A stretch of DNA of 64,000 nucleotides from Lamellibrachia satsuma (Eukaryota > Annelida > Polychaeta > Sabellida > Siboglinidae): positions 728,501 through 792,500 of the forward strand of contig BSQZ01000080.1 in assembly GCA_033239005.1 (NCBI GenBank), in the 5' to 3' direction. A model generated the notes under the pieces. The model worked only from the letters and a program-made list of their open reading frames with translations. It was not told the DNA's origin and searched no databases. This document shows, one piece after another, positions 1 through 64,000 of the stretch (within the stretch, counting starts at the first letter, position 1; every line of letters starts with the position of its first letter). Both the position numbers and the translations under genes were made by a program.

Positions 1-363
1 TAATTATTTTTTAATGTGGGACGACCCAACGACCACCCACTAATAGGTAATGCTAGGCTGTTTTTAGACTTTGAGAACTTACGCAACCACCCCTAAACAG
101 TCTGCTTGCTGAAAAAAAACTAATTGTAACAAAGGTCCAGATGTAGCTACAGAACAGTTTGGCCAGGCCCCAACATGTTCCACGTAGCAAGGATCAGATG
201 TATTTAAAAAAGAGCTCATTATCTTGCTGAGGAATGATATAAGGCCCAGAATTTATTCACATATCAACAACCCTAAACTTGCCATATATCATGTCACTAC
301 AGAATATTTGCTATTAGGAGTACAAGTGTACTATCAAACATCACATGTAATAACAAGAGAACT

Positions 364-704
364 AATAGTTACAGATGAATAATGATTGCATATTTAGAAA
401 GAACACTAATATTTACGCAAAGTGGCAAAATATGAAGGCAATCAGTACATTTGTTTATATTTGACATTTTATACAGACATCATTGGTAAGTGTAAAAATC
501 AAGACGATTTCAATATGTACGTGCTTGCCAGTCTATCTACCAAAATAAAACTACTAGTACTACTAGTCACAGATGAATGGTGATTGCATATTTAGAAAGA
601 ACACTAATATTTACGCAAACTAGCAAACTATGAAGGTAATCAGTATATTATTTGACTTTTTGGACAGACACTGTTGACAAGTGTAAAAATCGAGACGATT
701 TGTT
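364..704. repeat. Direct duplication of ~150 bp, two diverged copies
   Basis: Segments at about 364-512 and 564-704 align along their length. Both contain the run gattgcatatttagaaagaa, then an atgaagg..atcagta block, then a aagtgtaaaaatc.agacgattt block. It lies in dynein intron sequence and has no coding sign. The rest of 1-1190 shows nothing I recognise. Confidence 0.75.
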
Positions 705-1193
705 TACGTATTGTTGTTAGAAACAGTCGCTTCACTGGCACTCATGGGCAATGTTATATATCATCGTCACTGGCACTGTTGTCTTCACCAGAACATCTCA
801 CTCACTATCACTTATGTTGTCAATAATCCCGAGTACTTCATTTAGATCCGTGATCAACCATGATGGCTGCTTCATCTGAATAGACAAGTTTTCGGCAGTG
901 TCTTTCAAATTACAATTGTAGGTCTCAAACTAAACATTTCGCGACGTCATTACAACCAGGCAATGTCTATGCAATGCCTCTATCGATATCAATACCCATA
1001 TCCCCCTCTATGGAGCAATAGAAAAGTCGCATCTGACTGTATATGACCATCCCTATGCCGTATTATATTGCACAACCGGTCTTTAAAGGTTAACACAATA
1101 CTACTGGTTACATCATAAATCTTTTTTGAAAATATGGCAGTTACCCATTCAGTCAGTAGATTGCAGTTAAGAACATGTTTGTTACTTCTACCA

Positions 1194-1333
1194 TCATCTG
1201 TTGATTAGTGTTTATTTGTTGTCATCTCTTGATTATTTGATTTTCTATGGGTTTTCTATTGTCATCAGTTGATTATTTATTTGTTATTTACTGTTGATTA
1301 TTTTATTATCTATTTGTTATCTATCATCATTTG
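1194..1333. repeat. Degenerate AT-rich tandem repeat in dynein intron
   Basis: The words gttgatta, atttgtt and gtcatc recur at irregular 25-50 bp spacing. It looks like a decayed short tandem repeat that leads directly into the SINE head at 1334. Confidence 0.5.
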
Positions 1334-1815
1334 AGGACACAGTGGTGTAGTGGTTAGAACATTGGACTCTCAATTGAGGGAACGGTTTTAAATCCTCTCG
1401 CTGCTGCTTCAAAAGTTGTGCAATTTTGTTCACCCCACGTTGCTTCAGTTGGTGTTGGAATGAATAGGTCTGCCAGGAAGTGAATTGTTCACCCCACGTT
1501 GCTTCAGTTGGTGTTGGAATGAATAGGTCTGCCAGGAAGTGAATTGTTCACCCCACGTTGCTTCAGTTGGTGTTGGAATGAATAGGTCTGCCAGGAAGTG
1601 AATTGTTCACCCCACGTTGCTTCAGTTGGTGTTGGAATGAATAGGTCTGCCAGGAAGTGAATTGTTCACCCCACGTTGCTTCAGTTGGTGTTGGAATGAA
1701 TAGGTCTGCCAGGAAGTGAATTGTTCACCCCACGTTGCTTCAGTTGGTGTTGGAATGAATAGGTCTGCCAGGAAGTGAATTGTAAAGCTATGAACTGGAT
1801 ACTATACTATATAAG
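1334..1815 (+). mobile_element. tRNA-derived SINE with internally amplified body
   Basis: The head (about 1334-1400) looks like a tRNA gene. An A-box-like stretch, gtgtagtggttagaacattg, is followed about 35 bp later by a B-box-like ggttttaaatcc. It shares the run ttggactct and its overall layout with the SINE at 48269. A body sequence follows, amplified into six tandem 59-bp copies, then an A/T-rich tail near 1786-1815. I could not assign target-site duplications. Confidence 0.65.
1431..1785. repeat. 59-bp minisatellite, 6 copies, inside the SINE body
   Basis: Copies start at 1431, 1490, 1549, 1608, 1667 and 1726 with essentially no differences. Each begins caccccacgttgcttcagtt and ends aggaagtgaattgtt. 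Near-identity of all copies implies very recent expansion, or an assembly-sensitive region. Confidence 0.95.
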
Positions 1816-1874
1816 ACTGTAAACTTTACTTTTTTATCTGTTGATTATCTACAGATGATCTTCTGTGTTTGCAG

Positions 1875-1935
1875 GTAGTGGTTCACGAGAACGGCAAGCG
1901 GACAGAGGCGGACGCTGGCAGCTTCATAGTCACAG
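1875..1935 (+). CDS. DYNC1H1: Cytoplasmic dynein 1 heavy chain, third-last coding exon
   Basis: This exon encodes VVVHENGKRTEADAGSFIVT plus the first base of a Gly codon. It corresponds to the part of the dynein heavy-chain C-terminal domain just before the conserved TGLKLQGA motif. The acceptor is tttgcag at 1868-1874 and the donor is gtttgt at 1936, leaving phase 1. The reading frame continues exactly into the exon at 5030. Cytoplasmic dynein 1 heavy chain is the AAA+ motor of the minus-end-directed microtubule motor. Only its extreme C-terminus lies in this window; the earlier exons would be upstream of position 1. The assignment rests on recognised family sequence, and the following two exons match much more strongly. 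Confidence 0.85.
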
Positions 1936-3089
1936 GTTTGTTGACTGGTCACATGATTATCCTTCGCTCTTTGTGCATGCACGCACACGCGCGTGTGCCC
2001 AAATATCTTTTCATGTATACGCATTTTAACATCAGCTGTATTAATTTTATACTGCCATGTAATTAAAATTATTTACTGCCAAGACCTCTACTGATAACAT
2101 ATCTAGGGTGTTTTTGAAGAGTTTAATGCAATTCTTCACAAGTGTGATTGAAATACACCTTAACTACTACTGTCATGCTACACACTCGTAGGAACATGAT
2201 TAGTTGTGCTCCTTGCAAAATACCGATCTCAGGAGAGAGTAATTGGTGTTGCAGTTACTACCATAACAAATGTATATTTCATAACATTACTTCTTGTTTC
2301 ATTCTATTAGCGCGGCATTCATTACAACGTGTCTCAGAAAGTTACCGCGATACACTGACCGCCATAATGGATGTAGTTCCAGGTTACCCACAACGCAACA
2401 CACGTGGTGGCGTCGTTGTGAGCGCCACCTCATGGAGTATGGGTTATCCCAGATAATAAAGACAAACGCGGGTATAATATTATGTTCGACGTGTTTGTTT
2501 CTGGCACACAGCTGCACCAGTTTGGGGGTTTGTTGCACTGGAACCGTCTGACAGAAATAAATGATTGCACTGCAATCCCAGACCTGTGTGCAGTCAAACA
2601 AAATTAATACACCCCGAATCATGTCGAAAATTACTGCTGCTAGCAAGCAAGTTGAAGGGATGCTTTAACCAACTGTCAACATTTCTTTGATTTTTTTTGT
2701 ATGAAACTAATCAAGTAGAGGGTCATGAGTTGGTTATTAAAATATGAGTTTGTAACCAATTTATGGAAAAAATCCGAACTGTATTTGTGGACAGGCCTTG
2801 AAAAGATATTGAAAACGAAGTTTGTTCATGAAATAGCTGATGCGATTCAGTGAAAAAATAGCTGCCATCACGTGTTCTGCTACAGCATTTGCTGTTCTCA
2901 GCAAGCAAGGAAAACTGTAAGTGAGAAAAAGCTGGTACTGGTGCGCACTGTCAAAGATGGAAACCGTGTAAACTACACGCTGCTGTACTGGACATGGGCC
3001 AGTTTGGATCTGATACTGCAGATAATCTCCACAACTCCATTGATATCTTGAAAACAAAATGAAGAATCCCAAAGTATGCTATACCAAAG

Positions 3090-4351
3090 GGTTTGGTGTG
3101 TGCCAATACAGACGGCACTTCGGTGAATACAAATGTCTACACTGGCCTTCTTTTACGAATGAAGAACAAAGAACGTCCCTGGCTGTGTTTCACACTGAGT
3201 GTAACTGGCTGTGAAGGATTCCCTCTTGAAGGAGAAGAATTTTGAGCAGATCTTACGATCATGATCTACTACTTGATGAAGAGGTCATAAATTTAAAAGG
3301 TACTTCAAGGCAACAGCACATGCACTGGCCATGCATGTCTACAGATTTCCGAAGTTCCACGGAGCACTCTTTGTGAGTCACCAGAGAAAAGGTGTCAACA
3401 ACTTGCTGCACAATTGGATTCCTCTTGCCCAGGCTATTGAGAATTCAATTGCCAACAGCATGAATAGCACAACGAATTCAAGACTGCAAGGAATTCTAAA
3501 GAAGCTGAGAAACTCAAAGTTTCTTGCTGACAGCTGTTTGTTCAGGCAGATCCTTGAGATAATGTCTCGCCTCTCACTGTAGTTTAGAGCAGACAAAGGC
3601 CAGGATCACGCCAGTGGTGAAGGCTGGATATTCCATCCATGATGAAGAGATCGCCATTGATCTACCCAAAGAAGGCCACGTGAGAAAGGCTGTAGACAAC
3701 CGAGGGTTTGTCAGTGTGAAGCTTGACAGGATGACAGCACACGCAGCAGACATCACTAACCTGAAACAGAAGGCCCTGGCAGCTCTGAGTGAGTGCTTAG
3801 ACGCACGGTTCCAGTCCTTTGGCAACACCAGTGATTATCACAACATGATTTGGGTAGATGCCTGTGGCTATGACGGCAGCAAACTGAAGCAGAAGTGGAA
3901 GAGTTTGAAGTTCCTAGTGAAGCACTACTACTTGGGTGTGGAGGCAACAGATCCTGCAATACAGGAAGAAGGAGTTCCCCAACCTACGTCTCCTGGTTGG
4001 TGTACTGGCCATTGGTGTGAGCCATTGTACTGTTGAGGGTGGTTTTGGTGTGCTCACAGTGATGCTGTCAGACCGCTGGCTGTCTTTGAATCATGACACG
4101 ATGGAAGACCTCCTCATCAAGGCAAATCATCAAGTCTGGTCAGAGATAGAGCGAGACAACATCATTGATGCAGCACTACAGCATTTCATGCAGAAGCATC
4201 ACAAACGTCAGTTGGATAGCACATCATCCAGTGACCTGGGTGTGCCACCAAAGGAACTGAAATTGGGCTCACTCAATGAAACAAAGGAAGACTCTGACAG
4301 TGACACTGGTAGTAGGCCTAGATGCTCTGATGGTGAATATGAATGGTCATG
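3090..4351 (+). pseudogene. Decayed hAT-superfamily transposase
   Basis: Fragments in different frames fit a hAT transposase of the KIAA1586/ZNF862-like group. An RMKNKERPW segment lies near 3157. RFPKFHGALFVSHQRKG (about 3343-3393) is followed by NLLHNW. A KSLKFLVKHYY segment lies near 3897. A C-terminal hATC-like dimerisation segment, CTVEGGFGVLTVMLSDRW (about 4027-4080), precedes an acidic tail ending at the stop near 4350. Stops lie near 3243 and 3582, and a frame change between about 3930 and 4036 breaks the gene. No terminal inverted repeats or 8-bp duplications were identified. It sits in the dynein intron between 1935 and 5030, on the same strand. Confidence 0.6.
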
Positions 4352-4635
4352 ATGACTGAATCTGTGGTACTGGACAAAAATTATGATCACTTGAATCAGT
4401 TTTTTTCTTGTTCTTGCTACAACAATAAATTTTGATACAGTTATTTAAATTGTTTGTTGACCATTTTGATCATCTGGGCCAGGAGAACCACTCTCCTCGT
4501 ATTTCTAAAACAGAAGGTCTAATGCTAGTCTATATGCAAGATGATGCGCTGAAAAACTTATAGAGAATGTAATATTTCATTTACGGTATATTAACGGTAC
4601 CCAGTCTAAATATTTAGATCATAGAACAATGTTAT

Positions 4636-4912
4636 ATAGTATAAACATGTTATATATTATAAACATGTTATATAGTATAAACATCAATATTCTAACATCT
4701 TCACTGCCAACTGTGTTTCGGTGATATGTTTAATTTTAATCTTTCACCCCTGATATCATGTTTACATTACTGGCTGAACACTATCATAAACACACAACGG
4801 TCAAATTATATTTAAAATTGTGGTTTATTAGGGCACACTTGGGCGTTTAAGATGTTAACATTAATATAGTTTACATTATATGACATCATTTAATATAGTT
4901 TACATTATATAA
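4636..4912. repeat. Short AT-rich duplications
   Basis: The run tataaacatgttatata recurs two to three times at 4636-4685. A taatatagtttacattatat segment occurs twice at 4862-4911. These are simple intronic duplications. Confidence 0.7.
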
Positions 4913-5029
4913 AATGATTTTATGATTAAAATGATCAGACTCTGTACCTTTAATGCTTTCTGATGTATTGTTGGGAAAAAGTAGTTTGTTTAGACTGGCA
5001 CTGGTTGATATGTGTGTCTTATGCTGTAG

Positions 5030-5126
5030 GTTTGAAGCTTCAAGGAGCAGTTTGTAAGAACAACTTGCTCAGTCTGTCGACCACAATCTCCACAGACCTC
5101 CCACTGACTTCTCTCAGATGGATCAG
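5030..5126 (+). CDS. DYNC1H1: Cytoplasmic dynein 1 heavy chain, penultimate coding exon
   Basis: This exon encodes [20 protein letters not shown] then [13 protein letters not shown]. That is the hallmark dynein C-terminal segment, close to the vertebrate DYNC1H1 sequence [20 protein letters not shown] followed by LPLTQLRW. The acceptor is atgctgtag ending at 5029 and the donor is gtctgt at 5127. The phase-1 start joins the G at 1935 to make Gly, and the exon ends with AG of an Arg codon completed at 6378. The domain lies after the AAA6 ring module. Confidence 0.95.
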
Positions 5127-5442
5127 GTCTGTATTGTACTTTGTTGTCATCTTTGTCAAACCGTCATGTATGTATTAATCATCACTGAGGCTTCCTCGTC
5201 TTACAGTTTGTAATAATTGTCATTGCAGCTTAAGGTAAGACGTGTTGAAGTTCTTTGTTAAAGTTTTTTATCATACATCTTGTAATAGTCATTGCTGAAA
5301 CAACTTCATCAAAGAACATATAACAGTATTAACAATGTCAACTATTTGAACAATATGTAATAATTGCTGCTGATTTATTCTACATACAATAGGTTTGTCT
5401 GCCAAAGCTTCCGGCTCATCAAACTCCAGTAAAGCTTCCTCA

Positions 5443-5632
5443 TTATAAAACAGACTATTGTCATAACTAGTGGTCTGTGGTTACACAACCTATAAAGTCA
5501 TGTATGTTATGAAACAGACTGTAGTCATAACCAGTGGTCTGTGGTTACACAACCTATAAAGTCATGTATATTATAAACCAGACTATCGTCATAACCAGTG
5601 GTTTGTGGTTACACAACCTATGAAGTCGTATA
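5443..5632. repeat. ~65-bp tandem triplication in dynein intron
   Basis: Three successive copies each contain cagact.t.gtcataac.agtgg, then gtggttacacaacctat, then aagtc.tat. Copies differ at several positions, so this expansion is older than the 59-bp array at 1431. Confidence 0.85.
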
Positions 5633-5971
5633 TCATACACCGGGAGTAATTCTCCGTCTACTAGATGTTAATCCAGCTTTCAAATCTTGTGATCTGTGTA
5701 AGATGATATTGTAACTGTAACTGTGAAATGGTGTATGTTGTACATCCATTTCATGACTTCAGATGTTCACCCTAGGTGGCAGCAGGGTTGGTTAATTGTG
5801 TAAAGTATGTACCCTTAGATGGCAGCACCTTCGACTTCCAAATCCCATAAAATACCCTGATAGTATCATATTACCCAAATTAAAGAAATGTATCTTGTTT
5901 AATATTACCAGGACACCCCAACAAAGTTATTCTATGAATAAAAGTGTCAGTCATTATGTAAATGTAAAATA

Positions 5972-6116
5972 CAGTAGAACCTCACTATTAAGGTCACTCT
6001 CAGTACTAGGCCAAAGTGACCTGAATAGCAAGATGACCGTATTAGGTGTGACCCGGGATGACTATAATCACGAGGTATCAGTATTACTGAGGTGACCGTA
6101 AAGTGAGGTTCGACTG
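5972..6116. mobile_element. 145-bp MITE with pogo/Tc1-like inverted ends
   Basis: The left end CAGTAGAACCTCACT and the reverse complement of the right end, CAGTCGAACCTCACT, form terminal inverted repeats that extend about 26 bp with few mismatches (AGGTCAC / CGGTCAC). A TA dinucleotide flanks each side (5970-5971 and 6117-6118), as expected for Tc1/mariner/pogo target duplication. There is no coding capacity. The ends suggest mobilisation by a pogo/Tigger-type transposase, which is an inference from TIR style. Confidence 0.85.
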
Positions 6117-6377
6117 TATTTAAAAATCATAACATTCTAATCAAGATTTACCCATCCAATTAAATTCAGTAAAAATAAAAAACTATACAACAGAAATAGT
6201 GATTTGTTACAGTCAATAATATTTCATATTAATGTATTCTGCTGCCAAATGACGGTCCACAAACTTGTGTGACAGCATATAAAGGACAATGAATCAGCAA
6301 CTAATTCTTGCACACTATTATGTAATTATTTTTCTGATTTGTAAATTTTATGTTTGTCACTTTGTGTTCCTGTACAG

Positions 6378-6549
6378 ACAAGACACGGTGAAGCCGTCTG
6401 AAACGCGAGTCACCCTGCCCGTCTACCTGAACGCCACTCGCAGTCAGCTGCTGTTTACTGTCGACTTTGAGACGCAGGGCGAGGGATCTGGCAAGGACCA
6501 CAGCTTCTATGAGCGTGGTGTCGCCCTTATCAGTTCAACTCTGGGGTAG
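6378..6549 (+). CDS. DYNC1H1: Cytoplasmic dynein 1 heavy chain, last coding exon and stop
   Basis: This exon encodes RQDTVKPSETRV, then TLPVYLNATRSQLLFTVDFE, and ends SFYERGVALISSTLG before TAG at 6547. The TLPVYLN..R..L.FTVDFE...SFYERGVA pattern is the C-terminus of cytoplasmic dynein heavy chains. Vertebrate proteins end only a few residues after SFYERGVAV. The acceptor is ttcctgtacag ending at 6377, and the first base completes the Arg codon begun at 5125. Compared with my memory of vertebrate DYNC1H1, there is a small insertion (QGEGSGK) before the SFYERG motif and a slightly longer tail. Splice phases of all three exons agree, so the gene end looks functional. Confidence 0.96.
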
Positions 6550-8630
6550 ACTCACTCCTCTTTTCGACTTTAGGGTCAAGCATCTCTTTGATTTTGGGGG
6601 TCAGAGTCAGAACCGAATCTCTGAGCACAGATGTTATACAGCAGACGTTTTATGCTTATTTGTGTTGCAGTGACATTTCTTTCAGATTGTTGGCTTTTTG
6701 GTATATTTCAAGCTATTAAGTGAAGGTGACTTGCTTTGTTTGCTTACTGTGGTGTTTGAATTATCAGAGATATCTACATAGGGACTCCTGTTGGGTGTTG
6801 TTTGTAGTCATAGAGAAGCTGTTGCACTTGCTCTGGCCGTCTTACATAAGTGTGGGTGTAGTCTTAATAGAAGCATACCTTTTAGTGTGATTGAGCACAT
6901 ACGCAGCCAGCTAGTAGTGGCTATGGCCAAGCATGTCATTTTCTTGTGTTGGTTTTTGGTTATCACTTACAACATGGTTCAGTTCTAAATTGTTATGGAA
7001 TAGTAATAAAAACAGCTGTATGAATTATACGTTTCTTTGATATTTTAAAAAATGACAAAACCATTTCCATTAGTAATTTTCAAGCACAGTGTCAGTATGT
7101 TCTGGTAAACATTTGCAATGGTTAAAACCAGAAAAGTTCTGCGTTATGAAAGTGCAACAAACAGTACAGTGCAGTATCAGAATATAATATGTTGAATTCT
7201 TCAATAATAAAAAATTATAGCAAAATTAGTTTAACTGAATGTGATAAATAGTTAAGACATTATTAAGGTGTTATAAATGTTTGCTTCTTGAGCGTAGCTG
7301 TTTGTGGCTTGTTGTTTGATTCTGAATTTTCATCATTAAAAATTGACTGCAGTGTTTATGTTGTTGTTGTCAAATGTTGTTCTGAGTTGTTATTATATAC
7401 TGTTAGGTTGTATCTCTTCAAAAAATACTGGCTGCTATGTCTACCAAAGACCTGCATGGGGTCCATGATTACTTATCTACCTATCCTTTCATATTATAAG
7501 CCTTCTAAATAAATTGTATTTTCAAGGTCCTTCTTATTGGTAATTGTCACACCACTATGACGGTTATCAAAATTAACTATGTTATAAATGACTATAGTGC
7601 GTAAAATATTGATTGATTTTGCATTAGTATTGAGTTAGGTTATATTTTGTTTGTATAAATATGGAACCGGTTCTGACAGAATCCACTGGTTGTTGTACGC
7701 TAATGCATCACATAAAGCTGATAATTTCAGCGATGTTGAGTAATTTTGCTCATCATTTCTAAATCGTAACACATTGACTTTATTTTAAATAAATGTTTGT
7801 TTAAATCACATTGTTTTTTGCATCAAGTAAAAATATCAACTGCACTGTATGGCATAAGTCAGGTGTGGGTCATGACTGATTATCCACCTGTGTGACCCAT
7901 TGTAAAAGACATTGTAAAACAGTATTTGCAATGTCTTCTGGCTGTTCCTGCCAATTCCACCCCCACACATCCATGCAAAAAGGTACCCCCATACCTGGCT
8001 ACTTGCCAAATACTCCATGATGTAGCTTTATATATAGTATGGTTTACAAGATTGCATTGTTTTTATGTTTACAGAGTGTACTAACTTACCCAAGAGCTCT
8101 ACCCTTAATTGAAAATCACGGTTTCACAGTTTAGAATATTAATTTACATTTTAAGTTAATTTATTTTATGATAATTTAGGAATAATGGCTTCATAGAGCA
8201 TAAGAAATAAAAAAATACATTAAGTGTTTTTCTGTAATATAATTGCAACATAACCTAATTGTCTATAAAGATATAAGTAATTGCTAATAAAACTCCCCAT
8301 TATTTGTGTTAAAGTAATAGCGAAATAGAAAGCAGAATAAATATACAGAAAGTATTCAGTTAGGCACCTAACCAGCGAATTTCATGTTATTTGTCTAGAA
8401 AAACTATTCAGTTCCTAATAGAAATGCTGTTATGATGAAAGTGTGAACAGTATTATGTTATAGTATAATTGTTATAGAGCTGAACCATTTTCTTTGTTTT
8501 TTTCGAATTTTGACCGGAACCGATCAAAAAGAATTTAGTTACTTGTCTGATGATTTCATCAAAATGAAATAGCAATAAAATTTGAATTTTCCCATATTAA
8601 GGATCTGTTTTACACAATGTAATGCGAAGT
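6550..8630 (+). other. Dynein 3' UTR and gene-free spacer
   Basis: The sequence after the stop is AT-rich. Possible AATAAA polyadenylation signals lie at 7005-7010 and near 7507. I cannot tell which is used. Beyond about 7.5 kb no coding, RNA or repeat structure stands out until the diverged left edge of the U1 array. Confidence 0.4.
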
Positions 8631-8837
8631 ACAACGTAGAAGATACCGTATGAGACGTACGTTCGTGGATGCAGCTACACCAGCGCCCCTCCCGGAAAGT
8701 ATTCTCACTTAGTCAAGTCACAAAGTTTCGCATTAAACATTTGCTATTTAAAAACTTGTTTATATATTGGTATTGATAACTTTTAACTATTGTAATAATA
8801 ACGCAGTAATAATAGATACAAATAAAATTAGGTTAAC

Positions 8838-8937
8838 AAACAATATGTGTAATAATTTCTACTTTATTCAATTAGTGTGACACCACATATTCACCACGAT
8901 CTCGCCGTACTATTGATGAAAGCGGCGCTACTAAGGC
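8838..8937 (+). promoter_or_regulatory. Conserved 100-bp region upstream of U1 copy 1
   Basis: In the diverged leftmost unit, similarity to the other units is patchy before about 8838. From there to the U1 start it becomes nearly complete, with only about four differences. A TCACC-beginning stretch at about -48 to -36 (ttcaccacga) resembles the start of metazoan snRNA proximal sequence elements. No TATA box is visible at -30, as expected for Pol II-type U1 genes. Assigning it as a PSE is inference. Confidence 0.5.
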
Positions 8938-9019
8938 ATACTTACCTGGCACAGGAGATACCGTGATCCACACGGCGGTTCTCCCAGGCCGAGGCCTTCC
9001 CATTGCACTTCGGTTGGGC

Positions 9020-9054
<35 letters not shown>

Positions 9055-9101
9055 GGTGCGTAATTTTTGGTAGTGGGGGACTGCGTTCGCGCTATCCCCT
9101 G
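8938..9101 (+). ncRNA. RNU1: U1 snRNA, array copy 1
   Basis: U1 snRNA pairs with pre-mRNA 5' splice sites in the U1 snRNP. This copy is 164 nt, the same length as human U1, and shares these parts with all copies: the 5' end ATACTTACCTG; stem-loop I (17-47), with stem GGAGA/TCTCC plus ACCG/CGGT; stem-loop II with the U1A-type loop ATTGCAC at 65-71; stem-loop III TTACCC/GGGTAA; Sm site AATTTTTGG; and stem-loop IV closed by a TTCG tetraloop, ending CCCCTG. The loop at 28-37 reads GATCCACACG, where U1-70K normally binds GATCANGAAG. Copy 1 differs from the majority at position 52 (g to c) and 62 (t to c). It is the leftmost copy, in the most diverged unit. Confidence 0.95.
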
Positions 9102-9449
9102 GAAAATGCTAAAAGTTCATTTCTTCTTTTCCTACATTCCAACATCGAGGTTTGTGCTTTTCCTGTGTATTTGTTGAGTTCGCGTGCAGATCACTTGTCC
9201 GCAGTTACGTGATTCACTAATATTACTGGAATATTTATGAGGCCAACGACTGTTTTTTAAATGTTGCATTCGGTGGAATATACCATTTAAAATGTTGCTT
9301 TCGGTGGAGTATATCACATTATAGCGTGACACGGATGTAAAAAACAAGTCAATATTTTCACAACGCATCAGCCATAATTTCGCAGCACTCACAACACATC
9401 ACGATAGCATCATTGAAGCGCTCTAAACGATCATAATTAATGCACACTC

Positions 9450-10140
9450 CACAATGCAGCGTGTATTAGTTGCGTGATTAATCGTGGGTGAATCGCATAC
9501 TTGGGCGTGAGACAAAGGGAAAATTTGTGAAAACTCAACACACACATGGTCCATTACCATCTGACAATGGAGGAATCACAAGAGTAAAGCTATGCTGGAT
9601 AGACACCAATGAATTACTATCATGGAACCCGTCTTCCAGACGACTAGATAATATTAATCATTTAGCTGCAAAAGCAGGCTTTGCCGTGCTCTTGGAAAGC
9701 GAAACAAATAATGGATTTATGTACGGCACATGCGGTATTCCAAAATCTACACAAAGCACGCAGCATAAAATTCACATTCGGACTGCATGTACTTTCCCGG
9801 TTTACCACCTTATAACGTGTCTTCTGGTATATTGTATATTTATTCTATGAAACGTGTTTTAGTATTTCTAATTTGCTTCAGCGCTAATGTTTGTACACCG
9901 TACAATACCCGAAATCATGCAAGCAACTGCACGAGCGTGTTTTTTAAATGTTCCATTCGGTGGAATATACCATTTAAAATGTTGCTTTCGGTGGAGTATA
10001 TCACATTATAGCGTGACACGGATGTCAAAAACAAGTCAATATTTTCACAACGCATCAGCCATAATTTCGCAGCACTCACAACACATCACGATAGCATCAC
10101 TGAAGCGCTCTAAACGATCATAATTAATGCACACTCCACA
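9450..10140 (+). repeat. Array unit that has lost its U1 gene
   Basis: At 9937/9938 the spacer jumps from gcacgagcg straight to tgttttttaaatg. In intact units these two sequences are about 580 bp apart, with U1 and its upstream region between them. The result is a 689-bp unit without U1 between U1 copies 1 and 2. I see no obvious homology at the junction beyond one or two bases. Confidence 0.9.
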
Positions 10141-10893
10141 ATGCAGCGTGTATTAGTTGCGTGATTAATCGTGGGTGAATCGCATACTTGGGCGTGACAC
10201 AAAGGGAAAATTTGTGAAAACTCAAACCCACACATGGTCCATTACCATCTGACAATGGAGGAATCACAAGAGTAAAGCTATGCTGGATAGCCACCAATGA
10301 ATTACTATCATGGAACCCGTCTTCCAGACCACTAGATAATATTGATCATTTAGCTGCAAAAGCAGGCTTTCCCTTGCTCTTGGAAAGCGAAACAAATAAT
10401 GGATTTATGTACGGCACATGCGGTATTCCAAAATCTACACAAAGCACGCAGAATAAAATTCACATATGGACTGCATGTACTTTCCCGGTTTACCACCTTA
10501 TAACGTGTCTTCTGGTATATTGTATATTTATTCTATGAAACGTATTTTAGTATTTCTAATTTGCTTCAGCGCTAATGTTTGTACACCGTACAATAACCGA
10601 AATCATGCAAACAACTGCACGAGCGACCCCTGCCGGAAAGCATCCACACTAATCGAAGCTAAAATATTTTATTGTTGTTTTGCAATTTCAAAACATAGTA
10701 ATATCCTGTTTTAGATAACTAGCAAAAATTTTAATACATTGTAATATATGATAATAATGCAGTAATACTATATACAAATAAATTACGTTAAGAAAAAATA
10801 TGTGTAATAATTTCTACTTTATTCAATTAGTGTGGCACCACATTTTCACCACGACCTCGCCGTACTATTGATGAAAGCGGCGCCTAATAAGGC

Positions 10894-10975
10894 ATACTTA
10901 CCTGGCACAGGAGATACCGTGATCTACACGGCGGTTCTCCCAGGGCGAGGCCTTTCCATTGCACTTCGGTTGGGC

Positions 10976-11010
<35 letters not shown>

Positions 11011-11057
11011 GGTGCGTAATTTTTGGTAGTGGGGGACTGCGTTCGCGCTATCCCCTG
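10894..11057 (+). ncRNA. RNU1: U1 snRNA, array copy 2
   Basis: Differs from the majority only at position 32 (c to t) in the stem-loop I loop, giving GATCTACACG. The spacing to copy 3 is 1267 bp. Confidence 0.94.
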
Positions 11058-12060
11058 GAAAATGCTAAAAGTTCATTTCTTCTTTTCCTACATTCCAACA
11101 TCGAGCTTTGTGCTTTTCCTGTGTATTTGTTGAGTTCGCGTGCAGATCACTTGTCCGCAGTTACGTGATTCACTAATATTACTGGAATATTTATAAGGCC
11201 AACGACTGTTTTTTAAATGTTGCATTCGGTGGAATATACCATTTTAAATGTTGCTTTCTGTGGAATATATCACATTATAGCGTGACACGGATGTCACAAA
11301 CAAGTCAATATTTTCACAACGCATCAGCCATAATTTCGCAGCACTCACAAAACATCACGATAGTATCACTGAAGCACTCTAAACGATCATAATTAATGCA
11401 CACTCCACAATGCAGCGTGTATTATTTGCGTGACTAATCGTGGGTGAATCGCATACTTGGGCGTGAGACAAAGGGAAAATTTGTGAAAGCTCATCCCACA
11501 CATGGTCCATTACCATCTCACAATGGAGGAATCACAATAGTAAAGCTATGCTGGATAGGCACCAATGAATTACTATCATGGAACCCATCTTCCAGATGAC
11601 TAGATAATATTGATCATTTAGCTGCAAAAGCAGGCTTTCCCTTGCTCTTGGAAAGCGAAACAAATAATGGATTTATGTACGGCACATGCGGTATTCCAAA
11701 ATCTACACAAAGCACGCAGCATAAATTCACATTCGGACTGCATGTACTTTCCCGGTTTACCACCTTATAACGTGTCTTCTGGTATATTGTATATTTATTC
11801 TATGAAACGTATTTTAGTATTTCTAATTTGCTTCAGCGCTAATGTTTGTACACCGTACAATACCCGAAATCATGCAAGCAACTGCAGGAGCGACCCCTGC
11901 CAGAAAGCATCAACACTAATCGAAGCTATAATATTTTATTGTTGTTTTGCAATTTCATGACATAGTAATATCCTGTTTTAGATAACTAGTAAAAATTATG
12001 ATACATTGTAATATATGATAATAATGCAGTAATACTATATACAAATAAATTACGTTAAGA

Positions 12061-12160
12061 AACAATATGTGTAATAATTTCTACTTTATTCAATTAGTGT
12101 GGCACCACATTTTCACCACGACCTCGCCGTACTATTGATGAAAGCGGCGCCTACTAAGGC
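12061..12160 (+). promoter_or_regulatory. Upstream region of U1 (representative unit)
   Basis: This is the -100 to -1 region that is nearly identical in 26 of 27 copies. The candidate PSE core tcaccacgacctc starts at -48 (12113). The stretch caattagtgtggcaccacat lies at about -73 to -54. There is no TATA box near -30. Confidence 0.45.
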
Positions 12161-12242
12161 ATACTTACCTGGCACAGGAGATACCGTGATCCACACGGCG
12201 GTTCTCCCAGGGCGAGGCCTTTCCATTGCACTTCGGTTGGGC

Positions 12243-12277
<35 letters not shown>

Positions 12278-12324
12278 GGTGCGTAATTTTTGGTAGTGGG
12301 GGACTGCGTTCGCGCTATCCCCTG
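12161..12324 (+). ncRNA. RNU1: U1 snRNA, array copy 3
   Basis: Matches the majority 164-nt sequence exactly by eye, and is the reference copy for variant positions given in other entries. Its unit carries spacer type A markers: cacagatgtcac, and gcagtctttccc in the 120-codon spacer ORF. Confidence 0.96.
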
Positions 12325-13428
12325 GAAAATGCTAAAAGTTCATTTCTTCTTTTCCTACATTCCAACATCGAGGTTTGTGCTTTTCCTGTGTATTTGTTGA
12401 GTTCGCGTGCAGATCACTTGTCCGCAGTTACGTGATTCACTAATATTACTGGAATATTTATGAGGCCAACGACTGTTTTTTAAATGTTGCATTCGGTGGA
12501 ATATACCATTTTAAATGTTGCTTTCGGTGGAATATATCACATTATAGCGTGACACAGATGTCACAAACAAGTCAATATTTTCACAACGCATCAGCCATAA
12601 TTTCGCACCACTCACAAAGCATCACGATAGCATCACTGAAGCGCTCTAAACGATCATAATTAATGCACACTCCACAATGCAGCGTGTATTATTTGCGTGA
12701 CTAATCGTGGGTGAATCGCATACTTGGGCGTGAGACAAAGGGAAAATTTGTGAAAACTCATCCCACACATGGTCCATTACCATCTCACAATGGAGGAATC
12801 ACAATAGTAAAGCTATGCTGGATAGACACCAATGAATTACTATCATGGAACCCGTCTTCCAGACGACTAGATAATATTGATCATTTAGCTGCAAAAGCAG
12901 TCTTTCCCTTGCTCTTGGAAAGCGAAACAAATAATGGATTTATGTACGGCACATGCGGTATTCCAAAATCTACACAAAGCACGCAGCATAAAATTCACAT
13001 TCGGACTGCATGTACTTTCCCGGTTTACCACCTTATAACGTGTCTTCTGGTATATTTTATATTTATTCTATGAAACGTATTTTAGTATTTCTAATTTGCT
13101 TCAGCGCTAATGTTTGTACACCGTACAATACCCGAAATCATGCAAGCAACTGCACGAGCGACCCCTGCCGGAAAGCATCCACACTAATCGAAGCTATAAT
13201 ATTTTATTGTTGTTTTGCAATTTCAAGACATAGTAATATCCTGTTTTAGATAACTAGTAAAAATTATAATGCATTGTAATATATGATAATAATGCAGTAA
13301 TACTGTATACAAATAAATTACGTTAAGAAACAATATGTGTAACAATTTCTACTTTATTCAATTAGTGTGGCACCACATTTTCACCACGACCTCGCCGTTA
13401 TATTGATGAAAGCGGCGCCTACTAAGGC

Positions 13429-13510
13429 ATACTTACCTGGCACAGGAGATACCGTGATCCACACGGCGGTTCTCCCAGGGCGAGGCCTTTCCATTGCACT
13501 TCGGTTGGGC

Positions 13511-13545
<35 letters not shown>

Positions 13546-13592
13546 GGTGCGTAATTTTTGGTAGTGGGGGACTGCGTTCGCGCTATCCCCTG
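13429..13592 (+). ncRNA. RNU1: U1 snRNA, array copy 4
   Basis: Majority sequence with no difference seen. The upstream region has gccgttatattg in place of gccgtactattg, a variant shared with copy 13, which implies descent by duplication. Confidence 0.95.
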
Positions 13593-14696
13593 GAAAATGC
13601 TAAAAGTTCATTTCTTCTTTTCCTACATTCCAACATCGAGGTTTGTGCTTTTCCTGTGTATTTGTTGAGTTCTCGTGCAGATCACTTGTCCGCAGTTACG
13701 TGATTCACTAATATTACTGGAATATTTATGAGGCCAACGACTGTTTTTTAAATGTTGCATTCGGTGGAATATACCATTTTAAATGTTGCTTTCGGTGGAA
13801 TATATCACATTATAGCGTGACACGGATGTCACAAACAAGTCAATATTTTCACAACGCATCAGCCATAATTTCGCAGCACTCACAAAACATCACGATAGCA
13901 TCACTGAAGCGCTCTAAACGATCATAATTAATGCACACTCCACAATGCAGCGCGTATTATTTGCGTGACTAATCGTGGGTGAATCGCATACTTGGGCGTG
14001 AGACAAAGGGAAAATTTGTGAAAACTCATCCCACACATGGTCCATTACCATCTCACAATGGAGGAATCACAATAGTAAAGCTATGCTGGATAGACACCAA
14101 TGAATTACTATCATGGAACCCGTCTTCCAGACGACTAGATAATATTGATCATTTAGCTGCAAAAGCAGGCTTTCTCTTGCTCTTGGAAAGCAAAACAAAT
14201 AATGGATTTATGTACGGCACATGCGGTATTCCAAAATCTACACAAAGCACGCAGCATAAAATTCACATTCGGACTGCATGTACTTTCCCGGTTTACCACC
14301 TTATAACGTGTCTTCTGGTATATTGTATATTTATTCTATGAAACGTATTTTAGTATTTCTAATTTGCTTCAGCGCTAATGTTTGTACACCGTACAATACC
14401 CGAAATCATGCAAGCAACTGCACGAGCGACCCCTGCCGGAAAGCATCCACAATAATCGAAGCTATAATATTTTATTGTTGTTTTGCAATTTCAAGACATA
14501 GTAATATCCTGTTTTAGATAACTAGTAAAAATTATAATGCATTGTAATATATGATAATAATGCAGTAATACTATATACAAATAAATTACGTTAAGAAACA
14601 ATATGTGTAACAATTTCTACTTTATTCAATTAGTGTGGCACCACATTTTCACCACGACCTCGCCGTACTATTGATGAAAGCGGCGCCTACTAAGGC

Positions 14697-14778
14697 ATAC
14701 TTACCTGGCACAGGAGATACCGTGATCCACACGGCGGTTCTCCCAGGGCGAGGCCTTTCCATTGCACTTCGGTTGGGC

Positions 14779-14813
<35 letters not shown>

Positions 14814-14860
14814 GGTGCGTAATTTTTGGTAGTGGGGGACTGCGTTCGCGCTATCCCCTG
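14697..14860 (+). ncRNA. RNU1: U1 snRNA, array copy 5
   Basis: Majority sequence. The downstream spacer has gatcccttgtccgcag and attacataatag, variants shared with the unit of copy 14. Confidence 0.95.
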
Positions 14861-15964
14861 GAAAATGCTAAAAGTTCATTTCTTCTTTTCCTACATTCCA
14901 ACATCGAGGTTTGTGCTTTTCCTGTGTATTTGTTGAGTTCTCGTGCAGATCCCTTGTCCGCAGTTACTTGATTCACTAATATTACTGGAATATTTATGAG
15001 GCCAACGACTGTTTTTTAAATGTTGCATTCGGTGGAATATACCATTTTAAATGTTGCTTTCGGTGGAATATATTACATAATAGCGTGACACGGATGTCAC
15101 AAACAAGTCAATATTTTCACAACGCATCAGCCATAATTTCGCAGCACTCACAAAACATCACGATAGCATCACTGAAGCGCTCTAAACGATCATAATTAAT
15201 GCACACTCCACAATGCAGCGTGTATTATTTGCGTGACTAATCGTGGGTGAATCGCATACTTGGGCGTGAGACAAAGGGAAAATTTGTGAAAACTCATCCC
15301 ACACATGGTCCATTACCATCTCACAATGGAGGAATCACAATAGTAAAGCTATGCTGGATAGACACCAATGAATTACTATCATGGAACCCGTCTTCCAGAC
15401 GACTAGATAATATTGATCATTTAGCTGCAAAAGCAGGCTTTCCCTTGCTCTTGGAAAGCGAAACAAATAATGGATTTATGTACGGCACATGCGGTATTCC
15501 AAAATCTACACAAAGCACGCAGCATAAAATTCACATTCGGACTGCATGTACTTTCCCGGTTTACCACCTTATAACGTGTCTTCTGGTATATTTTATATTT
15601 ATTCTATGAAACGTATTTTATTATTTCTAATTTGCTTCAGCGCTAATGTTTGTACACCGTACAATACCCGAAATCATGCAAGCAACTGCACGAGCGACCC
15701 CTGCCGGAAAGCATCCACACTAATCGAAGCTATAATATTTTATTGTTGCTTTGCAATTTCAAGACATAGTAATATCCTGTTTTAGATAACTAGTAAAAAT
15801 TATAATACATTGTAATATATGATAATAATGCAGTAATACTGTATACAAATAAATTACGTTAAGAAACAATTTGTGTAATAATTTCTACTTTATTCAATTA
15901 GTGTGGCACCACATTTTCACCACGACCTCGCCGTACTATTGATGAAAGCGGCGCCTACTAAGGC

Positions 15965-16046
15965 ATACTTACCTGGCACAGGAGATACCGTGATCCACAC
16001 GGCGGTTCTCCCAGGGCGAGGCCTTCCCATTGCACTTCGGTTGGGC

Positions 16047-16081
<35 letters not shown>

Positions 16082-16128
16082 GGTGCGTAATTTTTGGTAG
16101 TGGGGGACTGCGTTCGCGCTATCCCCTG
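15965..16128 (+). ncRNA. RNU1: U1 snRNA, array copy 6
   Basis: Differs at position 62 (t to c) in stem II, as do copies 1 and 7. The following spacer leads to the 1212-bp short interval. Confidence 0.94.
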
Positions 16129-17109
16129 GAAAATGCTAAAAGTTCATTTCTTCTTTTCCTACATTCCAACATCGAGGTTTGTGCTTTTCCTGTGTATTTG
16201 TTGAGTTCGCGTGCAGATCACTTGTACGCAGTTACGTGATTCACTAATATTACTGGAATATTTATAAGGCCAACGACTGTTTTTTAAATGTTGCATTCGG
16301 TGGAATATACCATTTTAAATGTTGCTTTCGGTGGAATATATCACATTATAGCGTGACACGGATGTCACAAACAAGTCAATATTTTCACAACGCATCAGCC
16401 ATAATTTCGCAGCACTCACTAAACATCACGATAGCATCACTGAAGCGCTCTAAACGATCATAATTAATGCACACTCCACAATGCAGCGTGTATTATTTGC
16501 GTGACTAATCGTGGGTGAATCGCATACTTGGGCGTGAGACAAAGGGAAAATTTGTGAAAACTCATCCCACACATGGTCCATTACCATCTCACAATGGAGA
16601 AATCACAATAGTAAAGCTATGCTGGATAGACACCAATGAATTACTATCATGGAACCCGTCTTCCAGACGACTAGATAATATTGATCATTTAGCTGCACAA
16701 GCAGGCTTTCCCTTGCTCTTGGAAAGCGAAACAAATAATGGATTTATGTACGGCACATGCGGTATTCCAAAATCTACACAAAGCACGCAGCATAAATTCA
16801 CATTCGGACTGCATGTACTTTCCCGGTTTACCACCTTATAACGTGTTTCTGGTATATTGTATATTTATTCTATGAAACGTATTTTAGTATTTCTAATTTG
16901 CTTCAGCGCTAATGTTTGTACACCGTACAATACCCGAAATCATGCAAGCAACTGCAGGAGCGACCCCTGCCGGAAAGCATCCACACTAATCGAAGCTATA
17001 ATATTTTATTGTTGTTTTGCAATTTCATGACATAGTAATATCCTGTTTAGATAACTAGTAAAAATTATGATACATTGTAATATATGATAATAATGCAGTA
17101 ATACTATAT

Positions 17110-17124
17110 ACAAATCAATAAAAC
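17110..17124 (+). other. 55-56-bp deletion in the U1 copy 7 upstream region
   Basis: The unit reads atacaaatcaataaaacatt where others run from atacaaataaattacg through gtgtggcacc to acattttcacc. The deletion removes roughly -110 to -55 relative to U1 and leaves the tcaccacg candidate PSE core at -48 in place. Confidence 0.85.
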
Positions 17125-17176
17125 ATTTTCACCACGACCTCGCCGTACTATTGATGAAAGCGGCGCCTACTAAGGC

Positions 17177-17258
17177 ATACTTACCTGGCACAGGAGATAC
17201 CGTGATCCACACGGCGGTTCTCCCAGGGCGAGGCCTTCCCATTGCACTTCGGTTGGGC

Positions 17259-17293
<35 letters not shown>

Positions 17294-17340
17294 GGTGCGT
17301 AATTTTTGGTAGTGGGGGACTGCGTTCGCGCTATCCCCTG
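17177..17340 (+). ncRNA. RNU1: U1 snRNA, array copy 7
   Basis: Position 62 is c. The transcribed region is otherwise majority. It is the only copy missing the distal half of its conserved upstream block. Confidence 0.93.
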
Positions 17341-18443
17341 GAAAATGCTAAAAGTTCATTTCTTCTTTTCCTACATTCCAACATCGAGGTTTGTGCTTTT
17401 CCTGTGTATTTGTTGAGTTCTCGTGCAGATCACTTGTACGCAGTTACGTGATTCACTAATATTACTGGAATATTTATAAGGCCAACGACTGTTTTTTAAA
17501 TGTTGCATTCGGTGGAATATACCATTTTAAATGTTGCTTTCGGTGGAATATATCACATTATAGCGTGACACGGATGTCACAAACAAGTCAATATTTTCAC
17601 AACGCATCAGCCATAATTTCGCAGCACTCACAAAACATCACGATAGCATCACTGAAGCGCTCTAAACGATCATAATTAATGCACACTCCACAATGCAGCG
17701 TGTATTATTTGCGTGACTAATCGTGGGTGAATCGCATACTTGGGCGTGAGACAAAGGGAAAATTTGTGAAAGCTCATCCCACACATGGTCCATTACCATC
17801 TCACAATGGAGGAATCACAATAGTAAAGCTATGCTGGATAGGCACCAATGAATTACTATCATGGAACCCATCTTCCAGACGACTAGATAATATTGATCAT
17901 TTAGCTGCAAAAGCAGGCTTTCCCTTGCTCTTGGAAAGCGAAACAAATAATGGATTTATGTACGGCACATGCGGTATTCCAAAATCTACACAAAGCACGC
18001 AGCATAAATTCACATTCGGACTGCATGTACTTTCCCGGTTTACCACCTTATAACGTGTCTTCTGGTATATTGTATATTTATTCTATGAAACGTATTTTAG
18101 TATTTCTAATTTGCTTCAGCGCTAATGTTTGTACACCGTACAATACCCGAAATCATGCAAGCAACTGCAGGAGCGACCCCTGCCGGAAAGCATCCACACT
18201 AATCGAAGCTATAATATTTTATTGTTGTTTTGCAATTTCATGACATAGTAATATCCTGTTTTAGATAACTAGTAAAAATTATAATGCATTGTAATATATG
18301 ATAATAATGCAGTAATACTGTATACAAATAAATTACGTTAAGAAACAATATGTGTAATAATTTCTACTTTATTCAATTAGTGTGGCACCACATTTTCACC
18401 ACGACTTCGCCGTACTATTGATGAAAGCGGCGCCTACTAAGGC

Positions 18444-18525
18444 ATACTTACCTGGCACAGGAGATACCGTGATCCACACGGCGGTTCTCCCAGGGCGAGG
18501 CCTTTCCATTGCACTTCGGTTGGGC

Positions 18526-18560
<35 letters not shown>

Positions 18561-18607
18561 GGTGCGTAATTTTTGGTAGTGGGGGACTGCGTTCGCGCTA
18601 TCCCCTG
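18444..18607 (+). ncRNA. RNU1: U1 snRNA, array copy 8
   Basis: Majority sequence. Upstream has acgacttcgcc for acgacctcgcc. The downstream unit carries the gcagtctt variant without the other type A markers, so this unit looks recombinant. Confidence 0.95.
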
Positions 18608-19711
18608 GAAAATGCTAAAAGTTCATTTCTTCTTTTCCTACATACCAACATCGAGGTTTGTGCTTTTCCTGTGTATTTGTTGAGTTCGCGTGCAGATCAC
18701 TTGTCCGCAGTTACGTGATTCACTAATATTACTGGAATATTTATGAGGCCAACGACTGTTTTTTAAATGTTGCATTCGGTGGAATATACCATTTTAAATG
18801 TTGCTTTCGGTGGAATATATCACATTATAGCGTGACACGGATGTCACAAACAAGTCAATATTTTCACAACGCATCAGCCATAATTTCGCAGCACTCACAA
18901 AACATCACGATAGCATCACTGAAGCGCTCTCAACGATCATAATTAATGCACACTCCACAATGCAGCGTGTATTATTTGCGTGACTAATCGTGGGTGAATC
19001 GCATACTTGGGCGTGAGACAAAGGGAAAATTTGTGAAAACTCATCCCACACATGGTCCATTACCATCTCACAATGGAGGAATCACAATAGTAAAGCTATG
19101 CTGGATAGACACCAATGAATTACTATCATGGAACCCGTCTTCCAGACGACTAGATAATATTGATCATTTAGCTGCAAAAGCAGTCTTTCCCTTGCTCTTG
19201 GAAAGCGAAACAAATAATGGATTTATGTACGGCACATGCGGTATTCCAAAATCTACACAAAGCACGCAGCATAAAATTCACATTCGGACTGCATGTACTT
19301 TCCCGGTTTACCACCTTATAACGTGTCTTCTGGTATATTTTATATTTATTCTATGAAACGTATTTTAGTATTTCTAATTTGCTTCAGCGCTAATGTTTGT
19401 ACACCGTACAATACCCGAAATCATGCAAGCAACTGCACGAGCGACCCCTGCCGGAAAGCATCCACACTAATCGAAGCTATAATATTTTATTGTTGTTTTG
19501 CAATTTCAAGACATAGTAATATCCTGTTTTAGATAACTAGTAAAAATTATAATGCATTGTAATATATGATAATAATGCAGTAATACTGTATACAAATAAA
19601 TTACGTTAAGAAACAATATGTGTAATAATTTCTACTTTATTCAATTAGTGTGGCACCACACCTTCACCACGACCTCGCCGTACTATTGATGAAAGCGGCG
19701 CCTACTAAGGC

Positions 19712-19793
19712 ATACTTACCTGGCACAGGAGATACCGTGATCCACACGGCGGTTCTCCCAGGGCGAGGCCTTTCCATTGCACTTCGGTTGGGC

Positions 19794-19828
<35 letters not shown>

Positions 19829-19874
19829 GGTGCGTAATTTTTGGTAGTGGGGACTGCGTTCGCGCTATCCCCTG
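19712..19874 (+). ncRNA. RNU1: U1 snRNA, array copy 9
   Basis: 163 nt: one G is missing from the G run that starts stem IV (tagtggggac). Upstream has caccacaccttcacc instead of caccacattttcacc, next to the candidate PSE. Confidence 0.94.
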
Positions 19875-20978
19875 GAAAATGCTAAAAGTTCATTTCTTCT
19901 TTTCCTACATTCCAACATCGAGGTTTGTGCTTTTCCTGTGTATTTGTTGAGTTCTCGTGCAGATCACTTGTCCGCAGTTACGTGATTCACTAATATTACT
20001 GGAATATTTATGAGGCCAACGACTGTTTTTTAAATGTTGCATTCGGTGGAATATACCATTTTAAATGTTGCTTTCGGTGGAATATATCACATTATAGCGT
20101 GACACGGATGTCACAAACAAGTCAATATTTTCACAACGCATCAGCCATAATTTCGCAGCACTCACAAAACATCACGATAGCATCACTGAAGCGCTCTAAA
20201 CGATCATAATTAATGCACACTCCACAATGCAGCGTGTATTATTTGCGTGACTAATCGTGGGTGAATCGCATACTTGGGCGTGAGACAAAGGGAAAATTTG
20301 TGAAAACTCATCCCACACATGGTCCATTACCATCTCACAATGGAGGAATCACAATAGTAAAGCTATGCTGGATAGACACCAATGAATTACTATCATGGAA
20401 CCCGTCTTCCAGACGACTAGATAATATTGATCATTTAGCTGCAAAAGCAGGCTTTCTCTTGCTCTTGGAAAGCAAAACAAATAATGGATTTATGTACGGC
20501 ACATGCGGTATTCCAAAATCTACACAAAGCACGCAGCATAAAATTCACATTCGGACTGCATGTACTTTCCCGGTTTACCACCTTATAACGTGTCTTCTGG
20601 TATATTGTATATTTATTCTATGAAACGTATTTTAGTATTTCTAATTTGCTTCAGCGCTAATGTTTGTACACCGTACAATACCCGAAATCATGCAAGCAAC
20701 TGCACGAGCGACCCCTGCCGGAAAGCATCCACAATAATCGAAGCTATAATATTTTATTGTTGTTTTGCAATTTCAAGACATAGTAATATCCTGTTTTAGA
20801 TAACTAGTAAAAATTATAATGCATTGTAATATATGATAATAATGCAGTAATACTGTATACAAATAAATTACGTTAAGAAACAATATGTGTAATAATTTCT
20901 ACTTTATTCAATTAGTGTGGCACCACATTTTCACCACGACCTCGCCGTACTATTGATGAAAGCGGCGCCTACTAAGGC

Positions 20979-21142
20979 ATACTTACCTGGCACAGGAGAT
21001 ACCGTGATCCACACGGCGGTTCTCCCAGGGCGAGGCCTTTCCATTGCACTTCGGTTGGGCTGACTCTTGCGATTACCCCAAATGTGGGTAACTCGGGTGC
21101 GTAATTTTTGGTAGTGGGGGACTGCGTTCGCGCTATCCCCTG
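20979..21142 (+). ncRNA. RNU1: U1 snRNA, array copy 10
   Basis: Position 87 is t instead of c (gctgactctt), in the 3' strand of helix H. Otherwise majority. Confidence 0.94.
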
Positions 21143-22245
21143 GAAAATGCTAAAAGTTCATTTCTTCTTTTCCTACATTCCAACATCGAGGTTTGTGCTT
21201 TTCCTGTGTATTTGTTGAGTTCTCGTGCAGATCACTTGTCCGCAGTTACGTGATTCACTAATATTACTGGAATATTTATGAGGCCAACGACTGTTTTTAA
21301 ATGTTGCATTCGGTGGAATATACCATTTTAAATGTTGCTTTCGGTGGAATATATCACATTATAGCGTGACACGGATGTCACAAACAAGTCAATATTTTCA
21401 CAACGCATCAGCCATAATTTCGCAGCACTCACAAAACATCACGATAGCATCACTGAAGCGCTCTAAACGATCATAATTAATGCACACTCCACAATGCAGC
21501 GCGTATTATTTGCGTGACTAATCGTGGGTGAATCGCATACTTGGGCGTGAGACAAAGGGAAAATTTGTGAAAACTCATCCCACACATGGTCCATTACCAT
21601 CTCACAATGGAGGAATCACAATAGTAAAGCTATGCTGGATAGACACCAATGAATTACTATCATGGAACCCGTCTTCCAGACGACTAGATAATATTGATCA
21701 TTTAGCTGCAAAAGCAGGCTTTCTCTTGCTCTTGGAAAGCAAAACAAATAATGGATTTATGTACGGCACATGCGGTATTCCAACATCTACACAAAGCACG
21801 CAGCATAAAATTCACATTCGGACTGCATGTACTTTCCCGGTTTACCACCTTATAACGTGTCTTCTGGTATATTGTATATTTATTCTATGAAACGTATTTT
21901 AGTATTTCTAATTTGCTTCAGCGCTAATGTTTGTACACCGTACAATACCCGAAATCATGCAAGCAACTGCACGAGCGACCCCTGCCGGAAAGCATCCACA
22001 ATAATCGAAGCTATAATATTTTATTGTTGTTTTGCAATTTCAAGACATAGTAATATCCTGTTTTAGATAACTAGTAAAAATTATAATGCATTGTAATATA
22101 TGATAATAATGCAGTAATACTATATACAAATAAATTACGTTAAGAAACAATATGTGTAACAATTTCTACTTTATTCAATTAGTGTGGCACCACATTTTCA
22201 CCACGACCTCGCCGTACTATTGATGAAAGCGGCGCCTACTAAGGC

Positions 22246-22327
22246 ATACTTACCTGGCACAGGAGATACCGTGATCCACACGGCGGTTCTCCCAGGGCGA
22301 GGCCTTTCCATTGCACTTCGGTTGGGC

Positions 22328-22362
<35 letters not shown>

Positions 22363-22407
22363 GGTGCGTACTTTTGGTAGTGGGGACTGCGTTCGCGCTA
22401 TCCCCTG
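22246..22407 (+). ncRNA. RNU1: U1 snRNA, array copy 11, Sm site damaged
   Basis: 162 nt. The Sm site region reads gcgtacttttggtag instead of gcgtaatttttggtag, so AATTTTTGG becomes ACTTTTGG, and one G of stem IV is missing. The Sm site is needed for Sm-ring assembly, so this copy is the least likely to make a stable snRNP. Confidence 0.9.
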
Positions 22408-23511
22408 GAAAATGCTAAAAGTTCATTTCTTCTTTTCCTACATTCCAACATCGAGGTTTGTGCTTTTCCTGTGTATTTGTTGAGTTCTCGTGCAGATCAC
22501 TTGTCCGCAGTTACTTGATTCACTAATATTACTGGAATATTTATGAGGCCAACGACTGTTTTTTAAATGTTGCATTCGGTGGAATATACCATTTTAAATG
22601 TTGCTTTCGGTGGAATATATTACATAATAGCGTGACACGGATGTCACAAACAAGTCAATATTTTCACAACGCATCAGCCATAATTTCGCAGCACTCACAA
22701 AACATCACGATAGCATCACTGAAGCGCTCTAAACGATCATAATTAATGCACACTCCACAATGCAGCGTGTATTATTTGCGTGACTAATCGTGGGTGAATC
22801 GCATACTTGGGCGTGAGACAAAGGGAAAATTTGTGAAAACTCATCCCACACATGGTCCATTACCATCTCACAATGGAGGAATCACAATAGTAAAGCTATG
22901 CTGGATAGACACCAATGAATTACTATCATGGAACCCGTCTTCCAGACGACTAGATAATATTGATCATTTAGCTGCAAAAGCAGGCTTTCCCTTGCTCTTG
23001 GAAAGCGAAACAAATAATGGATTTATGTACGGCACATGCGGTATTCCAAAATCTACACAAAGCACGCAGCATAAAATTCACATTCGGACTGCATGTACTT
23101 TCCCGGTTTACCACCTTATAACGTGTCTTCTGGTATATTTTATATTTATTCTATGAAACGTATTTTAGTATTTCTAATTTGCTTCAGCGCTAATGTTTGT
23201 ACACCGTACAATACCCGAAATCATGCAAGCAACTGCACGAGCGACCCCTGCCGGAAAGCATCCACACTAATCGAAGCTATAATATTTTATTGTTGTTTTG
23301 CAATTTCAAGACATAGTAATATCCTGTTTTAGATAACTAGTAAAAATTATAATACATTGTAATATATGATAATAATGCAGTAATACTGTATACAAATAAA
23401 TTACGTTAAGAAACAATATGTGTAACAATTTCTACTTTATTCAATTAGTGTGGCACCACATTTTCACCATGACCTCGCCGTACTATTGATGAAAGCGGCG
23501 CCTACTAAGGC

Positions 23512-23593
23512 ATACTTACCTGGCACAGGAGATACCGTGATCCACACGGCGGTTCTCCCAAGGCGAGGCCTTTCCATTGCACTTCGGTTGGGC

Positions 23594-23628
<35 letters not shown>

Positions 23629-23674
23629 GGTGCGTAATTTTTGGTAGTGGGGACTGCGTTCGCGCTATCCCCTG
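23512..23674 (+). ncRNA. RNU1: U1 snRNA, array copy 12
   Basis: Position 50 is g to a (cccaaggcg) at the junction after stem I, and stem IV lacks one G (163 nt). Confidence 0.93.
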
Positions 23675-24778
23675 GAAAATGCTAAAAGTTCATTTCTTCT
23701 TTTCCTACATTCCAACATCGAGGTTTGTGCTTTTCCTGTGTATTTGTTGAGTTCGCGTGCAGATCACTTGTCCGCAGTTACGTGATTCACTAATATTACT
23801 GGAATATTTATGAGGCCAACGACTGTTTTTTAAATGTTGCATTCGGTGGAATATACCATTTTAAATGTTGCTTTCGGTGGAATATATCACATTATAGCGT
23901 GACACAGATGTCACAAACAAGTCAATATTTTCACAACGCATCAGCCATAATTTCGCACCACTCACAAAGCATCACGATAGCATCACTGAAGCGCTCTAAA
24001 CGATCATAATTAATGCACACTCCACAATGCAGCGTGTATTATTTGCGTGACTAATCGTGGGTGAATCGCATACTTGGGCGTGAGACAAAGGGAAAATTTG
24101 TGAAAACTCATCCCACACATGGTCCATTACCATCTCACAATGGAGGAATCACAATAGTAAAGCTATGCTGGATAGACACCAATGAATTACTATCATGGAA
24201 CCCGTCTTCCAGACGACTAGATAATATTGATCATTTAGCTGCAAAAGCAGTCTTTCCCTTGCTCTTGGAAAGCGAAACAAATAATGGATTTATGTACGGC
24301 ACATGCGGTATTCCAAAATCTACACAAAGCACGCAGCATAAAATTCACATTCGGACTGCATGTACTTTCCCGGTTTACCACCTTATAACGTGTCTTCTGG
24401 TATATTTTATATTTATTCTATGAAACGTATTTTAGTATTTCTAATTTGCTTCAGCGCTAATGTTTGTACACCGTACAATACCCGAAATCATGCAAGCAAC
24501 TGCACGAGCGACCCCTGCCGGAAAGCATCCACACTAATCGAAGCTATAATATTTTATTGTTGTTTTGCAATTTCAAGACATAGTAATATCCTGTTTTAGA
24601 TAACTAGTAAAAATTATAATGCATTGTAATATATGATAATAATGCAGTAATACTGTATACAAATAAATTACGTTAAGAAACAATATGTGTAATAATTTCT
24701 ACTTTATTCAATTAGTGTGGCACCACATTTTCACCACGACCTCGCCGTTATATTGATGAAAGCGGCGCCTACTAAGGC

Positions 24779-24860
24779 ATACTTACCTGGCACAGGAGAT
24801 ACCGTGATCCACACGGCGGTTCTCCCAGGGCGAGGCCTTTCCATTGCACTTCGGTTGGGC

Positions 24861-24895
<35 letters not shown>

Positions 24896-24942
24896 GGTGC
24901 GTAATTTTTGGTAGTGGGGGACTGCGTTCGCGCTATCCCCTG
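24779..24942 (+). ncRNA. RNU1: U1 snRNA, array copy 13
   Basis: Majority sequence. It shares the gccgttatattg upstream variant with copy 4, and lies between a type A unit and a type B unit, as copy 4 does. Confidence 0.95.
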
Positions 24943-26045
24943 GAAAATGCTAAAAGTTCATTTCTTCTTTTCCTACATTCCAACATCGAGGTTTGTGCTT
25001 TTCCTGTGTATTTGTTGAGTTCTCGTGCAGATCACTTGTCCGCAGTTACGTGATTCACTAATATTACTGGAATATTTATGAGGCCAACGACTGTTTTTAA
25101 ATGTTGCATTCGGTGGAATATACCATTTTAAATGTTGCTTTCGGTGGAATATATCACATTATAGCGTGACACGGATGTCACAAACAAGTCAATATTTTCA
25201 CAACGCATCAGCCATAATTTCGCAGCACTCACAAAACATCACGATAGCATCACTGAAGCGCTCTAAACGATCATAATTAATGCACACTCCACAATGCAGC
25301 GCGTATTATTTGCGTGACTAATCGTGGGTGAATCGCATACTTGGGCGTGAGACAAAGGGAAAATTTGTGAAAACTCATCCCACACATGGTCCATTACCAT
25401 CTCACAATGGAGGAATCACAATAGTAAAGCTATGCTGGATAGACACCAATGAATTACTATCATGGAACCCGTCTTCCAGACGACTAGATAATATTGATCA
25501 TTTAGCTGCAAAAGCAGGCTTTCTCTTGCTCTTGGAAAGCAAAACAAATAATGGATTTATGTACGGCACATGCGGTATTCCAAAATCTACACAAAGCACG
25601 CAGCATAAAATTCACATTCGGACTGCATGTACTTTCCCGGTTTACCACCTTATAACGTGTCTTCTGGTATATTGTATATTTATTCTATGAAACGTATTTT
25701 AGTATTTCTAATTTGCTTCAGCGCTAATGTTTGTACACCGTACAATACCCGAAATCATGCAAGCAACTGCACGAGCGACCCCTGCCGGAAAGCATCCACA
25801 ATAATCGAAGCTATAATATTTTATTGTTGTTTTGCAATTTCAAGACATAGTAATATCCTGTTTTAGATAACTAGTAAAAATTATAATGCATTGTAATATA
25901 TGATAATAATGCAGTAATACTATATACAAATAAATTACGTTAAGAAACAATATGTGTAACAATTTCTACTTTATTCAATTAGTGTGGCACCACATTTTCA
26001 CCACGACCTCGCCGTACTATTGATGAAAGCGGCGCCTACTAAGGC

Positions 26046-26127
26046 ATACTTACCTGGCACAGGAGATACCGTGATCCACACGGCGGTTCTCCCAGGGCGA
26101 GGCCTTTCCATTGCACTTCGGTTGGGC

Positions 26128-26162
<35 letters not shown>

Positions 26163-26209
26163 GGTGCGTAATTTTTGGTAGTGGGGGACTGCGTTCGCGC
26201 TATCCCCTG
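26046..26209 (+). ncRNA. RNU1: U1 snRNA, array copy 14
   Basis: Majority sequence. Its downstream spacer shares gatcccttgtccgcag with the unit of copy 5. Confidence 0.95.
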
Positions 26210-27312
26210 GAAAATGCTAAAAGTTCATTTCTTCTTTTCCTACATTCCAACATCGAGGTTTGTGCTTTTCCTGTGTATTTGTTGAGTTCTCGTGCAGATC
26301 CCTTGTCCGCAGTTACTTGATTCACTAATATTACTGGAATATTTATGAGGCCAACGACTGTTTTTAAATGTTGCATTCGGTGGAATATACCATTTTAAAT
26401 GTTGCTTTCGGTGGAATATATTACATAATAGCGTGACACGGATGTCACAAACAAGTCAATATTTTCACAACGCATCAGCCATAATTTCGCAGCACTCACA
26501 AAACATCACGATAGCATCACTGAAGCGCTCTAAACGATCATAATTAATGCACACTCCACAATGCAGCGTGTATTATTTGCGTGACTAATCGTGGGTGAAT
26601 CGCATACTTGGGCGTGAGACAAAGGGAAAATTTGTGAAAACTCATCCCACACATGGTCCATTACCATCTCACAATGGAGGAATCACAATAGTAAAGCTAT
26701 GCTGGATAGACACCAATGAATTACTATCATGGAACCCGTCTTCCAGACGACTAGATAATATTGATCATTTAGCTGCAAAAGCAGGCTTTCCCTTGCTCTT
26801 GGAAAGCGAAACAAATAATGGATTTATGTACGGCACATGCGGTATTCCAAAATCTACACAAAGCACGCAGCATAAAATTCACATTCGGACTGCATGTACT
26901 TTCCCGGTTTACCACCTTATAACGTGTCTTCTGGTATATTTTATATTTATTCTATGAAACGTATTTTAGTATTTCTAATTTGCTTCAGCGCTAATGTTTG
27001 TACACCGTACAATACCCGAAATCATGCAAGCAACTGCACGAGCGACCCCTGCCGGAAAGCATCCACACTAATCGAAGCTATAATATTTTATTGTTGTTTT
27101 GCAATTTCAAGACATAGTAATATCCTGTTTTAGATAACTAGTAAAAATTATAATACATTGTAATATATGATAATAATGCAGTAATACTGTATACAAATAA
27201 ATTACGTTAAGAAACAATATGTGTAACAATTTCTACTTTATTCAATTAGTGTGGCACCACATTTTCACCACGACCTCGCCGTACTATTGATGAAAGCGGC
27301 GCCTACTAAGGC

Positions 27313-27394
27313 ATACTTACCTGGCACAGGAGATACCGTGATCCACACGGCGGTTCTCCCAGGGCGAGGCCTTTCCATTGCACTTCGGTTGGGC

Positions 27395-27429
<35 letters not shown>

Positions 27430-27476
27430 GGTGCGTAATTTTTGGTAGTGGGGGACTGCGTTCGCGCTATCCCCTG
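27313..27476 (+). ncRNA. RNU1: U1 snRNA, array copy 15
   Basis: Majority sequence. The downstream unit has the rare variant caccttatgacg. Confidence 0.95.
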
Positions 27477-28580
27477 GAAAATGCTAAAAGTTCATTTCTT
27501 CTTTTCCTACATTCCAACATCGAGGTTTGTGCTTTTCCTGTGTATTTGTTGAGTTCGCGTGCAGATCACTTGTCCGCAGTTACGTGATTCACTAATATTA
27601 CTGGAATATTTATGAGGCCAACGACTGTTTTTTAAATGTTGCATTCGGTGGAATATACCATTTTAAATGTTGCTTTCGGTGGAATATATCACATTATAGC
27701 GTGACACGGATGTCACAAACAAGTCAATATTTTCACAACGCATCAGCCATAATTTCGCAGCACTCACAAAACATCACGATAGCATCACTGAAGCGCTCTA
27801 AACGATCATAATTAATGCACACTCCACAATGCAGCGTGTATTATTTGCGTGACTAATCGTGGGTGAATCGCATACTTGGGCGTGAGACAAAGGGAAAATT
27901 TGTGAAAACTCATCCCACACATGGTCCATTACCATCTCACAATGGAGGAATCACAATAGTAAAGCTATGCTGGATAGACACCAATGAATTACTATCATGG
28001 AACCCGTCTTCCAGACGACTAGATAATATTGATCATTTAGCTGCAAAAGCAGGCTTTCCCTTGCTCTTGGAAAGCGAAACAAATAATGGATTTATGTACG
28101 GCACATGCGGTATTCCAAAATCTACACAAAGCACGCAGCATAAAATTCACATTCGGACTGCATGTACTTTCCCGGTTTACCACCTTATGACGTGTCTTCT
28201 GGTATATTTTATATTTATTCTATGAAACGTATTTTAGTATTTCTAATTTGCTTCAGCGCTAATGTTTGTACACCGTACAATACCCGAAATCATGCAAGCA
28301 ACTGCACGAGCGACCCCTGCCGGAAAGCATCCACACTAATCGAAGCTATAATATTTTATTGTTGTTTTGCAATTTCAAGACATAGTAATATCCTGTTTTA
28401 GATAACTAGTAAAAATTATAATACATTGTAATATATGATAATAATGCAGTAATACTGTATACAAATAAATTACGTTAAGAAACAATATGTGTAACAATTT
28501 CTACTTTATTCAATTAGTGTGGCACCACATTTTCACCACGACCTCGCCGTACTATTGATGAAAGCAGCGCCTACTAAGGC

Positions 28581-28662
28581 ATACTTACCTGGCACAGGAG
28601 ATACCGTGATCCACACGGCGGTTCTCCCAGGGCGAGGCCTTTCCATTGCACTTCGGTTGGGC

Positions 28663-28697
<35 letters not shown>

Positions 28698-28744
28698 GGT
28701 GCGTAATTTTTGGTACTGGGGGACTGCGTTCGCGCTATCCCCTG
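28581..28744 (+). ncRNA. RNU1: U1 snRNA, array copy 16
   Basis: Position 136 is c instead of g (tttggtactggggg), between the Sm site and stem IV. The same change is in copies 18 and 22. Upstream has aaagcagcgcc, shared with copy 22. Confidence 0.94.
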
Positions 28745-29848
28745 GAAAATGCTAAAAGTTCATTTCTTCTTTTCCTACATTCCAACATCGAGGTTTGTGC
28801 TTTTCCTGTGTATTTGTTGAGTTCTCGTGCAGATCACTTGTCCGCAGTTACGTGATTCACTAATATTACTGGAATATTTATGAGGCCAACGACTGTTTTT
28901 TAAATGTTGCATTCGGTGGAATATACCATTTTAAATGTTGCTTTCGGTGGAATATATTACATAATAGCGTGACACGGATGTCACAAACAAGTCAATATTT
29001 TCACAACGCATCAGCCATAATTTCGCAGCACTCACAAAACATCACGATAGCATCACTGAAGCGCTCTAAACGATCATAATTAATGCACACTCCACAATGC
29101 AGCGTGTATTATTTGCGTGACTAATCGTGGGTGAATCGCATACTTGGGCGTGAGACAAAGGGAAAATTTGTGAAAACTCATCCCACACATGGTCCATTAC
29201 CATCTCACAATGGAGGAATCACAATAGTAAAGCTATGCTGGATAGACACCAATGAATTACTATCATGGAACCCGTCTTCCAGACGACTAGATAATATTGA
29301 TCATTTAGCTGCAAAAGCAGGCTTTCCCTTGCTCTTGGAAAGCGAAACAAATAATGGATTTATGTACGGCACATGCGGTATTCCAAAATCTACACAAAGC
29401 ACGCAGCATAAAATTCACATTCGGACTGCATGTACTTTCCCGGTTTACCACCTTATAACGTGTCTTCTGGTATATTTTATATTTATTCTATGAAACGTAT
29501 TTTAGTATTTCTAATTTGCTTCAGCGCTAATGTTTGTACACCGTACAATACCCGAAATCATGCAAGCAACTGCACGAGCGACCCCTGCCGGAAAGCATCC
29601 ACACTAATCGAAGCTATAATATTTTATTGTTGCTTTGCAATTTCAAGACATAGTAATATCCTGTTTTAGATAACTAGTAAAAATTATAATACATTGTAAT
29701 ATATGATAATAATGCAGTAATACTGTATACAAATAAATTACGTTAAGAAACAATATGTGTAACAATTTCTACTTTATTCAATTAGTGTGGCACCACATTT
29801 TCACCACGACCTCGCCGTACTATTGATGAAAGCGGCGCCTACTAAGGC

Positions 29849-29931
29849 ATACTTACCTGGCACAGGAGATACCGTGATCCACACGGCGGTTCTCCCAGGG
29901 GCGAGGCCTTTCCATTGCACTTCGGTTGGGC

Positions 29932-29966
<35 letters not shown>

Positions 29967-30012
29967 GGTGCGTAATTTTTGGTAGTGGGGACTGCGTTCG
30001 CGCTATCCCCTG
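29849..30012 (+). ncRNA. RNU1: U1 snRNA, array copy 17
   Basis: One extra G follows stem I (cccaggggcgagg) and one G is missing in stem IV, so the length is still 164 nt. Confidence 0.93.
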
Positions 30013-31115
30013 GAAAATGCTAAAAGTTCATTTCTTCTTTTCCTACATACCAACATCGAGGTTTGTGCTTTTCCTGTGTATTTGTTGAGTTCGCGTGCAG
30101 ATCACTTGTCCGCAGTTACGTGATTCACTAATATTACTGGAATATTTATGAGGCCAACGACTGTTTTTAAATGTTGCATTCGGTGGAATATACCATTTTA
30201 AATGTTGCTTTCGGTGGAATATATCACATTATAGCGTGACACGGATGTCACAAACAAGTCAATATTTTCACAACGCATCAGCCATAATTTCGCAGCACTC
30301 ACAAAACATCACGATAGCATCACTGAAGCGCTCTAAACGATCATAATTAATGCACACTCCACAATGCAGCGTGTATTATTTGCGTGACTAATCGTGGGTG
30401 AATCGCATACTTGGGCGTGAGACAAAGGGAAAATTTGTGAAAACTCATCCCACACATGGTCCATTACCATCTCACAATGGAGGAATCACAATAGTAAAGC
30501 TATGCTGGATAGACACCAATGAATTACTATCATGGAACCCGTCTTCCAGACGACTAGATAATATTGATCATTTAGCTGCAAAAGCAGGCTTTCCCTTGCT
30601 CTTGGAAAGCGAAACAAATAATGGATTTATGTACGGCACATGCGGTATTCCAAAATCTACACAAAGCACGCAGCATAAAATTCACATTCGGACTGCATGT
30701 ACTTTCCCGGTTTACCACCTTATGACGTGTCTTCTGGTATATTTTATATTTATTCTATGAAACGTATTTTAGTATTTCTAATTTGCTTCAGCGCTAATGT
30801 TTGTACACCGTACAATACCCGAAATCATGCAAGCAACTGCACGAGCGACCCCTGCCGGAAAGCATCCACACTAATCGAAGCTATAATATTTTATTGTTGT
30901 TTTGCAATTTCAAGACATAGTAATATCCTGTTTTAGATAACTAGTAAAAATTATAATACATTGTAATATATGATAATAATGCAGTAATACTGTATACAAA
31001 TAAATTACGTTAAGAAACAATATGTGTAACAATTTCTACTTTATTCAATTAGTGTGGCACCACATTTTCACCACGACCTCGCCGTACTATTGATGAAAGC
31101 GGCGCCTACTAAGGC

Positions 31116-31196
31116 ATACTTACCTGGCACAGGAGATACCGTGATCTTACGGCGGTTCTCCCAGGGCGAGGCCTTTCCATTGCACTTCGGTTGGGC

Positions 31197-31231
<35 letters not shown>

Positions 31232-31278
31232 GGTGCGTAATTTTTGGTACTGGGGGACTGCGTTCGCGCTATCCCCTG
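31116..31278 (+). ncRNA. RNU1: U1 snRNA, array copy 18, altered loop I
   Basis: Stem-loop I reads gatcttacggcgg instead of gatccacacggcgg: CACAC is replaced by TTAC, so the loop is one base shorter. Position 136 type is c. Length is 163 nt. Confidence 0.92.
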
Positions 31279-32382
31279 GAAAATGCTAAAAGTTCATTTC
31301 TTCTTTTCCTACATTCCAACATCGAGGTTTGTGCTTTTCCTGTGTATTTGTTGAGTTCTCGTGCAGATCACTTGTCCGCAGTTACGTGATTCACTAATAT
31401 TACTGGAATATTTATGAGGCCAACGACTGTTTTTTAAATGTTGCATTCGGTGGAATATACCATTTTAAATGTTGCTTTCGGTGGAATATATCACATTATA
31501 GCGTGACACAGATGTCACAAACAAGTCAATATTTTCACAACGCATCAGCCATAATTTCGCACCACTCACAAAGCATCACGATAGCATCACTGAAGCGCTC
31601 TAAACGATCATAATTAATGCACACTCCACAATGCAGCGTGTATTATTTGCGTGACTAATCGTGGGTGAATCGCATACTTGGGCGTGAGACAAAGGGAAAA
31701 TTTGTGAAAACTCATCCCACACATGGTCCATTACCATCTCACAATGGAGGAATCACAATAGTAAAGCTATGCTGGATAGACACCAATGAATTACTATCAT
31801 GGAACCCGTCTTCCAGACGACTAGATAATATTGATCATTTAGCTGCAAAAGCAGTCTTTCCCTTGCTCTTGGAAAGCGAAACAAATAATGGATTTATGTA
31901 CGGCACATGCGGTATTCCAAAATCTACACAAAGCACGCAGCATAAAATTCACATTCGGACTGCATGTACTTTCCCGGTTTACCACCTTATAACGTGTCTT
32001 CTGGTATATTTTATATTTATTCTATGAAACGTATTTTAGTATTTCTAATTTGCTTCAGCGCTAATGTTTGTACACCGTACAATACCCGAAATCATGCAAG
32101 CAACTGCACGAGCGACCCCTGCCGGAAAGCATCCACACTAATCGAAGCTATAATATTTTATTGTTGTTTTGCAATTTCAAGACATAGTAATATCCTGTTT
32201 TAGATAACTAGTAAAAATTATAATGCATTGTAATATATGATAATAATGCAGTAATACTGTATACAAATAAATTACGTTAAGAAACAATATGTGTAATAAT
32301 TTCTACTTTATTCAATTAGTGTGGCACCACATTTTCACCACGACCTCGCCGTACTATTGATGAAAGCGGCGCCTACTAAGGC

Positions 32383-32464
32383 ATACTTACCTGGCACAGG
32401 AGATACCGTGATCCACACGGCGGTTCTCCCAGGGCGAGGCCTTTCCATTGCACTTCGGTTGGGC

Positions 32465-32499
<35 letters not shown>

Positions 32500-32546
32500 G
32501 GTGCGTAATTTTTGGTAGTGGGGGACTGCGTTCGCGCTATCCCCTG
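32383..32546 (+). ncRNA. RNU1: U1 snRNA, array copy 19
   Basis: Majority sequence. It is followed by the first of two adjacent type E spacer units. Confidence 0.95.
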
Positions 32547-33650
32547 GAAAATGCTAAAAGTTCATTTCTTCTTTTCCTACATTCCAACATCGAGGTTTGT
32601 GCTTTTCCTGTGTATTTGTTGAGTTCTCGTGCAGATCACTTGTCCGCAGTTACGTGATTCACTAATATTACTGGAATATTTATGAGGCCAACGACTGTTT
32701 TTTAAATGTTGCATTCGGTGGAATATACCATTTTAAATGTTGCTTTCGGTGGAATATATCACATTATAGCGTGACACGGATGTCACAAACAAGTCAATAT
32801 TTTCACAACGCATCAGCCATAATTTCGCAGCACTCACAAAACATCACGATAGCATCACTGAAGCGCTCTAAACGATCATAATTAATGCACACTCCACAAT
32901 GCAGCGTGTATTATTTGCGTGACTAATCGTGGGTGAATCGCATACTTGGGCGTGAGACAAAGGGAAAATTTGTGAAAACTCATCCCACACATGGTCCATT
33001 ACCATCTCACAATGGAGGAATCACAATAGTAAAGCTATGCTGGATAGACACCAATGAATTACTATCATGGAACCCGTCTTCCAGACGACTAGATAATATT
33101 GATCATTTAGCTGCAAAAGCAGGCTTTCTCTTGCTCTTGGAAAGCGAAACAAATAATGGATTTATGTACGGCACATGCGGTATTCCAAAATCTACACAAA
33201 GCACGCAGCATAAAATTCACATTCGGACTGCATGTACTTTCCCGGTTTACCACCTTATAACGTGTCTTCTGGTATATTTTATATTTATTCTATGAAACGT
33301 ATTTTAGTATTTCTAATTTGCTTCAGCGTTAATGTTTGTACACCGTACAATACCTGAAATCATGCAAGCAACTGCACGAGCGACCCCTGCCGGAAAGCAT
33401 CCACACTAATCGAAGCTATAATATTTTATTGTTGTTTTGCAATTTCAAGACATAGTAATATCCTGTTTTAGATAACTAGTAAAAATTATAATGCATTGTA
33501 ATATATGATAATAATGCAGTAATACTGTATACAAATAAATTACGTTAAGAAACAATATGTGTAATAATTTCTACTTTATTCAATTAGTGTGGCACCACAT
33601 TTTCACCACGACCTCGCCGTACTATTGATGAAAGCGGCGCCTACTAAGGC

Positions 33651-33732
33651 ATACTTACCTGGCACAGGAGATACCGTGATCCACACGGCGGTTCTCCCAG
33701 GGCGAGGCCTTTCCATTGCACTTCGGTTGGGC

Positions 33733-33767
<35 letters not shown>

Positions 33768-33814
33768 GGTGCGTAATTTTTGGTAGTGGGGGACTGCGTT
33801 CGCGCTATCCCCTG
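33651..33814 (+). ncRNA. RNU1: U1 snRNA, array copy 20
   Basis: Majority sequence. It is followed by the second type E unit. Confidence 0.95.
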
Positions 33815-34918
33815 GAAAATGCTAAAAGTTCATTTCTTCTTTTCCTACATTCCAACATCGAGGTTTGTGCTTTTCCTGTGTATTTGTTGAGTTCTCGTGC
33901 AGATCACTTGTCCGCAGTTACGTGATTCACTAATATTACTGGAATATTTATGAGGCCAACGACTGTTTTTTAAATGTTGCATTCGGTGGAATATACCATT
34001 TTAAATGTTGCTTTCGGTGGAATATATCACATTATAGCGTGACACGGATGTCACAAACAAGTCAATATTTTCACAACGCATCAGCCATAATTTCGCAGCA
34101 CTCACAAAACATCACGATAGCATCACTGAAGCGCTCTAAACGATCATAATTAATGCACACTCCACAATGCAGCGTGTATTATTTGCGTGACTAATCGTGG
34201 GTGAATCGCATACTTGGGCGTGAGACAAAGGGAAAATTTGTGAAAACTCATCCCACACATGGTCCATTACCATCTCACAATGGAGGAATCACAATAGTAA
34301 AGCTATGCTGGATAGACACCAATGAATTACTATCATGGAACCCGTCTTCCAGACGACTAGATAATATTGATCATTTAGCTGCAAAAGCAGGCTTTCTCTT
34401 GCTCTTGGAAAGCGAAACAAATAATGGGTTTATGTACGGCACATGCGGTATTCCAAAATCTACACAAAGCACGCAGCATAAAATTCACATTCGGACTGCA
34501 TGTACTTTCCCGGTTTACCACCTTATAACGTGTCTTCTGGTATATTTTATATTTATTCTATGAAACGTATTTTAGTATTTCTAATTTGCTTCAGGGTTAA
34601 TGTTTGTACACCGTACAATACCTGAAATCATGCAAGCAACTGCACGAGCGACCCCTGCCGGAAAGCATCCACACTAATCGAAGCTATAATATTTTATTGT
34701 TGTTTTGCAATTTCAAGACATAGTAATATCCTGTTTTAGATAACTAGTAAAAATTATAATGCATTGTAATATATGATAATAATGCAGTAATACTGTATAC
34801 AAATAAATTACGTTAAGAAACAATATGTGTAATAATTTCTACTTTATTCAATTAGTGTGGCACCACATTTTCACCACGACCTCGCCGTACTATTGATGAA
34901 AGCGGCGCCTACTAAGGC

Positions 34919-35082
34919 ATACTTACCTGGCACAGGAGATACCGTGATCCACACGGCGGTTCTCCCAGGGCGAGGCCTTTCCATTGCACTTCGGTTGGGC
35001 TGACCCTTGCGATTTCCCCAAATGTGGGTAACTCGGGTGCGTAATTTTTGGTAGTGGGGGACTGCGTTCGCGCTATCCCCTG
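34919..35082 (+). ncRNA. RNU1: U1 snRNA, array copy 21
   Basis: Position 97 is a to t (gcgatttcccc). This breaks one pair of the otherwise perfect stem III (TTACCC/GGGTAA). Confidence 0.94.
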
Positions 35083-36186
35083 GAAAATGCTAAAAGTTCA
35101 TTTCTTCTTTTCCTACATTCCAACATCGAGGTTTGTGCTTTTCCTGTGTATTTGTTGAGTTCGCGTGCAGATCACTTGTCCGCAGTTACGTGATTCACTA
35201 ATATTACTGGAATATTTATGAGGCCAACGACTGTTTTTTTAATGTTGCATTCGGTGGAATATACCATTTTAAATGTTGCTTTCGGTGGAATATATCACAT
35301 TATAGCGTGACACGGATGTCACAAACAAATCAATATTTTCACAACGCATCAGCCATAATTTCGCAGCACTCACAAAACATCACGATAGCATCACTGAAGC
35401 GCTCTAAACGATCATAATTAATGCACACTCCACAATGCAGCGCGTATTATTTGCGTGACTAATCGTGGGTGAATCGCATACTTGGGCGTGAGACAAAGGG
35501 AAAATTTGTGAAAACTCATCCCACACATGGTCCATTACCATCTCACAATGGAGGAATCACAATAGTAAAGCTATGCTGGATAGACACCAATGAATTACTA
35601 TCATGGAACCCGTCTTCCAGACGACTAGATAATATTGATCATTTAGCTGCAAAAGCAGGCTTTCTCTTGCTCTTGGAAAGCAAAACAAATAATGGATTTA
35701 TGTACGGCACATGCGGTATTCCAAAATCTACACAAAGCACGCAGCATAAAATTCACATTCGGACTGCATGTACTTTCCCGGTTTACCACCTTATAACGTG
35801 TCTTCTGGTATATTGTATATTTATTCTATGAAACGTATTTTAGTATTTCTAATTTGCTTCAGCGCTAATGTTTGTACACCGTACAATACCCGAAATCATG
35901 CAAGCAACTGCACGAGCGACCCCTGCCGGAAAGCATCCACAATAATCGAAGCTATAATATTTTATTGTTGTTTTGCAATTTCAAGACATAGTAATATCCT
36001 GTTTTAGATAACTAGTAAAAATTATAATGCATTGTAATATATGATAATAATGCAGTAATACTATATACAAATAAATTACGTTAAGAAACAATATGTGTAA
36101 CAATTTCTACTTTATTCAATTAGTGTGGCACCACATTTTCACCACGACCTCGCCGTACTATTGATGAAAGCAGCGCCTACTAAGGC

Positions 36187-36268
36187 ATACTTACCTGGCA
36201 CAGGAGATACCGTGATCCACACGGCGGTTCTCCCAGGGCGAGGCCTTTCCATTGCACTTCGGTTGGGC

Positions 36269-36303
<35 letters not shown>

Positions 36304-36350
36304 GGTGCGTAATTTTTGGTACTGGGGGACTGCGTTCGCGCTATCCCCTG
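36187..36350 (+). ncRNA. RNU1: U1 snRNA, array copy 22
   Basis: Position 136 is c, and the upstream has aaagcagcgcc. Both are shared with copy 16, so these two units are probably recent duplicates. Confidence 0.94.
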
Positions 36351-37454
36351 GAAAATGCTAAAAGTTCATTTCTTCTTTTCCTACATTCCAACATCGAGGT
36401 TTGTGCTTTTCCTGTGTATTTGTTGAGTTCTCGTGCAGATCACTTGTCCGCAGTTACGTGATTCACTAATATTACTGGAATATTTATGAGGCCAACGACT
36501 GTTTTTTAAATGTTGCATTCGGTGGAATATACCATTTTAAATGTTGCTTTCGGTGGAATATATTACATAATAGCGTGACACGGATGTCACAAACAAGTCA
36601 ATATTTTCACAACGCATCAGCCATAATTTCGCAGCACTCACAAAACATCACGATAGCATCACTGAAGCGCTCTAAACGATCATAATTAATGCACACTCCA
36701 CAATGCAGCGTGTATTATTTGCGTGACTAATCGTGGGTGAATCGCATACTTGGGCGTGAGACAAAGGGAAAATTTGTGAAAACTCATCCCACACATGGTC
36801 CATTACCATCTCACAATGGAGGAATCACAATAGTAAAGCTATGCTGGATAGACACCAATGAATTACTATCATGGAACCCGTCTTCCAGACGACTAGATAA
36901 TATTGATCATTTAGCTGCAAAAGCAGGCTTTCCCTTGCTCTTGGAAAGCGAAACAAATAATGGATTTATGTACGGCACATGCGGTATTCCAAAATCTACA
37001 CAAAGCACGCAGCATAAAATTCACATTCGGACTGCATGTACTTTCCCGGTTTACCACCTTATAACGTGTCTTCTGGTATATTTTATATTTATTCTATGAA
37101 ACGTATTTTAGTATTTCTAATTTGCTTCAGCGCTAATGTTTGTACACCGTACAATACCCGAAATCATGCAAGCAACTGCACGAGCGACCCCTGCCGGAAA
37201 GCATCCACACTAATCGAAGCTATAATATTTTATTGTTGTTTTGCAATTTCAAGACATAGTAATATCCTGTTTTAGATAACTAGTAAAAATTATAATACAT
37301 TGTAATATATGATAATAATGCAGTAATACTGTATACAAATAAATTACGTTAAGAAACAATATGTGTAACAATTTCTACTTTATTCAATTAGTGTGGCACC
37401 ACATTTTCACCACGACCTCGCCGTACTATTGATGAAAGCGGCGCCTACTAAGGC

Positions 37455-37536
37455 ATACTTACCTGGCACAGGAGATACCGTGATCCACACGGCGGTTCTC
37501 CCAGGGCGAGGCCTTTCCATTGCACTTCGGTTGGGC

Positions 37537-37571
<35 letters not shown>

Positions 37572-37617
37572 GGTGCGTAATTTTTGGTAGTGGGGACTGC
37601 GTTCGCGCTATCCCCTG
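37455..37617 (+). ncRNA. RNU1: U1 snRNA, array copy 23
   Basis: One G is missing in stem IV (163 nt). Otherwise majority. Confidence 0.94.
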
Positions 37618-38720
37618 GAAAATGCTAAAAGTTCATTTCTTCTTTTCCTACATACCAACATCGAGGTTTGTGCTTTTCCTGTGTATTTGTTGAGTTCGCG
37701 TGCAGATCACTTGTCCGCAGTTACGTGATTCACTAATATTACTGGAATATTTATGAGGCCAACGACTGTTTTTAAATGTTGCATTCGGTGGAATATACCA
37801 TTTTAAATGTTGCTTTCGGTGGAATATATCACATTATAGCGTGACACGGATGTCACAAACAAGTCAATATTTTCACAACGCATCAGCCATAATTTCGCAG
37901 CACTCACAAAACATCACGATAGCATCACTGAAGCGCTCTAAACGATCATAATTAATGCACACTCCACAATGCAGCGTGTATTATTTGCGTGACTAATCGT
38001 GGGTGAATCGCATACTTGGGCGTGAGACAAAGGGAAAATTTGTGAAAACTCATCCCACACATGGTCCATTACCATCTCACAATGGAGGAATCACAATAGT
38101 AAAGCTATGCTGGATAGACACCACTGAATTACTATCATGGAACCCGTCTTCCAGACGACTAGATAATATTGATCATTTAGCTGCAAAAGCAGGCTTTCCC
38201 TTGCTCTTGGAAAGCGAAACAAATAATGGATTTATGTACGGCACATGCGGTATTCCAAAATCTACACAAAGCACGCAGCATAAAATTCACATTCGGACTG
38301 CATGTACTTTCCCGGTTTACCACCTTATAACGTGTCGTCTGGTATATTTTATATTTATTCTATGAAACGTATTTTAGTATTTCTAATTTGCTTCAGCGCT
38401 AATGTTTGTACACCGTACAATACCCGAAATCATGCAAGCAACTGCACGAGCGACCCCTGCCGGAAAGCATCCACACTAATCGAAGCTATAATATTTTATT
38501 GTTGTTTTGCAATTTCAAGACATAGTAATATCCTGTTTTAGATAACTAGTAAAAATTATAATACATTGTAATATATGATAATAATGCAGTAATACTGTAT
38601 ACAAATAAATTACGTTAAGAAACAATATGTGTAACAATTTCTACTTTATTCAATTAGTGTGGCACCACATTTTCACCACGACCTCGCCGTACTATTGATG
38701 AAAGCGGCGCCTACTAAGGC

Positions 38721-38802
38721 ATACTTACCTGGCACAGGAGATACCGTGATCCACACGGCGGTTCTCCCAGGGCGAGGCCTTTCCATTGCACTTCGGTTGG
38801 GC

Positions 38803-38837
<35 letters not shown>

Positions 38838-38884
38838 GGTGCGTAATTTTTGGTAGTGGGGGACTGCGTTCGCGCTATCCCCTG
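38721..38884 (+). ncRNA. RNU1: U1 snRNA, array copy 24
   Basis: Majority sequence. The downstream type A unit has private changes (gtgcatcgcat, catagaacc). Confidence 0.95.
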
Positions 38885-39987
38885 GAAAATGCTAAAAGTT
38901 CATTTCTTCTTTTCCTACATTCCAACATCGAGGTTTGTGCTTTTCCTGTGTATTTGTTGAGTTCTCGTGCAGATCACTTGTCCGCAGTTACGTGATTCAC
39001 TAATATTACTGGAATATTTATGAGGCCAACGACTGTTTTTTAAATGTTGCATTCGGTGGAATATACCATTTTAAATGTTGCTTTCGGTGGAATATATCAC
39101 ATCATAGCGTGACACAGATGTCACAAACAAGTCAATATTTTCACAACGCATCAGCCATAATTTCGCACCACTCACAAAGCATCACGATAGCATCACTGAA
39201 GCGCTCTAAACGATCATAATTAATGCACACTCCACAATGCAGCGTGTATTATTTGCGTGACTAATCGTGGGTGCATCGCATACTTGGGCGTGAGACAAAG
39301 GGAAAATTTGTGAAAACTCATCCCACACATGGTCCATTACCATCTCACAATGGAGGAATCACAATAGTAAAGCTATGCTGGATAGACACCAATGAATTAC
39401 TATCATAGAACCCGTCTTCCAGACGACTAGATAATATTGATCATTTAGCTGCAAAAGCAGTCTTTCCTTTGCTCTTGGAAAGCGAAACAAATAATGGATT
39501 TATGTACGGCACATGCGGTATTCCAAAATCTACACAAAGCACGCAGCATAAAATTCACATTCGGACTGCATGTACTTTCCCGGTTTACCACCTTATAACG
39601 TGTCTTCTGGTATATTTTATATTTATTCTATGAAACGTATTTTAGTATTTCTAATTTGCTTCAGCGCTAATGTTTGTACACCGTACAATACCCGAAATCA
39701 TGCAAGCAACTGCACGAGCGACCCCTGCCGGAAAGCATCCACACTAATCGAAGCTATAATATTTTATTGTTGTTTTGCAATTTCAAGACATAGTAATATC
39801 CTGTTTTAGATAACTAGTAAAAATTATAATGCATTGTAATATATGATAATAATGCAGTAATACTGTATACAAATAAATTACGTTAAGAAAAATATGTGTA
39901 ATAATTTCTACTTTATTCAATTAGTGTGGCACCACATTTTCACCACGACCTCGCCGTACTATTGATGAAAGCGGCGCCTACTAAGGC

Positions 39988-40069
39988 ATACTTACCTGGC
40001 ACAGGAGATACCGTGATCCACACGGCGGTTCTCCCAGGGCGAGGCCTTTCCATTGCACTTCGGTTGGGC

Positions 40070-40104
<35 letters not shown>

Positions 40105-40150
40105 GGTGCGTAATTTTTGGTAGTGGGGACTGCGTTCGCGCTATCCCCTG
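39988..40150 (+). ncRNA. RNU1: U1 snRNA, array copy 25
   Basis: One G is missing in stem IV (163 nt). The first downstream base also differs (cccctgaaaatgc). Confidence 0.94.
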
Positions 40151-41252
40151 AAAATGCTAAAAGTTCATTTCTTCTTTTCCTACATTCCAACATCGAGGTT
40201 TGTGCTTTTCCTGTGTATTTGTTGAGTTCTCGTGCAGATCACTTGTCCGCAGTTACGTGATTCACTAATATTACTGGAATATTTATGAGGCCAACGACTG
40301 TTTTTTAAATGTTGCATTCGGTGGAATATACCATTTTAAATGTTGCTTTCGGTGGAATATATCACATTATAGCGTGACACGGATGTCACAAACAAGTCAA
40401 TATTTTCACAACGCATCAGCCATAATTTCGCAGCACTCACAAAACATCACGATAGCATCACTGAAGCACTCTAAACGATCATAATTAATGCACACTCCAC
40501 AATGCAGCGTGTATTATTTGCGTGACTAATCGTGGGTGAATCGCATACTTGGGCGTGAGACAAAGGGAAAATTTGTGAAAACTCATCCCACACATGGTCC
40601 ATTACCATCTCACAATGGAGGAATCACAATAGTAAAGCTATGCTGGATAGACACCAATGAATTACTATCATGGAACCCGTCTTCCAGACGACTAGATAAT
40701 ATTGATCATTTAGCTGCACAAGCAGGCTTTTCTTGCTCTTGGAAAGCGAAACAAATAATGGATTTATGTACGGCACATGCGGTATTCCAAAATCTACACA
40801 AAGCACGCAGCATAAAATTCACATTCGGACTGCATGTACTTTCCCGGTTTACCACCTTATAACGTGTCTTCTGGTATATTTTATATTTATTCTATGAAAC
40901 GTATTTTAGTATTTCTAATTTGCTTCAGCGTTAATGTTTGTACACCGTACAATACCCGAAATCATGCAAGCAACTGCACGAGCGACCCCTGCCGGAAAGC
41001 ATCCACACTAATCGAAGCTATAATATTTTATTGTTGTTTTGCAATTTCAAGACATAGTAATATCCTGTTTTAGATAACTAGTAAAAATTATAATGCATTG
41101 TAATATATGATAATAATGCAGTAATACTGTATACAAATAAATTACGTTAAGAAACAATATGTGTAATAATTTCTACTTTATTCAATTAGTGTGGCACCAC
41201 ATTTTCACCACGACCTCGCCGTACTATTGATGAAAGCGGCGCCTACTAAGGC

Positions 41253-41334
41253 ATACTTACCTGGCACAGGAGATACCGTGATCCACACGGCGGTTCTCCC
41301 AGGGCGAGGCCTTTCCATTGCACTTCGGTTGGGC

Positions 41335-41369
<35 letters not shown>

Positions 41370-41416
41370 GGTGCGTAATTTTTGGTAGTGGGGGACTGCG
41401 TTCGCGCTATCCCCTG
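41253..41416 (+). ncRNA. RNU1: U1 snRNA, array copy 26
   Basis: Majority sequence. Confidence 0.95.
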
Positions 41417-42519
41417 GAAAATGCTAAAAGTTCATTTCTTCTTTTCCTACATTCCAACATCGAGGTTTGTGCTTTTCCTGTGTATTTGTTGAGTTCTCGT
41501 GCAGATCACTTGTCCGCAGTTACGTGATTCACTAATATTACTGGAATATTTATGAGGCCAACGACTGTTTTTTAATGTTGCATTCGGTGGAATATACCAT
41601 TTTAAATGTTGCTTTCGGTGGAATATATCACATTATAGCGTGACACGGATGTCACAAACAAGTCAATATTTTCACAACGCATCAGCCATAATTTCGCAGC
41701 ACTCACAAAACATCACGATAGCATCACTGAAGCGCTCTAAACGATCATAATTAATGCACACTCCACAATGCAGCGTGTATTATTTGCGTGACTAATCGTG
41801 GGTGAATCGCATACTTGGGCGTGAGACAAAGGGAAAATTTGTGAAAACTCATCCCACACATGGTCCATTACCATCTCACAATGGAGGAATCACAATAGTA
41901 AAGCTATGCTGGATAGACACCAATGAATTACTATCATGGAACCCGTCTTCCAGACGACTAGATAATATTGATCATTTAGCTGCAAAAGCAGGCTTTCTCT
42001 TGCTCTTGGAAAGCGAAACAAATAATGGGTTTATGTACGGCACATGCGGTATTCCAAAATCTACACAAAGCACGCAGCATAAAATTCACATTCGGACTGC
42101 ATGTACTTTCCCGGTTTACCACCTTATAACGTGTCTTCTGGTATATTTTATATTTATTCTATGAAACGTATTTTATTATTTCTAATTTGCTTCAGCGCTA
42201 ATGTTTGTACACCGTACAATACCCGAAATCATGCAAGCAACTGCACGAGCGACCCCTGCCGGAAAGCATCCACACTAATCGAAGCTATAATATTTTACTC
42301 TTGTTTTGCAATTTCAAGACATAGTAATATCCTGTTTTAAATAACTAGTAAAAATTATAATGCATTGTAATATATGATAATAATGCAGTAATACTGTATA
42401 CAAATAAATTACGTTAAGAAACAATATGTGTAATAATTTCTACTTTATTCAATTAGTGTGGCACCACATTTTCACCACGACCTCGCCGTACTATTGATGA
42501 AAGCGGCGCCTACTAAGGC

Positions 42520-42601
42520 ATACTTACCTGGCACAGGAGATACCGTGATCCACACGGCGGTTCTCCCAGGGCGAGGCCTTTCCATTGCACTTCGGTTGGG
42601 C

Positions 42602-42636
<35 letters not shown>

Positions 42637-42683
42637 GGTGCGTAATTTTTGGTAGTGGGGGACTGCGTTCGCGCTATCCCCTG
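42520..42683 (+). ncRNA. RNU1: U1 snRNA, array copy 27 (last)
   Basis: Majority sequence. It is the rightmost copy. Its downstream spacer drifts (ggtctgacaatgg and aagagtaaagc, as in the left-edge unit) and breaks off at about 43395. Confidence 0.95.
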
Positions 42684-43394
42684 GAAAATGCTAAAAGTTC
42701 ATTTCTTCTTTTCCTACATTCCAACATCGAGGTTTGTGCTTTTCCTGTGTATTTGTTGAGTTCGCGTGCAGATCACTTGTCCGCAGTTACGTGATTCACT
42801 AATATTACTGGAATATTTATGAGGCCAACGACTGTTTTTTTAATGTTGCATTCGGTGGAATATACCATTTTAAATGTTGCTTTCGGTGGAATATATCACA
42901 TTATAGCGTGACACGGATGTCACAAACAAATCAATATTTTCACAACGCATCAGCCATAATTTCGCAGCACTCACAAAACATCACGATAGCATCACTGAAG
43001 CGCTCTAAACGATCATAATTAATGCACACTCCACAATGCAGCGCGTATTATTTGCGTGACTAATCGTGGGTTAATCGCATACTTGGGCGTGAGACAAAGG
43101 GAAAATTTGTGGAAACTCATCCCACACATGGTCCATTACCGTCTGACAATGGAGGAATCACAAGAGTAAAGCTATGCTGGATAGACACCAATGAATTACT
43201 ATCATGGAACCCGTCTTCCAGACGACTAGATAATATTGATCATTTAGCTGCACAAGCAGGCTTTCCCTTGCTCTTGGAAAGCGAAACAAATAATGGATTT
43301 ATGTACGGCACATGCGGTATTCCAAAATCTACACAAATACGCAGCATAAAATTCACATTCGGACTGTATGTACGTTCCCGGTTTACCATCTTAT

Positions 43395-43417
43395 ACTAAT
43401 ATTACTGGAATATTTAC
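43395..43417 (+). repeat. Displaced fragment of the array unit at the right edge
   Basis: After the last unit breaks off at gtttaccatcttata, the sequence ctaatattactggaatattta appears. Normally this lies roughly 750 bp upstream in the unit, before tgaggccaacg. This points to a complex break or template switch at the array border. Confidence 0.75.
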
Positions 43418-43428
43418 TAATACTAACA

Positions 43429-43431
<3 letters not shown>

Positions 43432-43492
<61 letters not shown>
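43432..43492. repeat. (TA)n microsatellite, about 30 units
   Basis: Uninterrupted TA dinucleotides between the array edge and the dispersed element that begins at 43493. Confidence 0.98.
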
Positions 43493-45200
<1,708 letters not shown>

Positions 45201-45204
45201 AGCT

Positions 45205-45385
45205 ATGACGTATATAAACACGGTGCATAGGAAACGAGGACGCCCGAAAGAAACTTCGGCTTACCACCGAACCATCGCAAGACAGGCACAAACCCAGAGA
45301 AAGACACATGACCTAGAAAAAAAGGCTAAAGATAGCAATGGATGGCGTCGATTGATTACTGCCTTGAGTGCCTGAAGGCGCATGG

Positions 45386-45386
<1 letters not shown>
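45205..45386 (+). mobile_element. 5'-truncated non-LTR retrotransposon, ORF2 C-terminus
   Basis: An open frame runs to TGA at 45373-45375 and encodes HRKRGRPKETS, then 15 residues later QTQRKTHDLEKKAKDSNGWR and RLITALSA. The pattern of RGRPK...KKAKDSNGWRRLITAL is typical of the end of LINE ORF2 proteins (RGRPxxTW ... A.DR..WR.LV.AL). The stop is followed within 14 bases by a tetranucleotide repeat tail. Everything upstream (reverse transcriptase, endonuclease) is missing, as expected for 5' truncation during target-primed reverse transcription. Confidence 0.75.
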
Positions 45387-45429
<43 letters not shown>

Positions 45430-45490
45430 TGTAAGTAAGTAAGTAAGTAAGTAAGTATGTAAGTAAGTATGTAAGTAATAAGTAAGTATG
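45387..45490. repeat. (TAAG)n microsatellite forming the LINE tail
   Basis: About 25 TAAG/GTAA units with a few G-to-T-type interruptions (tatg). Its position directly after the LINE 3' end suggests the repeat tail grew from the element's 3' terminus. Confidence 0.95.
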
Positions 45491-46785
45491 ACTTTTATAA
45501 TTCAATTGACCCCACACATTGCCATATCTTTATCTTGTTTCTTATTACAATGTTAAACACATCTCGATTTGAGAGGTAAATTTATTGTGGTGCGGTCGCC
45601 CAACCCCATTCAGTATTATGCAAGCGCCTGTTTCCCAGGGTGAAAGCCCCGCCCATACTTTTGAAACAGTAAAACATATTTTATGTGACATTTCGCTGTT
45701 TCGCATCACGCGCCAACACGGGCAGGTGTTGTTTACGGCAAGTCGTAACAGGTGTCATAAATTGTTTGGTCGTAAAAACAGTTTACTGTAAAATTGTGCG
45801 GGGTTCGGTTAGCTTCGTGTGGTCAGCGGGGAATGTCATACACAACACGGCACCGTGATTCATGGACATATAATTACGATATAAGGGCAATTCTCCAAAA
45901 TAGCGCAATTTTTTGATCTATTCACTGTTTTTTATTAGATCGTAAAATTTGTTTCTGAGCGATGCATCATATTAAGTCCGATTCACACAAAATGATACAT
46001 TTTAAAACATTATAAAAGGGCAATGTTTCCGACGGACTGGACCGAAACCATCCAAATGTCACTGGTGTTACGTGGTCATATAAGCGAATACTTTGTTATG
46101 TAACAGATAATAAAATTAATGCTTCCTATAACGAGAACATAGCCAAATACTGTCGGGAATAACTGTTTTTACTTAACAATTATTCTGCGTGATTTCGGTG
46201 CTTTAGTAATGTCTCGATTAATTATGATCGTTTTCATGAGCGAGTTGTGTCGGCAGGTGACCAATCGTACTTCGATGAGTCGAATCAAAGTGAGTATATT
46301 TTCTTACACCGAAAGAGTATACTATTTTGAGAATTACCCATATAAAGTTAAATCAAAGCTGTCGCGCATGGAAGTTGCACGAAGCAGCCGTGGCCAACTC
46401 CATTGACACAAGTTATGACGACGGTTTTTAATTCACTCGTGTTCACATAAACATTTTATGAAGTGGTTATCAGCTTTTGCTGTGGTCCGTTTTTGCTAGA
46501 TGAAGATTTATAAACTGTCACCGTTCGATGCCACAGCTGGTGACATATTAACTTACTACGGTTCCGTACGGCACACATTAATTCTGAAAGAGCAAGTGGC
46601 CCACCATGGTGACTCGAACCAATACAGACGCCTTCTTTCAACAATACACAGATACAAGATACTGAATGTATTTCCAATTTCAAATGTATTTCATATAAAT
46701 GCGTGGCATGCTATAAAATTAATCCAGTGAAATAAAACGTAATCGAGTATAGGGGCCTACTAGTAATAAATAAGTAAATGTTGCT
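45491..46785. other. Gene-free stretch
   Basis: Only short ORFs without recognisable motifs. Nothing I can support beyond ordinary intergenic sequence. Confidence 0.4.
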
Positions 46786-46788
46786 CCG

Positions 46789-47001
46789 TTAATTAAACTG
46801 AATTCCACCAGTGTTTTCTTCGTGCATTTGGGTATTGATGAGAGTAGGCGCCCCTTTCCGGCACGGGCAACATTTGGCCGGTGACACCAGTACCTTCTGG
46901 TGACGTGTAGTGTGGCAGGGGTGCGTGGTTACTGTCTGGGTCTTATAGCATTCTTCTGTCAACACAATTTCCATTGAGTATAAAGTGTCACATGGACACG
47001 T
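46789..47001 (-). CDS. Possible terminal exon of a cysteine-rich secreted protein
   Basis: On the minus strand an acceptor-like cctgttcctgcag is followed by an open frame TCPCDTLYSMEIVLTEECYK, later HPCHTTRHQKVLVSPAKCCPC, ending at a stop after GGIQFN. The CPC ... C ... C ... CCPC spacing resembles the end of a von Willebrand type C or similar extracellular cysteine-rich module. No companion exon was found, the polypyrimidine tract is weak, and the similarity is by pattern only, so this may be chance. Confidence 0.3.
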   Translation of the reverse strand, partial: TCPCDTLYSMEIVLTEECYKTQTVTTHPCHTTRHQKVLVSPAKCCPCRKGAPTLINTQMHEENTGGIQFN

Positions 47002-47009
47002 CTGCAGGA

Positions 47010-47690
47010 ACAGGCTTCCAATGGTCCTAACTCAAATCGCCGGGTTCTTACGTAGTAGGCCTAAGCATCAAATGCTATTGGATATTTGTGAAATTCTTCT
47101 TCTTCGGGTGTCATGTCTGGTGACGTTGATGTTGACCCTCAACGCAATTCTGGTCTTTACCCAGCAGTTCAGCAGTTGGATATCAGTGACTGGTCTTTTT
47201 GATGTTCTTTATTCTTTGTCTGACTCTAGCTTTAATTGTGCCCTTCGATTTTTCCTCCAATGATTGTTTGTTCTCAATCTCGCTGTACCTTAATATTATG
47301 TCCTAGAAATTGTAGTGGTATTATCGTTTTCTGTCATTTTCTTTGCTGTAATGTGTCATGTTTAAGAGATATTTTGCATTCTCCCAACGAACCAATATTC
47401 TGCTGCTGTTACGTGAATACGTATTTGTTCAATCTTGGGGCCTGGATAGTGCAACGTTAGTGGCCCTGTTGTCGGCCCCATCTCTCATAGAGCACATGTT
47501 TGCGGTGATTTATTCGCAGTCGCAGGTGAAAGATGGTGCCAAGAGCCTCGCCCGTGTGTTGGAATGAAAGAAACAGCCACTCGCGGTTGTGTTCAGTGAA
47601 CAGAAACGTTGAGTTAGACAGGCGCAGTCAGAAAAGTATCACTGGAGGCGAAACTAAAAAATTCCGCCCCCGAGCAAACAGCGCAATAAT
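47010..47690. other. Gene-free stretch with small ORFs
   Basis: Short overlapping ORFs on the + strand (for example ending LARVLE near 47567) have no recognised domain or splice support. I would not annotate a gene here. Confidence 0.35.
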
Positions 47691-47693
47691 GGA

Positions 47694-48171
47694 TTAGGTA
47701 TGTCTATGTATAACGCCTTATCATTGCTCCAGTATCGGTGTATCAATTAGGTATGTCTATGTGTAACGCCTTATCATTGCTCCAGTATCGATGTATCAAT
47801 TAGGTATGTCTATGTATAACGCCTTATCATTGCTCCAGTATCGGTGTATCAATTAGGTATGTCTATGTGTAACGCCTTATCATTGCTCCAGTATCGATGT
47901 ATCAATTAGGTATGTCTATGTATAGCGCCTTATCATTGCTCCAGTATCGATGTATCAATTAGGTATGTCTATGTATAACGCCTTATCATTGCTCCAGTAT
48001 TGATGTATCAATTAGGTATGTCTATGTATAATGCCTTATCATTGCTCCAGTATTGATGTATCAATTAGGTATGTCTATGTATAACGCCTTATCATTGCTC
48101 CAGTATCGGTGTATCAATTAGGTATGTCTATGTATAACGCCTTATCATTGCTCCAGTATCGGTGTATCAAT
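47694..48171. repeat. 53-bp minisatellite, about 9 copies
   Basis: Period 53 is exact between tatcaattaggtatgtctat starts (47741, 47794 and onward). Copies vary at few sites (cggtg/cgatg/tgatg; gtataac/gtgtaac). The first two pairs of copies alternate the a/g variants, which suggests growth by two-unit duplication. Confidence 0.95.
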
Positions 48172-48253
48172 CAGCTACCAAGATATTGATACTGATTAAC
48201 TGCACCCACATTTCAATTAAGAATTCACAACACATCCTAATAAAAACCTCAAA

Positions 48254-48268
48254 CTACGATCGGTCAAT
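48254..48268. repeat. SINE target-site duplication, left
   Basis: ctacgatcggtcaat. It matches ctacgatcggacaat at 48584-48598 with one mismatch. Confidence 0.85.
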
Positions 48269-48583
48269 GGGGGCAGCCGTGGCATAGTGGTTAAGGTGTT
48301 GGACTCTAAATACAAGGGTTGTGAGTTCAAGACCCACACTGGTCACCGTTCGTTTTCGAAGCTTAGGCAATTTCGTTTACCCTACTTTGCCTCAGTCTAC
48401 TCAGCTGCAAATGAGTGCAAACACTGTTTGGAAAGTACCTGTGATGGACTAGTGTCCCGTCCAGGAGGGTCAGTATAACTGCACTCTAAGTTGCTTCGCA
48501 CTATAGAAACCAGGTTTAAGCACTGGCCATATAAGCCTTCATGGCTTCCTAAGGCGTAATGCCTGGGGGATGACTTTACCTAC
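48269..48583 (+). mobile_element. tRNA-derived SINE, ~315 bp, with 15-bp TSD
   Basis: The tRNA-like head has an A-box region, gtggcatagtggttaaggtg, and a B-box-like gagttcaagaccc about 40 bp later. A conserved-type body follows (tttgcctcagtctactcagc ... ctgcaaatgagt), and then a 3' part ending tttaccta. Flanking 15-bp direct repeats define both ends. It is transcribed by RNA polymerase III in principle and moved by an unknown partner LINE. The body style is common in mollusc and other invertebrate SINEs. Confidence 0.85.
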
Positions 48584-48598
48584 CTACGATCGGACAAT
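48584..48598. repeat. SINE target-site duplication, right
   Basis: ctacgatcggacaat, paired with 48254-48268. Confidence 0.85.
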
Positions 48599-49194
48599 AA
48601 GTTACTGAATAGAGAGTGATCAAAAATAATGCATTTCAACGCAACGTGACTTTATTATTCACTACGAACTCGTCCGTCGACTGCCTCGTCCGTCGACTGC
48701 CTCGAAGCCCGCTAAACGACGATCTGCCAACGACACCAGGAGTGATATATCGGTCCCGAGCGCGTAGGCTTTTTCGTCTTCTCTTATAGCCAAATCTGTC
48801 GGCCTTTTAGTGCCAAGAACTCGTCAACTACGGAGTCAATCACATTGGTAAGTTCTCGCTCGCTCAATCGCTCTTGTCCCATACGTTTCTCACAAGAGGC
48901 CTCATTCTGCACATATTGAGGAATGTCCTGAGCAACACGAGCAAATACTGGAACGGCGTCTTGTTTTAATGAACAAGACAATGTAACTAACTGTGTAACT
49001 TGTAGTACCTCTGTAATTTGTAAAAAGATGATCATCAGTCGCAGTGGACACACTGCATGTCCAGACTCTGGTGGGAAGATGTTTAATTGGTTATCTATTG
49101 GTCATAGTTGGCACTGTCCAGCTGTCCAGACGGAAGTGAACAACGTGAATAAGCGACTGGTAAATATCACAATCGACGATTGACCAGTTAGAGT

Positions 49195-49411
49195 CCCAGT
49201 CGACACCGGATCATCGGTCAACTTGCTAGACGAGGAAACATTTCAAAGCTTAAAGCAACGTCCAGCACTCATCAACAAAAACAACCCTGTGATTCCTTAT
49301 GTTGGGAACCCGATGAACATTCTTGGAAAATTCGACGCGGAGATCGAAGGAAATCAGATTGTAGTTAGGAGCACAGTGTGTGTGTGTGACTGGCGAGGGA
49401 CAATCTCCTAA
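49195..49411 (+). pseudogene. Ty3/gypsy aspartic protease fragment
   Basis: PVDTGSSVNLLDEETF contains the retropepsin active-site triad DTG followed by hydrophobic residues, and a GNPMNILGKFDAEI stretch lies downstream. A TGA interrupts the frame just before PVRVPVDTG, and another stop ends it at about 49411. Confidence 0.85.
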
Positions 49412-49559
49412 GCTATGAGACATCCATGTAACTTGGGTATATAACCCAACATCGTCGAAGTAAGCAAAGTGGGTGAAACACCACCAGTGAACACAACTGA
49501 TCTTTACTCAAAACTCTGTGAAGAATACAATGACATATTTTAAGGCAGAAAACTGAGAG

Positions 49560-50600
49560 GTGCACAAGTTAAGCTGCACATTGTCGAGACTGTTCAGCCA
49601 GTCCAGAATCGACACCGAAGAATTCCCTGCCGCATCACAGAGAAAGTCCAGGAAGAGTTGAAAAACTGGAGCAACTTGTCATCAAAGAGGAAGTGGTGAA
49701 TGCTCCATGACAGTTGCTTAGCCCAAACCGAAGAAACCAACCAAATTTGGCTTATGTGTCGATACGAGAGAAGTCAGCAAGGCCATCAGACGCTAATGCC
49801 ATGTGACACCGACAATTGAAGGCATCATATTTGACTGAATAGGCCATCGTACTTCACAAAACTCGATTTGAATAAAGGATACCATCAAGTAGAGCTGTCA
49901 CCTGAGTCAAGGTACATCACCTGAGTCAAGGTGCATCACCTGAGTCAAGGTACATCACCTGAATCAAGGTACATCACCTGGGTCAAGGTACATCACATGA
50001 ATCAAGGTACACCACCTGGGTCAAGGTACATCACCTGAGTCAAGGTACATCACCTGAGTCAAGGTACATCACCTGAATCAAGGTACATCACATGAGTCAA
50101 GGTACATCACATGAGTCAAGGTACACCACCTGAATCAAGGTACATCACCTGGGTCAAGGTACATCACATGAATCAAGGTAAACCACCTGAGTCAAGGTAC
50201 ATCACCTGAATCAAGGTACATCACCTGAACCAAGGTACATCACATGAGTCAAGGTACATCACCTGAATCAAGGTACATCACCTGAGTCAAGGCACATCAC
50301 CTGAGTCAAGGCACATCACCACTTTCAGCGCGAACCAAAAACTGTGGCGATACAAGAGAGTGATGTTCGGACTGAGTTCAGCTGCCGAAGGGTTCTAAAA
50401 TGTTATCCAAGGAATTCAGAAAGCAATTAACATCAGTGAGGGCATACTGGTGCATGGTTGCACTCAGACTGAACATGATGATAACCCGATTCAAGTATTG
50501 GAACGAGTGAAGGCAAACAACCTTACGCTCAGCAGAGAAAAGTGTGTCTTCAACAAGAGAAATATATCGTTCTTTTGGCATATCTGGAGCCCAGAAGGAG
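49560..50600 (+). pseudogene. Ty3/gypsy reverse transcriptase, broken
   Basis: KLDLNKGYHQVELSPESRYIT lies near 49860-49920. The frame resumes after a repeat expansion with TTFSANQKLWRYKRVMFGLS at about 50318, then SAAEGFQN. At the catalytic YxDD-type box the sequence reads INISEGILVHG where family members have ..DDILV.G, so both catalytic aspartates are lost. Several stops are present. Confidence 0.9.
49898..50320. repeat. 19-bp minisatellite inside the reverse transcriptase
   Basis: About 22 copies of acctgagtcaaggtacatc with frequent gag/gaa/ggg, tac/tgc and acc/aca variants. The flanks are contiguous RT sequence, so one internal SPESRYIT-coding segment has been amplified. Nineteen is not a multiple of three, so the frame shifts at every copy. 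Confidence 0.95.
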
Positions 50601-50794
50601 TGTAAGCGGATCCCAAAAAGCTGGATACCACGAGAAAGATGAAAATTCCAGAGAATGCAGAGAAAGAAGAAACTCCACTGCCTTCTTCAGTCAGACAAGG
50701 TCAAGGCATACTACGACACTAAGAAGCCACCGAGCTGCATCCCCGGTGGGACTTGGTGCAATCCTAGCACAAAATGAGGCTGAAGAAGAATAAG

Positions 50795-51110
50795 GAGGCA
50801 AGATAGTGGCATATGCCTCAAGAGCTCTCACAGAAGTGGAACAAAGGTATAGTTAGACTGAGCGAGAAGCACTGGCTGTCGCATGGGGTACCGAGAAATG
50901 TCACCTATACATCTACGGAAAGCCAGTAGAAATAATCACAAACCACAAACTCCTTGTAGTGTTATTCAACAACCAACGAAGCAAGCCGAATGCTAGGATC
51001 GCACTTTGGTTGATGAAGATATAAGATCGCTACGATTACAGAGTGACCTACAGACCTGGCAAGAATCCTGAAAACCCGGCTGACTACATGTCTAGGTACA
51101 CGACAGATAT
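50795..51110 (+). pseudogene. Ty3/gypsy RNase H domain, broken
   Basis: IVAYASRALTEVEQRY, a stop, then TEREALAVAWGTEKCHLYIY followed by GKPVEIITNHKLLVVLF and YRVTYRPGKNPENPADYMSR. This is the standard RNase H layout; the usual catalytic TDHK has become TNHK. Confidence 0.88.
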
Positions 51111-51369
51111 GCAAGAGAGGCAGCGGTACGTGAACTGCGTCGAGAGTTTTGCAATTCCTAAAGCAGTGTCCGCAGCAGACGCCAAGAACGCAACTCTTTT
51201 GAGGATGACACGTTACAAAGAGTAATTGAAAACATGTTGAATGGTCGTTGGAATGAACACCCTGGGAAATTGGATATTGACACACTAAAGGCACTAAGGA
51301 AACTTCAATGTGAGCTGACGGTCACAAGTGGTGGACGAAGCTGATAATCCCGAAGAAACTTCAGGACAG

Positions 51370-52213
51370 AGTTGTCAATCTGGCGCATCAGGGTCACCAG
51401 GGGATAGTGAAAACAAAACGTCTGACTAGAGGAAAGGTGTGGTTCCCTGGGGTAGATGCACTGGTCGAAAAGAAGGTGAAGAACTGCCTTGCCTGTCAAG
51501 AACTGCCTTGCCTCTCAAGCCAGCACACATCCGCCGAAATCGTACATGGAACCTCAGAAAATGTCAAAGCTACCTGCTGGTCGCAACAGATGAGTACATT
51601 CGGTTACCAGAAGTAGAAGTCACGAAATCAACATCGGCCTACTCCACGATCCCTAAGCTCGACAAGATGTTCATCACTCGTGGCGTCCTTGAAGAAGTTA
51701 AGTCGGACAACGGACCACCGTTTCAAAGCACTGACTTCAAACGTTTTGCTGAACACTCAGGCTTCAAACACAGCAAGATAACACCTGAATAGCCACAAGC
51801 CAAAAAAGAAGCTGAGAGATTCATGCGAACCCTTGAAAAGGATGTTCGCTGTGCAATGATCGAAAGAAAATGGTGGAAGCAGGAGATGTACCGATTCGTG
51901 CACAGCTATCGAGCAACGCCTCACAGCTCGACAGGAGTACTCTTGCCACGGCACTGTTTAACAGAAGCACCAGGGCAACCCTACCTGAAATCAAGACGTC
52001 ACTGTTTGACAAAATCATGAGGGAAACAGACGCCAAACCGTCAAATCTCCAACGAGGAGAGTCAGGAGACACGGTTCTGGTAAAGCAAAAGACTCCCTAC
52101 AAACCCCCAACTTATGAAGTTGTAGCGAGAAAAGGAACCGTGATCACAGCCAATAAGAATGATGACCACACAATCACACGCAATATCTCAACCACTCCGA
52201 GCCGTGTCGACTA
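51370..52213 (+). pseudogene. Ty3/gypsy integrase, broken
   Basis: The HHCC zinc-binding part is HQGHQGIVKTKRLT ... NCLACQ. Core pieces include VKSDNGPPFQSTDFKRFAEH and, after an in-frame TAG at about 51790, PQAKKEAERFMRTLEKDVRC. A C-terminal YEVVARKGTVITA segment follows. The catalytic region between CxxC and the SDNG motif is shortened and out of frame. Confidence 0.88.
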
Positions 52214-52520
52214 ACCTAAAATTAATGTCCGTATAGGCTATTAATAGTATGTCACAGGCCTAGGACCGCATACGGTCATAATAATGCTGTGAGACATTTG
52301 ACACCGCAATTGAGCCATTTCTGGAGGCATATACTGGCAACCTCTGCCTCCAGTGTGAGGATTATGTTTACAATTAGTAGTTAGTGCAATTGTGCTATTA
52401 CTTAATGAATTAATCTTTGATTGGACATTTACAGTGTTATACGTTAATCACATGAACATTACGGTTCTGAGATAGTGAATAAATGAGACATTAGTTCAGG
52501 TCTTATGGATGCTTTCATGT

Positions 52521-52660
52521 AAAGGGAGGAGGGATGTAATGTCTTGACTGAACTACAACTCGTTATCCCTCTCACTGGAAAAATAATGTAGCGTACCCAC
52601 GTACATCCGGGACTTAGAATTCAGGCGGACGTGCGGGAAAATAAAGCATGTTTTATTGTA
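52521..52660 (+). repeat. Polypurine tract and 3' LTR fragment
   Basis: The tract aaagggaggaggga (52521-52534) is followed directly by TGTAATGTCTTGACTG, a typical TG start of a gypsy LTR. An AATAAA at 52640-52645 could be the LTR polyadenylation signal. The LTR's right end is not clear. Confidence 0.7.
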
Positions 52661-52762
52661 AGCTTGTCTCGTCATTTAGTAAAGCACTAAAACTGTAGCC
52701 ATATAAATCCCATAATTGTTTTTTAACCAAACTAAGCAGTACATAAAACATTTGGGATTTTG

Positions 52763-53165
52763 TTCCGATACGTAACTGCCGACGAGTGATCTGCACGTGA
52801 ACTAAAAAAATACACCGGAAGTTCTTGTTTAACATATATTACAATGCATTATAATATTTACTAGTTATCTACAACAGGATATAAATTAGTTCTGAAATGG
52901 CAAAACAATATGACTTCATCTTGTGAGGATACTTTCGGATAGGGGACGCTCGTGTGGCTGCTTGCATTACATCGGGTATTGTACGGTGTATAAACAGTAG
53001 CTCTGATACAAATTACAATTAATCAATTACGTTTTGTAGAATAAAGATCCCTAATACCGAAAGACACGTTAAAACGTGGTGAAACAGAACAGTACAAGCA
53101 GTCCTAATTTGAATTTTATGCTGCGTTCGTCGTTTACATTTTGGATTATCGGGTAGGCCCTACAT
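52763..53165 (-). repeat. Inverted, diverged relict of the array spacer without U1
   Basis: The reverse complement aligns with the array unit. It has agtgatctgcacgtgaac (array agtgatctgcacgagaac), then ttactagttatctacaacag, ggggacgctcgtg, gggtattgtacggtgtataa, agacacgttaaaacgtggt and gaattttatgctgcgt, all in unit order. Between the gtgatctgcac block and the tacaatgcattataat block, the piece that in array units holds the upstream region and U1 (roughly 400 bp) is absent. Divergence is far greater than among array units. Confidence 0.85.
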
Positions 53166-53437
53166 AGGGTAGGCATAGTTATGTTAAGCTAATTCGTGTT
53201 TCGTACATGCGATCCGGATGGGTGTCGGAACCAGTAACATAAGATTGAAAACAGACACGTACTCACCATGATCACCCGAACTTATCATCACTCTCACAGT
53301 TACCCAGATAACCTATATCGGCGTCAATCTATGAACATCACACAACCTTGGCCATTGCCTGGACAGTAATCCCACATACACTATTCACGTGAAACGACAT
53401 GCAGGCATTCAAAGTTAGTGTAGGCTACCAGTCGCAT

Positions 53438-54085
53438 TCTTCAGAAAAGTAAATGTGGGGGTAGAAAACAATAAACAATGGCATATATAAGAAATATGTG
53501 ATTTATCAACAGCAGTTTCTAACGAACCCCGTTTTATACCAGAAGTACCAAAAAAACCTTTCTATCCAGAAGCACACTTCTTATAATGTATACTTTTATT
53601 GATCAAAATGGGGCTCAGTGGATACTGAATATTGGCACGAAATGTTTGCATTTATTAAAAAACCTAAAAATAGCCATTTTAAATAATCGATAATTGGATC
53701 AATAAATGAAACATTCCTTTGCTGAGAGTTCCTTAGACAGTGTCATTTGACATTGAAATTGTTATCCTTTATTGCCAGGTCAGAAATTGTTTGAAGAAAA
53801 GTAAATTCGGGGGTAGAAGCCAATGACATTTATCTGAAATTTGTGATTTATCAACAACAGTTTCGCACGAACCCCGTTTTGTACCAGAAGTACAAAAAAA
53901 TCTTTATAGCCGGAAACACACTTGTTATTATGTGTACTTTTATTCATCAAAGTGGGGTTTCAGTCGATACTAAATATTGGCACTAAACTTGTGCAATTTA
54001 TATTCAAAAGTCTAAAAATAGCTATTTTCATTAATCACTATTTGAATCAATAAAAGACAAATTCCTTGGTTAAGAGTTATTTATA
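53438..54085. repeat. Tandem duplication of ~300 bp, two diverged copies
   Basis: Copies at about 53438-53735 and 53795-54085 share agaaaagtaaat..gggggtag, gtgatttatcaaca.cagttt, cgaaccccgtttt.taccag and caataaa..aaa.attcct. No coding frame is conserved. Confidence 0.88.
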
Positions 54086-54386
54086 TAAGTGTAGATTGAC
54101 AATGCAGTGTGCTACATTGTACGTACAAAATGAATCATGTTGGAGAAGAGTGGCTAATTGTTGAAATATGCTATGTTATGTTATGCTATACAAATAGACC
54201 AATTCCATGCAACATTCGCAGTTAAAGCCTATACGATTCCAAGCCGAAACGTTGTCATGTCACATTCACTACGAGACAAATATCTTAAACATTTAGTTTG
54301 AGTCAACAGTCCATTCACATTTACTGGCTATATGTAGTAAATTAGTTGGTTTCAGTTGCTGTTAAGCACAGAACAGCTGTGTAGCG

Positions 54387-54407
54387 CGCCATCTTGGATT
54401 GGCCAAT
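54387..54407. promoter_or_regulatory. YY1-like site next to a palindromic CCAAT box
   Basis: CGCCATCTTGG (54387-54397), a good match to the YY1 motif, is followed at once by ATTGGCCAAT (54398-54407), which reads as a CCAAT box on both strands. Such pairs are typical of CpG-rich housekeeping promoters, but no adjacent coding exon was recognised. Confidence 0.4.
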
Positions 54408-55640
54408 ACCGGAACCTTTCCTAAGCGTAGTGTACGGAGCGCCTCTACGGGACGATCCGGGAACCAGAATAGATTTGGAGTTGTAACGAACGTGTGAGAT
54501 GTTTTTCCATTATAACACTGTGTTATATATTATGGATATTATGGACTATTAATAGTATACAACATCTGTTGATTCCAGATATATGCTAATCATTTTAAAA
54601 TATTTAATTTTCGACCTGAGCATTGTCTATGTGTGTATGGTAGTAGAAAAAAAACTCACGTCCGCAAACTATTCGACCATGTTCCTGTTAGGTATACATT
54701 CTAAGAAATGATGTTACAGTAACACAATTTATATCATAAAATGAAAGAAAAACACACTAGCTGCATACTATCGATTTACTGGTATGCTTAGGCCGCACAG
54801 TCAATCATAGAAGCTATAGGAGTTATACAAGTACATTGGAACCTTGTCTAACGACCATCCATGTATTACGATGACCTCAGAATTGCGATAACTTTTTTCA
54901 GTCAGTAAAATATTAATATTGATCACCGGAAGTAAAATAATCTTTGACGAGTAATTACGTTGTTTCGTAGTTTCCGTTTTGTTTATGTATATGGAAAATG
55001 CGTGTTTTATGGGCACGCAAAGAGCATGAATGTGCGTGACTGTTTGTGTATACATATGTTTGTGTATACATATGTTTGTGTGTACATATGTTTGTGTATA
55101 CATATGCGTGTGTTTGCACGAGTGTTACTCTTCCTACTGTTGTTCTATGAGACAACGATGCGTAGTTTAACTATGTGTATAAACCCATCCACACCAGTAA
55201 TGTTTCCACCACAACATGGCACCCGTCTGCGACGACGTTCCATCACACCCATTGCCCACCTGTCCTTCCCGCCCAGTTACTCCACGTCTTCGTGGCCTTC
55301 CCCGGGGAAACATTCTGCGAGACCCACATGGCGACGCTGAAGCGATTTGTTTTGTGTTCTCTACATGTCCGCCTTGGAGCCTTTTTGCCTGGGCGGGGCA
55401 AAAAATCGATGCGGCAGACGACAACGTCATCCGGGCGGCGACACCTGCGCTCTATTTGATGCTTTTGGCGCCTTATGACGTGAACAAGGTTAGCAATTTC
55501 TCTGTTTCTTTGTAGGCCTACATACACTCGTCTTCGCTCAAATATCATATTTTTATTATCAAAATGAACGTCACAACCACCGCCATAAATAATTTTCTCA
55601 TTGACTAAAATAATACAATGTTGGTTTCTTTGCAGTAAAT
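54408..55640. other. Intergenic stretch with a small GC-rich patch
   Basis: A 16-bp tandem repeat (tgtttgtgtatacata, 4 copies) lies at 55041-55105. At 55180-55480 a GC-richer patch opens short frames on both strands, none with a recognised domain. Otherwise nothing supportable. Confidence 0.4.
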
Positions 55641-57058
55641 TCATGTAGTGCTTGAGGAGGAAAAAGATAAGACAATTTTATTATCTAATAAATATACAAT
55701 ACCCCAAAGTACAGGTAATTTTGTGTACCCAGCCTAATTTTAGTAAAAATAATTCTTATTCTCTCAGGTAGCAATGTAATATGGTTCGAACTCGAATATA
55801 TTTTTTTAATAATGTATAGGTAATACATTTATCATTGTGAAATACATTTGGGGGCCATGTTTGAATATATTCGTCATGAAGTCTGATTTTAAGACACTTA
55901 TTTAGTCATTTGTGATTGACCAGATTAGGAAAGTGCCAAACGTTAGAAAGACCACTTTCACATAAAATATTTTGAGAACCAGGGAACTAGCAAGATGACG
56001 TAGGCATCGAACAACAGTGACGTCACGTCGTACGTCACGTCACGACGACGTAGCCTGGTTCCGGACTTATAGTGCTAGGGAAAAGCCGGGAACCAGTATA
56101 ACGGCGAGGAAATAATCTAACGATGTAGTCAAATTATACTGAATTCAACAGAGCTAGTTAAAAATCAGTTTTTTTCTCGACAACTTGCAGTAGTAACGGA
56201 TTATTATCTATGCCGGTTCAGACACGGGGTCGTAGAAGCGATGTCACAAACGCTCCTATAGGAAACGGTAAACGGCCAAGCTGTCGATCGTCTGTTTTCA
56301 CATGCCACTGCTAAAGAGAAACAAAGAGGAAACCTACACAAAGTTACGGAAAATTAATAAGATAGGTATTTATATAATTATTTATTAAACGTTTGCGTCT
56401 GTTTTGCGTTGAGGTCCCATCTAATATATACGCTTTATCTGTTTAAACTATAAAGATTGTTCAGCAGTTATAACACAATTGATATTAGAGAATCACGGGT
56501 GAAAGTAAAGCACAGCTGACACAGTGGGCGCATATAGAAATAAAAATATGAATGTTTGTTCTTATTATTATTATTATTTAGTACTTTATTTACGATGGAC
56601 CCCAGCATTCTACGCAATAATCCAAAAGATTCACAAAGTAGTGGAAGAATAAGAAGTAGAAAGTAGGAAGGCCAGAGAGTCGATGTTAGGCTCACTGACG
56701 TGAGTCAACAGAAGCGTAGTGTCGTCGTATGTAAGGAAGGACTAGCCTCAGGCCACCCACCGCCTCATCAAACTACGTCCATGAGCCTAGTTTCATGATG
56801 AGTATGGATGGCCGGGAGCAAAGTTTCAGCCCAAGCAATCCCACAGGGTGTATATATGGGTATTAAAGTGTAATAGTTAACGTCAATATACTGCAACATT
56901 TGTTATTTGCCTTTGGCGGACAACATTTCGGTTGTTTCTCCACAAAAAAAATTATTAAAATGAGTAAACGGTATTTTTCTTGGGACCCAATGGAACTCGC
57001 CGAGAGCCCTAAAACAAATAATCTAGATGAGACGAAAAGGCATTTGACTGTGATAGAA
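55641..57058. other. Gene-free stretch
   Basis: No coding or RNA gene recognised. It contains a short (ATT)n run near 56560-56578 and the CRE-like cluster listed separately. Confidence 0.4.
56018..56053. promoter_or_regulatory. Cluster of CRE-like TGACGTCA/ACGTCAC sites
   Basis: A perfect CRE palindrome TGACGTCA at 56018-56025 is followed within 30 bp by further cgtcacgt repeats and acgacgacg. CpG density is far above the local background. A gggaaccag-type motif is repeated nearby (55979 and 56089; cctggttcc at 56054). Confidence 0.4.
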
Positions 57059-58690
<1,632 letters not shown>

Positions 58691-58910
58691 GCGTGCGTGC
58701 GTTCGTTCGTTCGCGCGTGCGTGCGTGCGTGCGTGCGTGCGTGCATGCGTAGGCCTACGTTGCACGCCAGCATTTTAATTCTGCTGTATCGCCCACTTCG
58801 TCGTGGGCTAAACTTTGTCTTTGTTTATTTGTTCGTTTTGTTTGTTTGTTTGTTTGTTTGTTTATTTGTTTGTCTGTTTGTTTGTTTGTTTGTTTGTTTG
58901 TTTGTCGGTT
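58691..58910. repeat. (GCGT)n and (TTGT)n microsatellites
   Basis: A gcgt/gttc run covers about 58691-58750. After a short unique segment, a gttt/tttg run covers 58835-58905. Confidence 0.95.
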
Positions 58911-59605
58911 GTTGCTGCTGCTTCTTGTTAATACCTGACTAAATCAGTCGGCTCTACTCATAGACATTAAATAACATACTTAGTTTGACAACCATCTTTA
59001 TGGGATCTGTTAAAACTCTTTTTCACTGTGCGTGCTTCTTTTAAATGTGCCTTTATCCGAGTGGTGAGGTTAAGTCTCCCTTGTGGATGAGAAACTATGA
59101 ATTTCCACGTCGACCTTGTCTGTCATCGACCGGAGTGGGCGTTGACGGCTGACGACGACCTCATTAGTCGTCTGCCGTCGCCTGAGTGCGCGTAGTTGGA
59201 CCACGCCCTGACATTGACCCCGGTCGAGTTACGCCTATTCATCCTGTGTCTGTGCCAGCCGGCGAGTTCTGCGCTAGACTTCGCCAAAGCGTTGTTTATG
59301 TTTTGCGGCACGGATATAAATGTAAACAGTGGATGCGCCACTGGCTCGGGCGGAGTATCCAGAGATTATCACAGGGGATTGGTGGGGTACCAATAACGTT
59401 TGTATGTTTAGTTGTATGCCCGGCGTCTTGGGATTATACCAGTGGTAAAGAAAGCAGGATTATAATGTGTACACCGGGAGACGCCTTCAGAATAAATATC
59501 ATTCTGTGGGGACGCGGTGCTGCAAATTGCCGTTGCTGAATGAGTCTTTGTCTACTGAAATTTACGCTGTGTATAAGTGTTACCATTGTTGCAGCGACAC
59601 CTTCT
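58911..59605. other. Moderately GC-rich unique stretch, no gene recognised
   Basis: CpG-containing sequence with overlapping short ORFs at 59123-59541 in several frames. None has a known motif, and frames overlap on both strands. Confidence 0.35.
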
Positions 59606-59688
59606 GTGTGCGTGCGTGCGTCGTGCGTGCGTGCGTGCGTGCGTACGAGAGAGGGGGAGAAGAGGAGAGGAGAGGAGAGGAGAGGAGA

Positions 59689-59739
<51 letters not shown>

Positions 59740-59742
59740 CCT
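59606..59742. repeat. Compound microsatellite: GTGC, GAGAGG, then (AG)n
   Basis: gtgcgtgc runs to 59645, gagaggaga motifs to about 59690, and (AG)n to about 59740 with two interruptions. Confidence 0.95.
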
Positions 59743-60224
59743 TTAACAACGCTCCTCCTTACTGTCCTTGCTAGATACGCAACTCTTTCGGGTTTCCATG
59801 GCAACCGTTACGCGTTGGTGAGTCGACGAAAGCTCGTCTGACTGGGCGCGGATGGCCGACCTGTCGGGTTTATTTGCGGTGCTGCCAGGAATATCATTCG
59901 GCGCGTGTGAGCGGAACACGTCAGCGCCGAGGAACAACTAGTTCTTGGTTTGCTGCGAACGTCAGTCCCAGCTTCCCGAGTGATGACGTCACGACAACTC
60001 ATCCCGTGTGAATGACGAGAATGAGAGGCCGGTGGGTAGAGAGGACAGCGGGGGGGGGCTACTGAGTGTGGTCACGTTCAGGCATGTCCTTGCACCGAAT
60101 GTCTTCCCGCCCATCCCAACACAGAGGCGCGCACCCAAGCTCACAAGCACGTACGCACGCACACAATTATCTGTATCCATCTTTCTCTTGTCGCTCCCTC
60201 CGCCCGCCCCCCCTCGTTCGCTCG

Positions 60225-60227
<3 letters not shown>
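59743..60227. other. Unique stretch between microsatellites
   Basis: No gene recognised. Short ORFs here read into the neighbouring repeats and are low-complexity artefacts. Confidence 0.35.

Positions 60228-60303
<76 letters not shown>
60228..60303. repeat. (CT)n microsatellite, ~38 units
   Basis: Essentially uninterrupted ctctct run, directly joined to the CCCG tract. Confidence 0.98.
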
Positions 60304-60305
<2 letters not shown>

Positions 60306-60511
60306 GCCCGCCCGCCCGCCCGCCCGCCCGCCCGCCCGCCCGCCCGCCCGCCCGCCCGCCCGCCCGCCCGCCCGCCCGCCCGCCCGCCCGCCCGCCCGCC
60401 CGCCCGCCCGCCCGCCCGCCCGCCCGCCCGCCCGCCCGCCCGCCCGCCCGCCCGCCCGCCCGCCCGCCCGCCCGCCCGCCCGCCCGCCCGCCCGCCCGCC
60501 CGCCCGCCCGC
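60304..60511. repeat. (CCCG)n tetranucleotide tract, ~52 units
   Basis: About 208 bp of perfect cccg. The complementary strand is (CGGG)n and could form G-quadruplexes. The tract decays into ctcgccctccc and (CCCT)n up to about 60555, then (CACT)n to about 60575. All long Pro-Pro-Ala-Arg or Ala-Gly-Gly-Arg frames here are repeat translation, not genes. Confidence 0.98.
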
Positions 60512-60575
60512 TCGCCCTCCCTCCCTCCCGCCCTCCCTCCCTCCCTCCCTCCCTCTCTCACTCACTCACTCACTC

Positions 60576-60945
60576 TACCTCTCCCCCTTTCAATGCGCAA
60601 TTTGAGTGAATGGGTTTCCCCAAACGAGTGTCTTAAGTTTTAAGAAACTGCCTACCTGTGTGCTACTTCCTTGTGGGACTAGCCCCGGCGAGATGTCGAG
60701 GGTGCGGCTACAGGCGCCTGTCTACTCAGGTCAATCAATTAATTCGCCTCCAAACGACAACTACGAACCGCCTCCCTCTCTGTATAGCGTTCGTATCTCA
60801 TTTCAATTACGCGTTGCCCACCGGCTATGATTTGGTAGCCCGTGGAGAATGTGTTATGTCGTAGGTGTGGTAGGTATGTGTTATCTGAATAACTTACCAA
60901 ACACCAAACAGCAACAGTTGCTTGTCCACATAATAATTTACGAGA
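60576..60945. other. Unique stretch, nothing recognised
   Basis: No feature I can support between the CCCG/CCCT tract and the 68-bp repeat. Confidence 0.35.
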
Positions 60946-60950
60946 CACTC

Positions 60951-61357
60951 TCCAAACAGCCACATTACTTCCCCTGGCGTAGACGGTGGGTAGAAGGGAC
61001 CAACGGCTTTTAGTGTTCTCCAAACATCCACATTACTTCCCCTGGGGTAGACGGTGGGTAGAAGGGACCAAGAGTTTTTAGTATTTTCCAAACAGCCACA
61101 TTACTTCCCTGGCGTAGACGGTGGGTAGAAGGGACCAACGGCTTTTAGTGTTCTCCAAACATCGACATTACTTCCCCTGGCGTAGACGGTGGGTAGAAGG
61201 GACCAACAGTTTTTAGTATTCTCCAAACAGCCACATTACTTCCCTTGCGTAGACGGTGGATAGAAGGGACCAACGGCGTTTAGTGTTCTCCAAACAGCCA
61301 CATTACTTCCCCTGGCGTAGACGGTGGGTAGAAGGGACCAACAGCTTTTAGTGTCCT
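60951..61357. repeat. 68-bp tandem repeat, 6 copies
   Basis: cacattacttcc begins at 60961, 61029, 61097, (gacatt) 61164, 61232 and 61299. Each copy carries gtagacggtggg.agaaggga and ttttagt.tt.tcc. Alternation of catc and cagc before cacatt hints at two-unit expansion steps. Confidence 0.95.
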
Positions 61358-61627
61358 CCGAAGCCGACTTCTTACACTCATTCTCCAGGTGCCAGACGAG
61401 TCGCTACGTTGTATCAACTTGCTATGAAACAGCTTACTTTATACCTGCCTGGTATGCTACTTTGCATAGCATCAAATTGTACTAAATGCTTCATTTGTGT
61501 AATCTATCTCACAACAAAGGTTTTTCTCTAAAACTAAGTTTAACCTGTACTGGGCTTGCGCGCTTTCTCTGCAACTGACACCAACATCTGGAACGAATTC
61601 TACATCACTATATATAGTCATCTGAAA

Positions 61628-63562
61628 CTACATAATACTAGTTACCGTCCACACAACAAACTACATAATACTAGTTACCGTCCACACAACAAACTACATA
61701 ATACTATAGTTACAATCCACACAACAAACTACATAATACTGGTTACCGTCCACACAACAATCTACATAATAATAATTAACGTCCACACAACAAACTACAT
61801 AATACTATAGTTACCGTCCACACAACAAACTACATAATACTAATTACCGTCCACACAACAAACTACATAATACTATAGTTACAGTACACACAACAAACTA
61901 CATACTACTATAGTTACCGTCCACACAACAAACTACATAATACTAATTACCGTCCACACAACAAACTACATACTACTATAGTTACCGTCCACACAACAAA
62001 CTACATAATACTAATTACCGTCCACACAACAAACTACATAATACTATAGTTACCGTCCACACAACAAACTACATAATACTAATTATCGTCCACACAACAA
62101 ACTACATAATACTATAGTTACCGTCCACAAAAGAAACTACATAATACTAATTACCGTCCACACAACAAACTATATAATACTATAGTTACAGTATACACAA
62201 CAAACTACATAATACTAATTACCGTCCACACAACAAACTACATAATACTGTAGTTACCGTCCACGCAACACACTACATAATACTAGTTACCGTCCACACA
62301 ACAAACTACATAATACTATAGTTACCGTCCACACAACAAACTACATAATACTAATTACCGTCCAAACAACAAACTACATACTACTAATTACCGTCCACAC
62401 AACAAACTACATAATACTAGTTACCGTCCGCACAACAAACTACATAATACTAGTTACCGTCCACACAACAAACTACATAATACTAGTTACCGTCCACACA
62501 ACAAACTACATAATACTAGTTACCGTCCACACAACAAACTCAAGACATATTTGTTTGTTAGAAGCTGCATGTCCACCTTTAATCTTCGGCGACAGTTACC
62601 GTCCACACAACAAACTACATAATACTAATTACCGTCCACACAACAAACTACATAATACTATAGTTACCGTCCACACAACAAACTACATAATACTAATTAC
62701 CGTCCACACATCAAACTGCATAATATTAATTACCGTCCACACAACAAACTACATAATACTAGTTACCGTCCACACAACAAACTACATAATACTATAGTTA
62801 CCGTCCACACAACAAACTACATAATACTATAGTTACCGGCTACACAACAAACTACATAATACTAATTACCGTCCACACAACAAACTACATAATACTAGTT
62901 ACCGTCCACACAACAAACTACATAATACTAATTACCGTCCACACAACAAACTACATAATACTATAGTTACAGTCCACACAACAAACTACATAATACTATT
63001 TACCGTCCACACAACAAACTACATAATACTAGTTACCGTCCACACAACAAACTACATAATACTAATTACCGTCCAAACAACAAACTACATACTACTAATT
63101 ACCGTCCACACAACAAACTACATAATACTAGTTACCGTCCACACAACAAACTGCATAATACTAGTTACCGTCCACACAACAAACTACATAATACTAATTA
63201 CCGTCCAAACAACAAACTACATACTACTAATTACCGTCCACACAACAAACTACATAATACTAATTACCGTCCACACAACAAACTACATAATACTATAGTT
63301 ACAGTCCACACAACAAACTACATAATACTATTTACCGTCCACACAACAAACTACATAATACTAGTTACCGTCCACACAACAAACTACATAATACTAATTA
63401 CCGTCCAAACAACAAACTACATACTACTAATTACCGTCCACACAACAAACTACATAATACTAGTTACCGTCCACACAACAAACTACATAATACTATAGTT
63501 ACCGTCCACACAACACACTACATAATACTAGTTACCGTCCACACAACAAACTACATAATACT
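61628..63562. repeat. 33-35-bp minisatellite, more than 50 copies
   Basis: The unit is ttaccgtccacacaacaaac followed by tacataatac plus ta, ag, aat or tatag. Subtypes differ at the junction (tagtt, aatt, tatagtt) and at ccaaacaac / catactact. A unique 50-bp piece at about 62542-62595 splits the array. Blocks with the same subtype order recur about 330 bp apart (for example 62995-63125 and 63325-63455). Confidence 0.95.
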
Positions 63563-64000
63563 AACTTCGGCGACCCCTCGCTCTGACGACCTCCCCGCGC
63601 TCTGACGAATGTGAAGCCAATTATTGTATTTACAATGCAATAATCGTTTATCGCTGTCATTGCACTGAATTTGATTTAATTAAAATCAAAAACTGGGAAG
63701 AATTTCCCCTGATGAAGGGAAACACATAAAAATCTGAAATATAGAAACAAGATATTATGATAATTGTAATTTAATTTATTTAAATTATTCAACTGTATAT
63801 AATAATATAGTTGTTGTGCGTAATATATGATATGATATGAATTTTAAGGATATAACGACTTGTTATTCTAATGATCGTCTCGTTGACTGCGTGTTAAAAT
63901 AGACTCAATATAGCGCCGTATTGTATGCGAAAGGAAGCGAAACCTATAAAAGCAGCTACAAAGTAACAATTTCGGGTTAACGTGGAAATAAATCAAATAA
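63563..64000. other. Right end of window, nothing recognised
   Basis: AT-rich sequence after a short GC-rich patch (cttcggcgacccctcgctctg). No gene seen. Confidence 0.4.

What the first reader, a model, noticed from the sequence alone, without database searches (positions are those of the whole stretch)
8965..42556. Every copy has a changed U1-70K binding loop that can refold
Seen: loop I (positions 28-37) is GAUCCACACG in nearly all copies, where U1 RNAs across animals have GAUCANGAAG, the U1-70K site. The change also makes CCGUG (24-28) exactly complementary to CACGG (34-38), so an alternative hairpin with loop AUCCA is possible. The stem below (GGAGA/UCUCC, ACCG/CGGU) stays perfect. Inference: either a lineage-specific or tissue-specific U1 variant with altered U1-70K binding, or a U1-derived satellite no longer used for splicing.
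Basis: partly seen in the sequence, partly recalled or inferred. Interest (0 to 1): 0.9.

Follow-up and report, generated by a model that had tools for sequence, protein, structure and literature searches.

The report
Animal U1 RNAs with rewritten protein-binding loop
Every U1 splicing-RNA gene found in this animal's genome carries an unusual version of the loop that the partner protein U1-70K normally grips, and that protein's gripping loop is one residue shorter than usual, so this lineage may have rewritten a very conserved contact of the splicing machinery.

Summary
The window has 27 tandem U1 genes (unit ~1,267 bp). Loop I is GAUCCACACG in 25, GAUCUACACG in one and a 9-nt loop in one; none is GAUCANGAAG. 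It is genome-wide: of 61 SL1 matches on seven contigs, 34 are this class, 27 a second class (26 GAUCACCAUG, one GAUCAACAUG; an array on C18), none canonical. Both classes changed G34 and A36; in human U1, G34 lies in U1-70K's loop 3 and A36 closes the RNA loop.

These look like working genes. Five unrelated flanks and a U2 gene share an element at -58; RNA body, promoter element and 3' flank vary least; 5' end, U1A loop and Sm site are intact in both class references. The one U1-70K gene found keeps eight of nine checked human RNA contacts, and its loop 3 is one residue short, as in 6 of 300 parsed homologues. The alternative hairpin is isoenergetic in the window class only and needs just C34 and C36. 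Best reading: a lineage-wide rewritten SL1/U1-70K contact, probably in an annelid. Binding and expression are untested.

The parts
8938..42683 (+). tandem array of 27 U1 snRNA genes, unit ~1,267 bp (first spacing 1,956, one 1,212)
12161..12324 (+). U1 copy 3, reference; identical 164-nt RNA in 12 of 27 copies
12188..12197 (+). loop I of the reference copy (U1 nt 28-37), GATCCACACG
12184..12198 (+). possible alternative hairpin CCGUG-AUCCA-CACGG (U1 nt 24-38)
12103..12118 (+). promoter-like element CACCACATTTTCACCA at -58 of the reference copy, shared with unrelated U1 loci and a U2 gene
12223..12236 (+). U1A loop II region CCATTGCACTTCGG (AUUGCAC intact)
12285..12293 (+). Sm site AATTTTTGG
8938..9101 (+). 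U1 copy 1; G52C, T62C
10894..11057 (+). U1 copy 2; loop variant GATCTACACG
13429..13592 (+). U1 copy 4
14697..14860 (+). U1 copy 5
15965..16128 (+). U1 copy 6
17177..17340 (+). U1 copy 7
18444..18607 (+). U1 copy 8
19712..19874 (+). U1 copy 9
20979..21142 (+). U1 copy 10
22246..22407 (+). U1 copy 11; changes in the Sm-site region (A125 deleted, T127C), lowest Rfam score 139.8
23512..23674 (+). U1 copy 12
24779..24942 (+). U1 copy 13
26046..26209 (+). U1 copy 14
27313..27476 (+). U1 copy 15
28581..28744 (+). U1 copy 16
29849..30012 (+). U1 copy 17
31116..31278 (+). U1 copy 18; shortened 9-nt loop GATCTTACG and G136C
32383..32546 (+). U1 copy 19
33651..33814 (+). U1 copy 20
34919..35082 (+). U1 copy 21
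36187..36350 (+). U1 copy 22
37455..37617 (+). U1 copy 23
38721..38884 (+). U1 copy 24
39988..40150 (+). U1 copy 25
41253..41416 (+). U1 copy 26
42520..42683 (+). U1 copy 27

Best explanation
These are the working spliceosomal U1 genes of a lophotrochozoan animal, probably an annelid, in which the U1-70K half-site of loop I has been rewritten genome-wide. SHOWN: every U1 SL1 found has a non-canonical loop I in one of two classes, A (GAUCCACACG: the window array plus dispersed copies) and B (GAUCACCAUG: a second array). Both keep the 5' half G28-A29-U30-C31, plus A35, G37 and G38, and both have lost G34 and A36. SHOWN: the only U1-70K gene found keeps the protein residues that contact G28, U30 and C31, but RRM loop 3, which in human embraces C33 and G34, is one residue shorter than usual. 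INFERRED: U1-70K still docks on SL1 through the conserved G28-C31 half, while the 32-36 half is read by a remodelled, shorter loop 3 that accepts pyrimidine C34. INFERRED: RNA and protein changed together, class B (two loop changes from human) being closer to the ancestor than class A (four). INFERRED: the two arrays make two U1 snRNP populations differing in SL1, possibly stage-specific as reported for sea urchin and Xenopus isoforms.
For: Census: 61 SL1 matches, reversed-pattern control 0; 34 class A, 27 class B, 0 canonical. A pattern for canonical SL1 with up to one mismatch hits once in 735 Mb; that site reads GATGAGGAAG and is not among the U1 matches. Far-upstream flanks of five unrelated contexts are 25-35% identical while class A RNAs are 99.4-100% identical. 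The best match to the -58 element falls at -58 in all five (0-4 mismatches; 0.55% of 2000 shuffles of one flank reach 4) and in a U2 gene (4 mismatches; 3 of 2000 shuffles as good). In the array, differences per site are 0.55% in the RNA, 0.65% around the -58 element, 0.82% from there to the start and 0 in the first 30 nt downstream, against 2.8% and 1.0% in the two spacer parts. Class B changes A19-U45 to G19-C45. U1-70K: one PF12220 match, seven exons with GT/AG borders; F106, Y112, F148, R172, L175, D177, R190 and R191 kept; the loop 3 segment YGPVKRITMVSTTDSKPRGYAFI has 23 residues where 289 of 300 parsed homologues have 24. Human contacts: PMC4383343 section 6, read whole.
Against: No expression or binding data. 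The short protein loop is not unique: 6 of 300 parsed homologues also have 23 residues (Megaselia, its tree neighbour P0219, two Trichuris, and unnamed P0270 and P0311) and 5 have 25-26; whether their U1 loops are changed is unknown. The 318 homologues are capped listings (best 120 of each search) with near-duplicates, not an even sample. K138 is lost here but also varies in other animals (T in Helobdella, N in Limulus). U1-70K beyond residue 190 of the spliced model was not recovered (human L196, R200). Only one genome could be examined, so co-change is one event, not a correlation. Class B also turns the A21-U43 pair into A-G. Gene conversion could homogenise the RNA bodies without selection. 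Ten of the 62 SL1s were seen only by pattern, not scored as whole U1. A canonical-loop U1 with a diverged stem would escape both strict patterns; the looser one gave 30 sites, below its reversed control of 42, not examined further. The lineage call rests on one short-protein tree (86/81, not a starred fork; Owenia, also an annelid by recall, falls outside).
Confidence: 0.55

Rival explanations
1. Neutral clade feature: the second half of loop I tolerates change, U1-70K binds mainly through G28-C31, and the loop 3 deletion is coincidental.
For: The G28-C31 half and its protein contacts are unchanged; two different loops coexist in one genome; the loop 3 segment departs from 24 residues in 11 of 300 homologues.
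Against: Rfam's consensus line writes GAUCA-GAAG in capitals, i.e. strongly conserved (the reading of capitals is recalled), and 33 of 34 class A loops are identical across six contigs, which does not look like drift.
Confidence: 0.25
2. Loss or strong weakening of U1-70K binding to SL1: U1-70K stays on the particle through its N-terminal contacts with the Sm ring, or is absent from these snRNPs.
For: Four of ten loop bases are changed, including C33/G34 and the A29-A36 closing pair. Some human variant U1 snRNPs are said to lack U1-70K (PMC5159530, passages), and a cryptophyte nucleomorph U1 has no apparent U1-70K site (PMC6461891, passages).
Against: U1-70K is retained with eight of nine checked RNA-contact residues, and residues 160-192 are identical to human, which would be expected to erode without a ligand.
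Confidence: 0.12
3. A two-state stem-loop: class A SL1 switches between the 10-nt-loop fold and the CCGUG/CACGG hairpin to regulate U1-70K binding.
For: Both folds -12.3 kcal/mol, P 0.50 and 0.48; complementarity kept in 26 of 27 window copies.
Against: Needs only C34 and C36 (16 of 256 loops); class B folds with P 0.998 in the standard register; energies are for naked RNA.
Confidence: 0.06
4. U1-derived satellite or pseudogene array not used for splicing, the real U1 being elsewhere.
For: Some copies are damaged (31116, 22246); canonical U1 could sit in unassembled sequence.
Against: No canonical U1 SL1 found in the assembly; dispersed copies with unrelated flanks carry the same RNA; -58 element shared with U2.
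Confidence: 0.02

Closest known systems
Metazoan spliceosomal U1 snRNA (Rfam RF00003)
   Same: Full-length model match, 5' AUACUUACCU, loop II AUUGCAC, Sm site AAUUUUUGG, 139.8-155.5 bits in the window
   Different: Loop I lacks GAUCANGAAG in every copy found; two loop classes, both with G34C and A36 to pyrimidine
Embryonic/somatic U1 isoform sets of sea urchin, Xenopus, mouse and fly (PMC4291461, abstract and passages)
   Same: Several U1 sequence classes in one genome; class B found only in a tandem array, class A in an array and dispersed
   Different: Here the classes differ in the U1-70K loop itself and no class has the standard loop; expression unknown
Human variant U1 snRNAs (PMC5159530, passages)
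   Same: U1-like RNAs, some reported to lack U1-70K
   Different: In human they accompany standard U1; here no standard U1 is found
Cryptophyte nucleomorph U1 (PMC6461891, passages)
   Same: No apparent standard U1-70K site in the U1
   Different: There the U1-70K gene is missing from the nucleomorph genome; here U1-70K is present and nearly intact

Membership tests
U1 snRNA (RF00003) | Covariance-model score above 69.5 bits | tested here: met
   27 of 27 window copies, 139.8-155.5 bits; 42 of 42 scored in the whole genome, 17 of them window copies; ten further SL1 matches were not scored
U1 snRNA (RF00003) | 5' splice-site pairing sequence ACUUACCU at the 5' end | tested here: met
   27 of 27 window copies; both class references
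U1 snRNA (RF00003) | U1A loop AUUGCAC and Sm site AAUUUUUGG | tested here: met
   both class references; one window copy (22246) is altered in the Sm-site region
U1 snRNA (RF00003) | Conserved loop I GAUCANGAAG (a conserved trait; not required by the Rfam score) | tested here: not met
   0 of 27 in the window, 0 of 61 in the genome
U1 snRNA (RF00003) | snRNA-type promoter and transcription | tested here: inconclusive
   element at -58 shared by five U1 contexts and one U2 gene; flanks of C82 and of the second C90 copy not seen; transcription not testable here
U1-70K (PF12220 + RRM_1) | N-terminal domain and RRM present | tested here: met
   PF12220 104.3 bits, PF00076 66.2 bits on the 190-residue spliced model
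U1-70K (PF12220 + RRM_1) | Residues that contact SL1 in human | tested here: inconclusive
   eight of nine checked kept: F106, Y112, F148, R172, L175, D177, R190, R191 (against PMC4383343); K138 not kept, but it varies in other animals; L196 and R200 not recovered
U1-70K (PF12220 + RRM_1) | 24-residue YG..GYAFI segment (loop 3 length; usual, not defining) | tested here: not met
   23 residues; 289 of 300 parsed homologues have 24, 6 have 23, 5 have 25-26; 18 of 318 not parsed
Developmentally regulated U1 isoforms | Different stages or tissues use different classes | not testable with these tools
   no RNA data

The most novel reading that the evidence does not exclude
An animal lineage has replaced one of the oldest RNA-protein contacts of the spliceosome by an orthogonal pair: U1 SL1 without G34 and A36, read by a U1-70K with a shortened loop 3. 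It runs two such U1 populations from two tandem arrays, and no standard U1 is found in the assembly.
Probability: 0.35. Interest if true: 0.75.

Novelty: new variant of a known kind. Interest (0 to 1): 0.55.

Why it matters
Loop I and U1-70K are treated as a fixed contact of the spliceosome. An animal in which every U1 gene found departs from it, with an oddity in the protein loop that holds those bases, offers a natural experiment on which bases U1-70K really needs and how an essential RNA-protein interface can change. It also warns that antisense probes, consensus searches and human-derived rules for loop I need not hold across animals.

Tried and rejected
Satellite reading: rejected on dispersed copies, shared -58 element and low variation of the transcribed unit. 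Assembly or read error: rejected, since the same loop recurs on six contigs in several unrelated flanks. Refolding switch: kept only as a low-probability rival after the enumeration. Species identity: the first 3 kb of ten large contigs and up to 10 kb of ten of the smallest gave no run of the seven telomere motifs tried, no COX1 match was found, so the lineage rests on a U1-70K tree of own plus 49 of the 219 homologues held at that time (Capitella, found later, is not in it). A 20-mer of SL1 hit one contig in genome contigs, Hydrogenophaga (L053); its 8 kb held gives no Rfam match and dense bacterial reading frames: chance. Two viral-contig scans found nothing. The broad canonical-loop pattern gave 30 matches against 42 for the reversed control, i.e. 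chance level. An earlier variation count that included the two aberrant units gave the same order: RNA 0.5%, spacers 1.3-3.1%; one search replaces it. Literature: nine answered searches listed no paper that I recognised as describing an animal whose U1 genes all lack the standard loop; I saw listings and abstract openings, plus passages of nine papers (in one, PMC4383343, section 6 whole). The library misses most subscription journals.
Full report
What is there. Rfam finds 27 U1 genes on the + strand, 8938-42683, spaced about 1,267 bp. Twelve copies share one 164-nt sequence; the others differ from it by one to five aligned changes. Loop I is GAUCCACACG in 25 of 27, GAUCUACACG in the copy at 10894, and a 9-nt loop in the copy at 31116. 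Compared with the human loop GAUCACGAAG (PMC10404622, passages), positions 32, 33, 34 and 36 differ, while 28-31, 35 and 37 are kept.

It is genome-wide. The window is C80:728501-792500 of a 735-Mb, 279-contig assembly. A pattern covering SL1 with the loop's second half left open gives 61 matches on seven contigs and none in the reversed control. Class A: GATCCACACG 33 times (C10 three, C14, C36, C80 25, C82, C90 two) and GATCTACACG once. Class B: GATCACCATG 26 times in a ~2.06-kb array on C18, and GATCAACATG once there with one mismatch. The window copy at 31116 is missed by the pattern, so 62 SL1s are known. Of these, 52 were scored as whole U1 by Rfam (27 and 25 more); eight on C18, the C82 one and the second on C90 were seen only by the pattern. 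A canonical loop would have fitted the pattern; none did. A direct search for the canonical stem-loop with one mismatch allowed found one site, reading GATGAGGAAG and not among the U1 matches. A canonical loop in a strongly diverged stem would escape both patterns.

They look like genes, not satellite. Five unrelated flank contexts (C80, C18, C10, C90, C14/C36) are only 25-35% identical far upstream, but carry CACCACATTTTCACCA or a relative with at most four mismatches exactly at -58 (the motif was taken from C80 and C14, so their zero mismatches are by construction; of 2000 shuffles of the C10 flank, 0.55% reach four mismatches). The one U2 gene whose flank was fetched has TACCACAAATTCAGCA at -58 as well (four mismatches; 3 of 2000 shuffles as good). 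Within the window array, 22 units compared with the unit at 12161 differ by 0.55% in the RNA, 0.65% around the -58 element, 0.82% from there to the start and 0 in the first 30 nt downstream, against 2.8% upstream and 1.0% downstream in the spacer (the first two, the deleted 17177 and the last unit were left out). Class B changes the lower-stem pair A19-U45 to G19-C45, though it also turns A21-U43 into A-G. The 5' end, the U1A loop AUUGCAC and the Sm site are unchanged in both class references.

What the changed bases do in human U1. In the crystal structure, C31 and A32 stack on F106 and F148, C33 and G34 are embraced by RRM loop 3 between R191 and K138, A29 pairs with A36 to close the loop, G28 sits between R172 and Y112, and U30 packs on L175 and bonds with D177 (PMC4383343 section 6, read whole). 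Class A changes A32, C33, G34 and A36; class B only G34 and A36. The G28-C31 half is untouched in both.

The protein partner. One match to the U1-70K N-terminal domain was found, on C9. Seven exons with GT/AG borders give residues 1-190; Pfam finds both domains. F106, Y112, F148, R172, L175, D177, R190 and R191 are kept; residues 160-192 (human numbering) are identical to human. The segment YG...GYAFI, which contains loop 3, has 23 residues and lacks K138. Among 318 homologues from three searches (each listing only its best 120, with near-duplicates), 300 could be parsed: 289 have 24, six have 23 (Megaselia and its tree neighbour P0219, two Trichuris, P0270, P0311), three have 25 and two have 26. 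Shortening is thus rare but recurrent. K138 varies in other animals, so I give no weight to its loss. Whether the six others have changed U1 loops is not known, and this is the strongest open point against a specific co-change.

Lineage. The U1-70K tree puts this protein in a group with Helobdella and unnamed rows (86/81, below the starred level) within a lophotrochozoan side (95/81). Owenia, an annelid by recall, falls outside that group with Lingula. I read this as probably annelid; it is one short protein, and no COX1 match exists in the assembly.

The refolding idea. But any loop with C34, A35 and C36 does nearly the same, 16 of 256 with four positions free, and class B stays in the standard register. 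I treat the alternative hairpin as a by-product unless probing shows otherwise.

Conclusion. Shown: a genome in which all U1 genes found carry a non-canonical U1-70K loop in two classes, with the other signals intact in both class references, and a single U1-70K gene found with a rare one-residue shortening of the loop that holds the changed bases. Inferred: these U1 RNAs are expressed and U1-70K binds them through a remodelled half-site. Not shown: expression, affinity, stage use, spread among relatives.

Noticed in passing
G000:C18:6371885-6425414 (L001-L010, L031): A second tandem U1 array of 27 SL1 matches, unit ~2.06 kb, with its own loop I class GATCACCATG and a weaker -58 element (4 mismatches); could be a stage-specific isoform set.
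   Followed up: partly
G000:C2:5872291-5872483 (L060) and C21:8332159-8332362: Only three U2 matches passed the E-value limit (46 of 33577 candidates scored) against 61 U1 SL1 matches; two strong U2 on C2 (193 bits) and a diverged one on C21 (93 bits). U1 looks far more amplified than U2, though counts are lower bounds.
   Followed up: no
9102-10893: The spacing between the first and second U1 copies is 1,956 instead of ~1,267 bp, and the gap holds a second spacer copy (the 31-bp duplication recurs at 9942) without a U1 gene.
   Followed up: no
43558-43857 and 57065-57364: A 300-bp direct repeat, 98% identical, 13.5 kb apart, each next to a long (AT)n tract; the first lies just past the end of the U1 array.
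   Followed up: no
1426-1783, 47693-48171, 49898-50320, 61625-63563: Minisatellites: 6.1 copies of 59 bp (100% alike), 9 copies of 53 bp, 22 copies of 19 bp, and ~57 copies of a 33-bp unit.
   Followed up: no
U1-70K homologues P0125, P0126, P0297, P0204: The loop 3 segment is lengthened (25-26 residues) in metagenomic rows, two of which (P0125, P0126) fall in the Helobdella group of the tree, and in Mya; their U1 loop I would be worth reading.
   Followed up: no
window 22246-22407: One U1 copy has a changed Sm-site region (A125 deleted, T127C) and may be a pseudogene inside the array.
   Followed up: no
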